NCBI GenBank assembly: GCA_009746045.1
Contig: RPFO01000027.1
Coordinates: 6,076,509 to 6,140,508 of the forward strand
Reading direction: 5' to 3'
From: Mesostigma viride
Taxonomy: Eukaryota > Streptophyta > Mesostigmatophyceae > Mesostigmatales > Mesostigmataceae
Length of the DNA: 64,000 bases
The notes below the pieces were generated by a model. It did no database searches. It saw only the letters and a program-made list of their open reading frames with translations, and was not told where the DNA came from. This document shows, piece by piece, positions 1 through 64,000 of this stretch. The position numbers were made by a program, and so were the translations under genes. How positions within the stretch are numbered: position 1 is the first letter of the stretch; each line of letters starts with the position of its first letter.

Positions 1-690
1 ATGATTTTGCCAAGACTTGGTGTTTCGAGTAAAAAGCGTGACAAAAGTGAAAAACTGTTGAGGGGTAGACTTGACATCCAACTTCCAAGGGAAGGTTCGC
101 AAACAGGGGAAGGGCTGGGGGCTGTGCAGGATCGTATTTACCAATAGGACCGCTTTCCTCCACAGCCGCAAAAGGAGGGAAAAGGAAGGCTTGGCCTGGG
201 CCACCGACTCAGGCTGGTGGCCATACGTATACATACGGAACAGTATAATAAGCTTCCCTAAGGAAGGAGTAGACATAATGATCATAGTTTTTGGCATCTG
301 GAAGGGCACAGTGCTGAAATCGCTATCAACTTCTAGGTCAGGTACACGAGAAGGAACGTGGGCAGCCTCATAGGCTGTATCAGGGTAGGACCAAGACACT
401 TGAGGACGAATAGGCACAGCACTGGGGCGACCCAACGGACCCACAGGAGCTGAATTGCGACCCATGATGCAGGAAGGAACAGAAGAGGTACGTCTTCTGT
501 TCCTCCCTGCATCTGCTCCTTCCTTCCTACCTAGGGGGTTCAGGCTGAACAGGGGATGCAGCAGGAGCAGGAATCTGAGTAGAGGGGAAGGAAGGTTCCT
601 GACTAGCCCTAACACGCATCCGCTCAGGTCATATGTTAGAGGAGTCCCAGAGGCAGAGCGACGCACATTGAAGGAAGGAGTAGGAGGTGC
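1..690 (-). CDS. Open reading frame running off the left edge, unknown product
   Basis: On the minus strand there is no stop codon between an in-frame stop at 691-693 and the left edge, which gives about 230 open codons. An internal ATG lies at 465-463. The predicted peptide is rich in Pro, Ser, Leu and Arg and I recognise no domain. It lies downstream, on the same strand, of the reading frame at 1476-931, with an AT-rich ATT-repeat stretch between them (about 757-800). It could be the remains of one retroelement or gene together with that frame. An open frame of this length may also be chance, so the coding call is weak. Confidence 0.22.
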
Positions 691-930
691 TCAAGATACG
701 AGAGGGGTTACCTTGAGGAGTTAAATGGCGTACCGTCTCCAAGGAGTCACGTCTAGTGACAATAAATATTATTATTATTACTATTTAAAGATTATTATTA
801 GTAGAAATAGGGGACATACCCGGGCCACCCAGAGAAGCCATAAGAATTAAAAGTAAAAGTAACGGAAAAGAAAATGAAATAAAAGGACTCTTAACAAAAT
901 GACAACACAGGAAAATTTAAGGAAAATTGA

Positions 931-1476
931 TTACTCTTTATTAGTAACAGTAATGGACAAGGAACCAAAGTCCAAAGTGATTGGAGTATCAACAGATGAT
1001 GAGGATGGCACAATAGCCCGAGGAGGAGAAGGAGGAGTAACAAAAGTAATAGGTGATTCTACTGCAGGACGAACATGAGGATCGGGAGGACGAGTATGCA
1101 GCCCCAAATCAGATTGACTATAAACTAAGCAAATTTGCTGAGCCTTCTCAAAGGTCATAAACTTCTTATAACGACACACAGAATGGATAGGGCTTTTGAC
1201 AAATACTTTAGCATCAGCCCATGAAAGAAAAATAGAGGACCAACGATGAGTAATAACTACGTAATATTTAGCTAAGCGATTGTCACTCGTCGAATGAGAG
1301 GCCGCGTGATATGTATGGCCGACGTTCTGGCTCACATGTGGTGACTTACTTGAAAGGTCTTGTGAGGTTTCAAGCACAGTACTTAGTAGAAGCAGAAGAA
1401 GGGAAAGGCGACGAGGGATCTGAATCAAAACGGATGAAAACGGAAGGACGATGCACGTAGAAGTTTTCCAGCGCAC
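931..1476 (-). CDS. Small protein with RNase H1 N-terminal (hybrid-binding/viroplasmin-like) domain
   Basis: This 181-codon minus-strand frame has a recognisable block at residues about 69-115. It begins KYYVV, continues SIFLSWADAKVFVK and ends YKKFMTFEKA. This is the pattern of the small RNase H1 N-terminal domain, which binds RNA-DNA hybrids and also occurs in caulimovirus P6 proteins and in gag-like proteins of some retroelements. The Trp in SWADAK and the YKKF motif are the typical conserved positions. No RNase H catalytic domain follows, and the C-terminal third is Pro/Ser-rich and uncharacterised. The N-terminus holds a Leu run that could be a signal-like segment or intronic sequence. 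The domain call comes from pattern recognition only. Context suggests a mobile-element fragment. Confidence 0.4.
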   Translation of the reverse strand: MRWKTSTCIVLPFSSVLIQIPRRLSLLLLLLSTVLETSQDLSSKSPHVSQNVGHTYHAASHSTSDNRLAKYYVVITHRWSSIFLSWADAKVFVKSPIHSVCRYKKFMTFEKAQQICLVYSQSDLGLHTRPPDPHVRPAVESPITFVTPPSPPRAIVPSSSSVDTPITLDFGSLSITVTNKE

Positions 1477-2772
1477 GGTTTTATATCAATTGTCGACCAG
1501 GGGTAGGGTTCTGAACGTAGGGACGCAGCACATCCAACACACAACAGCAAGGCAAGAAAGAGACGCTTATCCTCCCACTACGCAGGCGGAACTTGCCGCT
1601 ACCAGAAATCCTAGCTAACGGATAACAGCAAACCTAAATTGCATACGCAGGAAAGAAACTTTCTATCTACGTGAGGATTTCCGCTGTGAGCGGGTCTAAT
1701 GTCTAGTCCTGAGGGTGTCCTGGAAAGCAGGCAGCACCTACTCTAGATACTAGCTCGCCGGCGACCCGATCATTACCTGGCAAGTAAATATCGTCTTTGT
1801 TATTCTGCTCACGGAAGGCTAGTAATGGGGCAAATGGGTTGTGCAAAGGATCGTCGTCGTGTCTTCTAGGTAGAATAGGTACCTATTAAAACCTAATTCT
1901 CCGGAACCAGTGGCACGCCGGGGTTCTCCTGACCCGCCTCCACCTTAAGCCACTGTACCTCTACCTTAAGCCACTGTGTTCCACGTCTAAATGTACCTAA
2001 ACTAGTAAGGCCTGGTGAGGAGCTATTCTGTTGTGCGAAAGACCGACGAGACGACTCGGATCTCAATGTGTTCGCATACGTGTATCCAAAATATGCCGTC
2101 AACCAAGTCAATTCAGATTATATACCGAAGGCAATAACCTGGTAAGCCATGACCCTAGCTAATATGTGTTACAATCCATAACACACCCCGAGTGAATTCA
2201 CGAGGAGTAGGACGATCAAGCATAAATGATCACCAACGTGCATGGATGCTCGGACCGACTACGGCATCCAAGAACCACGCCGGTCCACTAGTTCTACACG
2301 AAAGATTAAAGGACCACTTCTATAAGTACGCGGCGCGGCGCGACTGCGCCAGCCCACAGTACTGTACAACCGACACGTCACTGGACCGGGTAGCATCCGG
2401 TCAGAAAGTCCTAACTACACGTAGGCGCGTAATTAGGCAAAAACCAACGGACGTAAGGCCGAATTTACCTCATAACTAACGCAGTTTGTTAAGTGCCGTA
2501 ACAGCCAGTTCCGCTAGGGGTGCACGCACCGTGCTCAAGCACAGTGTACCACTTTTTCTGGTACCGCGAATTTTTCGGCGCCAAAGTATTTGCGCTGGGA
2601 CCATCCCCTTAAGCAGACTACATATTGTGTAGGTTGGGGATACTCATGCCAGTGCTGTGTAACTATGTTACTAGTATGTGGGCATGCTATGTACTGTTTA
2701 ACTTGCCCACTGGTCGGTTGCATGGGCTGATTTGCCTTTGATGACCGTGCGACTGTCTGCTGCACGATGCAG
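1477..2772. other. No recognisable gene; region upstream of first visible exon
   Basis: I see no convincing coding segment here. The next feature, an exon at 2773, requires an upstream exon ending one base into a codon. I could not identify that exon or a signal-peptide exon in this stretch, so the gene probably begins further left or its first exon is too short to see. Confidence 0.5.
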
Positions 2773-4042
2773 CCTGCAGCCAGAGCATCAACGCAGACAG
2801 CACCGTCGGCCCCTTCACCGACAGCTACGGTCCTGTTCCCGCCAATGTGAGCAACCCACCCTTTGCACCACTGAGGGCGCTCATATGCTATGTATTAAGC
2901 TCTTGGTACTCAGACTTGTAAACAGTACATTACTTTGCGCTCACCCACGTTCGCCATGTAAACATGTTTGTTGCAGCTATAATTGAGCAACTGCTGCTGC
3001 CAGTAATGCAGCCGGGTCAACGTACATACGTGTACTGTCAGCTAGTTTTGCACATAGCCACACACTCCAAGTCCTATAACTAAGCTGTTGCTACATTTTA
3101 TCCCACAAACCAAGGGGCCTGGGAGCTTAAGGGGGACGTTTCCCTCCTGTGCGGGACTGTATCGAAAGTGGTATATGAAAGCTTGCTTTTTAGTCGAATG
3201 GTTTGTCCATTAGCAGCATTGAGCTGAGAACGTCTGACTAGTCAACATAGCAGTTTCTGACACACCAAGATCCTAATTTATAGCTACTGTAGGAGAGCGT
3301 GCCTGGTTGCCCCATATGAAAGCGTTTATCAAGAACTAGGCATGGAGAATCAGCTTGCCTGATACGGTGTAAAATGTCGGTGCGCCTTCATGCCTCTTGC
3401 ATGATTCCTCCCTGCATGGCGCCTGCACCCTGCAGTGGTCAAGAACGTTTGCGGTGAGCCAGTTTGACCGAGCCTGTGGGACGCTGTATTCAGTTTCCAT
3501 CACATTCGTTGGCGGAGTCAGCGGCGTCGGTGGATACGAATCCTTGGAGCCCGTTCCCTTTGCTGTAATGCTAAACCTCATGGCTCAGATAACGCTTTGG
3601 AGATCCCATGCTGCTGGAGGTGTGGTCTTATTGGAGGTCAACCCTGTCAGATCGCAGGTCTCAAATGCGGGTGTCTACGACAATGTGCTGGACTTTGGGG
3701 GTACTTCTGGGGCGACGTTTTCTGGATTGAGTGTCGCAAGGTCGAACAGCACCACGTTGACCACCAACATCGGCGAGTTTATTTCTGCCACAGCCGGCAC
3801 GGTCGGCCAGGTTTTTTTTCCAACTACTGCCACAGCGACCTCTCAAGTGGCTGGCTCTGTTAACGTGATTCAATATTTCCAGACAAACGCCAGTGCCTCC
3901 CTGTCAGTCCGATACTTTACCACACCACCACCTCCACCACCTTCACCGCCTCCTTCGCCGTTGCCGCCGCCTCCTCGACCACCTCCTCCCCCGCCTCCCC
4001 CTTCGCCGCCGCCGCGTCTGTCACCGCCTCCTCAACCGGCCC
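2773..4042 (+). CDS. Anchor-E module 1 (exons 2773-2846 and 3436-4042)
   Basis: The short exon enters in phase 1, encodes CSQSINADSTVGPF and SYGPVPAN, and ends in phase 0 at a gtgag donor. After a 589-bp intron the long exon starts at TGG and reads WSRTFAVSQFDRACGTL, YESLEP, YDNVLDFGGTSGATF, TTLTTNIGEF, GTVGQVFFPTTATA and FQTNASASLSV. This follows the bacterial choice-of-anchor E pattern, with the FD.s.GtL start strand, DF.GtSG turn, GtV and sGsgNv..f.TnA.a...V.Y end. It continues with a Pro-rich linker of about 45 residues and ends at a gtgagt donor in phase 1. Intron sequence just before this exon resembles that before module 3, which points to recent duplication. Confidence 0.8.
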
Positions 4043-7000
4043 GTGAGTGACAGTGTACATGCCTGCGTATATGTAACTGCAATCGACCCTACCACTGGCG
4101 AGTAGAACATCCCAGTGATTTCCATGCACATATGATTTGTTGTCGGTGCCGACCGTGTTGACAATCATACTGGTACATATGTATCGTATTATGTAGCGGC
4201 ACTGTGCTTCTGGTCACTTGTGACCAACGGCATACTCACTTTTGTATTGCATGCGAGACACGGGCCGCACTGTATGAATTGCACATGTGAGATACACCAC
4301 AGTCTGGATTGCGTGTGATATATTACTGTACACCACGGGCGTCAATCCAAGTGGTACTAGTGCGCGTACTTGGTAAGTGTGCAACAAAAGCCGAAGCTCA
4401 CCTGCAGGGGACAAGGGATTTGTCAGAAACTCGAGGAGGAGGAGGAGGAGGAGGAGGAGGAGGAGGAGGAGGAGGAGGAGGAGGAGGAGGAGGAGGAGGA
4501 GGAGGAGGAGGAGGAGGAGGAGGAGGAGGAGGAGGAGGAGGAGGAGGAGGAGGAGGAGGAGGAGGAGGAGGAGGAGGAGAAGGAGGAGGAGGAGGAGGAG
4601 GAGGAGGAGGAGGAGGAGGAGGAGGAGGAGGAGGAGGAGGAGGAGGAGGAGGAGGAGGAGGAGGAGGAGGAGGAGGAGGAGGATATCGGCGAGCTGATGC
4701 GTTTGTGTGGCAGAGGTTAGCAATATCGAGTATCGATTTTTCATAAATGTCGGCTCAGTGGGGGATTTTTGCCTTAGCTCTTAGATGTGTGTTGTAGGCT
4801 AACATCGCGACTAGTGCACAATATCGCAAGCCATCTGCTTTGCGTAGGTGACTCTGACAGGGCAACTCTTTTGTGGCTCGCCGTCTTGCGGGATATCATG
4901 CGGAGTCGTAATTAGTAATAGTAGTACACTTTTAGGACGTTCCGTATCTACTGTATGAGCTGTAGAGTGCGGAATGCCACACTCATGTTTTAGAAAAAAA
5001 TTTCATGGTTCTACAGTAGCCACTGTCATGTCATGGCTGTGATCAGGTGACGCTAATCGTGGCCTACAGTGCATGTGCACAGAAATAGACTGTGTGCAAA
5101 TGTGCGCAATGTCATCCTCTATGCTAGCGCCCGTTCTTGGGCTATGGTTATTAAGCCAAGTTTTACTGTAACTTTTACTTTAGAGTTGTTCTCATTTGGA
5201 CCTTGAAGACATGCAATACATTTATTATAAATAGTGACGGAACCTTTTTTCCATTTGGCCCTTGGGCAATTAGGTCCGTCACTATTTATCCGGCAAAAGC
5301 CACTCACCGGTATCTATTCCGCCTTTAAAGTTCACGTGAACGTGGCGCGGAATTGATACCGGCGAGTGTTTTTCGCCCCGGATAAATAGTGACGGACCTA
5401 ATTGCCCAAGCGGCAAAAATGTTCCGTCACTATTTATAATAACTAATACGTGTCAATGACATAAAACACTATCCACACAGCACACTATAGTAACATCCTG
5501 CACTACATGCATAGCACACTGTATGTAAACTTACATTTGGTGTAATGGCTTGATCCGGCGTGGCAAAGTACTACTAAAATACTACAAAGCGACGCACATT
5601 ACAGGTGTCCAGGGGTGCATGGGCCATGGATGCTGGTAACAAGATTACTCTGACACTACCTCCGAGACTCCGATCGAGCACTGTGCCATGGAATTTCTGA
5701 TACCCAATGACGTACCGTGGGTGTAAGAAATTGGCGCGCCGGACTGCCGGCCATGAAGTGCCTACATGTATACGGCCGGCTGCATGGTCCGCCGCCTTTG
5801 AGCCCTGTTGCATGTAGTGAATTTCCTGATCGAGCGCCAGCTTATGAAGATGTTGTTGTTATTGCTGCTGCTTCATTTCTTCATCATGGTGGACCGTCTT
5901 ATGAAAACTGATGGTGTGTGCATGCAGCATGCACCCAAACCATGTCAAGTTCTTGGTACAACACGTACGGCCCCTTCATCGACGAACAATATGCTGTTCC
6001 TACCAATGTGAGTATGCTTGTGGTTCCGCTATTATGCCCACGCACCCATGGAATCCACCGGTCTTATTGCATGTCTGCCTGCACTATATGCTGTATGTAT
6101 AGGTGCTGAAGCTAAGGTCCATTGGAGTGCCTTTCCGGCAGACATAAAAGTTAATTACAATACAATGTGTGCAGGCTTTATAGTGAAGCCTAGCCATGTA
6201 CCCTCAAAATTATTGTACAAGTCACTGTCAAGCTAGGCCAGCTCACCATTCAGGGGCCCGGCACATGCCTCTTTAGTCCCATCTTGTCCCAAAACAACAG
6301 CGAGGGTGGGTGGGTGGGTGGGCGGGCGGGCGGGCGGGCGGGCGGCGGCGGGCGGGCGGGCGGGCGGGCGGGCGGGCGGGCGGGCGGGCGGGCGGGCGGG
6401 CGGGCGGGCGGGCGGGCGGGCGGGCGGCGGGCGGGCGGGCGGGCGGGCGGGCGGGCGGGCGCGGGCGGGCGGGCGGCGGGCGGGCGGGCGGGCGGGCGGC
6501 GGGCGGGCGGGCGGGCGGGCGGGCGGGCGGGCGGCGGGCGGGCGGGCGGGCGGGCGGGCGGGCGGGCGGGCGGGCGGCGGGCGGGCGGGCGGGCGGCGGG
6601 CGGGCGGGGGCGGGCGGGCGGCGGGCGGGCGGGCGGGCGGGCGGGCGGGGGCGGGCGGGCGGGCGGGCGCGGGCGGCGGGCGGGCGGGCGGCGGGCGGGC
6701 GGGCGGGCGGGGGCGGCGGGCGGCGCGGCGGCGGGCGGGCGGGCGGGCGGGCGGGCGGGCGGGCGGGCGGCGGGCGGGTGGGTGGGTGGGTGGGTGGGTG
6801 GGTGGGTGGGTGGGTGGGTGGGTGGGTGGGTGGGTGGGTGGGTGGGTGGGTTAGGGTGGGTGGGGGTGGGTGGGGTGGGTGGGTGGGTGGGTGGGTGGGC
6901 GGGCGGGCGGGCGGGCGGGCGGGCGGGTGGGTGGGTGGGTGGGTGGGTGGGTGGGTTAGGGTGGGGGGTGGGGGTGGGGTGGGTGGGTGGGTGGGTGGGT

Positions 7001-10000
7001 GGGTGGGTGGGGCGGGCGGGCGGGCGGGCGGGCGGGTGGGTGGGTGGGTGGGTGGGTGGGTGGGTGGGTGGGTGGGTGGGTGGGTGGGTGGGTGGGTGGG
7101 TGGGTGGGTGGGTGGGTGGGTGGGTGGGTGGGTGGGTGGGTGGGTGGGTGGGTGGGTGGGTGGGTGGGTGGGTGGGTGGGTGGGTGGGTGGGTGGGTTAG
7201 GGTGGGGGGGGGGTGGGGTGGGGTGGGTGGGTGGGTGGGTGGGTGGGTGGGTGGGTGGGTGGGTGGGTGGGGTGGGTGGGTGGGTGGGTGGGTGGGTGGG
7301 TGGGTGGGTGGGTGGGTGGGTGGGTGGGTGGGGGGTGGGTGGGTGGGTGGGTGGGTGGGTGGGTGGGTGGGTGGGTGGGTGGTGGGTGGGTGGGTGGGTG
7401 GGTGGGTGGGTGGGTGGGTGGGTGGGTGGGTGGGTGGGTGGGTGAGTGGGTGGGTGGGTAGGTGGGTGGGTGGGTGGGAGCTTCAGAAAGGCCTCCCTAC
7501 GTTCACCGCACCACTCACACAAGTACGTGTGCACATGCATGACAGATCACATGGCATCAAGGCGCCGCGCCCCCCTCAAAAGGGCGGCCACGGTTGACAG
7601 TAGGCACTAGTACCGGTCCCCTTCTACTCTAGTCCTATGTAACACAAGCACCTCACATGGTGTACATAGGTGACGTTCGGTAGAGCTACGCTACAGCTGA
7701 CGGCAGATCAGCCCCTTTTGAGCCCGCCGCAACATAACTATAAAATGAGCAGAAGCTCAGAAAATAGGTGCGGGAGCTCAGGTCCATTGGAGTCCCTTCC
7801 TACCATGGAGAAACAAGTTAATAACATTATGTGTGTGCGCGCTTGACAGTGAAATCATCCTAGCCACACCCTCAAAATCGTTGTACAAGTCATTGTCAAG
7901 TTAGGCCAGTTCACCATGCTGGGGCCCAGCACATGCCCGGGCCTTGGTCCAATCCTGTCCCACATCTCCATCTCTGGCCACCCTGGCTGTTTCCAGCCCT
8001 GGCGGTAGGAACGCAACCACTTGGAATGCTGGGCTTACGTTGGCTTGATGATGCGCCCCCCTTACGCCCCCATATGGCCGCTACGGCTTCCCGGCGGACA
8101 CATAGCGGAGCCACATTCGTTCGCCCGATTAGAGGGGTGCATCCCAGTGCTGCCACTTCATTTAGGGCTTACGCCACCTGGGTACGTCTCCAGCTCACCC
8201 AACTACCATCACCAGGCCTACATAGCGGCAAAGCTGCTTGGAATTTCCCCTGGAGCAGGGCCCCACTGTCACTAGCTCTAACCCCCGCTGTGATGATGAT
8301 GATGGCACCGGACCTCCCGGTGTCAAAGTGCCTCGGTACAATCCCCATGGTCTCACAAGCGCTGGACCCGCCCGCAACCGAGTCGAGCCTTAAATGGTAT
8401 ATTTGGTGAGCTATGCTCATTTTATCTATGACTAACCTGCTGTGCGGAGAATGCAACGTAGTATAGCACAAACAGAATTTTTTTTTTTCAGAAAACATAC
8501 TTTTTGTGCTGGCACCTGTACCCCAGCCACCCACGTAGGGGTTGGCTGGACAGGTGGTTGCTATAAAAGGTGGGCTTCCATTATAGGGAAGCAGGTTGTT
8601 TCTTTTGCCCAAGAACCTCATGTGACCACATCACAAAAACCAAAACGCAAGGCAACACATCAAGCAATATGACCCACCATGACCAGTGCAACAGTGACAG
8701 CCCCAGAACGCACTTTCAAAGCGAAAATCAAGCAAGCAGCCAAGGTGGGATGCACCCCAGAGGAGGCCGCCACTGCGGTTCAGAATATCCTTGGGGCGGG
8801 CTTCTGGCTAGAGCGAGTCCAGAAGCTCAACCAGGGGCGTGCCGAGAAGGTCATGGACGCATTGGAGGAGAGGGGCTTTGTCAGCGATTGGGGTGGGGAG
8901 GAGGCCCTAGCCGATGTGCTAGCAGCGGAGCTGGGGTCCGAGTCTATTGCAGAGCCGGATCCTCCAGCAACAAAACGCGCGGTGGGAACAGGGTGTGTTC
9001 CCTTTCCGTCAGGTGGGGGCCGGCGGAGGGGCGGGGCATGGTTGGGGTTGCGGTGGGGAGGAGGATGGCGGCCCAGGGGCATCCGACCAGGATATGGCAG
9101 ACCTAGACGGAAACACAGGTCGGCTGCTGGGGACCGAGACGGCCGGCTATGCAACCCCAGCTGGAGGGCTTCGAACCCGGCCGGGCAACGCCCTCACTGG
9201 CGGATATATTGGCGTCCTGATAGCGGCCATGTCGAAGCTGCTGGACTAGGCAAAGACTCCACCCGCCGCAAGCCCAGCAGCGGCGACGACTGCTGGCAGG
9301 CTGGCGCGCACAAAGGGAGTGGCACTGAGCGGGAATGCAGTGCCGGTCCTGCTGAGCAACATGCTGGAGGCGGTGCTGCCGGGGATGCTGAACTACGCGG
9401 AGAGCGTGGGGGAAAGTCCATCCGTGCATCGATAATGCTGACGATGCACGGTAATACAGCCAGCGGGAAGAGGCGCATGTTGATTCTGCAGATGGCTGGC
9501 ATCCTGGACACAATTGTCAAGGACTTTGGTTACTGGGCAACGCCACGCTCCGTGGTGCTTCTGGAGCTGGCAAAAGCAGAGCACCTGGCGAAGCTGATCA
9601 CGGCATGTCAGCTGGTGGATGTGGGGTCCACAATCGGGAAGGGCACCTCTGTCAACGATGCAGCCATTCCAGGAGGGTGGGGCAGTGCTGACGTCTCCGG
9701 CAGTCCGGGCCACGAGGAGCATGGGGAAGCTACAGCACAAGCTGAAGCAGAGCCCCGGCAAGAAGAAGGGGCAAGGCGGCCCCTCCAACAACAACAACCG
9801 CAGTAAGGGAGCGGTGCCTCCTTCCGCTGCGTCTTCCAGCGCCACTTCTAGCTCGTGACTGGTGGCTGCAGGTACGCTCAGGCCGTAGGCGCAATAGGAT
9901 GAGGCGGGCTTGTAATGCTCGCACTCTAGCCTGTCAAGCAGTAGGGCTTTAAACTGGATGGGGGGGGGGGAGGCGAGACCTGCCTGCTGAAGTGTCAGCC

Positions 10001-13000
10001 TGTGTGCCCATGCCTCTGCAGCAGGCGGCCCTAGATGAGATCGATGATGTTTGCAGGTCCTTTGTCCGCCGGAACGGTGGTTCTGTAGCGGCAATGGTAG
10101 GATCTGTATTGAATGGGGGTGAATATGCTGAAGGAGCCCCTTACGAGCGGTTAGCCGGTATATTGCCGCATGCTTGGCCTTGCCTGGTCCGGGGCAAGGC
10201 GGCCAAGTGGACGTGCTGATCGACTTACTACCCCCCTCATGGGGAGCTATGTTGAATGATGAGAGTAAAATGACCGGTACGGACGCTGAGCCCAGCAGAG
10301 CGAATCTTGCAGAAGTCAATGCGGATCTCGCGGGGGTGTAGCATGGAGGAGTTCGCACGAGTTTGCACTGTGTGTGTGGAGAGGGGGATTTTGGGTGGAT
10401 TTTCTTAGGAGGAGCCGCCTATGGTGAATAGTATTATTGGCGTTGGAAAGCCCGACAGCCGTATACGGCTGATTGTGGACAGCCATCGTGGCAACATGCC
10501 ACTCCCAGATCATATGCCTGCTTTTTCCCCACACCTTGGCGTGATTTACGATCTGCCCATGCACGCGTGCTGGGGAGGATCTTTTTCGGGGCGTACCTAT
10601 CAGATTTGGATTCCTACTACAACAGGCTCTGCCTGCCGACTTGGATGTGGAGGTACGGTGCATGGATGCCGGTGTGGTCGGATCTCGCGGGTCTGAGTGG
10701 GCCGCGACGGAAATGTGGCCGTGGATGTTGTGCTGGCCAATGGGAAACAAGCTGGCCGTCGCTGTGGCCCAGTGTGTGCTCCGCTTCGTGCTGTACCACT
10801 GCGGACCCAAGCCCCCGTTCAAGGCTAGTCGTGGCCTGAGCATCTACATGTCAGCGCTGATTTTGGTGGCGGATGCTAATGAGGCGGGGCAGACCGTCTG
10901 GCTGAGGCTGGAGGAGGACCCTGCTGCGCCCTTGGCACCCTCGCCGTGCTTCGAATCTCGGCAGGATCTGGAAGGTGTGCATGCCGTGACGATCGATGAC
11001 CTCCATTTCAACCACGGTGCTTCGGTGGATGGAGTGAATCAGCAGCTAGATCGTGTTCAGGCTGCCTACGCCACTGTAGGGCTGTGCATAAGTCTGACAA
11101 GGTGGTACGGGCGACAGCAGAACAGGCTGGTGTGCAGGCGGTGGGTGTCATTCACCAACCGGATGGTGACGTGGTGCCTGTTCCTGAGCGTGTGGTGGCG
11201 GTTATCGCCGCTACTCATATAATCTCGGATCGCGGGTTTACATGCTACCGCGAACTTAGTTCTGTGCTTGGGAAGTGGGTGTGGATGCATCTGGCAGTTG
11301 TGCCGCCGCATGCTCTCGGTGTGGTTTGAGATGTATGGGCTGCTAGCAGCCATGAACGCCTCCCTGCCTGGGCGCCGGTTGCAGCTCGCTGAGGGGGCGC
11401 GCCGGGAGCTTCAGGCAGCGATCGACCTGGCCCCCTTTTTGAGGGCTGCCAGGGCCCAGCCCCTTTCTGGCCGGGTCATCGCTAGTGACGCGAGCAGCTC
11501 CGGCGGTGGGTTGGTCTACATTGACTTGCCTGGGGCCGATTGTGCCCGGCTGGCAACCCGGCTCGAGGTGCGGGGGTGGCGGACAACAGCCTTAACGTCT
11601 GGGGAGGACTGGGACCTGGAACACATGGAGGATGGGGACTACAGCCTGCTGGGTGGTGGTCACTGGCGTATGGCTCTGTCCTACAGGTGGTGGCCACATG
11701 GGGCAGCCAACTGCATCACACTCATGCAGAATGTATGTGGGAACTAATAATGTAACAAACATAAATGGAGTTATTCAAACCCATGAAGTTTCTCAAAATC
11801 AGAAGCATCACACTATGGCAAGTAAATTGACTGAGGCCGGGGGGCATCTAAGAAGGGCGTTTAGAAAGGGGCCCAGCCATGGTCAAGAAAGAGCATGAAT
11901 AATGCAAAAAGAATGTGCCACACAAGCTATAACGCATGTACAATGTCAAACATTGATAAGAAACCGATGCTTCACCTGCTAGCTTTACCTGGTAGGGCTG
12001 GGCTTTACCTGGTATGGCTGATGACCTTGCACGGCCCAGGCGGTGGCCGCAAAATGGCGCAGTGCAGCACACCAAAGTTGTGCAGCATGGTGGCTAGATC
12101 AGCGATTTCTGGCGACTCTTGCACGTTTACAGATACTAAAAGTAAGCCTAAAAGTAAGTTACGAAGAAACCAATGTATCCCTTAAGATACGCCGGAAAGG
12201 TATATTGCTATCAACGTTTCTATCGTCCGGCCTGATCGCAGTTTATTCCAGCAAGAATGCTGCCGACACCTGTCAAACATCATTCCCGCGTACCAAAAAT
12301 TGGGCTGTGTGATCTCTAAGGATGTATAGAATCTGTTTCCTGATTTTAGCCAGAAAATTCGATCTAAAACGTAAATGCCATGCGTAGGCGCTGATGCCGC
12401 CATGGCCAGCTCGTAGTTTTCCGGAGTGCACGTTGTACGTGAAAATGAACTCTTACCCCTTGTACTTTTCTACTCCTTCCATTATAGCCAGAACACCTCT
12501 ATAAGTTTGTCAAGCGTTTGCGAACTCTAGTTTCATGCAGAAAGGAAAATTATACAGTTTCGATCGTCTCAGAGCTGTAAAGGTTTCCTAACTCTCAACA
12601 GTTTCCGCGGCATTGGGTCTCGCGTTGCGCCTGCCCCCACCCCGACTCCGCAAACTCTGATGTCGGCCAAGTCCAAAGTGAAAAACGGTGGAAATCGTAC
12701 GGCGTGCGCGGTGGAAATCGTCAGTATCGTATGATACGGCGTACTTTCATACCCGAGGTGCCGTACGAACCAACACGTCGGCGGGGCGCCTGGCACTCTC
12801 CCCATGCCACCAGCACGCGCCGACCCACAGCAGCCGCTGCCATTGGTGCACCCCTCTCTCCGCCTCTGGTTTCTTTTGCCCCCACTCTCTCTGAAAAACA
12901 CCCTTCTGTCCGGGGCCCCCTCGTGCCCGACGCCACGGGGAAGAAATCCACGGCGGACACTGTACTCGAGAGCAAAAATCGCGCTTCCGTCAGGGATTGT

Positions 13001-16000
13001 CGCCTCGGCTGTCCTTTCTCAGGGCTCTCCGCCAAAAGCCACTCCCCAAAAACCACTTCCCCTCTTTCCCGACTTTCGAAATCAAAGTCACAACGGGCTC
13101 CCAAAAAGGAGCCCGGGCGCACCCCAGCGCCATGGGGAGCCCCAGGACCAGCGCCAAAACCATCAATCACTAATCTTTTGAAAAACAGCGGGTCCCTTCC
13201 CCCCGTGAATGGGGAGGCCCGGCCGGCAGTGTGGACTTACACTGGGCGCAACCGCCATAGCGGCCGCAAAGCGCCCCCCATAGCGGCCAGCCAGCCCAGT
13301 GACCATTCCTCACGGTGGAAAGTTGCAAGTTGCAAATAGGCCTCCCTACGTTCACCAAACCGCTCTTAAGACTTAGTTACATGTGCACACAAACAGTGGG
13401 GCACGTGTGACCTGAGTATGTAGGCACTATAGTACCGGCGCAACGCCAGTCCCCTTCTTAGTACTCTAGTCCTATGTTACTAGCATGTACAAGCACCTCA
13501 CATGGCTTAGGTGACGTACGGTAGATCTACGCTACAGGCGGCAGATCGGCCCGCCGCAACATTAGTATAAAATGAGCAGAAGCTCAGAAAATAGGCATAA
13601 ACGAGCTGTGGGCAGACTCGGTGGATAGGTTTTCGTTTGTTGTTTGTGCGCATGCCTTTTTTTTCCTGGGTCTACATGTGCGGTGCCTAATAATTGCTTG
13701 CAAACGCACACGTACCCTACTACTTCGCCCCCCCCCCACAAAGTGCCTGGAGCTGGGGAGAGTGTGGAAAGCATTCAAGGGAGTCTAACTTCTAATCCAC
13801 TGTATTTGGGACAAACTCAGGAACGTGGGACGTTCCACCGTGGTGAAATCATGTCCCACCTGCATGAATGTGGGGAAATGGGGTGTCTCACCGAGGTGAG
13901 TTGGGGCGTTTTACCGACGTGAAATTGTTCCACCAGCGTTCCACAGAAGTGAGACTACGCTCTAGGGGTAAATGAAGGCTTATATTGAAACCAGAGCTCT
14001 TATTCCCGGCAACTCCTTTCTTCTGCAACTTTTGTTTTCTACTGAACGTAACGTCTTCCAGTTGACGATCATCGATGGGCAAGCATGCCTTGCTGAGGCG
14101 GGATTGAATTGATGCAATCTGTGCGTTTCCCTCTTTGCTCTTGTTGCATTTGCATGGCTCTTCCTTGGTGTCCACTGTCACCCTGCAGTGGCAAAAAACC
14201 CTTGCGGTGCCCCAGTTTGACCGAGGCTGCGGGACGCTGAACTCTGTTTCCATCTCTTTTGTCGGCAGAGTCAACGGAACTGGTGCATACGAATCCTTGG
14301 AACCCAATGGATTCGTTCTAACGCTAAAGCTTGGGGCTGTGATAGAAGTTCGCAGATCCACAGCCGCTGGCGGTGCGGTCTTATTTACTGTCAACCCTGT
14401 CAGATCGTTGGTCTCCAATGCATGGGCCTACGACAATGTGATGGACTTCGGGGGAACTTCGGGGGCTACATTCCCCGGAATGTCGGCCGCTCGGTCAAAC
14501 GAAACCACGTTGACCACCAACATCGCTGAGTTTACTTCTGCCATGGCCGGCACTGTTGGCCAAGTTTACTTCCCAACCACTGCCAGTGTGGCCTCTACAG
14601 TCACCGGCGCTGGCAATTTGATTCAACAGTTCCAGACAAACGCCAGTGCCACAATAACAGTCCAGTACTTTGTTACGCCACCACCTCCTCCACCGTCTCC
14701 TCCGCCTCCTTCGCCGCCTCCACCGCCCCCTCCACCAGCGCCGCCTCCTCCACCACGACCTCCTCCGCCTCCTCCACGGCCTCCTCCACCTCCTTTTCCG
14801 GCTTTCCGTAAGTGGTTGTGTGTTTCTGCATATGTATGTCCCGTCTGATGTATTACGTTGTCCTGCATTCATGAGAATTTGTGAGCTATGCTCATCATAT
14901 CTATGGCTTACCTGCTAAGATGATAATGCAATGCCACATAGCACAAAAAATCATTTTTTTTTTTTGTGCTGCACCTGTACCCAAGCCACCCCTGTAGGGG
15001 TTGACTGGACAGGTGGTTGCTATAAAAGGTGGGCTTCCACTCTAGGGAAGCGATTGTTTCTTTCGCCTGAGAACCTCACGTTACCACAACGCAAAAAAAA
15101 AATGCAAGGCAACACATTAAAGCAACATGACCCACCATGACCACAACAGTGACGGCCCTTGACCGCAATGTCATAGCAAAGTGCAAAAAAGCAGCCACGG
15201 TGGGATGCACCCCAAAGGAGGCCGCCACTGCGGTTCAGGAGATCCTTGGGGTGGGGGTCTGGCTAGAGCAAATCAGGAAGCTCAACAACGGGCGTGCCGA
15301 GAAGGTCATTGCCGCATTGGAGGAGTCTTAGGGGTTTTATCAGCGATTGGGATGGTGAGGAAGCCCTGGTCGATGTGCTAGCAGCGCAGCTGGGGGAGGC
15401 TACTGCCGAGCCGGATCCTCCAGCAACAACACGCGCGGTGGGAACAGGGTGTGTTCCCTTTCCGGTGGGTGGGAGCGGAGGGGTGAGGCATGGTGGGGCC
15501 GGCGAAGGGGAGGAGGATGCCGCCCCGGGGGCAGCCGACCGGGATGTCGCGGACCTAAATCGAAACATGTACGATCTGATGGGGACCGAAACAGGCTTAG
15601 TATGCAACCCCAGCCAGCAGCCTCCCATCCAGGCCAGGGCCGGGCCCTCATTGGCGGAGTCATGGGCGTCCTGCTAGCTGCCAAGTCGAAATTGCTGGAC
15701 CAAGCAAAGGCTGGCCCCACTGCTGCCCAGGCACCGTCTGTCGGTGCCGGCTGGCGCGCACGAAGGGAGTGGCGCTGTGTGGGAATGCAGCTCCAGTCAT
15801 GCTAAGCAACATCTTGGAGGCAGAGCTGCCGGGGATGTTGGACTATGCGGATAGCGTCCACAGGTGGGAAGTCCATCCGTGCGTCGATAATTCTGTCGAT
15901 ACAGGGCGGTGGCTCAGCAGGCGCGAAGCGGCGCTTGCTCGCCCTGCAAATGGCTGGCATCCTCGACACGATGGTCACGGAATTTAGTTACTGGGCCATG

Positions 16001-19000
16001 CCATGCTCCGAAGTGATTCTGGAGCTGGCAGAAGCAGAGTACCTGGCTAAGCTGATCGCGGCATGTCAGCTGGTGGACGTGGGTCGACGGGCTGGAAGGG
16101 CACTCCGTCAACGATGCTGCCGCTCCAGGAGGACGGCGCAATGCTGGCGTCTCCCGCAGTCCGCGCCGCGAGGAGCATGGGGAAGCTACAGCACAAGCTG
16201 AAGCAGAGCCCCGGCAAGAAGGGGCAGGGTGGCCCCTCCAACAACAACAACCGCAGTAAGGGAGCGGTGCCTCCTTCTGCTGCCTCTTCCAGCGCCACTT
16301 CTAGCTCGTGACTGGTGGCAGCAGGTACGCTCAGTCCATATTTTCGATAGGATGTGTGGAGCTGTTGCCCGCACAATAGCCTGTCTAGCGGTTAGGGCTT
16401 TAAACTGGATGGGGGGGGGGGAGGCGAGACCTGCCTGCTGAAGTGTCAACTTATGTGCCCATGCCTCTGCAGCAGGCGGCCCTAGATGAGATCGATGATG
16501 TTTGCAGGTCCTTTGTCCGCCGGAACGGTGGTTCTGTAGCGGCAATGGTAGGACCTGTATTGGATGGGGGTGAATATGCTGAAGGAGCCCCTTACGAGCG
16601 GTTAGTATACAGTATTGCCGCACGCTTGGCCTTACCTGGTCCGGGGCAAGGCGGCCAAGTGGACGTGCTGATCGACTTACTACCCCCCTCATGGGGAGCT
16701 ATGTTGAATGATGAGAGTAAAATGACCGGTACGGACGCTGAGCCCAGCAGAGCGAATCTTGCAGAAGTCAATGCGGATCTCGCGGGGGTGTAGCATGGAG
16801 GAGTTCGCACGAGTTTGCACTGTGTGTGTGGAGAGGGGGATTTTGGGTGGATTTTCTTAGGAGGAGCCGCCTATGGTGAATAGTATTATTGGCGTTGGAA
16901 AGCCCGACAGCCGTATACGGCTGATTGTGGACAGCCGTCGTGGCAACATGCCACTCCCAGATCATATGCCTGCTTTTTCCCCACACCTTGGCGTGATTTA
17001 CGATCTGCCCATGCACGCGTGCTGGGGAGGATCTTTTTCGGGGCGTACCTATCAGATTTGGATTCCTACTACAACAGGCTCTGCCTGCCGACTTGGATGT
17101 GGAGGTACGGTGCATGGATGCCGGTGTGGTCGGATCTCGCGGGTCTGAGTGGGCCGCGACGGAAATGTGGCCGTGGATGTTGTGCTGGCCAATGGGAAAC
17201 AAGCTGGCCGTCGCTGTGGCCCAGTGTGTGCACCAGTCTGTGCTGTACCCCTGTGGACCCAAGCCCCCGTTCAAGGCTAGTCGTGGCCTGAGCATCTACA
17301 TGTCAGCGCTGATTTTGGTGGCGGATGCTAATGAGGCGGGGCAGACCGTCTGGCTGAGGCTGGAGGAGGACCCTGCTGCGCCCTTGGTACCCTCGCCGTG
17401 CTTCGATTCTCGGCAGGATCTGGAAGGTATGCATGCCGTGACGATCGATGACCTCCATTTCACCCACGGTGCTCCGGTGGATGGAGTGAATCAGCAGCTA
17501 GATCGTGTTCAGGCTGCCTACGCCACTGTAGGGCTGTGCATAAGTCTGACAAGGTGGTACGGGCGACAGCAGAACAGGCTGGTGTGCAGGCGGTGGGTGT
17601 CATTCACCAACCGGATGGTGACGTGGTGCCTGTTCCTGAGCGTGTGGTGGCGGTTATCGCCGCTACTCATATAATCTCGGATCGCGGGTTTACATGCTAC
17701 CGCGAACTTAGTTCTGTGCTTGGGAAGTGGGTGTGGATGCATCTGGCAGTTGTGCCGCCGCATGCTCTCGGTGTGGTTTGAGATGTATGGGCTGCTAGCA
17801 GCCATGAACGCCTCCCTGCCTGGGCGCCGGTTGCAGCTCGCTGAGGGGGCGCGCCGGGAGCTTCAGGCAGCGATCGACCTGGCCCCCTTTTTGAGGGCTG
17901 CCAGGGCCCAGCCCCTTTCTGGCCGGGTCATCGCTAGTGACGCGAGCAGCTCCGGCGGTGGGTTGGTCTACATTGACTTGCCTGGGGCCGATTGTGCCCG
18001 GCTGGCAACCCGGCTCGAGGCGCGGGGGTGGCGGACAACAGCCTTAACGTCTGGGGAGGACTGGGAGCTGGAACACATGGAGGATGGGGACTACAGCCTG
18101 CTGGGTGGTGGTCACTGGCGTACGGCACTGTCCTACAGGTGGCGGGGGCAGCCTACAACCACATCAATGTCAGGGAGGCGATCGCTGCGACACAGGGGGT
18201 CGAGTGGTTGAGCCGGACTAAGGCGTGTCGAGGTAAGCGAGTCGTCCGGCTCGTGGACTCTAGAGCTGTGGTGGGGGCGTTTGTCAGGAGGCGTTTGTCT
18301 TCCTACCGCCTCAACCAGTTGGTTTGGCACTAGTACCTGTACTGCGCGTTGTCACCGGCTGGTGACATGCAAATTCACTGGGTCTGGGTGGCTACCGACC
18401 ACAACCCAGCTGACAAGGCCAGTCGGCGTGGCGCCTGGATTCCTGACTTGACCCGGTGGGGTGACGTGCATCCCAATCCTGGGCCTGAGGGCAGCAGCTT
18501 TGTTCCGGCTGTCAGCCCTCCGCCTACGCCCTGGTGGCAGCCTTTGCTATTTCACTGCCCTGTTGCTAGTTTCACGTCGACAGGTGCATTTGAGTGTGTT
18601 GATTATTGTTGCTGTCCAGCAGTATTTACGCATTAGCGAGGCGCTTGGGCTGCGGGTTCGGGATGTGGCCCATCTTGGCCACCCCTTTCTCGCGCAAGGG
18701 CCCACGGCCGGGGCCCTTGTGTTGCGCAACCCCAAAACTGCGCAGGGGGCGGCCCAGCACGTCCTCGTCCGGGATCCACTTTCCTTGTCCCTCCTGCGAC
18801 ACCTGACGGCTGGCCAGCCCCCGGATGCACTTATTTTTCGGGGTTTAGCGTGCAGCCAGTCTAGGCAGCAGTGGGAGGCTGTGCAGGCCCGCATGGGCAT
18901 CCCCGGGATGTCTTCTTTTCACAACCTCCGGCATGGGGGGGCGACGCACGACGCCATCGCTGGCGAGTCGCGGGAGGCCATTCAGCTGCGCGGCCGGTGG

Positions 19001-22000
19001 GCTTCGGCCCTATCGGTCACGCGCTACTTTGGCCTCCACTGGGGCCTCATGGGGCAGGACTTTCTGCCAGCCCTCTGGGCTCAGGCCCTGGTTTTTTTTA
19101 CCCGGCGGTTTTTCGGCGCCACTTCTGTGGCGTCGAGTTTTGACGTCTTCCAGTTGTCATCTCTCGTCCTTCAGCTATCAACTGACCTCATCCTTGTGTA
19201 GGAGGTCATGGGGGAAATGGTTTAACTAACCCGAGGGTGAACCTGGGTTGGGACAACGTACCCCCATCCATAGCTCGGGTACAGCTGTAGTTGATGATCT
19301 TTTGCTCATTTTATAGTTATATGCAATACGGGCTCAACAGGGACCGACCTGCCGTAGGTAGCGTAGCTAGATCTAGCACCGTCACCTGGGTACTCACCGA
19401 CCTCACTTGGTGCCGGAATGTTGTACCACTAGAGGCTCTTCATCCGTTACCTGAGTTTGTAACGCACGGTGGTGCTGCAGTGCTGAAAGTTTGTAGTGGC
19501 CCGGACCTGCTTGCGCGGCGCGCCTGTCGGCGCTGTGACATGTGCAATAATAGTTTGGCGCCGGTGACCAGGAGGTTTCTTTGCAGCTCCCACCCACCCA
19601 CCCTCGTTGCTGCAGGGGAAAGTTCAAGGTTGTACAATGGGACAAGTGCTGGGTCCCAGCATGGTGACAAAGCCAACTTGATGATGATTTTACAATGAAT
19701 GGTGTGTCTAAGGCTCCACTATGTATGAAGCCTAAGCATACAAAGATTGGAATAAAAGCGTTTCTCATTGTAGGGTTTTGGTACTCCAATGGTCCATGGC
19801 TAATAATCCATTTAAGTATTCTTTTTTGCATGTCGTATGTATTTTCGGCTGTTAGCCATGTGGGTAGAGCGAGGGCACAGCGGCTGTGTGCTGGCCCTGC
19901 AAAATTCACATAGTGTGCTCACCCTAGCATACAGATGGCCATGTTGCCATCTGGTAGACAAGTCTGTGTTTTGCCACTGTACATACAGAGCTAGCACACA
20001 TATTGTAATAAATTCGATGTTTTGTGGTGATGCATGCAAAGCAAAGCAAGGCCAGAAATGGATGGCCATGGAGTTGGCCAAATCATGCCCATGGACCATA
20101 TTTTAGTCAATGTGCAGCTGACCCTGTTCTTAAAGAACGGTGAAATCCAACCAGTCTTGTGAAAGGAGCATCATCTGCTAATTCTGTTTCCGCGATACCA
20201 TGTGGTGTAGCTAGCTGCCCAGGCTTCAAATTATCAATCTGTTCTGGCGACATTTTACTACTCTTCCTAACGAGTCTGTGGGTGAAAAACCATGGATGGA
20301 GAGCTGCATGTGCTGTTAGTTGACAAGGTAAAGTATATTGTTTCTTCAAGGGTGGAAATTGGACAGAAGCGTGGTACATTTACATGATAGGAGAAAAGGG
20401 GGAATGGACTGCCAGGGTGACATATTGACTGGCCGGCCAAGCATGGGGTGACTGTGAGTAAATAAAATCCATGCTTGTTTTTCTGGTACCTGTGACCTAG
20501 TGACCCTACTGACAGTCTATGCCTTAGTAAGAATGTGCCCCGAATGACAGCTGCTAAATGTAGGCCTCTGAAATTACTCTCAATGTCCTCATCCTACTAG
20601 CCAAAATAAGGGGGAAGGTGATCCTAATGGCAATTCTGCTTATTATGTGGTTGCTAGCTGACCATTCTTGCCTATTCCGGTGGATCCACTTCCCCTTCAT
20701 GTGGGGTACCTGCAGCCTGCAGCCAGAGCACCAACGTGGATGGCACGGTCGGCACCTTCACGGACAGCTACGGTCCTGCTCCAACCTACGTGAGTACGAT
20801 GTATGCGTGCGGTTTTGCGAAACGCCCTGGCCACCAAGTGTGCCAGTCCGCCTGGTGCCCGCATGCTAATGCGTATTATCCTGTTGGCATTGACTGAGTC
20901 ATGGTATGCAGTATGCACACCGCTGAGGTTTGTTGTTTAGATTCTCGCTGCCTTAAGGTCTAAGGATGCTGCTGCATGGCAGGGAATAATGTCATGCCAA
21001 CATGCATGATAGTGCGCTACCTACAGCCTATTCTGCGCACAGCCAGATATGCTTCCTTACGCTGCTAGTTGTACTCCTGTATTTATCCCCACTTACCTCG
21101 AAAGAGCCAGTGCTTGAGGGAAATTCGTGCTTAATCCCTCTTGATGTATGGTAGGGAAAAGTCGTACAGTGGCGCCTCACTTTGGTGGAACGTGTTCCAT
21201 CCCAGCGTCGGTGGGTTCAACTCAGAAGTGGGGACGTCCCACGATGCTGAGTTCAGTGTTCCACCTACATGACTTTGGGAAATGGGGTGTGCCACCGAGG
21301 TGAGTTTGGGTGTTCCACCGACGTGAAATCATTCCACAAGCGCTGCACGGAAGTGATACTGAACTTTAAGTACTCACTTGCTAGTATAACCTTGCTTTCA
21401 AACTCACTTTTCTTATTGCACGCACCTTCATCACGTTGCCTTTTGAGTTTTGATTCAGCAGTTAAGAGAGAGGCAAGGGGAGATTCAAACTCCCAGTATA
21501 AGGAGAGCATGCCTGGTTGAAATTCTACGGAGCCTGTGGGCTTGGTGCGATCATATGAAGCATTTATCAGGAAGGGAGCACCCTTGGCTGACACAATCTG
21601 AAATAGCAGTGCACTTGCGTGCCTCTTGCATAATTTCTCCCTGCCATGCACCCCCAACTTGCAGTGGTCAAGAACGTTTGCGGTGAGCCAGTTTGACCGA
21701 GCCTGTGGGACGCTGTATTCAGTTTCCATCACATTCGTTGGCGGAGTCAGCGGCGTCGGTGCATACGAATCATTGGAGCCCGTTCCCTTTGCTGTAACGC
21801 TAAACCTCATGGCTCAGATTACGCTTTGGAGATACAATGCTGCTGCAGGTGTGGTCTTATTGGAGGTCAAACCTGTCAGATCGCAGGTCTCCAATGCGGG
21901 TGTCTATGATAATGTGCTCGACTTTGGCGGAACATCTGGGGCTACATATTTGGGATTAACTGCCACCAGTTCAAACAACACCATCTTGACCACCAGCATC

Positions 22001-25000
22001 GGCGGGTTTATTTCTGCCACAAACGGCACGGTTGGCCAGGTCACTTTCGAAACGACTGCCACCGCGGCCTCTAAAGTCACCGGCTCTGGCAATGTGGCCC
22101 ACCGGTTCCAGACGAACGGCAGTGCCACAGTTATAGTCCTGTACAGTGTTACGCCACCACCCCCTCCACCGCCTCCCCCTCCGCTGCGGCTGCCTCCTTC
22201 ACCTCGTCCTCCATCATCGGCATCGCCTCCTTACCCGCCTTCTCCACCTCCCCTTCCGGCTGACGGTGAGTGCCTGTGTGTCTGAGTATGATATCCCATG
22301 GACTTGTTTCCTCAGTTCCCTGTAGTTTTCCTGGTATGAAACCATGTGAGGAATTTGTTTTTCGGGCTCTGACAGTGCTTATAGTTGTGGAGGCTTGGCC
22401 TCTGGCATTTAGGCTGTCAGATACCTAAACCACTTTGCTCTCCCATCCATCACACATGGATGGATATGGTTGACCAGTCATCCTGGCAACAGACTTATAT
22501 CAATGGCTGAAGATAAAAAGGGTCCATTAGAAATTGGAGTGCCTTCATACCATGAGCTACAAATTTGATCACAATGTCTGCGTGCAGGCTTTATAGTGGA
22601 GCCTAGCCACACCATCAAAATCATTGTACAAATCATTGTCAAGGGGGCCATGTCACCAGACGTTAACCACGCTGCCCGGGCCCAGCACATCCCCCCTTGG
22701 TCCAAGCTTGTCCCTCAAACAGCAGCATGAGTGGGTGGGTGCAACTTTAGTTCTTCAGAAAGGAGCCCTCCCTACTTCCGCCGCACCACTCTAAGTCGTA
22801 CGTGTGCACACATATATACCATTCTCTTAAATCTCTGACAGTGCGTTCAAGGCGCTTTCGCCTTGTTGGAAGTTGGAACTTCATTTACCACGAATGGGGG
22901 AGGCACGTACAAATGTACCACACTATAGGCACTATTTACCGGCACGCAGCCGGCCCCACCTCTAGTCTAGTCCAATGTAGCACAAGTGCATCGCACATTG
23001 TGTAGATGGTCAACGTTGTAACAGTAGAGCTTTGCTATAGGCGGCAGATCGGCCCCCTTTAGGCCCGCTACAAACTACTACGAAGTGAACAAATAGTTCA
23101 ACAATGGATGGTCGAACTTGAGGCTCTTTGGAGTGCCTTCCTAAATACCTATGATGAGAAGCAACTTTGGTACAATGAGTGTGTGCAGAATTTGTAGTGG
23201 AGCCTAGCCACACCATCGAAAATCACTGTACAAATCATTGTCAAGCTGGCCATGTCAACACGCTGGGGCCCAGCATATGCCCCCTTGAAACCAGCCTGTC
23301 CCACATTCCCGTCCTGGCCACGTACCGTAGGTGGTTAGCAGCCTTGAGGGTAGGAACACAACCCCCGTGGAATTATCAAGCCTCCGTTGGCATGATGATG
23401 TCCCAACCCCAACCCCTAACAGTCACCACGGTTTCTCGCCAAAATAGGCAGGGTGGAGCCGCACGTTTGCCTGATTACATAAAGGGGTGCTTCCCAACGC
23501 TGCAATTACCTGACTTGGGTTGCCCAAGGGTCGGAACCCAAGGCTGACGGACTTATGCCGCCTGGGAATGTCTCCAGGTCACCCAAGCGCCATCACCATG
23601 CAGCCCCACCGGCAGCTGCCGCAGGGATTTTCGGGGGCTAAGAGCTACTGTCACTATATGGCTTATCCCCCTCCACCTGTGGCTTTCAATTCTCTCTCAT
23701 CAGCGTTGTCCGAACCACTCTTTTCGTTTCATTGCGAGCTGTATGCTATTCGCAGTCTCCCGGGTAGAAGCGACCCGCACCACCTTTGGGCACAGGGGAA
23801 TAATTCGTTTGGGAGCTACATACGGTCATCGCCTCGACGAGGCAGTGACCCTGCCGCTGGCTGGACCCTACAACACCCTGTAACCAGCTGCATACAAAAT
23901 AATTTATTCGAGCCTCTCCCCCTTGCAGGAGAGGCCGGGAACCTCGGCTTACTTGCGAGCTAGGCGCCTGTAAAGTTGCATGGCGGCTAAGTTGCATGGC
24001 GCCTAAGTAGCTCGGATTCGCCAGCAAATGTCGCGAGCTGCAAAATGGCTTTCCTACGTCCACCTCACCACCGCTCTACTTACGTGCATACCTGTGCACG
24101 CAGATTTGTTGAGCTTTGCTCAATGTTTTATATGTGATATGCGGACGGGCTCAAACCTGCCGTACAGTAGGTAGCGTAGGACTGGCACCTGTCACGGGGG
24201 TACTGCACCTGGTGCCGGCGGTGCAGAGTGTGGATCTGAGGTACAGGGCTTGGTAGCTTCTACAGTACATCACTAGACCCATGTACCGGTGCCTAGGGTG
24301 GCGCACGTATATCGACAGTCAGTACTTTGAGTGGTGTAGGGGATGCAGGGAGGCCTCTTTTCAGCTTAGCTACTTGGACCCAGCATTTGCTGGCAAGGCG
24401 GCTGGCCGCCCTGGTGGCTGCACCAAATATTAGACGATGCTATTGGCCTCTCAGACTGCGTGCGGAGGGGCCTGGAATAAAAATTTATTGAATGCCGCGC
24501 GATGGAGGTTGGCGGCTGGGGCCCACTGCCTCGGAGTGCAGCGAGTGGCTTCCAATGTTGATTCCGGTGATATGGGACCCCTCTGTCACGAGGGTGATGC
24601 TAGTCGCTTCCTAGCCTGAAGCCTGCGGATAGACGAAAAATGAGCATTAAGCTTGTCGATATAGGACACCGAACGGCTGAAAGAGTCTCACATTTGCATC
24701 ATAATAAGGGCGATGCGGACAACAGTAGAGTGGTAAAAGCCACAGGCGGAGGGGGGTGAACTGCGGGCAGGCGAATCGCGGGCAGGCAACTTGGCGGCAT
24801 GGGGTGGGGCGCGCCGGTGGAACCTGGTGACACTCCACGGGCTCCCGCGGCTTTCCCGTGACTCCCGAGACTGAAAGCAGCTTCTCAGCCTTTTGCCAGG
24901 TCAACGAAATGCGGGATGTCTGTTTTAGTTGTGATCTTGTGCAGGAGATCCCTCATGTAGTACATGTAATTGCCAAAATTTTACAATGAGTGAGCGTCTC

Positions 25001-28000
25001 CTGCTGTGTTTTTCAAGCCCTGGTCGGGGCATGGCTAGGTCTAAGTTTTCCTACTGCCTAATTCGTCTTAATAGTGTTAAGTGCCCATCATCACGATAGA
25101 TTTTTGGGAAATCCCAGCTGTGAAGTCTGCATGGGGCTGGCGATTGGTCCTGCGCTTGTACGAGACACCTGTTTCCGGAGGTGTCCCCCTAACAGGGGCT
25201 GGCACGAGATGGGTTCGCCCTGCGTCCGCCGGGAAACCGTATAGCGGCCACATGGGGGCGACAGTGGAGCCATGGCAGCATGCAACGGCGGGGCTCGGCC
25301 AGGGGAGAGGCCGGACTGAACCAGAGTGCATCCCTGCTATCAAGGTTTGAGACGGCTTTGGTGGCCAGTTGGGGGATGTGGGGCCACTCATTGTTTGGAG
25401 GTATTTGCTGAGCCCATGCAGCATGGTGTTATAGCAACCAACCTGATAATTATGTGTGCAGTGACTTTGAATGGTGTGGTAGGCTGTACTTCATAAAGCC
25501 AAGCACATTTAAGGGGACAGGACATACCTTAAGTGCAGTTTTCTGGAATTCATACCTATGCGTGAGATTAAAATTCCCTAGGACAATCAGCACATAATTC
25601 TTGGCCAAATCACATATTTCCATATAGGTGCTGAAGCTAAGGTCCATTGGAGTGCCTTCCTACCAGAGAAACAATTTTATTACAATATGTGTGTGCAGGC
25701 TTTAACAGTTGAGCCTAGCCACACCCTCAAAATCATGGCACAAGTCATTGTCAAGTTAGGCCAGTTCACCATGCTGGGGCCCAGCACATGCCCCCTTGGT
25801 CCAATCTTGTCCCCCAACAGCAGCGAGGGTGGGTGGGTGGGTGGGAGCTGCAAAAAGGCCTCCCTACGTCCACCACACCACTCTAAGTACGGTGTGAAAA
25901 TAGAAAACAAAGCACATGTCTCAAGGCGCCGCGCCCCCCTCAATCAAGGGCGGGCACGGTTGCCAGTAGGCACTAGTACCGGCGCACCGCCGGTCCCCTT
26001 CTCTCTAGTCCTAAGTAACAACAAGCACCTTACATGGTGTAGGTGACGTTCGGTAGAGATACGCTACAGGCGGCAGATCGGCCCCCTTTGAGCCCGCCGC
26101 AACATAACTATAAAATGAGCAGATAGCTCAAAAAATAAGTGCTGAAGCTAAGCTGTCCATTGGAGTGCCTTCCTACCAGAGAAACAAGTTTATTACAATA
26201 AGTGTGTGCAGGCTTTAACAGTTGAGCCTAGCCACACCCTCAAAATCATTGTACAAGTCATTGTCAAGTTAGGCCAGTTCACCGTGCTGGGGCCCAGCAC
26301 ATGCCCCCTTGGTCCAATCTTGCCCCACATCACCATCTCTGGCCACCCAGGTCGTTTCCAGCCCTGGTGGTAGGAACGCAACCACTTGGAATGCTGGGCT
26401 CTTGTTGGCATGATGATGCCCCCCCTCCCGCCCCCGTGTGGCCGCTACGGTCTCCCGGCGGACGCAGGGCGGAGCCACATGCATTCCCCTTCTTAGAGGG
26501 GCGCATCCCAGTGCTGCCGCTTTAGGACTTATGCCACCTGGGAACGTCTCCAGCTCACCCATCCACCATCACCAGCCCACCGACAAAGCCGCTGGGATTT
26601 CCCGAGGGTAGAGCCACTGCCACTGGCCCCATTACCCCCCATCGTGGTGATAATGATGGCTGCGGACCTCCTAGCGCCAAGGCTCACCATCGCCATGGTG
26701 TCACGAGCCTTGGCGCAGCCGCAGCCGAGTGGAGCTTTATTATGGTATATAATGCAACAAAGCTGGACCGCACTGCCAGGTTCCACACGCACCCCCCCTC
26801 GAGGGGGGCGCGTGAAAACGGCAAATGCAAAGCGGAGCCCGCCGCCTTTGGTCGGGCGCAAAATTTTTTTCAGGCTTGCCAGGCACTGTAGCATTTTTCA
26901 AAGAGTTTTTATGAATGCGCATGAATACCCACAGTTTACCGCTGCTTTCCACCTCTCCCTTATCGCCAAGGGCAGAAGGGGCCTGCTCGCCGGAGCGCTG
27001 AGAGGGTACAGGGCGCCTGCCGCCCTCCCCATGCCGACAGGACCCCCCTGACCCACGGGAGCCGCTGCCTTTGGTGCACCCTCCTCCACCTCTAGTTTCT
27101 CTTGACCCCCATCTTTATGAAAAACGCCCTGCTTCCCCCGTGCACGCCTACAGGGATAAAAAATCCCCGGCGGACACTTTACCCTAGGGCAAATCTAGCG
27201 CTTCCTTCAGGGCTCGTCACCTCGCACTGTCCTTTCGCAGGGCTCTCCGCCAAAACCCGCCTTCTCTAAAAACTGCCTTCCCTCTTCATTGACTTTCGAA
27301 ATTCAAGTCACTACGGGCTCCCAACTGGAGCCCAGCTGGTGCACCCCAGCGCCACGGGGGAACACCCTAGGACCAGCACTACAACCTTTCACCAATATTT
27401 CGAAAAACAGCGGGTCACCTCTCCATAACACGGGGAGGCTCGCAGCGTCGACTGACATTGGGCGTAGCAGCCATAGTGGCCGCAAAGCGGCCCCCCTATC
27501 GGCCAGCCCACCTTTCCTCATATTGGAAAGTTGCGAGCTGCAAAAAGGCCTCCCTACGTTCACCACACCACTCTAAGTACGGTGTGAAAATGGAAAACAA
27601 AGCACATGTCTCAAGGCGCCGCGCCCCCCTCAATCAAGGGCGGGCACGGTTGCCAGTAGGCACTAGTACCGGCGCACCCCCAGTCCCCTTCTCTCTAGTC
27701 CTAAGTAACAACAAGCACCTTACATGGTGTAGGTGACGTACAGTAGAGCTACGCTACAGGCGGCAGATCGGCCCCCTTTGAGCCCGCCGCAACATAACTA
27801 TAAAATGAGCAGATAGCTCAAAAAGTAGTTCCCCCACTTTTGTGAAATTCTACCTAATTGGGACCAAAAACTAAGCACGAATGCACACGTTATTAATTTC
27901 CCCACAAAACACGTATACATCCATTTCTGGCCTTGCTAGCTCTATACGGTGGAATAACACAGATTCGTCTACCAGATGGGAACACGGCCATCTGTATGCT

Positions 28001-31000
28001 AGGGTGATCACACTGTGTGAATTTGCAGGGCCAGCCCACAGCAGCTGTGCCCTTGCTCTACCCCTTTTGCCCGGGTGGGTGGGTGGGAGGCAAAAGAAAC
28101 AACCTGCCTCCCTAGAATGGAAGCCCACCTTTTATAGCAACCACCTGTCCAGCCAACCCCTACCTGGGTGGCTGGGGTACAGGTGCCAGCACAAAACATA
28201 TTTTTCTGAAAGTTATTTTTTCTTTTTGTGCTATGCGGCGTTGCATTTTCTGCTCAGCAGGTTAGTCATAGATAAGATAAGCATAGCTCACCAAGTATTT
28301 TTCAAATAATAAATAAAGAAAACAAATCATAGACACTTTGAAAAATGCCATTTCACTTGGTTTTCTCTGAATATATTTTAATTAACGCATCCGGGAAAGA
28401 TAGGGCCGATATGCCTTGGCCTGCATGTGGAAGGCTGTCTGCGACATGGGCTAACTAATTCGATCTGTACAAAGGGTTTCATGTTCGCCTGAATTTTCCT
28501 TGGATGACCCGGTTGTTTATAAGGGTCGGTGGCTATTGATTAGTGGTCCGAGAAAATTAATTGTAGGTTTTATACGACTTACTTGCAAAGATTCGTATTT
28601 GGTTGCACCAGCCATGAGGTTGGCTGGGGACCTGAAGGGTCGGCTGGTTGGTTAACGAATCTTTGACTGATTTGGGTTCTTTAGTGAGTCGTGATTAATT
28701 ATTGTATAGTGGATTCGGACCGGCCCAAGGGGTCGATGGGCGAGCTTCATGTTTGTCAGTCTTGGGAACCTTGTACAACTGCCTGTACGGTCAACGCACT
28801 AGCCTGGGGGTGCGTGGCCACGTTGTTTGTAGTGGCGTTTTCAGCACTGTTCAGGCCGGCGTGTGTTGCATGCCGGTGTTACTTAATTTAGGATGATGTC
28901 AGCTTGTGTGTCGGCGGACCATGCCTTGACCAAGCTAGGCAGGCAGTGATCTGCAATTGTTTCTTTCACAATGGCGGCAATGGCCGCCTGTGCAAAATTG
29001 CACATTCTTGCGCGGGTTGCATCTGTCTTGTAGCCGAGGCAGATGGTGGCACAACCGCTAATTTGTTCGACCAAGCATAGTAGAGTTTTTCGTGCAACGG
29101 AAAGAAAATTTAAATTCATCCCCATGTCGTTTTCCCCGGCTGCGGGTCTTTTTGACATGGGCGAAGGATGGGGCGCTACTTCGGCGGTTTGACTGGTCAG
29201 CTTTGGCGGAGCTGTTCATAAGTTTCTAAAACAGCTCTAGTGTAACATCGCAGGCTCGCCACATTGCGATGGTGCGTGGGACGTGACCTGGACTCTTACG
29301 GTCCCGAACCAGGTTCCTGTCAGCGACGGCCTGTTTTTTCATAAATAATTTTTTGTGGCGGCAGGTCCGTTGTCCAGCTGCTCCTGCCGAGGAGGGGTAG
29401 TTGGGGACAATAGGAGCCGCACGAGGGTTGCGCTCCGAAGCTAGAAATTATTCCCTATTGCGAGACTCGAGTAGGGGAGGGCGTCTTGGGGAGGCGAGGC
29501 TACGCCAGACCTTGTCGTTCCTTTTCCTCTCAGCACCTGCTGCGCGGCTCAGTCTATTATGGTGTCGTAAAACCTATTTCCTTTTTGGATAATTCCGGAA
29601 TTGCAAAATGCTGGCTCCTTTTGGGGGCTTGGTTTTGGGGTGGTCACCGACTTGTGTCGCATTGAACCAGCGGGACCCTGCGGGGCTTAATATAGCCTAG
29701 CGCGGGCTGAGTCTCCATTCAAGGTGTTGCGACACGCTCTTTCGCGCACGGTGGTCATGAGTTTAATCAGCGCAATGGGGTTGGCGCCAGGGGGGGGTAA
29801 TTGGGTGGAGGCTTCTTGCTTCCGCGTGCGGATTGAGATACCTTAAGGCCACTGTTAACTGTGCAATTTGTGGCAGGGCTCCACTTATTGTATTCAATCA
29901 AATGCTGGTCTTCTTGGGAGCTTAGTGATCTTGATCGGTTTTCTCTGAATATAGTTTAATTAACGCATCCGGGAAAGATAGGGCCGATATGCCTTGGCCT
30001 GCATGTGGAAGGCTGTCTGCGACATGAGCTAACTAATTCGATCTGTACAAAGGGTTTCATGTTCGCCTGAATTTTCCTTGGATGACCCGGTTGTTTATAA
30101 GGGTCGGTGGCTATTAATTAATGGTCCGAGAAAATTAATTGTAGGTTTTATACGACTTACTTGCAAAGATTCGTATTTGGTTGCACAAGCCATGAGGTTA
30201 GCTGGGGACCTGTAGGGTCGGCTGGTTGCTTAAAGAATCTTTGACTGATTTGGGTTCTTTAGTGAGTCGTGATTAATTATTGTATAGTGGATTCGGACCG
30301 GCCCAAGGGGTCGATGGGCGAGCTTTATGTTTGTCAGTCTTGGGAACCTTGTACAACTGCCTGTACGGTTAACGCACTAGCCTGGGGGTGGGTGGCCACG
30401 TTGTTTGTAGTGGCGTTTTCAGCACTGTTCAGGCCGGCGTGTGTTGCATGCCGGTGTTACTTAATTTAGGATGATGTCAGCTTGTGTGTCGGCGGACCAT
30501 GCCTTGACCAAGCTAGGCAGGCAGTGATCTGCAATTGTTTCTTTCCCCTCCCTCCCACCCTGGAGGCTTCTTGCTTCCGCGTGCGGATTGAGAAACCTTC
30601 AGGCCACTGTTAACTGTGCAATTTGTGGCAGGGCTCCACTTATTGTATTCAATCAAATGCTGGTCTTCTTGGGAGCTTAGTGATCTTAGTCATATTATAA
30701 ATTACTAGAGAGGGAGGGGCATGCAGCCCCAATATTTGAAGTCATTCTGACAACCACAGCTCAAGTTATTGGATTTTTGGGGGGCAAATCTATGCCATAA
30801 AAATTTCCTACAAAAACACAAGCCCTGGTCGGGGCTTTTGCTAAGCAGTGGTCCAAGCCAAGGCCTTGCTAGGGTAGAGGGCCTATTGCCACAATGGCTT
30901 CAATGCCGGGAAATCCCAGCCTCGGGGGTGGGGCTGGTGATGGGTCCTGGGCTTGTGAGAGACGGTCCGGGGGCGTAAGGCCATATGAGCAGCTGCTGGA

Positions 31001-34000
31001 ATTACCGCCCCCCTAATGGGGGGAACGACATGGGTGAGCACCGCCCTGCGTCCGCCGGGAAACCGTAGCGGCCACACGGGGGCGGCAGTACAGCCGCGGC
31101 AGCGTGCAGGAGGGGGGGCCAGGGGCGGAAAGAAACCCGGCACCAAAGTTGGCAACAGCCTTGGTGGCCAGGTAGGAGGTGTGGGGGCAACACCTGGTGT
31201 TCGAGTATGTTGGGCCCCCAGCATGGTGCTACAATAACCAACTTGATAATGATGTGCACTGAGTTTGAAGGTGTGGTATAGGCTGTCCGTATAAAGCCTA
31301 GCACACAAAAATGTAAAATAAATGTTTCTCTTGGTGGGAAGGAACTCTGATGGACCAAAAACAAGAAATGTATTTGTTGAGCTTCGCTCATTTTATATAT
31401 GACGCGTGGACGGGCTCAAAGGGGACCGACCTGCCGTAGGTAGCGTGAGACTAGCGCTTGTCACGAGGTTACTGCACCGGCCGGCCCTTTTTATGCCGAG
31501 GCTGAGTGTGGTTCCGGAGTGCAGGTCTAGGTAGCTTCGAACGTACGTCACTAGACCTTGTACCTGCGCCAGCCGCCAGGCGTGGCGCAACTGTGATGGG
31601 CAGTCAGTACACCTTAAGTACCTGCGCCAGCCGGCAGGCCTACGTGGCGCAATGTGAATGATAGTCAGTACTTGGAGTGGTGTAGGGGACGTAGGGAGGC
31701 CTCTTTTCAGCTCCCACCCACCCACCCACGCTGCTAAGAGGGGCAACACCTGGTGTTCGAGTATGCTGGGCCCCCAGCATGGTGCTACAATAACCAACTT
31801 GATAATGATGTGCACTGAGTTTGAAGGTGTGGTATAGGCTGTCCGTATAAAGCCTAGCACACAAAAATGTAAAATAAATGTTTCTCTTGGTGGGAAGGAA
31901 CTCCAATGGACCAAAAACAAGAAATGTACGTGGACATTAAAACCCTCTTGTATGTTTATTGCAATTAGTAGACATAATGGTAAGTGCAAGCTGTGAAATA
32001 TTTCAAGCTCGGACTATTTGTCCATACGAATTTGGTCAAGTACATATTTGATATTGAGCATGGTACTCAGTGACAACCTGAGTGTCCGGACATTTGTGTG
32101 CAACATGTAAGGGCCGATATTTTAGCGTTGTCGCACCTTTTTTACTCTAGTGCCGACACAGGGCACCACTCTCGGTTTAACGTTTCTGTCACTTACCCGC
32201 TACGCCTAATGCAGTAGAAATGCAAGACGTCCATACATTACAATTGGTAACTCAGTAATCCTTCCAGCGAGTCGTTTGCTTGTGCACGTTCTACCACACA
32301 TTGTTGATAAACTTGACAACGGTCAGCTCAAATCTGTGGCGGAAATCTATTGCTATGAGTAGTGGTGGATAGTGCATAAATATTACAATCGTCTACCTTC
32401 GACGCACCTTGGTTAAAGCACTTGTCAGCATGGTCGTCATCCTTCCCGCACAGTCCTTCCTTCCAGCATCTAACCTATTCCAGCTGGGTCCTATGCTATA
32501 TATTTTATTTTCTTCATCTACGAACATTGTCAATAAAGTATTATCACATGTGGTCTTCCTCATTGCATTCGAGCTTTAGCAGGGCGGCTGCACTCAGTAG
32601 CGGGTGGGCGGGGCACGGGCGGGGCTGGCAGGTGTCAGAGTGGGTGAATTGGAAGCTGGCAACTAAAGCGGTCATCTCCTCGTACACCGTGACACCACAG
32701 TACTAAGTACATTTGGTATTGTCGCTAGAGCTGGCCAATGTGGTGACGTGCTTATCGCCGATGCACCAGGTGTTGATTACTCCATTGCTTGGACACCGGG
32801 TTGTAAGGGCACGAAGTATTTTTTTGTATGGGCCTCAGAATACAGGTATTTACGCCAGGCCTCAAAAATACGTCTGCCAAAAATATGTGCCTATAATGAC
32901 AAGGTATTTATTCAAAGAATTTTGGATCAGTTTGCTTGGATAGACGTGAAAAAAGGTTATTGTCTCAGGAAAACGATAGCCATTCCTTTTTTAGTGATCA
33001 ATGAGAGCATAATGACATGCCGTCAAGACGCACATCCATGCTGGCCGCCACACACACCTACAGACATAGTCTGTTACCATAGTTTGACACGTGTACACAC
33101 ACTGTCACACACTGATTTCAGGATCTATAAAATGATATAGTTTATCTATGTCAAATACAACCATGTCAAGTTGTAGAGGATCCCAAGATCTTAATTTGAG
33201 CCCAAGAGGGGTCAATTCTGCATCGGTTTTCTTTGAATGTAGTTTACTTAACGCATGAGGGAAAGATAGGGCCGCCATGCCTTGGCCTGTGATGTGGAAA
33301 GCTGTCTGCGACATGGGCTGACTAATCTGTTCTGTACAAAGAGTTTCTGACATGCTCACCTAAGTTCTCCTTGAAAGACCCGGTTGTTTATAAGGTTCGG
33401 CGGCTATTGTTAAGTGGTCCGAAAAATTAGTTGTAAGTTTTGTATGACTTGCTTGCAAATTATATTCGTAACTGTTTTGTAAACTAGTGCACCGGCTGTG
33501 AAGCTAGAGACCTGTAGGGTCGGCTGGTTGATTGACGAATCTTTGGCTGAATGTTTAGTGAGTCGTGATTAATTATTGTATAGTGAACTTGGACTGGGCA
33601 AGGGGTCGATGGGCGAGATATATATGCTTGTCATATGCACTTGTGTGCCGGCGGACCATGCCTCAAGCAAGCTAGGCCGGCAATAATCCGCAATGCTTTC
33701 TTTCCCTCCGTCCCACCCTGGAGGCTTCTTGCTTCAGGGTGCAGACTGAAAAACCACTAAGGCCACTGTAACTGCTGCATTTGTGGCAGGGCTTTACTAA
33801 CTGTTTCAATCAAATGCTAGTCTTCCTGGGAGCTTAGTATTCTTAATATGTATTGCGAAAGATATAGTAGTTACAGCGCTGCACTTTTTCCCATCTCCAG
33901 AGGCGTATTTTTCATAAAGCTCGCGTAACAATTTATGTTGGGCCGCAAAACAATGCACATTGCGGAATTTTTTGGCTCAGTACGGCGTATTTGTCAGATG

Positions 34001-35470
34001 CACAACAGCTCCACTGCGCCCTAGCGCTGCGCCTTGATAGATATTTTCACTACCAAAGTCCTGCCCGCATGCGATTGTAGTTCGGCTGTTTGACACCCCT
34101 TCCCAACTTAATTGTCTTCATATAATAAGGCCGGCTGTGCTGCAACCTTCGACCTAATTTCAATGGTTGTCAGCTCACAATCAAGTTGCTTCTGTCCATT
34201 CGGTTGGCGAATTTGGATAGCACAACATGCATAAATTCCAATGACATACCATGTACCTGGATGATGATGCGTGCCTGCAGGGCCCTGCAGCCAAAGCATT
34301 ACCTGGAATACTGAAAATGGCGGTTACTACGAGCGCAGCGACAGTTACGGTCCTGCTCCCACTAATGTGAGGAAGATGCATGTGTCTTGCAACACTGTCC
34401 CCACCAACCACTAGTAGGTTGCTTGTCAACTGCAGCTTGCTGTTGTCGTTGATGAGCACACACGACGCTCTCTCATTTCTGTTAGTGCTAGATTTTTTGC
34501 CTCTAGCTGGACAGACTCAGTCTGGAATAGACTTGCATGTGCGATGCTCAAACCTAAGTAGACTTGATACTTGGCATGCATAGGCCACACCTTGAGGGAA
34601 ACTGCACAAATAAGCACGCCTTTCCTCCACGTGTGGTATTGACAGAGGTAATAAGCAGGTACGTTTTGAGATCAGTTTCTGATACCATGCAGCCTTGGCA
34701 GTTTCTCTTCTCTGGCAAAGAGTATAGCTGTCTCCAATCAAGGGATGATCGCATTTAGTGGTGAATAGAGGCTGGGCATGCTTGGTTGACGTGGTGCCAG
34801 CTTGTGTGTACTAGCCAGTGCGTTTGATGCATGTGATGCCTTGAAAGCATTCATCAAGAAAGGGGCTGCATGGCTGCTGATGATATAGTAGTATGCAATC
34901 TAAGTGCGCTAGCATCTTCGTTTTTCTGGCATAATTTCAACCTGGTGCCGGCACACGATCCTGCAGTGGCAAAGAACTCTCGCGGTGAGCCAGTTTGACC
35001 GAGGCTGCGGGACCCTGCAAGCAGTCTTCATCTCCTTTGTCGGCGGAGTCAGCGGCACTGCTGCATACGAATCTTTGGAGCCCGATCGATATTATGTTAC
35101 GCTGAACCTTGGGGCTGTGATAGAGGTTCGCAGATCCACGGCCGCTGGCGGTGCGGTCTTATTTACTGTCAATCCCGTCACATCAGAGACCTCTTATGCG
35201 GATGCCTATGACAATGTACTGGACTTTGCCGGAAATTCTGGCAGAAATTTCAGCGACATATCCGCCAGAACATTGTACACCACCTATGTAAATTCTAGCA
35301 TCGGCGAGTTTATTTCCGCCACAGCCGGCACGGTTGGCCAGGTTTACTTCCCAATCACTGCCACCGCGACCTGGAGAACGAGTGGCGATGGCAATGTGGT
35401 TCAGTGGTTCCAGACGTATGCCAGTGCCTCAATATGGGTCGTGTACAGTGTTAGACGACCTACTCCACCC

Positions 35471-35516
<46 letters not shown>

Positions 35517-38500
35517 TGTCTCCTCCCCTTCTCCGTGAGTGGCTGCGCGTCTGCGTATACTGTAGCCTTGTACCGCAGCCTGATGGAAACAAACTACGAT
35601 ATTCGCTCTTCTATAACGCAGTACATAAGCTTTTGATGTATAATATCTGACCAGGTTGCTCTATACTCCACGTTTGCTGAGGATTTTTTCGTTATCATAC
35701 AAGTGAGAATCCCTCTTGAAAGATTTGCTGAGTGACTATCATGTACTCAGCTGGCAACTGTGGCTGCGTTCATTTCACACCAATAACTTCAGAGATTGCC
35801 TTCTCTTAATTTGGTAGCCCTTGCACAACAGTACATCTATTTAATTTATGCTCCTTGTGCATGTGCGTGTGGTTGCTCTCATTTGTCTCCACATAAATGC
35901 ACTTCTGCTATTTTTTCCCATCCACCTGGCTCAGTTGCTTGCCAGCGAGTCGATGTGGAACGACTGTCGTATAACTTCGCGGTGCGCCTGTTGGATTTTT
36001 CTGGTTGGGACAACCGCTGTCAATGGCCGGGATACCGTGTCAGCGAGGAGGACGGATTTTGCCCCAACGTGACCACCTGCAGCGTGGGAGGTGCATCGTC
36101 CACGTGCTGCCCCTGCCTGGAGCTTCACCTTGCATTTCTGGAGACAAACGCATCAGTTGCGGACTTAAGTGTCATGTTCCTGGCTGGTTGTACCAATTTG
36201 ACGTACGGCTGCATGCTGGACAGCTTCTTCCGGCTCTTCGTGCAGTGCGGGTACAGTGCCAGGGTGAACGCGCTGATGTCGGCCATTGGGGCACCCTTCC
36301 CTCCGCCGCAGCCATCCCCACCGTCTCCCAAGACTGCACCACCTTCGCCGCAAGGACAAGGTTGGCAAGACACAGAAATGTCGCTGGTTTGGGACTCATA
36401 AATGGCGCTGGGATTGTGTTCTTATCTACTAGTGCATATTAGTCATCTGCTATTACTACTATGAATGTCCACACATCCTACTGACAAAAGTAATATACTA
36501 AGCTCACGCCGGGACTGTTACAGTAACGTCATGCATGGCATGTAATCAGTTAGGTTGTCTGCTGTTGGCTCTGATGTATTAAAATTGCAGTTTAAAATTT
36601 TGGAACAACCAAAATGTTTGAAATCCAAAGTATGATTGGATTGTTCCGCAGTTTGGTGCAAAAGCAGATGGCTTGTGGAGATGCGTCTTGAGCGGTAGAC
36701 CATTTTTGCCCACCCACACACCGCTGCATTGATGAAGCTTTCATTTGACTATTCAATAGATGGCTAACAACAAACTCATTTGCATTTAGCAAATGCAAGT
36801 GAGTGCATTGAACTGCTCTCATGCAACAAACTTTTTTAGTTGTTTTATCACTTGTCCCTGGCACACTGGTAGCTGCCGCAGTTGTAGATTTATATGTTGA
36901 CTTCGATGTTGACTTCGCTCACCCATCATGCATGCTTATGGTTTTTTTTTTCATGGGTGACTTTGCGTGCCTGCAGCCTGCACCCAGAGCATCAATGCGG
37001 ACCGCACAGTTGGGACCTTCAGCTACAGCTACGGTCCAGTTCAAGTCGATGTGAGGATGCGTGTGGTTGCAACGCACCAACCTTATGCAGTCCACCAGAA
37101 TGCCTGCCCATGCATGCCACAGATATGGATATACTATGCCACAGATATGCTGCGTAGTGCCGACCATCATGCATGGGCAAGGCATGATACAAGCTTGTTT
37201 AGGTTCATCATTTTGAGACATGCTGCCTGACGCGGTTCTGCATGTGTGACGCGTGCATATATATCCACATGCACTTTAAACCACCCAACTACATACAACA
37301 CACAACTTTGCTGTGCACGTACATGATTCCCTGCTTCAGTTTGCCAAAGCTTGAGGGTATGAGGGTATGAGTACGTTTTCTCGGAACGCATTGCATCACT
37401 GGAAGGATGAAGCTCAGCTTTTCTCTTTCCAAGTAGCATTGGCAAGTTCTATGGCTTTCACTAGTCACAATAACAGTTCGGCTCCCGATCAACTGGTCAG
37501 TCAGGGGGATCACCCTGTAGATAGAGTGGAATTAGAGTCTAGCATGCCTGGCTGTCAATGAATTATGTTCGTGCGGTTATATCCTTGTTGCACAATTCCT
37601 TCCTGGCCACCACACTCTGCAGTGGCAGAGAACCCTCGCGGTGCCCCAGTTCGACCGCGGCTGCGGGACACTCCAGTCCGTCTCCATCTCCTTCGTCGGC
37701 GGAGTCAGTGGCAAGGCTTCTGTGGAAAACCTGGAGGCTCGTCGTATTAATGTGACGCTGAACCTTGCAGCCCGGATAGTGGTTTCACGGTCTTCAGAAG
37801 CTGGTGGCGCGACGCTGTTTGTAGCCAATCCGGTTCGATCCGACGTGGCCTACTTGCATTCCTATGATGGTTTCTTGGATTTTGGCGGGGGTTCGGGTAG
37901 ACTTTTCGACGTGGGATGGGGTGTCACGGCGGCTAATTCCACCACTTTGACCACCAACATCGACGAGTTTCTTTCTGCCACAGCTGGCACGGTTGGCCAG
38001 GTTTACTTCCCAATAACCGCAACTGAAGCCTCTCGATCGAATGGCTCTGGAATTCATGTAGGCTTCGAAACTCAAGCTGGTGCGACAATCTCTGTTCGCT
38101 ACACCCTTACAAGAAGTCCGTCACCTCCGCCACTTTCGCCATTACCGCCATTCCGTACGTGGCATGCATGACTCAATTGCTTCAGACTTTTGTTCTTTGG
38201 AATTTATAGGAATTGGCGGTTTCCAGCATTGCCATGCAACTAACTGGAAACCCAAAGTTTTCTCATTCCTCTTGTCTTGCCCTCTGGTTATCCCATTTTA
38301 TGCCTACCTGTGTATTGAGAAACAAGTCAATGGATATCAATCCATAACGCCACCCTTCGCGTGCTTCTACCATCCCTTTATCTCAGAAAAGTGACAAATG
38401 CGGCAAAAATATTTTGCTTGGCAGGCAGGAGCAATAGCCACTACATAGCCCGTGCAGAATTTTAAAAGTGTTCTTTTCCGCCTGCCTACCTTGATATAAA

Positions 38501-41500
38501 ATTCGCTCTTTCCCACAGTAAGATAATTGTTCTGCTGCTATATGTGACTTTTTTGCTGTGTATGAATTTGGTATTGGTACTAGCTGCTTACAGCGCTCAT
38601 GCAGCAAGCCGTGCAAATTCTGTTTTCCTTTTGCGTGTAGCTAATGAGGATGTGCCTAGCTAGGTACAACAATCAGTGCCTCATCACATTGGAAGTGTAC
38701 TGGGAGCATTATGTTTTCTACGGACTCCAGACACATTGACTGCAAAGCTGCAAGATAGCGGGGAAATCTGTTTGCTTTGATGGCCGGCGAATGCGTGCAT
38801 GGCGATGGGTGGCCTGGCTGTGGGATTAATGGTTTGCAGTAAGATTATGTATGTACATGATAGGGCTGCCAGGAAGGGAACTAATAATGGCATCGGCAAT
38901 CATAACAACTTAGGGTGCAATTAGCTATATGCGGAAGCTGCTGGCAACATGGCTTTGCTAAGAATGACGAGTGAGGGGATGCGATGGATTGAAATGCATC
39001 CAACAAAGGCGGGCAAGAAGATGGGTAGTGCTCAGGGTCTCAGGTCAGACAGGAAAGATTGTCAGGGCATCGTCTGGTACACACCGATCCTTGGAGGGTT
39101 GACCTGACATATGCATGTCAAGGGATACACTCCAGCATGCACAGCCAACCAGGTATGAAGGTGTACATTCAACTGGGTTAAACGGAAAGGTATGAAGAGG
39201 CTGCCTGTATTCATTTGGGAGAGAACTGAAGAGGCTGCCATTACTCATTTAGCTAGCACGTGCAGGACTGCACTAGCGTTTATTTTCCTTGCAGCATTGG
39301 CTGGGCTAAGCCAGGGCTATCGTGTTGACTGGGTTAAACCTGGGGATATGCATGGCATGTCCCGTGGAGCAATGCAGCGGGTGACGTGCGTGGTGGTGTG
39401 GGTGGGTAGCTGCATGAATGGCTGCATGGGCGGGCGGGCGGGCGGGCGGGCGGGCGGGCGGGCGGTGAGTGGGTGTTTGAGACTGTGGTAAGCTCAAACA
39501 GCTGACGGGCACCCTATCGCACAACACTCTGGGTACCTTCGACAGCATAGCTATAGAGCCAGCGAGCCAAAATGCTGAGCGCCGATGCTGCAGGCTTCCA
39601 GCAGTGCTGGTCAGTCCAGTATCCTGACACAACAGCACATCCATGCCCTAGCGCCGCTGGGGAGGAAATTTGTTACCTCCCACCCAGCAACGCGTGTTTC
39701 GATACGTAACCCTTGGGTATCTGATTTCACATACCCGACGCACACACATACGTAAGAGATGAAAGAGTCACGGCTTGCGCCCCCCCCCCCCCACACACAC
39801 ACACCTGCGCCCTCCGACTGGCTTTTGCGTCGGGCTCCCCTAGCTCCCCCCCACGTAGACCAACCCGTTGCATCGGGCCCCTCCCCTTTGTAAACCCACC
39901 GGCCGTCCCGTCACCGTCCCTCTTGGGTGTCTGGCCCACCTTGACAATTGTGACCACCTTGACAAGGCCGCCTCAAAACGACAATACCCCCGCGATGATG
40001 CCACGTGACAAATGACAACCTTGGGGGGCACCTTGACGCCACTGGACACCGCACCTCCACAAACAAAGCGCCTTGGTTGGCAATGCCGCGTGGACGGAGC
40101 ATGGCCGGAGCGCCATGCGATACATTTCATGAACACAGTCCTACCTGGGCACCACAGTGCAGTTTTCAATCACCAAAGCTTGTTTTGGAAAGGTGCCTTC
40201 AGTTGTTGTCTGTCAGGGCTGCTGCCAATTTGAGCTCTTCTGTACCATGAACTGTAGAGCGAGTGCCAGCTTGCAAAACTGACGCTGACGTTGATGTGGT
40301 TGCTGACTTCGCTTACCTGTCCTGGTGGACCGTTGTCCCTTGGATCGCATGCCGTGCGCACGCCTGGCGCCTGTGGCCCAGCCTGCAGCCAGACCATCAA
40401 AACGGATGGCACGGTTGGCCCCTTCATCGACAGCTTCGGTCTTGTTCGCACCAATGTGAGCATGCATGTGGTTGCACAGCATCCTAGTCTGTGCACCAGA
40501 GTGCATGCCCCTCTGTAGTTGATGCTGTTGATAGCTTACATTGGCAAGCTGCCTGCAATCTAGGTTTGCTAATTGGCGCTGTTCACTGCCGTTGCGCATG
40601 CTGCCATGCCTTATCATCTGGGTCTATGCATATTTGCAATGCTTACGTGCACAGCCATGCACACACGTCTTTTTGGTTGCTATTTCCCCCATCAACCCGC
40701 GCTATGGCATCAGGAAAACTGTGTTTTTTCTGACGTGAGGTATGCAGAATTTGCTAATTGACAGCTTGCTTTTGAAGTTTCTTTGTGCATGCAGCGTTCA
40801 GGTGGATTCTCTTGTTCTCGAGAATCAACATAGCGATTTTCAATCAAAAAATCTTGTGTAAGTGCATTTGAAAAGGGATCTCGCCTGGCTGATGTGATGT
40901 TAATAGCATGAAATTATACATGCATTGCGCTTGCTTCTTCACTCCTGCATGTTGCATGACACTTTCCTCCCTGGCCCACCGCACCCTGCAGTGGATAAGG
41001 ACTCTCACGGTGAGCCAGTTTGACCGAGGCTGCGGGACCCTGCAAGCAGTCTCCATCTCCTTCATCGGCGGAGTCAGCGGTGGTGCTGCATATGAATCCT
41101 TACAGCGCACTTCACTGGTTATAACGCTAAACCTTGCCGCTGTGATAGTGGTTCGGAGATCCACGGCTGCTGGCGGTGCAGTCTTGTTTGAGGTCAACCC
41201 GTTAAGATCGCAGGTCGCTAACGTGGGTGCCTATGATAATGTGCTGGACTTTGGGGGGACTTCCGGGGCGACGTTTTCCGGGCTGTCAGCCACCCGGTCG
41301 AACAGCACCACCTTGACCACCAACCTTGGCGAGTTTGTTTCTCCCACGGACGGCAACCCGGGCCTTGTTTTTTTTCCAACCTCAGCCACCGCAGCCTCAC
41401 AAGTGATTGCCTCCGGCAATGTGACTCAACAGTTCCAGACGAACGCCAGTGCCACAATAACAGTCCTGTACATGCTTTCAGTAATAACTGCCCCTTCTCC

Positions 41501-44500
41501 TCCTTCACCACCACCTCCTCCGGGGCCTCCGCCGTCGCTGTCGCCGTCGCCACTGCCGCCATACCCACCGCCGCCGCCGTCGCCACCGCCGCCATACCCA
41601 CCGCCGCCGCCATCGCCGCCACCGTCGCCACCGCCGCCATCGCCGCCACCGCCGCCACAGCCGCCACCGCCGCCACAGCCGCCATCCCCACCTCCTCCGC
41701 CGCTGCCTTCTCCCCCTCCTCGTCCGGCTTTCTGTGAGTGGCTGCACATGCTTCTGGCGTACTACATCCCTGTCACCGAATCCCAACTATCTCTTTCTAC
41801 AGTTGCCATCCCTGTTGCCAGTAAATTGCATTATGGGCATCATGGTGGTGTATTGCTTACATTTTAAGTGTCTGAGCTCAACCTCTGGCACGTTGACTAA
41901 CGTTACCTGTTGCTTTCCCAGCAATCCGTTCTTACACACACATAAGGTTGACACGTGCCTACGCGGACACCCTTAATTTCTGTTGGCTTTGCCCATAGTC
42001 TCTTCTTCTCAACCCGAACAGCTTTGTGAATAAAGAGTAGCATTACCGTTGAGGAGGCTGGTCCTTTCCTGTACTTGAAATTGGGAAGGACATGCCGAAT
42101 CCTGCTGCGCTGATCTCATACTTTAATGCATGATGTGAGCCCGTGCTGTTGCAAAAGAAAGGTGAGACCTCTCCCCCAAATGAAGGCCGCCATTTGCGAA
42201 CGGAGCCCCATTTTACTGCCAACTTAGATACAACTTGCGCCTTTGGAATTCACAGTGTTTTACGATCTTCCTCACAATCATGTTGTTGAATGACGAGCCA
42301 ATGCTAACGAGCTTTCTATTCTTGAATATGTTTGAAAGCTACATTATTCAATGCTAGTATTGCCATCTTACAAATCAACCCTTTCCTGTACTTGAAAATG
42401 AGAGGCATTGTCCCAAACATATCCGTGGGTAATATGCACATGTTCAGCACCAGGGCTCTCGTGCACCCTGTTGCAAAAGACTGGTTAGAATGACCCAGTT
42501 TGACAAAGGGAGCACCGTCATGTCATGCTGTTTCCGCAATGCACAGCTCTGGCAGGTGCTCCGCACGATACACCATTCACCATTGTCAATGACTTAAGCT
42601 CTCCCTCACAATGCTGTGGGTGGTGACGAGCCCATGCCAGTGCGCTTTCATTCTTAGTTATGCGAACGCCTCCTTGCTTAACTTTCCCCGCCCCTGGCTT
42701 GTCTGCATGCACGGTTCCCTTACGTGTGTGCTGGCATGGAGCAGTGCCCCCCCCGATTGTGGACCCCCCAGCGCCCCCCCCGGCTATAGATGCTGCAGCC
42801 TGCGCCGAGGCGGACTATGACCTCTCGTATGACTTGGTGAATGTCATCGACGGCGATACGGCCTGTGACTTCCCCAGCTACTTGCAAGACACCGAATCCG
42901 GCTGCCCGAGCACGACCTGCGGCGTTGGCACTTTCAGCCGCCCATGCTGCCCCTGTCTTGGAAAAATCATGCAAGCTTTCCAGACCTCTCGCGCCACCTC
43001 AGGGGTGCTCAGCCTTCAGGCATTAGTTGACTGCCGGTCACTGGTTGTGGGGGGCTGCCCCGTGCGCGCTTACCTGGATGCCATGAAGGCATGCACAGGG
43101 GTGAATGCAACCAGCTTGCCAGACCTGACCGGTGGTGTGGCTGGGCTGGAAGCCATCATAGGTGCGTGCGCAGAGCGCCACCATAATGTTGATACAAGTT
43201 TGATAGGCATGTATTAGCTGCAATGGCACCCTGACGATCAATAGTGGCCCGCAGAACAAGGCATTTTCTAATAGCGTTCTTTGGATGGGCGTGGTCTTTG
43301 CCTGTGTGCATGAGCCTCTAGATAGGCCGTCCACTCGCCAGTAACAAACCTCATACAGGAACATGTAAACAGCGCGCAAAGAGGGTACATGCGGCCATTC
43401 GTCCTCATTAGAAACAGCTGCTCGCAGATTTTGCGGTGGCTCTATTAATTTAAAGCACCTGTTTTGGCCCAGATTGGAAAAGTTAGTGTGGCAAGGGCAT
43501 GGGCAGGTTGGGAGCCCTGGGGATTTGTAATGAGGGAACCAGGGGCAGGATAAAAGGGGCGAGGAGGGAGCTGGGGATGGTGAATGGTTGACTGTTCAAC
43601 ATCCTCTGGTTCGCTTATTATTCGCTCCGGACAACTCGTATCATTTTGCACCTCTACTGATGTAGGAATGTTCGCAACTATCACATGCTTGGTCGGTTTA
43701 TACCAGGGTAGTTTGTGTGCCTGGTACAGCTCCCCCTTGGTCTGCATTTGGAGCAGAGATGCTACTGGCACACATGCATACTGTACAATGCTCCCTCCCT
43801 CCCTCCCTCCCTCCCTCCCTCCCTCCCTCCCTCTCCCTCCCTCCCTCCCTCCCTCCCTCCCTCCCTCCCTCCCTCCCTCCCTCCCTCCCTCCCTCCCTCC
43901 CTCCCTCCCTCCCTCCCTCCCTCCCTCCCTCCCTCCCTCCCTCCCTCCCTCCCTCCCTCCCTCCCTCCCTCCCTCCCTCCCTCCCTCCCTCGCTAATTGC
44001 TCGCATGTTGCCTTGCCCTGATGCTCACAAGCAGCTTCACAGTCAGTGAGATTTTGTCTCTGCTATCTCTGTGAATGGCATTCTTGATTGTGCTCCCATT
44101 AATTAATTAATTTAATTAATAGACACGTGACTGCATCACGTGTAAGTCCTCAGTGGGAGGGGAACATGGGATGGAATGGATGGTGTAAGATATCTAGCTA
44201 GGTCTCAGTTACAGGGTTGTGGGCACCGTGGCCCGAATCGCTATGAATGCCATACGCGGTCACACGCGGAGCCCCCACAGACGTGTGCTCCCATATTCAC
44301 TCGTAACAGCTGGAAGCTAGAGCTAGTGTACACCTGCAGGATACAGGTCTGTGATAAAAAGTCACTCAATGCTCACAGAACCCTTTATGGTATTGTAATT
44401 TTGCTTGTGGACTGTCATTCTATCAAGCCCCACTTAACCTAGCATACGCAATAGAACTCCTGGCGTATATCCGCAAATCTGCTCCCTGCCTGCAGCCGGT

Positions 44501-47500
44501 GGCTTCCTCAACCCCCGCACCCTGGCCTACAGCGAACGCGGCTTTGGAGGCGTCCCTGCTGCCCCTGCCCTGGCGGTGGGGCCCAACCACGTCATCACCG
44601 TTGTGAGGTCTTCATTCGGGCGGTCACTCTACCGTGTGTATGTAAAGGAGCCCTGGCTCCAGGTCAAGCAGTCCTTCCTGACCCAGTTCCACCGCTCCAA
44701 CACCATCTGTCGAACGGGCCCCTTTGTGGGCACCCCCAACACACTGTACGACCACCTGGCCGACCGCTGGCTGATTATGGAGCTGGCGCGTAATGCCACA
44801 GGCGGCTACTTCCTGTGCTTGCTTTTCTCTATCACGAATGTACCATATGGTCTGCTGTACCGTGGGTTTACCATCGCACTACCTAGCAACCCAGGGGAAA
44901 TCAAGATTGCTGTTATGCCGGATGCTTACTATTTGGGCTCAACCGAAAACCCGCCTACGGTATATGCCTTGGACCGGGCGCGGTATATAACAGGGGCCAC
45001 GGCCCGCCCTTTTGCAAGGCTGCAGGCACCAGCTTTGTCGGGCCTTGCGCTGCAGGGCTTGATGCCGGGGCTCCTGGATGGGAGCCCCAGGGCGTGGTCT
45101 TCCTGCGGGTTGTTCGCTCGCCCGGTGGATGACGAGCTGCATTCGCAAACGCCTGATGCCATAGCGGATTTCATGGAGGTGTGGGAGTTGTGCCCCAGCT
45201 TTGACAACACCACCGCGGCTCGATTGACTCGGCTAGCCAACGTGAGGGTGTCAGAGTTTGATGCTAGCATCTGCGGCAGCAGTGCGGACACCCCTTGTTT
45301 CGAACAGCCGGGTAGCGCCACGCGGTTGACCAGCTACCACGCCGGCATGCCGTCGCGGCTGGTTTATCGCAGCTTTGACGACCACGAGTCGCTGCTGGCA
45401 ACCTTCACGGTGGACGGGGGATACGACAGGGTGAGTCATGGCACGGTTTTTGCTTACAGATTAGTATTAGAGTTCCAATGGCAAATGTGAGCATCTTTTC
45501 AAGTATTATTGTCATTGTGAAGTAAGGCTGCTGCGTAGGCATGGGGACGAGCAGTTTTCTAAGACTATTCTGACACTTATCGTGTTTGTCCATAGTGATT
45601 CCTTAGGTTGAATTATGTCGTTGTATTTCATCACTCATCCATCCATCCCTGCAGGGCGCCATCATGTGGGTGGAGCTGCAGCGAGCTGTGGACACGTCCA
45701 GTGGCGCGCTGGGACCCTGGGTGCGTGTTCAGGACGGCATCACGCCCTCTGACGGCAAGAATCGCTGGCACGGCAGCGCGGCCATGGACCGGTCGGGTGA
45801 CATCGCACTCGGCTACTCGCTGGTGGATGCCAGCAATGGCACGTTTGCCAGCCTGTACTACACCGGCCGTGGTGCGCTCGCGCCCTACGGGGCAATGCCC
45901 AGCCCAGAGATGCTGCTGGTGGCTGGCACGTCGGCAGCCACCACGTCCAGCTTTGGTGGCCGCAGCGCCATGGCGGTGGACCCCGTGGACGGCTGCAGGT
46001 TCTATTTCCTGGGGCCCTGGGAGACGACGGCGAGCCGCTCCGCCACCTACCTGGGCGCAGTCGCCTTTGCGCGGTGCACAGGCAAGTGCGCAGCCAATTG
46101 CTTATTCCTCATCAGACTGGCGTTTGATGAGGAATGTAAGGAATTGGGATGGCATGTTGACTGCTGAAGGATGTAGGCAATGTGGCATCCGATGAGCAGC
46201 ACGCACGCATCAAGTACAGGAATTGCGAGATATTTTTTGAGCTATCTGCTCATTTTATAGTTATGTTGCGGCGGGCTCAAAGGGGGCCGATCTGCCGCCT
46301 GTAGCGTAGCTCTACCATACGTCATCTACACCATGTAAGGTGCTTGTTGTTACTTAGGACTAGAGAGAAGGGGACTGGCGTTGCGCCGGTACTAGTGCCT
46401 ACTGGCAGCCGTGCCCCCCCTTGATTGAGGGGGGCGCGGCGCCTTGCGACATGTGCTTTGTTTTCCATTTTCACACCGTACTTAGAGTGGTGTGGTGGAC
46501 GTAGGGAGGCCTTTTTGCAGCTCGCAACTTTCCAATGTGAGGAAAGGTGGGCTGGCCGCTAGGGGGGCCGCTTTGCGGCCACTATGGCTTTTACGCCCAA
46601 TGTCAGTCGACGCTGCCAGCCTCCCCGTGTTATGGAGAGGTGACCCGCTGTTTTTCGAAATATTGGTGAAAGGTTGTAGTGCTGGTCCTAGGGTGTTCCC
46701 CCATGGCGCTGGGGTGCGCCGGCCGGGCTCCAGTTGGGAGCCCGTAGTGACTTGAATTTCGAAAGTCAATGAAGAGGAAATGCGGTTTTTAGAGAAGGTG
46801 GGTTTTGGCGGAGAGCCCTGCGAAAGGACAGCGCGAGGTGACGATCCCTGAAGGACGCGCTAGATTTGCCCTAGGGTAAAGTGTCCGCCGGGGATTTTTT
46901 ATCCCTGTATAGGCGTGCACGGGGGAAGCAGGGCGTTTTTCATAAAGATGGGGGTCAAGAGAAACTAGAGGTGGAGGAGGGTGCACCAAAGGCAGTGGCT
47001 CCCGTGGGTCGGGGGGGTCCTGTCGGCATGGGGAGGGCAGCAGGCGCCCTGTACCCTCTCGGCGCTCCGGCGAGCATGCAGGCGCCTTCTGCCCTTGGTG
47101 ATAAGGGAGAGGTGGGAAGCCGCGGTAAACCGTGGGTATTCATGCGCATTCATAAAAACTCTTTGAAAAATGCTACAAGGCCTGGCAAGCCTGGAAAAAA
47201 AATTTGCGCCCGACCAAAGGCGGCGGGCTCCGCTTTGCCTTTGCTGTTTTCCCGCGCCCCCCTCGAGGGGGGGTGCGTATGGAACCCGGCAGTGAGGTCG
47301 GGCTTTGTTTTAAGAAAATGCATTTTATACCATAGTAAAGCTCGACTCGGCTGCGGCTGCGTCAAGGCTCAGGACACCATGGCGATGGTGAGCCTTGGCG
47401 CTAGGAGGTCCGCAGCCACCATCATCATCACGATGGGGGGGATATAGAGCCAGTGGCAGTGGCTCTACCCTCGGGGAATCCCAGCGGCTCTGCCGGTGGG

Positions 47501-48242
47501 CTGGTGATGGTGGTGGGGTGAGCTGGAGACGTTCCCAGGTGGCATAAGTCCTAAAGTGGCAGCTGGGATGCGCCCCTCTAATAAGGGGAACGCATGAGGC
47601 TCCGCCCTGCGTCCGCCGGGAAACCGTAGCGGCCACACGGGGGCGGGAGGGGGGGCATCATCATGCCAACAAGAGCCCAGCATTCCAAGTGGTTGCGTTC
47701 CTACCACCAGGGCTGGAAACGGCCTGGGTGGCCAGAGATGGAGATGTGGGACAAGATTGGACCAAGGGGGCATCTGCTGGGCCCCCTTTGTTCAATCTTA
47801 CAAGCTAGGCCTAACTTGACAATGACTTGTACAACGATTTTGAGGGTGTAGCTAGGCTCAACTGTTAAAGCCTGCACACACTTATTGTAATAAACTTGTT
47901 TCTCTGGTAGGAAGGCACTCCAATGGACCTTAGCTTCAGCACCTATAAGGAGATTTAGATGGTGTGTGCATGGAGCAAGTAAAGGCTAACTGGACATGGT
48001 AAAACCCTTCATCCTGTGGTTGCTAACCAGTTTGCCACGCAATGCCCATGCTTTTGATTTTTGCACGTTGGATGGTCCCTGCAGAGTCGGCCGAGTGCTT
48101 GCTGAACACGGATTGTAACGATGGCCAGTTCTGCACCCTTGACAAGTGTCGCGACGGGAAGTGTGTCAGCGAGCCAGATCCTCTGCTCTGTCGCTTTGGA
48201 GAAGTTTGTGATGAGGAGGCAAATATCTGCAGAGCACCTTGA
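2773..48242 (+). CDS. Giant multi-exon secreted protein: six choice-of-anchor-E-like modules, Cys-rich modules, beta-propeller-like C-terminus (5' incomplete)
   Basis: Seventeen exons can be chained: 2773-2846, 3436-4042, 5928-6007, 14189-14807, 20716-20789, 21665-22265, 34281-34366, 34967-35534, 35935-36360, 36977-37050, 37623-38154, 40382-40455, 40992-41733, 42745-43161, 44496-45430, 45655-46081 and 48085-48242. All introns fit GT-AG except the last, which is GC-AG. Every junction keeps frame, giving about 2,164 residues ending in TGA at 48240. The order is six repeats of an anchor-E-like beta domain plus Pro-rich linker, with a Cys-rich module after repeats 4 and 6, then a propeller-like region and a Cys-rich tail. 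Linkers of PPSPP type suggest hydroxyproline-rich extracellular matrix protein (inference). Transcript support would be needed to exclude several adjacent genes, but uniform phases and the lack of any stop or start between modules favour one gene. The 5' end is missing. Confidence 0.8.
4433..4683 (+). repeat. (GGA)n microsatellite, about 250 bp
   Basis: A near-perfect GGA tract of about 83 units has a single interruption (gagaagg near 4579). It lies in the intron after module 1 and forms a purine-only plus strand. The poly-Gly, poly-Glu and poly-Arg frames it creates are not genes. Confidence 0.97.
5222..5442. mobile_element. Palindromic (foldback) MITE, 221 bp
   Basis: The two arms are near-perfect inverted repeats around a centre at about 5332 (gttcacgtgaac). 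The ends are TTATTATAAATAGTGACGG and its complement. The motif AAATAGTGACGGA occurs four times, terminally and internally in each arm, next to a conserved ggncctaattgccca block. It has no coding capacity. It is a non-autonomous DNA element by structure, with superfamily unknown. It sits in the intron between modules 1 and 2. Confidence 0.85.
5928..14807 (+). CDS. Anchor-E module 2 (exons 5928-6007 and 14189-14807, split by an 8.2-kb repeat-filled intron)
   Basis: The short exon (80 nt) is the most diverged of the six: CTQTMSSSWYNTYGPF then YAVPTN. It keeps the Cys, the YGP and the final Asn before the phase-0 donor. The long exon begins WQKTLAVPQFDRGCGTL and has YESLEPNG, LTLKLGAVIEVRRSTAAGG, YDNVMDFGGTSGATF and FQTNASATITVQYF. 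About 40 Pro-rich residues with Ala and Arg breaks follow before the gtaagt donor. The intron between the halves holds repeat X1 with the GGGC/GGGT array, repeat X2 and DIRS element A. Despite this, both exons keep splice sites and reading frame, so the module appears functional. Confidence 0.75.
6101..7764 (+). repeat. Repeat family X copy 1, containing the expanded GGGC/GGGT array
   Basis: The family's left end is GTGCTGAAGCTAAGGTCCAT and the right end has tataaaatgagcagaagctcag. Between them are gcctagccatgtaccctc, the array, aaggcctccctacgttcacc, and cggcagatc. The same order of blocks recurs in all family copies in this window. No protein is encoded. The class is unknown (non-autonomous), and no terminal inverted repeat is obvious. 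Confidence 0.75.
6304..7479 (+). repeat. GGGC/GGGT tetranucleotide array, about 1.18 kb
   Basis: About 290 units occur as blocks: GGGC-rich (to about 6776), GGGT, GGGC (about 6899-6927), GGGT, GGGC (about 7011-7036) and GGGT to the end. TTA interruptions occur at 6851, 6956 and 7197, each followed by runs of four or more G. The plus strand is an extreme G-quadruplex candidate. Gly/Arg/Trp and Pro/Thr/His frames across it are artefacts. Confidence 0.97.
7766..8405 (+). repeat. Repeat family X copy 2, left part
   Basis: It starts directly after copy 1 with ggtgcgggagctcaggtcca, follows the family through the cccggcggac block, and stops at ttaaatggtatatttg, where DIRS element A begins. The right part of a family X copy resumes at about 12590, so this looks like one copy split by insertion. 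Confidence 0.65.
8679..9858 (+). pseudogene. DIRS element A gag-like reading frame, frameshifted
   Basis: It starts MTSATVTAPERTFKAKIK, then CTPEEAATAVQNILGAGFWL and AEKVMDALEERGF. The alternative frame carries MADLDGNTGRLLGTE and LLSNMLEAVLPGMLNYAESV. Frame one returns for GKSIRASIMLTMHGN, RRMLILQMAGILDTIVKDF and LELAKAEHLAKLITACQLVD. A third frame ends HKLKQSPGKKKGQ, SNNNNRSKGAV and a stop at 9858. Element B has the same blocks, so the three-frame layout is an inherited decayed gag. I infer gag from position before RT. No zinc knuckle is seen. Confidence 0.55.
9992..11697 (+). pseudogene. DIRS element A reverse transcriptase/RNase H region, frameshifted and truncated
   Basis: Blocks in successive frames are QQAALDEIDDVCRSFVRRNG, KPDSRIRLIVDSHRGNMPLP (template-grip-like), LSDLDSYYNRLCLP (motif A-like), CWPMGNKLAVAVAQCV (motif B-like), HAVTIDDLHFNHGAS (motif C-like, IDD where most families have Y.DD), and LSGRVIASDASSSGGGLVYI (start of RNase H, first catalytic Asp). 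At least three frame changes are needed, and they are at the same places as in element B. After about 11697 it diverges. Confidence 0.6.
11698..12589. other. Intergenic/intronic stretch without recognisable feature
   Basis: It lies between the truncated DIRS element A and the resumed family X sequence. No frame with recognisable content is seen. It may include the true 3' part of a rearranged element. Confidence 0.4.
12590..13597 (+). repeat. Repeat family X copy 2, right part
   Basis: It shares the blocks cagccgctgccattggtgca, ctgaaaaacacccttctg, cagggctctccgcc, gactttcgaaatcaaagtca, ggcctccctacgttcacc and aaaatgagcagaagctcag with the full copy at 26141-27823. It is probably the continuation of the copy interrupted at 8405. 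Confidence 0.65.
13826..13955 (+). repeat. Intronic CCACCGANGTGA-type short motif cluster, copy 1
   Basis: Degenerate repeats of CCACCgNNGTGAaat/caccgaggtgagt lie in the intron before the long exon of module 2. A closely similar cluster is at 21180-21355 before module 3. Confidence 0.55.
15137..16311 (+). pseudogene. DIRS element B gag-like reading frame, frameshifted
   Basis: It starts MTTTVTALDRNVIAKCKK, then CTPKEAATAVQEILGVGVWL. A stop follows AALEES, and the next frame continues GFISDWDGEEALVDVLAAQL. Later blocks are GKSIRASIILSIQGGG and LALQMAGILDTMVTEFSYW, then EVILELAEAEYLAKLIAACQ, and the last frame ends NNNNRSKGAVPPSAASSSAT. It is more diverged from element A than the RT region is. 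Function as gag is inferred from position. Confidence 0.55.
16443..18636 (+). pseudogene. DIRS element B reverse transcriptase/RNase H region with frameshifts
   Basis: Blocks across frames include QQAALDEIDDVCRSFVRRNG, KPDSRIRLIVDSRRGNMPLP, LSDLDSYYNRLCLP, CWPMGNKLAVAVAQCVHQ and VTIDDLHFTHGAPVDG. Then come DKVVRATAEQAGVQAVGVIH and RELSSVLGKWVWMHLAVVP (thumb/connection). The RNase H core is ASDASSSGGG, YNHINVREAIA, VVRLVDSRAVVGAFV and VATDHNPADKASRR, carrying D, E, D and D catalytic positions. An in-frame TAG (18331) interrupts the RNase H. Shifts at about 17530 and 18130 match element A where comparable. Catalytic residues are preserved although the frames are broken. Confidence 0.65.
18460..18486 (+). 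other. 2A-like GDVHPNPGP motif
   Basis: In the RNase H frame, just after PADKASRRGAWIPDLTRW, the codons read GDVHPNPGP. The 2A ribosome-skipping consensus is D-V/I-E-x-N-P-G-P. Here His replaces Glu. GD(V/I)HPNPGP is also frequent in LINE proteins. It lies between RNase H and recombinase coding regions. Confidence 0.45.
18461..19201 (+). CDS. DIRS element B tyrosine recombinase
   Basis: The frame shows the full tyrosine recombinase signature. Arg lies in YLRISEALGLRVRDV, Lys in LRNPKTAQGAAQHVLV, HxxR in HNLRHGGATHDAI, Trp in LRGRWASALS, and the nucleophile Tyr in TRYFG. This enzyme integrates DIRS-type circular cDNA, in contrast to the DDE integrase of LTR elements. There is no ATG before the catalytic core, and it lies +1 relative to the RNase H frame. 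It would therefore need frameshifting, splicing or a lost start. The conserved part begins near 18590. It is about 200 residues and unbroken to the stop. Confidence 0.8.
   Translation: MTCIPILGLRAAALFRLSALRLRPGGSLCYFTALLLVSRRQVHLSVLIIVAVQQYLRISEALGLRVRDVAHLGHPFLAQGPTAGALVLRNPKTAQGAAQHVLVRDPLSLSLLRHLTAGQPPDALIFRGLACSQSRQQWEAVQARMGIPGMSSFHNLRHGGATHDAIAGESREAIQLRGRWASALSVTRYFGLHWGLMGQDFLPALWAQALVFFTRRFFGATSVASSFDVFQLSSLVLQLSTDLILV
19283..19810 (-). repeat. Repeat family X copy 10, within DIRS element B
   Basis: On the plus strand it reads ttgctcattttatagttat, cgggctcaacagggaccgac, cccacccaccctcgttgctg and tactccaatggtccatgg, i.e. the reverse complement of the family blocks. It separates the recombinase region from the presumed 3' end of element B. 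Confidence 0.6.
20081..20715. other. Intron remainder before module 3, nothing recognised
   Basis: Only short frames without recognisable content are present up to the acceptor at 20715. Confidence 0.4.
20716..22265 (+). CDS. Anchor-E module 3 (exons 20716-20789 and 21665-22265)
   Basis: The short exon encodes CSQSTNVDGTVGTF and SYGPAPTY. The long exon opens WSRTFAVSQFDRACGTL, nearly identical to module 1 through SVSITFVGGVSGVGAYESLEP. It then diverges after the DFGGTSGATY turn (LTATSSNNTILTTSIGGF). Its linker mixes Pro with Ser, Arg and Tyr and ends PPLPAD before the gtgagt donor. Modules 1 and 3 share exon and flanking intron sequence more closely than either does with 4-6, so one is probably a recent copy of the other. 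The 12-kb intron that follows (22266-34280) is almost entirely repeats. Confidence 0.8.
21180..21355 (+). repeat. Intronic CCACCGANGTGA-type short motif cluster, copy 2
   Basis: It contains gtgccaccgaggtgagtttg and gttccaccgacgtgaaatc plus weaker copies, parallel to 13826-13955. Both clusters lie a few hundred bases before a long anchor-E exon. Confidence 0.55.
22503..23105 (+). repeat. Repeat family X copy 3 (short form)
   Basis: It shares gtccattagaaattggagtg, gcctagccacaccatc, the two-unit gggt tract, ccctccctac and cggcagatcggccccct with the family. The internal block is missing. Confidence 0.6.
23107..24105 (+). repeat. Repeat family X copy 4 (diverged)
   Basis: It begins ggatggtcgaacttgaggct, continues with gcctagccacaccatcgaaa, ggggcccagcatatgcccc and a degenerate internal block, and ends near gcgagctgcaaaatggcttt. 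It abuts an inverted copy. Confidence 0.5.
24106..25500 (-). repeat. Repeat family X copy 5, inverted and diverged
   Basis: It starts ttgttgagctttgctcaatg, continues cggacgggctcaaacctgcc and gggaggcctcttttcagct, and later includes ccgggaaaccgtatagcgg and ctggcacgagatggg. It forms a head-to-head arrangement with copy 4. Confidence 0.5.
25627..26134 (+). repeat. Repeat family X copy 6 (short form)
   Basis: It starts aggtgctgaagctaaggtcc, includes gggtgggtgggtgggtggg (25828-25846), the minimal form of the array expanded in copy 1, and ends aaaatgagcagatagctca. It directly precedes copy 7 head-to-tail. Confidence 0.75.
26141..27823 (+). repeat. Repeat family X copy 7 (full length)
   Basis: At about 1.68 kb this is the most complete plus-strand copy, running from gtgctgaagctaagctgtcc to aatgagcagatagctcaaaa. 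It has internal blocks cgctacggtctcccggcgg, cgcaccccccctcgaggggg and cagggctctccgccaaaacc. No long frame is conserved between it and copy 11, so it appears non-coding. Confidence 0.75.
27870..28310 (-). mobile_element. Internally deleted DIRS derivative
   Basis: Read on the minus strand, 28310-28087 matches the 5' leaders of DIRS elements A and B (gctatgct..., A/T run, gctataaaaggtgggcttcc). The adjoining 28080-27870 matches the 3' segment of element B at 19850-20080. A short gggt tract marks the junction. All coding sequence is missing. Confidence 0.65.
28359..29935 (+). repeat. Repeat family Y copy 1 (long form)
   Basis: It runs from ggttttctctgaatatattt to gggagcttagtgatctt. It holds about 840 bp (about 28966-29806) that are absent from copies 2 and 3. 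The only frames (e.g. minus 29158-28883) have no recognisable domain. Class is unknown. Confidence 0.7.
29936..30690 (+). repeat. Repeat family Y copy 2 (internally deleted), directly abutting copy 1
   Basis: Near-identical to copy 1 over about 600 bp at the left and 130 bp at the right. The interior is replaced by a short ccctccctcccaccc filler. The end of copy 1 and start of copy 2 touch. Confidence 0.75.
30820..31330 (-). repeat. Repeat family X copy 8 (inverted)
   Basis: It contains caagccctggtcggggctt, gggaaaccgtagcggccaca and gcctagcacacaaaaatg, as in copies 5 and 9. Confidence 0.55.
31376..31935 (-). repeat. Repeat family X copy 9 (inverted, short form)
   Basis: It starts tgttgagcttcgctcatttt, includes cacccacccacccacgctgc, and ends actccaatggaccaaaaac. 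Its right half is nearly identical to the end of copy 8 (about 31190-31370), so these two are close in age. Confidence 0.65.
31936..33220. other. Intronic stretch without recognised feature
   Basis: One plus frame (32748-33140, 130 codons) has no recognisable motif and no homologue elsewhere in the window. I see nothing else of note. Confidence 0.4.
33221..33845 (+). repeat. Repeat family Y copy 3 (internally deleted, diverged)
   Basis: It has the same internal deletion junction as copy 2 (ccctccgtcccaccctggag) but many substitutions, so it is an older member of the deleted subfamily. Confidence 0.7.
34281..35534 (+). CDS. Anchor-E module 4 (exons 34281-34366 and 34967-35534)
   Basis: The short exon is the longest (86 nt) and has an insertion: CSQSITWNTENGGYYERSDS then YGPAPTN. 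The long exon has WQRTLAVSQFDRGCGTL, YESLEPDRYYVTLNL and YDNVLDFAGNSGRNF in place of the usual FGGTSGATF, then SIGEFISATAGTVGQVYF. Its linker is an almost pure proline run encoded by a perfect CCG repeat at about 35468-35514, probably a length-variable tract. The donor is gtgagtgg. It is followed after only 400 bp by the first Cys-rich exon. Confidence 0.78.
35468..35514 (+). repeat. (CCG)n coding microsatellite
   Basis: About 15 perfect CCG units encode the poly-Pro linker of module 4. This differs from the mixed Pro codons used in the other linkers. Confidence 0.9.
35935..36360 (+). CDS. Cys-rich module A exon
   Basis: This is a symmetric phase-1 exon (acceptor tcag, donor gttggc) of about 142 codons. 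It reads SYNFAVRLLDFSGWDNRCQW, then CPNVTTCSVGGASSTCCPCL, a hydrophobic stretch, and CTNLTYGCMLDSFFRLFVQC. It ends with a short PP.SPPSP linker. It is a paralogue of the exon at 42745-43161, sharing TTC.VG..S..CCPCL and the spacing of later Cys residues. I do not recognise the family. At least ten Cys suggest a disulphide-bonded extracellular domain. Phase fit to the flanking modules supports its place in the same transcript. Confidence 0.7.
36977..38154 (+). CDS. Anchor-E module 5 (exons 36977-37050 and 37623-38154)
   Basis: The short exon encodes CTQSINADRTVGTF and YSYGPVQVD. The long exon starts WQRTLAVPQFDRGCGTL and continues SVSISFVGGVSGKASVENLE, VTLNLAARIVVSRSSEAGG, FLDFGGGSGRLFD and TTLTTNIDEFLSATAGTVGQ. 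It is the most diverged long exon and has the shortest linker, about 15 residues ending SPPPLSPLPPF. The donor is gtacgt. The intron that follows (38155-40381) contains a short GGGC repeat and a poly-C/CA tract but no recognised gene. Confidence 0.75.
38155..40381 (+). other. 2.2-kb intron between modules 5 and 6
   Basis: It holds a (GGGC)9 tract (about 39427-39463) and a C13 run followed by CA repeats (about 39781-39804). No gene or repeat family from elsewhere in the window is recognised. Confidence 0.55.
40382..41733 (+). CDS. Anchor-E module 6 (exons 40382-40455 and 40992-41733)
   Basis: The short exon reads CSQTIKTDGTVGPFIDSFG then LVRTN. The long exon begins WIRTLTVSQFDRGCGTL and continues SVSISFIGGVSGGAAYESLQ, YDNVLDFGGTSGATF, SGLSATRSNSTTLTTNLGEF and FQTNASATITVLY. 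It carries the longest Pro-rich linker of the six, about 80 residues of SPPPP, YPPPPPSPP and PQPP repeats, encoded by CCGCCA/CCGCCG repeats on one strand. The donor is gtgagtgg in phase 1. Confidence 0.8.
42050..42665 (+). repeat. Degenerate tandem duplication in intron after module 6
   Basis: The blocks cctttcctgtacttgaaa, gttgcaaaaga and cctcacaat...gacgagcc occur in the same order twice, about 320 bp apart (42063/42381, 42148/42470, 42271/42603). This is a diverged two-copy tandem repeat. Confidence 0.45.
42745..43161 (+). CDS. Cys-rich module B exon
   Basis: This phase-1-in, phase-1-out exon of about 139 codons starts with a short PPPIVDPPAPPP stretch. It then reads YDLVNVIDGDTACDFPSYLQ, CPSTTCGVGTFSRPCCPCL, CRSLVVGGCPVRAYLDAMKAC and ends GLEAII before gtgcgtgc. 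It aligns with module A by its Cys pattern, which sets these two apart from the anchor-E repeats. The family is not recognised. It joins by a 1.3-kb intron (with a CCCT microsatellite and a LINE 3' fragment) to the propeller region. Confidence 0.7.
43792..43991 (+). repeat. (CCCT)n microsatellite, about 200 bp
   Basis: About 50 CCCT units with one phase slip near 43831 lie in the intron between Cys-rich module B and the propeller exons. The Leu/Pro/Ser and Arg/Glu/Gly frames across it are artefacts. Confidence 0.96.
44095..44297 (-). mobile_element. LINE 3'-end fragment (family Z copy 1)
   Basis: On the minus strand it runs from cggagccccc through gcatacggcattcatag-type sequence to the CACGTG hairpin (44124-44142) and an ATTA-rich tail. 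It matches the last 200 bp of the longer copies at 48957-49945, 56886-57523 and 57722-58607. Confidence 0.7.
44496..46081 (+). CDS. Beta-propeller-like secreted domain (exons 44496-45430 and 45655-46081)
   Basis: The two exons (phase-0 junction, 224-bp intron) encode about 453 residues. Recognisable blocks are ALAVGPNHVITVV, TLYDHLADRWLIMELA, YGLLYRGFTIALP, KIAVMPDAYYLG, YALDRARYITG, CFEQPGSATRL, SRLVYRSFDDHESLLATFTV, WVELQRA, RWHGSAAMDRSGDIALGYSL, YYTGRGALAPYG and SAMAVDPVDGCRFYF. In my knowledge these match a family of bacterial secreted or surface proteins with a propeller-like fold (the patterns ..DPSVVYD..a.RW, FGDHESLVVNHTV, RWMGSIAMDkaGNIALGYS and MSVDPvDDCTFWYT). Function in that family is not established. 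The second exon ends CACAG at 46081, followed by gcaagt, a GC donor whose phase fits the exon at 48085. Confidence 0.75.
46082..48084 (+). other. GC-AG intron
   Basis: The donor is CACAG followed by gcaagt and the acceptor is ccctgcag. It is the only non-GT donor among the sixteen inferred introns. It contains the full-length minus-strand repeat X11 (about 46237-47947). Confidence 0.6.
46237..47947 (-). repeat. Repeat family X copy 11 (full length, inverted)
   Basis: The plus strand starts ttgagctatctgctcatttt and ends ccaatggaccttagcttca. It is the inverse counterpart of copy 7 with all internal blocks in order (cccctcgagggggggtgcg, gaaaccgtagcggccacac). It lies within the GC-AG intron. Confidence 0.75.
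48085..48242 (+). CDS. C-terminal Cys-rich exon with stop codon
   Basis: After a tgcag acceptor the exon (phase 1 in) reads CLLNTDCNDGQFCTLDKC, GKCVSEPDPLLC and CDEEANICRAP, then TGA. The pattern C...dC.dg.fCt.d.C..G.Cv....C resembles short disulphide-rich repeats common at the ends of secreted bacterial and protist proteins. It is the only candidate that rescues the frame of the exon ending at 46081. Repeat X11 fills the intron between them. No clear TGTAA polyadenylation signal appears in the first 400 bases after the stop. Confidence 0.7.
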
Positions 48243-48956
48243 TGCTGAGCGGAGATTATTAAGGGGACAGGACATACCTAGAGGGCACTTTTTTGGAAAC
48301 CATACCTATGCATGTGCTAAAAATCCAAATATGATTGGGGACCATAAATATGATTTTTTAAAAAAAATTCCAACCACTTGAAGGAGGTACTGGCCCCTAC
48401 CATACGCCGGTAATGCGCTAAAAATAGAAAAAGACGCTATTTTAGTCACATTTTTTCTAGGACAATTGGCAAACATGTTGGGACCAAATCATATTTTCCC
48501 CTATAGTTCTCCCACTTTTGAGAAATTCTACCCAATTGGGACCAAGAATCGGATTTCTCTAAAAATAGTTTATAAAACAGAATGCGGGAAAGAAAGAGCC
48601 GCCACAACCTTGTGGCTGTACATGCAGAAAGGCTTGTTAGACGAATGGGGACGGCTTGTTGTTTACCGGGGAATCCTACTGGCAACTAGCTTTGCCTTTT
48701 GTAAGTCAGGCGCCGTTTGTTGGAACGGCCGGCCATGTGAGAGAATGCTGACGGACGTTGCGTCACAAAGCTGGAATAAAATCTTATTTAACCAGCACTC
48801 ACCAACTGATTGGTGTGCTGCTTGGTTGGGTAGTGTGTTCAGGTTTGCATTCGTATAGTGCACATGGCCTGACAGCTCAGACGTGTGACAGATGAGCTGG
48901 CTGGCTGAATATTAAATTGTCAGCGTTAGGATATTTCTGGTTTTCCCGTTTCCCAT
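48243..48956. other. Downstream region of the giant gene, repeat-like fragments
   Basis: The stretches aaggggacaggacatacct (48260) and ctcccacttttgagaaattc (48508) recur near 25505 and 27829. This region therefore shares short repeat fragments with the introns. No gene is seen. Confidence 0.4.
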
Positions 48957-49945
48957 TTTGACGGTACGCTTGATAAGCATACTTTGGCTGGACTGCCTGG
49001 CGCTCGAGGCTCGAGCGGTTGGTCTAGAAATCAGCCCAAAAACGGAGGCCCTGGCCCTCGGCATGGCAGGGCCCCCACCTACACTCCGCCTCTTAGACGA
49101 CACCGAGGTCCCCTACCCTACTTCAGGCCGCTTCAACTGAGCTGCTCGGCAGTTGGCTTCCCAACTGCGAGGACGACCTGACGACACGGATCGGCATGGC
49201 GTAGGCGCACCTCCATGACCACCGCCGCTGGTGGAGCAACCCCGCCCTACCCCGGATGGTCAAGCTCTTCAAGGTCGTCATTCTGACAATCCTGACCTAC
49301 GGCGCCGAGACCTGGACACTGACGCAGGAGCTGGAGCAACGACTCGATCGACGGCAACGTCACCAAGATGCTGCGCAAGGCCCTTAACATCCCCTTTGGT
49401 TTGCACATTAGTAATGAGGATTTGTACGCTGATTTGCCCTATGTTTCCCACATTATTAGGCACAGGCCCCTGGGCCTAGCCGGGCACCTGGCCCGCACAG
49501 ATCAGCTAGACTAATCAGATAGACTAGCTGGCACCAAACCTGCCCAACCTGGGCGATATGTCCTCACCTCCGAGTGGCATGCCCCAGGCCGCGCGTGGCA
49601 GGGCCGCCACCCGTGGACTTTTCGTGATAGACTCGGCATGGACATGTGCTACACTAGACGCGACGGGCTCAACACCCGGGCAGCCTCCTGGTTTGTCTGT
49701 ATAATATGGAGGCAGATGGTACGCAAGGATAGATGGCAAGTAGTGATGCAGGAGACCACCCCCAAGTCTGTGGGGGCTCCGCGTGTGACTGCGTATGGCA
49801 TTCATAGCGATTCGGGTCGTGGTGCCCACACCCCTGTAACTAGGACCTAGATAGCTTACACCATCCATTCCATCCCATGTTCCCCTCCCACTGAGGACAT
49901 ATGCTCACGTGACGCAGTCACGTGTCTATTAATTAATTAATCAAT
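48957..49945 (+). mobile_element. 5'-truncated LINE (family Z copy 2)
   Basis: It starts within the end of the reverse transcriptase (LWLDCLALEARAVGLEIS, very similar to the LINE at 51.2-56 kb). It continues with LTYGAETWTLTQELEQRL, NVTKMLRKALNIPFGLHISN and HRPLGLAGHLARTDQLD in shifting frames. It ends with the hairpin at 49906-49924 and an ATTAATTAATTAA tail. Several frameshifts mark it as dead. Confidence 0.75.
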
Positions 49946-49984
49946 TGATAAGCATGGCGGCGGGTTGTGACCCGTAATTGTTTC

Positions 49985-51090
49985 TTTGACTTGTACTCAC
50001 TGCAGCATGGTATGAGCGGCCCCGCTGCTGTGGCGGCGGGGCTAAAAAAAATTAGGCAAAGACCCCCGTCCTTGCTTGCTTATGAAGTCTTGGGCTTTGC
50101 GGCATCACGGCAGGTAGGGGCGGTTTGAACGGAACGGAAATTATGCGTTACCAATGTGCCAAGTGGTTCTGCATGGTTGGCACCTTGCTGGGCAGCGTCT
50201 CGGTGATCATATAAAGTGGGCTGGGCGCCCCGCCCCGGCTGCTGGTAATTCCAGCAGCGGAGCCAATCATGTCGACTAACCGCAGTCGAAGTCCGCAGCT
50301 AATGCGGAAATTGTGCGAAGGCTAATAGATTAATTTGGATTCCATGAGACTGCACTGGTTGTCAGTCAGCGGCCCACAGCCTAGGGCGCTGCATGGCGCT
50401 GCCTTCGGCTTGGCGCGCGGCCCTTTTTTGTTATGGGCCAACGAGGGATATAGGGGTGACGCGCGGCCGGCTAATTTCTTGCGTTCCGGAAGAAAATATA
50501 CTTGCCGGAAGAAAATAAACTCCCACAAAAGGAACCAAGTATAGGAGAGGCATCTCGGCTGGCAGTGGCAGTGCCTGGCCTTGTCGTTTCACTCCGCGCT
50601 CAGCACCCGGCAGGTAGCGGTTCAAACCCTGGTGGCACCGGAATGAGAAATTTCTGGGGTTTCATCTGGAATTACTTTTTGCTGAGGCGGCTCCGCGGAT
50701 TCGCTAACCTTATATTGTCGGGGCCCTTCGATCGTGGGTTATTATAGCCTTGTGCGGGCTGAGTCGCCATGAAGGAGATGTTGCGAAACGCCCCACTTTG
50801 TGGTCTTTTTTGGAAGCGGCTACCCTCGAGGCTGCTCGGAAGAAGGGCGGGTGTTCTCCTTAATATTTCTTTGTTCACTGTTATTATATTGGGGCAACAG
50901 TGATCCTATCAAGTTTTGTTTCCTGAACGGCGACAGTGCGGGGGAGGAGGGCAATGGCGCCAGGGACTGGGGTGGATTGCATGGGGGGCTCTTGCTCCTG
51001 CATGCGACTGATGCGAGGGAGACGATCTCGAGATGCCCTAAGTATTATTGTTTTCAAATTAAATGCTGGTTTTCTTTGGAGCTCGAGTGT
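49985..51090 (+). repeat. Distant relative of repeat family Y interior
   Basis: The stretches taattgtttctttgact, ccttgtcgtttcactccgc, gccttgtgcgggctgagtcg and aaattaaatgctggttttct parallel positions in the long form of Y (28959, 29511, 29692, 29900). Contents include a perfect 8-bp hairpin at 50238-50258 and a tRNA-B-box-like ggttcaaaccc at about 50618-50628. No gene is found. Confidence 0.4.
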
Positions 51091-51859
51091 GACAAATAAG
51101 CATGTTTACTCATTAAAAATTAAATTAAATTATAACATGCCTCCGTTGGGAGATCATGTAGCACATATTCCATGATGGGTGGTGGAGTGGAGAGAGCCGC
51201 GTAATCTCACTAACCTAACGCTAATTTATCTAGTCTAGAAAATCCTAACTACCCTACTCATCAAAACGCCTCCTCCTCTTGGGGGGAGGTGGCTTGCCCA
51301 TGCACAGGGTCGGGCGTGTGAGCCTTGACAATCTTCTGCCACCGCGTTTTGTTCTGCATGGCAGTCCAAAGGGAGAGAGAGTGGATGCGGTATTCAAACT
51401 GGGCTGGGACCAGTAGGTCGGCCAGCAACATCTGGGTGTAGTTCGTGATATGTTTCTCTACCCTTTTGGGAATGCCCTTGGGGCCAGGCCAGGTCAGAAT
51501 ATGCCGCCCTGGCTGGCCAAGCCGCTGGGGGCCTGCCAGACCAAGGGCGGTGTCGACCTGCATGGCTGGTGCGAGCAAGGTGTCCAACAAATGCTATCCT
51601 ACGCTGTCTAATCTCGTCCGAAATACGAGGCATGCCCTGATACAAAGACTCTAATGACGGGCGCTTGGAAAACCCTACGTTCAGGACCTGTCGGAGCATC
51701 CGGTAAACTGTGCCGTCTAGCTTAGCTGCCAGTGTGGGTGTGAGTGTCCACGCCTCGGCGCCATACGTGAGCACCGTGAGGACGAGGACCTTGAAGAGCA
51801 TGCGCTTGCGGTGCTCGCCCAGGCCCTTGGAGCGCCAGTAGGTGTTGAGCGAACGAAGC

Positions 51860-52789
51860 CTAGCCCAGGCCAGGCCGATGCGGATGTCTGGACACAGGCG
51901 TCGGCGGTGTCAGGGAGCCAACTCCCGAACAGTTTGAAGCGATCGCGGAACGGGACCTCCGTCCCGTCGAGCAGGCGCGGCAGCGGCGGTGTACATTGGA
52001 GGCCCCAATCACCATCGCCTCAGTTTTGACACTAATCTCCAACCCCACCGCCCTCGCCTCCAGGCCCAGACAGTCCAGCCAGGTCTGAATGTGCTCGGGG
52101 CTCGCGATGAGGGCGGTGTCATCCGCATAAATCAGGTCGGCCAGGCGGTAACCAGGTTTAACCCCGCCGTGCTCTTTCTCGTTACGGATGTCCAAGCCTG
52201 GCTCGAACCCCTTAAGAGCAGTAAAGCGCGCACGTGCCCGGCGCATGACGTGATCCACGACAATAATGAACAGGTATGGGGACAGGACACAACCTTGCCA
52301 CACCCCGTGGTGAAGGGGGAATGGTGGGGTGGTGCCTTCCGCAGTCCGCACTACTGCCTGTGAGCCCTCATACGGTCGACGAATGGCAGCAATAAATGCT
52401 GGGGGTACCCGATCCAGAGCTAGGATGGCCCAAAGAGCCTCCCAGAGGACCGTGTCAAAGGCCTTGATATAGTCAACAAAAATGAAGACCAGCGGCAAAC
52501 TGTCAGGGCAAAGGCGACGCACCTCCTCCATCAACCGGCGCGCGACAAACACAGCCATGACAGTGTTACGACCACGACGGAAACCCATCTGAGACTCACC
52601 CAGGTGTGGGTCCAGCGCGGTGCGGAGCCTGTGCAGCATCATGCGCATGAAGACCTTCAGCGCGGCGCTCTGGAGGCAGACACCCCGGTAGTTACCGGGG
52701 TCAGCAGCGGAGCCCTTCTTGTACAGCATGACGCGGATGGCCGTCTGCCACTCAGCAGGCGGAGGCTCGTCAGAATTAAAGCAGGACAC
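51860..52789 (-). pseudogene. LINE reverse transcriptase domain
   Basis: A 309-codon open frame carries KKGSAADPGNYRGVCLQS, GFRRGRNTVMAV, LVFIFVDYIKAFDTVLWEAL (motif A), HHGVWQGCVLSPYLFI (motif B), LADLIYADDTALIA (motif C, YADD) and GLEISVKTEAMVIG (motifs D/E). The catalytic Asp residues are intact. The upstream part (LLAFCNRVLL and LDGALARLRYDAAVGADHLS, minus 53099-52776) lies in another frame. After VIGA the frame slips again, so the whole ORF2 is broken. Confidence 0.8.
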
Positions 52790-53289
52790 GGTTGCAGAAC
52801 GCCAGCAGAAGATCCCTAACCGCCGGATCAGGGGTCTTCAGCAGCTCAGCAGAAAGGTGGTCGGCACCGACCGCCGCATCGTACCGCAGGCGAGCAAGGG
52901 CGCCGTCCAATTCCTTCAAAGTGAAGGGGTGGACGACGCCGTCGATCAGTGGCAAGGCAGCCCTCCTGCAAGGCGGGGACTTGGTAGTCCGCGGCCGAGG
53001 AAGGGGGCGCTGGCGGCGGCGGGGGTCCGGCGACCCCGAGGCGGGCGGCCGTCTTGGGGTGAAGCGGCGGGGGGGGGGGGCGCGAGCCCCACCGGTCAAG
53101 GAAACAATGATTGTGGGCCAACCAGCCAGCGGTCAAGGCTGACCGGCGCCGTGCCATCCCCCGTGTCGGCTCCACCGGGGTGCGCTGCCGCCAGCCGCCG
53201 AGCCGGTCGAGGTGGTACCACATGTCCTTGCCCTGGTTGCGAGCTTGGCAGGCCTTGGCATCTGCGATGCACTGGGCCGCCTCCGCCAG

Positions 53290-54725
53290 TGTACAGGCAT
53301 ACGCAATACGCAATCGTACGGGGCCCATGGGTATTGGGTATAATACGCTCGTACGGGGTATTATACGCAAATCGTACGGTGACTCTTGAAAATGCTGTTT
53401 TTTGAATGGTTCAGGGGGTTCCTCAACATTCTGACCAATCAGGCATGTTTTCTTTGTGTTCTTGCAATGCACCACATGCCTATATGTGACACATCATCTC
53501 ATGACATTGGCATTACCGTTGCTGCTTACAAGTACAAGCATTGTCCTGCAGGCAACATGTTTGATTATTAAGTCTCTTAAAAGCACACCATAACAAAGTT
53601 GTATGCACAATCAGTGCACACCTGAAAAGGATAATAACACAAGTAGATATGCATGCGCAATGACACTTGCAGAGGTATAGAGATTGCTGCCACCATTACT
53701 GTATGTTGAACTTAAAACCACGTCATCTCTGGCAGCATGGAATTGCTATATACTAGGACTGAAATACAGCACACGGTCAGTCGGCCAACTTGCCAAAAGT
53801 AATAAGACATTGTGCCAGAAACAGACATCTTGCCTACTCATGGTAGGCCACCATGCAATATTGATCTACATGAAGCAAGAATCCATACGGGCTGCCAACA
53901 ATGTGGCTAGCGTGCAGGATACCATGCATGCCAGCAACCCGACCCAGCTTCCCTAAACCATTAACACATATGGTACGGTGGCTGGCTGGCAGCAGCCTGC
54001 ATGGCTAAATAAGGCATTTATGTGCATCGCGAGTCACACCAAATACCCCGCAGCCTGCGACGTAATGCCTCCGGCGGCCTCTTGCACTCGCTCACTCTTG
54101 CCTCCTTCGCATACGTAGCGCCCATGATATGGCGGGTGCTAGCCTTGCTCGGGTGGTAGAACCCGAGAATTTTGCATCCAAAAGTGTGCACGTCACTGAG
54201 CTTGTAGTTACCTGTCGGCTGCCCTTTCTTGTTGAGAGTCTGTTCTTTCACGATGTGTGTCCAGACAGTCTCAAATACGGCCTGCATCTCGTCGGCCCCA
54301 TCATCATCGTGTTCCATAGACCCACACCATCACCGTCGCTAGCCATGGTGCCTGGATGTCAATTGTGCTACGATTACATGTTAGGTGCCAGATGCGCGCC
54401 CTTGTTGGCAGACAACATAACTTCGTCACCTAATTTCCTCGTCCTTCGTATCCTAGACCCTAGTCCGACACGCAGCAATCTGCAGCAATGCACGTACAGT
54501 CGTACATGCACGGCCAGCTTGGCACCTGCATCTAGTTCCGGCTCCACGTGCCGTCCAAAATGATGCCAGAAGCTACTTCGAACGAGGTTCATACGCAAAA
54601 AATACGCAAAAAATACGCAAAAAATACGCAAAAAATACGCAAAAAATACGCAATACGCAAAAAATACGGAAATATTGCGTATGGCGTATAATACGCGCCA
54701 TACGGCGTATTATACGCCGTATGGC
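53290..54725. mobile_element. Insertion within the LINE, with TACGC-rich ends
   Basis: The LINE reading is lost between about 53290 and 54725. The left end has catacgcaatacgcaat and a tataatacgc/gtattatacgc pair. The right end has six tacgcaaaaaa units (54593-54660) and a matching cgtataatacgc/gtattatacgcc pair. Clustered subterminal motifs and mirrored ends suggest a DNA transposon. A minus frame (54317-54018, VWTHIVKEQTLNKKGQPTG) could be a degraded BED-type finger, but this is uncertain. Exact ends and target duplication are not resolved. Confidence 0.5.
54593..54660 (+). repeat. TACGCAAAAAA tandem repeat
   Basis: An 11-bp unit is repeated about six times, at the right end of the insertion. 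Confidence 0.9.
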
Positions 54726-55099
54726 TGTTCACTGGCCTCTGCGTCCTGAGCGTGCTCGTAGGCCTCCACGAGGGCGGCCTTGAGCACTGGTTTCTGCAGC
54801 GGGTCCCTGAACATTACGCTTGAGGCGGTGCCGGGCGGCCAAGACCTTGGGGTCCTGGCGGTAGAGCGGGCCGGGGCGGCGGCGGGGCATGACCGGCAGG
54901 TGCCGAGCCGCCAGCAACGGGGCACGGGCCGCAAAGCCCGCAAAAATGGCGGTGTTGGGGGCACCCTTGACAGTCCAGCTCGTCGACGTCCGCCCGGGCG
55001 TCCAGGGCCGACAGGTACTCCAATCGGCACCGGTTCCGCGCGTGCTCGGCGTCCGTCCAGTCCTCAGGATCTCCCCGGACCGGGCGTAGAGCAGACCAG

Positions 55100-56012
55100 T
55101 CAGGGCGGACCACTGGGGCGCGGCGCGCGGGGACGTGGAACCGGAGCCGAATGGTCGCGCGCACCAACCGGTGGTGAGAGCACACCGTGGGCGTCAGTGT
55201 CAAACACTCGGGTGTCCAGAACCGAGGTGCACCTGGGCTGCCGTACCGGCCACCACGTTCTGTAGTCCAAACAGGCCTGACGGCCGTTAGGGCCATGAAA
55301 AGTGACCAAGTTCTGTGAGGGACGTTGGAAGTGGCAGTTGATAGCAACCATCCCGCTAATATCCCGCAAAAAGGCAGAAAACAGGGGAGTGTTGTCGTTA
55401 GCAGCTGTGTCAGCAGGCGCAAAGCGACTGCCAGCAGTGCCCACGGGGAGCGTGGCATTGGCGTCGAACAGCATAACCAAAAAGTTGCGGGCCGGAGTGA
55501 CCCTCTCAAGGCTATGCAAGGACTCGAAGAACGTCTGGCGTTCCAACTCAGGTACACCACTATGGGGTGCGTAGCCCACCCCCACCGTGAGGTGGTGTTT
55601 AGACCGCCCCTCGACGGAGGTGAAATGTGCGACCATAAGGCGTGGGTTTAGAAACTTAAGCGTGCTGAGGCTAGCAACTGCCAGCGGCAAACACAAAAGA
55701 CCAACACCACCTTGGCCTGACGTACCGCTGCCAGCGAAGTAAAACCGCCAGTCACCCGCCAGGCGATTGCGATCAGTGCTCACCATGCCAAGTGGCACCG
55801 AGCGGCGGTGCTCTTGCACGCCTAGAATAGATACACGATGGGCTATGCAGAAGGCAACGTGCTCGTCTATGTACCCGATAGCTATGGCCGTCATCTACTA
55901 GTAATGTGCGTGCATTGAAGGTGGCAAGGGCCAAGGATGCCTGCTGGCCCACCAGGGGAGAACGGCGATGGATGATGGGGGTGGATGCAGCGGGGGATGG
56001 ATGTTTACTCAT
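55100..56012 (-). pseudogene. LINE apurinic-like endonuclease, frameshifted
   Basis: The first frame reads LALATFNARTLLVDD (Asn of the first conserved block). A shift near 55900 leads to IAHRVSILGVQEHRRS (catalytic Glu), LVMLFDANATLPVG (Asp/Asn block, FDAN for the usual GDFN) and FHGPNGRQACLDYR (DY block). A second shift leads to CSHHRLVRATIRLR, where the usual SDH is SHH. The loss of this Asp and two frameshifts indicate an inactive copy. Confidence 0.7.
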
Positions 56013-56113
56013 GTTGATGGATTTCCCGTAAATTAAACAGGTGCTTTTTTAATTAAAAAAATCAAATCATAAACACATCATATCATGCTCCACCATATAT
56101 ATTCGCTGGTGCT

Positions 56114-56199
56114 TTGACATGGCTCTGTATATAGGTTTATAGCTGGGCGTTTGCTTTGGTTTGAGTGATTTCACTCTGCTGTAAGTAATTATATTTTTA
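56114..56199 (+). mobile_element. 86-bp retroelement 3'-end insertion with 19-bp target duplication
   Basis: The 86 bp match 56778-56865, the 3' end of the element described next. They are flanked by perfect copies of ATATATATTCGCTGGTGCT at 56095-56113 and 56200-56218. This is a clean target-site duplication around a severely 5'-truncated insertion. Confidence 0.85.
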
Positions 56200-56219
56200 A
56201 TATATATTCGCTGGTGCTC

Positions 56220-56875
56220 GCCATGGTTCGGTCGGTTTTCCCCCACGCGAACATCCGGTCCGAGGATGCGGATGGCGCTGCGCCTTCTATTCCCCCAACC
56301 ACCGGCCTGACATCGTGGTGCTGGACTTTTGAGGGGGGTGGCCCGCATCTGCTTATTGACGTTTCGGTGGCGCGGCCCTTGGCGCTCTTAGCCACGTGGC
56401 TGGGGCCTCCCTCACGGCAGGTTACACGGCGGACCGGGCGGAGCGGGCCAAGCTCCTAGCCTACGGTGACGTCGGGCACCATCGTGTGGTGCCCTTTGTC
56501 CTGGAGGAGTTTGGGGCCATGGGGCCCCTGACCTCCGCCTTCTTCAAGGAGTGTTGCCGGCTCCGGGAGGACCGGCTGGACCTGGAGGGCCATGGGCAGC
56601 GGGCTCCACGGTCGGCGCGGACCTGGACGTCATATTGGCGTCAGCGCTTGTCGGTGGCGCTGACTCGGGCCATGGCTGACATCATGCTCCGCCGTAGGCG
56701 GGCTGATTTTGCGGTGCAGCAGGGCTATTAGGTTCCTCCTGCTAGGAGTTTCCATTGGTCTTATCGTAGTATAGAGCTTTGACATGGCTCTGTACATAGG
56801 TTTATAGCTGGGCGTTTGCTTTGGTTTGAGTGATTTCACTCTGCTGTAAGTAATTATATATTTTATATATATTCC
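56220..56875 (+). pseudogene. LINE C-terminal remnant with nuclease-like (PD-(D/E)XK-type) segment
   Basis: Frame one reads NHRPDIVVLDF. After a shift it reads HLLIDVSVARPLA, then AGYTADRAERAKLLAYGDVG, VVPFVLEEFGAMGPL and ALTRAMADIMLRRRRADF before a stop at about 56730. The pattern (pDivv..., ..liDVsv..p, ..A...K...Y, PfvlE.fG) is that often seen at the C-terminus of LINE proteins and resembles a PD-(D/E)XK nuclease fold (inference). A 3' UTR with gagtgatttcactctgctg and a TA-rich tail follows. Confidence 0.55.
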
Positions 56876-56885
56876 CAAATATTAC

Positions 56886-57523
56886 AGGTGGGTCCTGACC
56901 TACGGCGCCGAGACGTGGACACTGACGCAGGAGCTGGAGCAACGACTCGACGGCAACGTCACCAAGATGCTGCGCAAGGCCCTTAACATCCCCTTTGGTT
57001 TGCACATTAGTAATGAGGATTTGTGCGCTGATTTGCCCTATGTTTCCCACATTATTAGGCACAGGCGCCTGGGCCTAGCCGGGCACCTGGCCCGCACAGA
57101 TCAGCTAGACTAATCAGATAGACTAGCTGGCACCAAGCCCGCCCAATTAACCTGGGCGATATGTCCTCACCTGGCATGCCCCAGGCCGCGCGCGGCAGGG
57201 CCGCCACCCGTGGACTTTTCGTGATAGACTCGGCATGGACATGTGCTACACTAGACGTGACCGGCTCACACCCGGGCAGCCTCCTGGTTTGTCTGTAATA
57301 TGGAGGCAGATGGTACGCAAGGATAGATGGCAAGTAGTGATGAAGGAGACCCCCCACCCCCAAGTCTGTGGGGGCTCCGCGTGTGACCGCGTATGGCATG
57401 CATAGCGATTCGGGCCGCGGTGCCCACACCCCTGTAACTAGGACCTAGATAGCTTACACCATCCATTCCATCCCATGTTCCCCTCCCACTGAGGACTTAT
57501 GCTCACGTGACGCAGTCACGTGT
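56886..57523 (+). mobile_element. 5'-truncated LINE (family Z copy 3)
   Basis: It starts ggtcctgacctacggcgccg (LTYGAETWTLTQELEQRLDG), follows copy 2 closely to the hairpin at 57504-57522, and ends cacgtgtctataaattt. Confidence 0.75.
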
Positions 57524-57721
57524 CTATAAATTTACTGGGGGGCATGCAGCCCCAAATTTTCAGGTTGACCATTCTGACAAGCGCAGCTCTAGTTGATGGA
57601 TTTCCTAGGTAGCCGCCTGTGACGAAGCTAAGGTTGGGGGGGGGTAGCGTATCTTACCACACTAACACCCTTTTATCCATCCAAACCGCGCGAAAACTAG
57701 CTGGCCAAACCATATGCCGCG

Positions 57722-58607
57722 ATTAATTTAATTAATTAATTAGTCAATCAATAGACACGTGACTGCGTCACGTGCATGAGCATAAGTCCTCAGTGGGAGG
57801 GGAACATGGGATGGAATGGGTGCAGTGTAATAAGCTATCTAGCTAGGTCCTAGTTACAGGGTTGTGGGCACCACGACCCGAATCGCTATGAATGCCATAC
57901 GCGGTCACACGCGGAGCCCCCACAGACTTGGTGTGGGGGGTCTCCTTCATCATGCACTACTTGCCATCTATCCTTGCGTACCATCTGCCTCCATATTACA
58001 GACAAACCACGAGGCTGCCCGCGTGTGAGCCGGTCACGTCTAGTGTAGCACATGTCCATGCCGAGTCTATCACGAAATTCGAAATTAAGTCCACGGGTGG
58101 CGGCCCTGCCGCGTGCATGCGGCCTCAGTGGGGCACGCCAGGTGAGGACATATCGCCCACTGAGGCTGGGCGGGCTAGGTGCCAGCTAGTCTATCTGATG
58201 TGTCTACCTGATCTGTGCGGGCCAGGTGCCCGGCTAGGCCCAGGGGCCTGTGCCTAATAATGTGGGAAACATAGGGCAAATCAGCGTACAAATCCTCATT
58301 ACTAATGTGCAAACCAAAGGGGGTGTTAAGGGCCTTGCGCAGCATCTTGGTGACGTTGCCGTCGAGTCGTTGCTCCAGCTCCTGCGTCAGTGTCCAGGTC
58401 TCGGCGCCGTAGGTCAGGATCGTCAGAATGACGACCTTGAAGAGGTCACGCTTGACGATCCGGGGTAGGCCGGGGTTGCTCCACCAGCGGCGGTGGTCAT
58501 GGAGTTGCGCCCACGCCATGCCGATCCGTTTCGTCATGTCGTCCTCGCAGTCGGGAAGCCAACTGCCGAGCAGCTTGAAGCGGCGCCTGAAGAAGGGTAG
58601 TTGCATC
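57722..58607 (-). mobile_element. 5'-truncated LINE (family Z copy 4)
   Basis: The minus strand has an unbroken 143-codon stretch (58606-58175): FFRRRFKLLGSWLPDCEDDM, RIGMAWAQLHDHRRWWSNPG, LTYGAETWTLTQELEQRLDG and LHISNEDLYADLPYVSHIIR. It is the best preserved Z copy. The 3' end has the hairpin at 57756-57774 and a TTAATTAATTAA tail. A further degenerate tail (attaattaatagacaggtgac, 58620-58640) adjoins its other end. Confidence 0.78.
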
Positions 58608-58649
58608 CATTAATTGATTAATTAATAGACAGGTGACTGCGTCCATGAA

Positions 58650-59240
58650 TTCGACCATTGTTCATATAACAGTCAGCTATGAAACAGGTGTAGATCTTTG
58701 ATGTACATAGTTGGTATTCCAGCCGACGTAAAAAAATGCTGGCATGCTGGCTACATATACTGCCAACCACGAGCCACGAGCCACGAGGTACATTCTGATT
58801 TGGCACGCCGCAAAGGTGAAAACCGGCACGATAGTACATAGCCATGGCTGACGGCGGAGCTCATAACTTCCACGTTTGGACACCAAATTCGGCCGTGAAT
58901 ATCACTATCGCTTCGTCTTTCTAAGACGCACACGCTGATATATTTTTCCGAAGCTAAAACGCAATAGTATGACGAGCCTTAGCTTAGTCTTTGTACAGCC
59001 ATGCTACGTCCTGGCTATGCTCAGATCACTTGCCCACGCTCCTTGTTATGATATGCTCTCATATGGGTCTTATTGCACCCACAGATTTTGCCGGGTCGTT
59101 TCTCGGGCCCGATCGCAGCTGTGGCATGCCTCTGGCCTGAAGGAGAAAGGGCCGGTCTCTGCCCTTTCTTCCTGTTGTGCACACACAGGGATTAAAAGCA
59201 CTTCGCTGCTCCGTGACTCCCCAACGGGAGCACGAGTTTA
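58650..59240. other. No recognised feature
   Basis: Only short frames without recognisable content. It ends in a TTAA-rich tract (59238-59268) of the kind found beside the family Z tails. Confidence 0.4.
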
Positions 59241-59320
59241 ATTAATTAATTAAGGAATTAATTAATTTTGACGAGCAAACGCTCGACTACGCAATGCAGC
59301 CTGGCGGCTGCGATTGAATT

Positions 59321-61096
59321 GTAACATAACTCCGTTGGGAGTATATGTAGTGGCGGCTGCGATGAGCCATGAAAATTCGCCTGCAGCTCCGGCTGTAGTT
59401 TCGCCCGGCCTGCCAGGCAGCGAGGCCACTACCGTCAAGCGTTGGTAGTGCACTCGGCTCCTGCGGCCTCGCCATCGGCATCGCCTGATCCTAAACGCAG
59501 TCGCCCAGCCGACAAAACCGGAGGGTTTTCGCGCCCCACAGAACTGCTCTTTGGGCCCCAACCTTTCAAGGTCGACGATCACGACTGGACCAACATGTCC
59601 CCGGCAACTGCCCTGCATTGCCTCTTATTCGGGGACTACGCCTCGCTTTACGACTTGTGCCTCCATCTCCACGACATCAATCGCCTCATTACCCCGCACG
59701 GGAATTGGTTTAACCCCGACGCCCTGCTCGGGTGCGCCCGCCCCCAACTCCAGCACACCATTCTCAACTCCCTTCTCATGCGCTCTGACGGCGAGATCTG
59801 GGCTGCATCCATGTCCGCCCCCACACTCCGTTCCATCCTTATGGAAGCCTTCCAGCAGCACGTCACCCCCCTAGCTTGCTGCCGATGTGGCAGCAATGGG
59901 AGGCACGCTGGCTACTGAGCTCCCTCACCTTTCCACCACCGTCGCCTCCACCTCCACTGCCATTTCCGCCTCCACTGCCGACATCAAGGCCCAGCTCCTC
60001 GACCTCGACAAGTGCCTCCAAGCCTCCGCCCTCGCCCTTGAGTGTCTGCACGACACCGCAGGCCTCACCGCCCAGGCGGTGATTAAGGACATCGCTGCCC
60101 AGCCGGCATCTGCTGGCCCGGCCGGCGATGCTCCCTCCACCTGGGCGGACTTGCTTAAGCACCACACCACCTCCACCACCTCCACCATTGCGGCACAGCT
60201 CAAGCAACAAGAACTCGACCTTCGTGAGGAGGCCGAGCTCGACAAGCGCAGCCACGAGGTCATCACCAAGAACTTCGACCAGCCGGCAGGTGAGACCGCG
60301 GAGACGCTTCACATGGCATTTAAGCGCGACATTCTTGCCCCCATGCAACTCACTGGTGAGCTGCGGATGTCGGCTGTCCGCCTCCCCCGCGTGCGGGGTA
60401 AGGCTTGCCCGGCACCCGTGCTCCTCACCTTTGAGTACATGGCGGATAAGCTGTCGTTTCTTAAATGCCGCAAGAAGCTCTCGAGGACTAGCTAGCTTCA
60501 CGCTGGACGACGACTTGACCCTGGCCCAGCAACAATGGCGACGCGAGCTATGGCCGACCTACCTTCAGCTCCGGCAGAGCGCAGGGGGGAAGCCGGTATA
60601 CTGGAGGGGGGCGGTCATCCACGTTGACCACAAGCCCTGGCAGGCACCTCCTGGCAGCCACCCCAGCAAACTCAGTTTAGGGAGTATACAACAGTAGTGT
60701 AGATTAGTCAGGCGTAGCCTAGCATGTGGCCTGTAGACGCGCATGTGCGCCCATAATGGCCCCCATGGATGACGCCTTCAGAATTTAGCCAAGCCCTGCC
60801 TATAATGGCCCCCCCATGGATGTTGCATTAAGCATTTATCCACGCTCTGCCTATGCAGAGAGTCGCTCTCTGTTGAAAAGCCATGCCCTAGCTCTTGTAT
60901 AGCCATGATGATCTTCCCCCCATGACGCGGGCCTTAATTGAGCTCCGAGACATCATGGTGGTGCAGGTGCCCTTGGTGCACCTAGAGCAAGTGTCGTTTA
61001 CATTCCCACCCTTGCAGGAAGTAGCTTAGAATGTATTAAAAGCCATATGCCCCTTCTCCGGGATATCTACTTATACTCCCAACGGAGTTATGTTCC
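59321..61096 (+). mobile_element. ORF1-only retroelement bounded by inverted repeats
   Basis: The 30-nt ends (59321-59350 and 61067-61096) are inverted repeats matching at 28 positions (core cataactccgttgggagtat). Both lie beside TTAATTAATT-rich tracts (59238-59268 and 61097-61110). The interior carries an L1-ORF1-like protein in three overlapping frames and no endonuclease or reverse transcriptase. This combination is unusual, since inverted ends are not expected of a LINE. Confidence 0.6.
59442..60697 (+). pseudogene. L1-ORF1-like nucleic-acid-binding protein (three frames)
   Basis: Frame one (59442-59918) reads FSRPTELLFGPQPFKVDDHD, HGNWFNPDALLGCARPQL and a CCRCG end. Frame two (59887-60495) has a Ser/Thr/Ala-rich probable coiled coil (STTVASTSTAISASTADIKA, LKQQELDLREEAELDKRSHE). 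It then has ETAETLHMAFKRDILAPM, RLPRVRGKACPAPVLLTFEY and DKLSFLKCRKKL. Frame three continues FTLDDDLTLAQQQWRRELWP and PVYWRGAVIHVDHKPW. Coiled coil, then R.G....RPvlv.F..k..vl...k.L, then Dlt.....rr.l.p matches the LINE-1 ORF1 RRM plus C-terminal domain layout. Each change is +1, so it is either decayed or uses frameshifting. Confidence 0.6.
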
Positions 61097-61627
61097 AAAT
61101 TAATTAATTAATGCTGGCTGCACCGGGTCGCCAGACATTGCCTAGGCGGCCTTCGCTGGCAGCTCGGTCCGTTGAGCTACTCGCGGGGTAGTCGATAGAT
61201 AAATTTAGGACCCAACTATTTCGACATGCGCTATCAACAATGCTTTGTACCTACCGAGCTGCAGCAAAGTTACCACCCACGTCACAGGAACAAATGAGTT
61301 ACATCTTCTCACGCTAGCAAACTGTTACCACGTTCGGTCCCATCCTAGCAACTGCTACGTCACCTCCCACGCCAGGCGTTGTTATAATGTATTAATTGCG
61401 TTTCGTATTGGTCGCCAGTGTCTAGTAGTGTTAGCAAGCTCCCACGCTAGCAATGGCATACATTACCTGCCTAAGATAGGGAGAACTGCCGGATATGTAC
61501 CTGCCGCGCAAGGACAAGCTGTGCTACCTAAAAATCTGGCACTTAAGCACGTTGACAAGTTCAGTTGACAATTTATTGGCTCCCGTACGCCGGTTTCGCT
61601 GACACCCATGCACCAAACTCTGTTCAG

Positions 61628-62970
61628 TCAGTCATCAGCAGCTTCCCATGAGCCCCCCCCCTCACACGGCCGACATGCCGCCGTGACCTCCCCAGGGAGC
61701 AGGCTCTCATTATCATGGAACACTGCCGCCGCCACCGCCTTGCCGAGCCAGGCGTGGTACACGAGGCCCCGCGAGCCAAGTCCCCCAAGCAGCCACCAGG
61801 CAGGCTGCTTGGGGACCTCCTCGTTACTACTATCCGTGAGGGGGGCGCTACACTGTGTGGGGGCCTTGTTACCACAACTACTACCACTGCTGTTTCCAGT
61901 CGACCCGGCTCTATCATTCACCACAGCTGTTTCCAGTCGACCCTCACTGTTACTACCGCTACTTCCCGTCACATGATCCCTACTATTATTCATACGTGCC
62001 CAGTCCAGCCGCCCCGCCAGCGGCACGGAGCCAAGCAACGTGCGCGGTGGGATCGCGCGCACACCGCACAGGACACGGTCCACCCGCCACCGCGCCATGA
62101 GCCCGTGCAATGCTATTGCTTTGGGGAGCAGTGCCTCCACCGCGGTGCGCTCAAGTGGGTCTGCAGGTGCCAGCTGTCCCCCAGTCAATGCCATTGCCAA
62201 CGTGGCAGTGGCGGTGGCGCTGGCGGCGACAGAACTATTAAAGGGCATTCCCGTCCGCACCCCTAGCCCCTCCCCGTGCTCCTCATGAAACTTATCATCA
62301 TCGACCGACTTGCCGGACCCGGACTCTGGACGAACGTCTCGACCAGAACGGAGAGCCCCTTCTGAATCTTCTGAACCGAATTCTTTCGCAGCTACTCGCT
62401 TACGTTGCAAGTCTCCAGCACAATGGACTGGGAGGTTCCCCTCTTGCGCGAGTGGAAACACGTGCTGTTCGAGCGGGAGCGCGCCTGGCAGGGAGGTGAC
62501 CCCCCATACCTTGGTCGCGCCCACGAGCACCTGGCGGGGCCCCTGCGCCGCAAGGTACGTGTTCCCGAGCAAGCTGGGACCCGCCCACTCCAGGGCTTCA
62601 CCCAGGGCATGACCACTACTTAATGAAGCGTCGTTGCCATTATCAACCACAGCAACATTGGTAGCAACATCCCCATCCCTAGTCAAAGCCGGGCAATCGC
62701 TACTTGCATGGCCATCCCGGCTCAGAGATGGGCTATTGCTATCTATATGGCCTTCGCCATGTACGGCTGCAGGGCCATCGAGAGCCGATGACGGATCCAT
62801 GCAGCGCAGCGCACTCGTGGTCGGCGCCATGGATGGGCCTTGCGAGGTCCGTGGTGGCTCCATGGACAGCACGTGACCCAGGCAGGGGGTCAGGGGCAAC
62901 CGCCCGCGCGTCTCTGCGATGGTGTCGATGGCGCCCGCCCCCGCTGCGAGGACGACGGCCTCAAAGCCAT
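61628..62970 (-). CDS. FAD-dependent oxidoreductase (DAO/MnmC C-terminal-like), last exon
   Basis: The exon begins after a ctgaacag acceptor (minus strand, first base 62970) and reads GFEAVVLAAGAGAIDTIAET, LPLTPCLGHVLSMEPP, LLGNTYLAAQGPRQVLVGAT, then VLCGVRAIPPRTLLGSVPLA and WLLGGLGSRGLVYHAWLGKA before the stop at 61628. These are the flavin-side blocks of the DAO superfamily (VVLAAGaga, GATy, GvRa.pPrt..GslPl, GGLGSRGLvYha) as in plant and cyanobacterial FAD-dependent oxidoreductases related to the MnmC C-terminal half. The N-terminal dinucleotide-binding GxGxxG exon is not seen and should lie to the right. Long low-complexity insertions (around 62860-62620 and 62400-62220) are typical of algal proteins. 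Substrate is unknown. Confidence 0.75.
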
Positions 62971-63107
62971 CTGTTCAGCAACCGGCATAGGCATTCTCAA
63001 CACAAGAAACGATGTCAGTAAACAGGCCGTGACGGCCTCGAAGCCATCTGATAAGCAACCGGCACAGGCATTCTCAATAGAAGAAACAACAGCAGCGAAA
63101 AGGTGGT
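62953..63107 (-). repeat. Tandem duplication (about 77 bp, two copies) of the oxidoreductase intron/exon junction
   Basis: Plus-strand blocks gacggcctc(a/g)aagccatctg, agcaaccggca(t/c)aggcattctc and agaaac occur twice, at 62953 and 63031. The repeat spans the acceptor of the last exon, so a second acceptor-like atcag lies upstream. A third partial match (ggcctcgtagccatctgcag) is near 63719. Confidence 0.75.
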
Positions 63108-64000
63108 GACGGCCCCGCAGCAACTGCATCATTCCAGCAATGCCGCCAATGATGATAAAATAAGCATATTCATTCGCCACCATAAACAATTATTATTCTA
63201 TTAACCGTGGAACACTTATTGCTTGTCCAAGGCTAGCCTTACCCCCAAAACACGCAGGGAGGGTGGGCGGGAAAAGAAAAGAGGCCGACCTTAGGCTAGG
63301 TGGGTTTGTTTTTGTCTTTTTTGCGAGTCGCGCCTTGGCCCGGACGGCATTTTTCGCCACACAAATTTTGCGTCTTAACAAATGACGCAGTGTGGCGTTC
63401 TAATTGCCGGCAGCTTACGTAAGGCTGACCGGGCTATTAGGTCACATATTGCGTGAGAAAAAGAATCTAGATCTAGTTAATCACTACGTCATAACAAAGA
63501 AACCTAGACAGTGGCAGGTCTATTTCAACGGAGCTCCTGCCACCTGGCCAGAAAAACTGGCCAAATCTCGTGCCACTACCGATCCAGATCAGGCCGCAGC
63601 GGCCTCAAAAGGTATGGCACGTGCACCCTACCGTGCTTCCATCTCACTGTAAAGAAACTATGTTCAGAGAACCACGATTCACGAACAATGGTCATATATA
63701 TGCAACCGCGAGAGCAATGGCCTCGTAGCCATCTGCAGGAAGCCCATCGTCTCCGCAGCGCCACCACCACAACCAACCACATGAATTAACGACAAACAGT
63801 CACCATACAAACACAAAAGGCAAAACATTCACGATACGAAACGATACTGTGCCTGGTGCGTCAACAGCTGCCTCAGACCCTCTGGAAGGCAACCAGCGTG
63901 GAAGGGCTGCCCTAACAAGAAAACATCACATGCCATTACAGCACTAGCCCCGCAAGATCCATCAATGCGGAGCAGCCTCCCTAGTGATGATGATGATAAT
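63108..64000. other. Probable intron or intergenic DNA of the oxidoreductase gene
   Basis: No exon of the family could be recognised. Short frames (e.g. plus 63404-63652) carry no known motif. Confidence 0.4.

Follow-up and report, generated by a model that had tools for sequence, protein, structure and literature searches.

A large predicted gene built from two-exon choice-of-anchor E cassettes between phase 1 introns

We analysed a window of 64,000 nucleotides (G000:C335:6076509-6140508), the whole stretch of DNA considered here, from a 440 Mb eukaryotic genome that is probably algal (assembly of 439,911,974 bases in 2,243 contigs). The window probably carries one very large, intron-rich gene for a modular extracellular protein that grew by duplication and recombination of a two-exon cassette. 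The exon structure, intron phases, domain identity, paralogues and purifying selection set out below are read from the sequence.

Using tblastn within the window, we located six small and six large exons that alternate on the plus strand. The acceptor and donor are of the same type at every small exon, and likewise at every large exon. The small exons are 74, 80, 74, 86, 74 and 74 nt long (all 2 mod 3) and the large exons 607, 619, 601, 568, 532 and 742 nt (all 1 mod 3). These are the six copies, boundaries and size ranges (74-86 and 532-742 nt) that an earlier sequence-only reading had proposed. Large exons 2-6 share 59-81% protein identity with the first. Each ends in a Pro-rich linker of 13 to 83 residues and, despite this variation, lengths within each exon kind differ only by multiples of three. 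The six cassettes, two Cys-rich exons, two propeller-like exons and a C-terminal exon make 17 exons. Joined in frame, they encode 2,163 residues, and the only stop is the terminal one at 48240-48242, so the in-frame chain of about 2,160 residues reported earlier holds. The exons, with the evidence for each, are as follows.

2773..2846, plus strand: cassette 1 small exon, phase 1 to 0 (tblastn, splice sites, phases)
3436..4042, plus strand: cassette 1 large exon, anchor-E core and Pro-rich linker, phase 0 to 1 (tblastn, splice sites, profile match)
5928..6007, plus strand: cassette 2 small exon (tblastn, splice sites, phases)
14189..14807, plus strand: cassette 2 large exon (tblastn, splice sites, profile match)
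20716..20789, plus strand: cassette 3 small exon (tblastn, splice sites, phases)
21665..22265, plus strand: cassette 3 large exon (tblastn, splice sites, profile match)
34281..34366, plus strand: cassette 4 small exon (tblastn, splice sites, phases)
34967..35534, plus strand: cassette 4 large exon (tblastn, splice sites, profile match)
35935..36360, plus strand: first Cys-rich exon, phase 1 to 1 (35-37% identity to the second Cys-rich exon; phases)
36977..37050, plus strand: cassette 5 small exon (tblastn, splice sites, phases)
37623..38154, plus strand: cassette 5 large exon (tblastn, splice sites, profile match)
40382..40455, plus strand: cassette 6 small exon (tblastn, splice sites, phases)
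40992..41733, plus strand: cassette 6 large exon, with the longest Pro-rich linker, 83 residues (tblastn, splice sites, profile match)
42745..43161, plus strand: second Cys-rich exon, phase 1 to 1 (phases; counterpart at 4/4 paralogous loci; dN/dS)
44496..45430, plus strand: propeller-like region, exon 1, phase 1 to 0 (phases, plasmid relatives, paralogues, dN/dS)
45655..46081, plus strand: propeller-like region, exon 2, phase 0 to 1, followed by a GC-AG intron (phases, Deinococcus alignment, paralogues, dN/dS)
48085..48242, plus strand: C-terminal Cys-rich exon with stop codon (phases, paralogues, dN/dS)

Introns between domains are in phase 1 (9/9) and those within domains in phase 0 (7/7), an agreement in which the copies of one cassette are not independent. 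Donors of the six large exons were initially listed without a phase filter. The first Cys-rich exon has a weak donor (AAG/GTTGGC), chosen partly by phase. The 3' limit of the span first given for the gene, 2773..48242, coincides with the stop codon. Position 2773 is not the start, since a further cassette, the seventh, lies 6-18 kb upstream of the window (C335:6058425-6058501 and 6069516-6070134) and agrees with the others in boundaries and phases. The 11.9 kb ahead of this upstream cassette showed no convincing first exon or signal-peptide exon.

We scanned the joined modules against NCBIfam. All six matched choice_anch_E (NF033208) at 87.3-103.5 bits, for which the curated cut-off is 23.8 bits. 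The anchor-E assignment had been put forward together with this profile search and is borne out by it. A single reversed-module control, typed by hand, found nothing but an unrelated family (E 1.6). An origin of the exons by chance or from simple repeats is excluded by the open frame, the six profile matches and the reversed control. Every module has exactly two Cys residues, one in each exon, which may form one disulfide between the small and the large exon. The six copies share 52 invariant positions and dN/dS between them is 0.29-0.67, below 1 in 15/15 pairs. The module had no relative among viral contigs or, by sequence, among solved structures, and module 2 had none among plasmids. With Pfam at E up to 1, no family was found for one module, both Cys-rich exons or both propeller exons.

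The window modules largely share a YDxxLDFxGxSG block with bacterial choice-of-anchor E proteins. We scanned five of the latter, which scored 102-180 bits; the domain occurs once in four and twice in the highest-scoring one, whereas at least seven copies are present here. A planctomycete protein (L004) has two anchor-E domains in tandem. Unlike the bacterial domains, those of the window are split by an intron, joined by Pro-rich rod linkers and marked by the two-Cys pattern; the Cys before Gly-Thr-Leu is absent from 6/6 bacterial domains aligned. Two of the five bacterial proteins have a PEP-CTERM signal above the TIGR02595 cut-off. The tail of the window protein is Cys-rich and has no hydrophobic stretch. 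No PEP-CTERM sorting signal was found in the C-terminal exon, which in Pfam gave only weak Cys-rich families (PF21164 at 24.2 bits, under its cut-off of 27). At bacterial loci L001 and L002, a second, separate anchor-E frame sits beside the first.

The propeller-like region spans two exons and 453 residues. It matched four plasmid records (two from Deinococcus, one each from Streptomyces and Gemmatirosa) with a best E of 1e-37. The alignment with a Deinococcus protein, at 31% identity, crosses the exon junction and hence supports the splice between the two propeller exons. Neither this region nor two Deinococcus proteins contained a Pfam or NCBIfam family above cut-off. The region had no phage relative and no solved structure by sequence, and the second Cys-rich domain had no plasmid relative.

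The earlier suggestion of an expanding family agrees with a genome-wide search using one module, which gave 123 matches at E up to 1e-3; this is a lower bound in which some split modules are counted twice. The order of cassettes, Cys-rich exon and propeller recurs at four other loci, here called C1474 plus, C446 plus, C1474 minus and C667. The C1474 minus-strand locus has nine large exons. The C-terminal exon was seen at two of the four (C1474 plus and C667); the C446 stretch examined ends inside the second propeller exon. In the stretches examined of these loci, the first Cys-rich exon had no separate counterpart. Both acceptor and donor phases agree in 22/22 small exons examined, window included. 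Large exons have a phase 0 acceptor in 25/25 cases, one shifted by two codons, and a phase 1 donor in 24/25, the exception being an interrupted copy at C1474:94611. At the paralogous loci, we listed donors of the expected phase only and judged acceptors by eye in the flanking sequence. Both paralogues in which the donor of the second propeller exon was read retain the GC-AG intron that follows it.

We compared the propeller, Cys-rich and C-terminal exons with their paralogues. In 11 of 13 comparisons dN/dS is 0.17-0.27, and in two dS is undefined; for the second Cys-rich exon the values are 0.18-0.27 against three of the four paralogues, the fourth being undefined. DNA identity of the propeller and C-terminal exons is 88-91% to near paralogues and 65-68% to C667. 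For the second Cys-rich exon it is 69-83% and 57%, respectively. Introns are 7-45% identical (three compared with C1474 plus, one of these also with C1474 minus), the lowest values being pushed down because gaps were counted and lengths were unequal. These selection values are those expected of a translated, constrained gene as judged from sequence. Together with the conserved splice sites and phases, they argue for a constrained family rather than chance or decay.

Some further features of the paralogous loci were noted. The 1.7 kb that precede the first cassettes (C1474:7320-8992 and C446:3064102-3065780) are 95.5% identical between these two loci, which therefore look like a recent segmental duplication. 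A second type of cassette occurs among the first type, in three copies at C1474:14857-25832 (L043-L045) and one at C446:3072211. It has an extra intron after about 125 codons of the main part, no Pro-rich linker and, in the three copies read, a candidate phase 1 donor at its last exon. Upstream of the minus-strand gene on C1474, an open frame (L056) resembles by eye a bacterial pre-peptidase C-terminal domain and is perhaps an upstream exon of that paralogue.

The introns and flanks of the window gene contain other sequences. Two copies of a retroelement stretch (9942-10460 and 16393-16912), 98-99% identical to each other, lie inside introns, and adjoining frames extend to 19201. One of these frames (18452-19198) scores 24.8 bits with Phage_integrase, slightly short of the cut-off of 27.1, a similarity of the kind seen in DIRS-like elements. 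A reverse transcriptase frame (51863-52837, minus strand; PF00078, 84 bits) sits between 98% identical direct repeats at 49348-49547 and 56947-57146. ARAGORN reported two tRNA-Thr genes at 28793-28869 and 30371-30447, beside or within a duplicated stretch at a spacing of 1.58 kb. No Rfam tRNA reached gathering score at either position, and these genes are probably not real. A long GGGC/GGGT minisatellite (6291-7482) sits within the intron of cassette 2. A TCCC array at about 43789-43990 follows the second Cys-rich exon, ahead of the propeller exons. On the minus strand, a frame at 934-1485 contains Cauli_VI (RNase H1 N-terminal; 23.5 bits, cut-off 21). A 448-residue open frame at 61631-62974, also on the minus strand, had no Pfam match at E up to 0.01; by eye we presume a likeness to the end of an FAD-dependent oxidoreductase.

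Relationships between the modules bear on how the array grew. Modules 1 and 3 are each other's nearest relatives; together with the upstream module 0 they form a supported clade. Upstream of the large exon, their similarity continues into the intron for about 120 nt. Hence, at least this unit was copied as genomic DNA, intron included. In the tree, module 5 clusters with C1535 and the final cassette of C1474 minus; thus, some cassettes have nearer relatives in other genes than in their own.

The same genome carries the module in long frames without introns. The frame on C546 (L048, C546:209501-217500) has 2,260 residues and eight modules that are 83-99% identical, a sign of recent tandem expansion; it runs to the contig end. 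That on C1107 has 2,322 residues, four modules and a thrombospondin-type end. Frames on C1741 and C1557 have 2,408 and 2,603 residues, the latter matching cohesin and TMEM132 at scores slightly above the cut-offs. All four intronless modules scanned pass choice_anch_E, at 103.5-113.7 bits. None of the propeller, Cys-rich and C-terminal exons had a match in the stretches examined of the intronless concatemers, so the module is also used without the C-terminal head. Its partners include Root_cap and, marginally, ITI_HC_C (L016), TSP_1 (L049), and Cohesin with TMEM132 (L051). We take the Pro-rich rods and the Root_cap partner to fit a green alga. In 3/3 cases the partners share the module's own open frame, which points to domain promiscuity and not to intron-mediated shuffling each time.

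We placed the modules in a tree of 52 rows. Eight bacterial rows, a thin sample from a motif-based scan of one collection, fall on one side of a branch (90/82). Thirty window-type rows form one clade (100/94), and 14 intronless rows fall in two places. The tree leaves out six of the eight C546 modules, and matches under about 120 profile positions, hence split modules. Window-type modules have CAG/TGG at the domain start in 29/30 cases, the remaining one having a shifted CAG. Horizontal transfer of the anchor-E module from bacteria is plausible from these sequences. Since intron-flanked and intronless forms share one genome, the order of events could be read.

Instead of one gene, there might be at least two adjacent ones, for instance one with cassettes 1-3 and one with the rest, the boundary lying within 22266-34280. 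This interval measures 12,015 nt and contains five direct-repeat families, and the 5' end of the gene was not found in the sequence examined. Even so, such a split is unlikely: every cassette is open from acceptor to donor with phase 1 at both ends, and a paralogue at C1474:8989-31460 holds cassettes and C-terminal part within about 22 kb. An array of decaying exon copies, or of copies carried by mobile elements, that makes no working protein is highly improbable. There is retroelement sequence in the region and one cassette is interrupted (C1474:94611), but dN/dS against paralogues is low, and a pseudogene array is rejected on these values. Furthermore, no stop precedes the last codon of the 17 exons, and splice sites are conserved while the compared introns have diverged.

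A different question is whether the modules are inert spacers, with binding confined to the C-terminal propeller-like and Cys-rich domains. This is doubtful but deserves some weight. Selection looks stricter on the C-terminal part than on the modules, although the former was compared with paralogues and the latter within the window, comparisons that differ in kind. Module number differs between paralogues and the fold matches of the module indicate no ligand. Set against this are the invariant positions of the six copies and the intronless concatemers, in which the module occurs without matches to the C-terminal head.

One large predicted gene that arose by cassette duplication, as the sequence-only reading had it, is thus favoured by the in-frame chain, the paralogous loci, the dN/dS values and the shared intron similarity. 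Each cassette would encode a small choice-of-anchor E beta-sandwich and, after it, a stiff rod rich in Pro. A chain of at least seven such units would be followed by a Cys-rich domain, then by the propeller-like domain, which has relatives in bacteria, and finally by a tail rich in Cys. Through recombination in the introns on either side, units would be gained, lost or moved, and both the array and its paralogues may have grown in this way. The frame would survive gain or loss of a unit because each cassette sits between phase 1 introns. Every cassette can likewise be skipped in frame, which predicts a family of length variants. The architecture suggests a secreted, multivalent wall or matrix protein, with beads on Pro-rich rods and a C-terminal binding head. 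It may bind glycans or neighbouring proteins, and its rods may carry hydroxyproline glycosylation.

The architecture had been thought undescribed. The phrase 'choice-of-anchor E' was indeed absent from the literature searched, outside which most subscription journals lie. Among the matches listed for PEP-CTERM and Chlamydomonas matrix, volvocine matrix families, green-algal exon shuffling and Volvox transfer, no title concerned this gene family. Conversely, tandem anchor-E domains occur in the planctomycete protein, and tandem anchor-A domains with Ser/Pro spacers are described in Acanthamoeba (PMC6541295). In the available part of that paper, Jonah cyst-wall lectins have one or three choice-of-anchor A domains and bind cellulose, the three-copy lectin has Ser- and Pro-rich spacers, other eukaryotes named have three to five anchor-A copies, and acquisition of the Jonah domain from bacteria by horizontal transfer is proposed. 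As far as that text goes, these lectins are the closest precedent for a eukaryotic wall protein that carries a choice-of-anchor domain, but their domain is anchor A, where ours is anchor E, and intron-flanked cassettes are not mentioned. An NCBIfam scan of our six modules at E up to 1 gave choice_anch_E only and no choice-of-anchor A. We take the NCBIfam library to include an anchor-A model. The known use of bacterial choice-of-anchor domains in eukaryotes would thus widen from anchor A in Acanthamoeba to anchor E, with its many matches in this genome.

Volvocine pherophorins, as described in the part of the source available, have two globular domains and one Pro-rich rod (PMC9818292; see also PMC10762512 on hydroxyproline-rich volvocine matrix proteins). 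The window protein resembles them in that globular domains are parted by Pro-rich rods. No pherophorin domain (PF12499, DUF3707) was found by Pfam in one module of six or in the Cys-rich or propeller exons. A genome-wide PF12499 search gave 0 matches, as it did in 14 control genomes.

A further comparison is with animal exon shuffling. In its available text, a review raises the question of why the process is 'restricted to Metazoa', and it places all domain types used there in class 1-1 (PMC8001218). As described there, animal class 1-1 modules, like the cassettes here, have exon boundaries at the domain boundaries and phase 1 introns at both ends. The animal proteins are extracellular, an architecture that we infer for the window protein. 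Phase 1-1 domain boundaries and 3n units were found in the window, in the upstream cassette and at the four paralogous loci (one of 25 large exons lacking the donor), and the module occurs with different partner domains. We see about an even chance that this is a non-animal matrix family in which a bacterial domain became a phase 1-1 cassette, exchanged through introns, in parallel to intronless concatemers. The window gene is a candidate exception to Metazoa-only exon shuffling of extracellular domains. Whereas the class 1-1 modules of the review's available text are those of Metazoa, it would combine a bacterial-type domain with Pro-rich rods of what appears to be an algal type.
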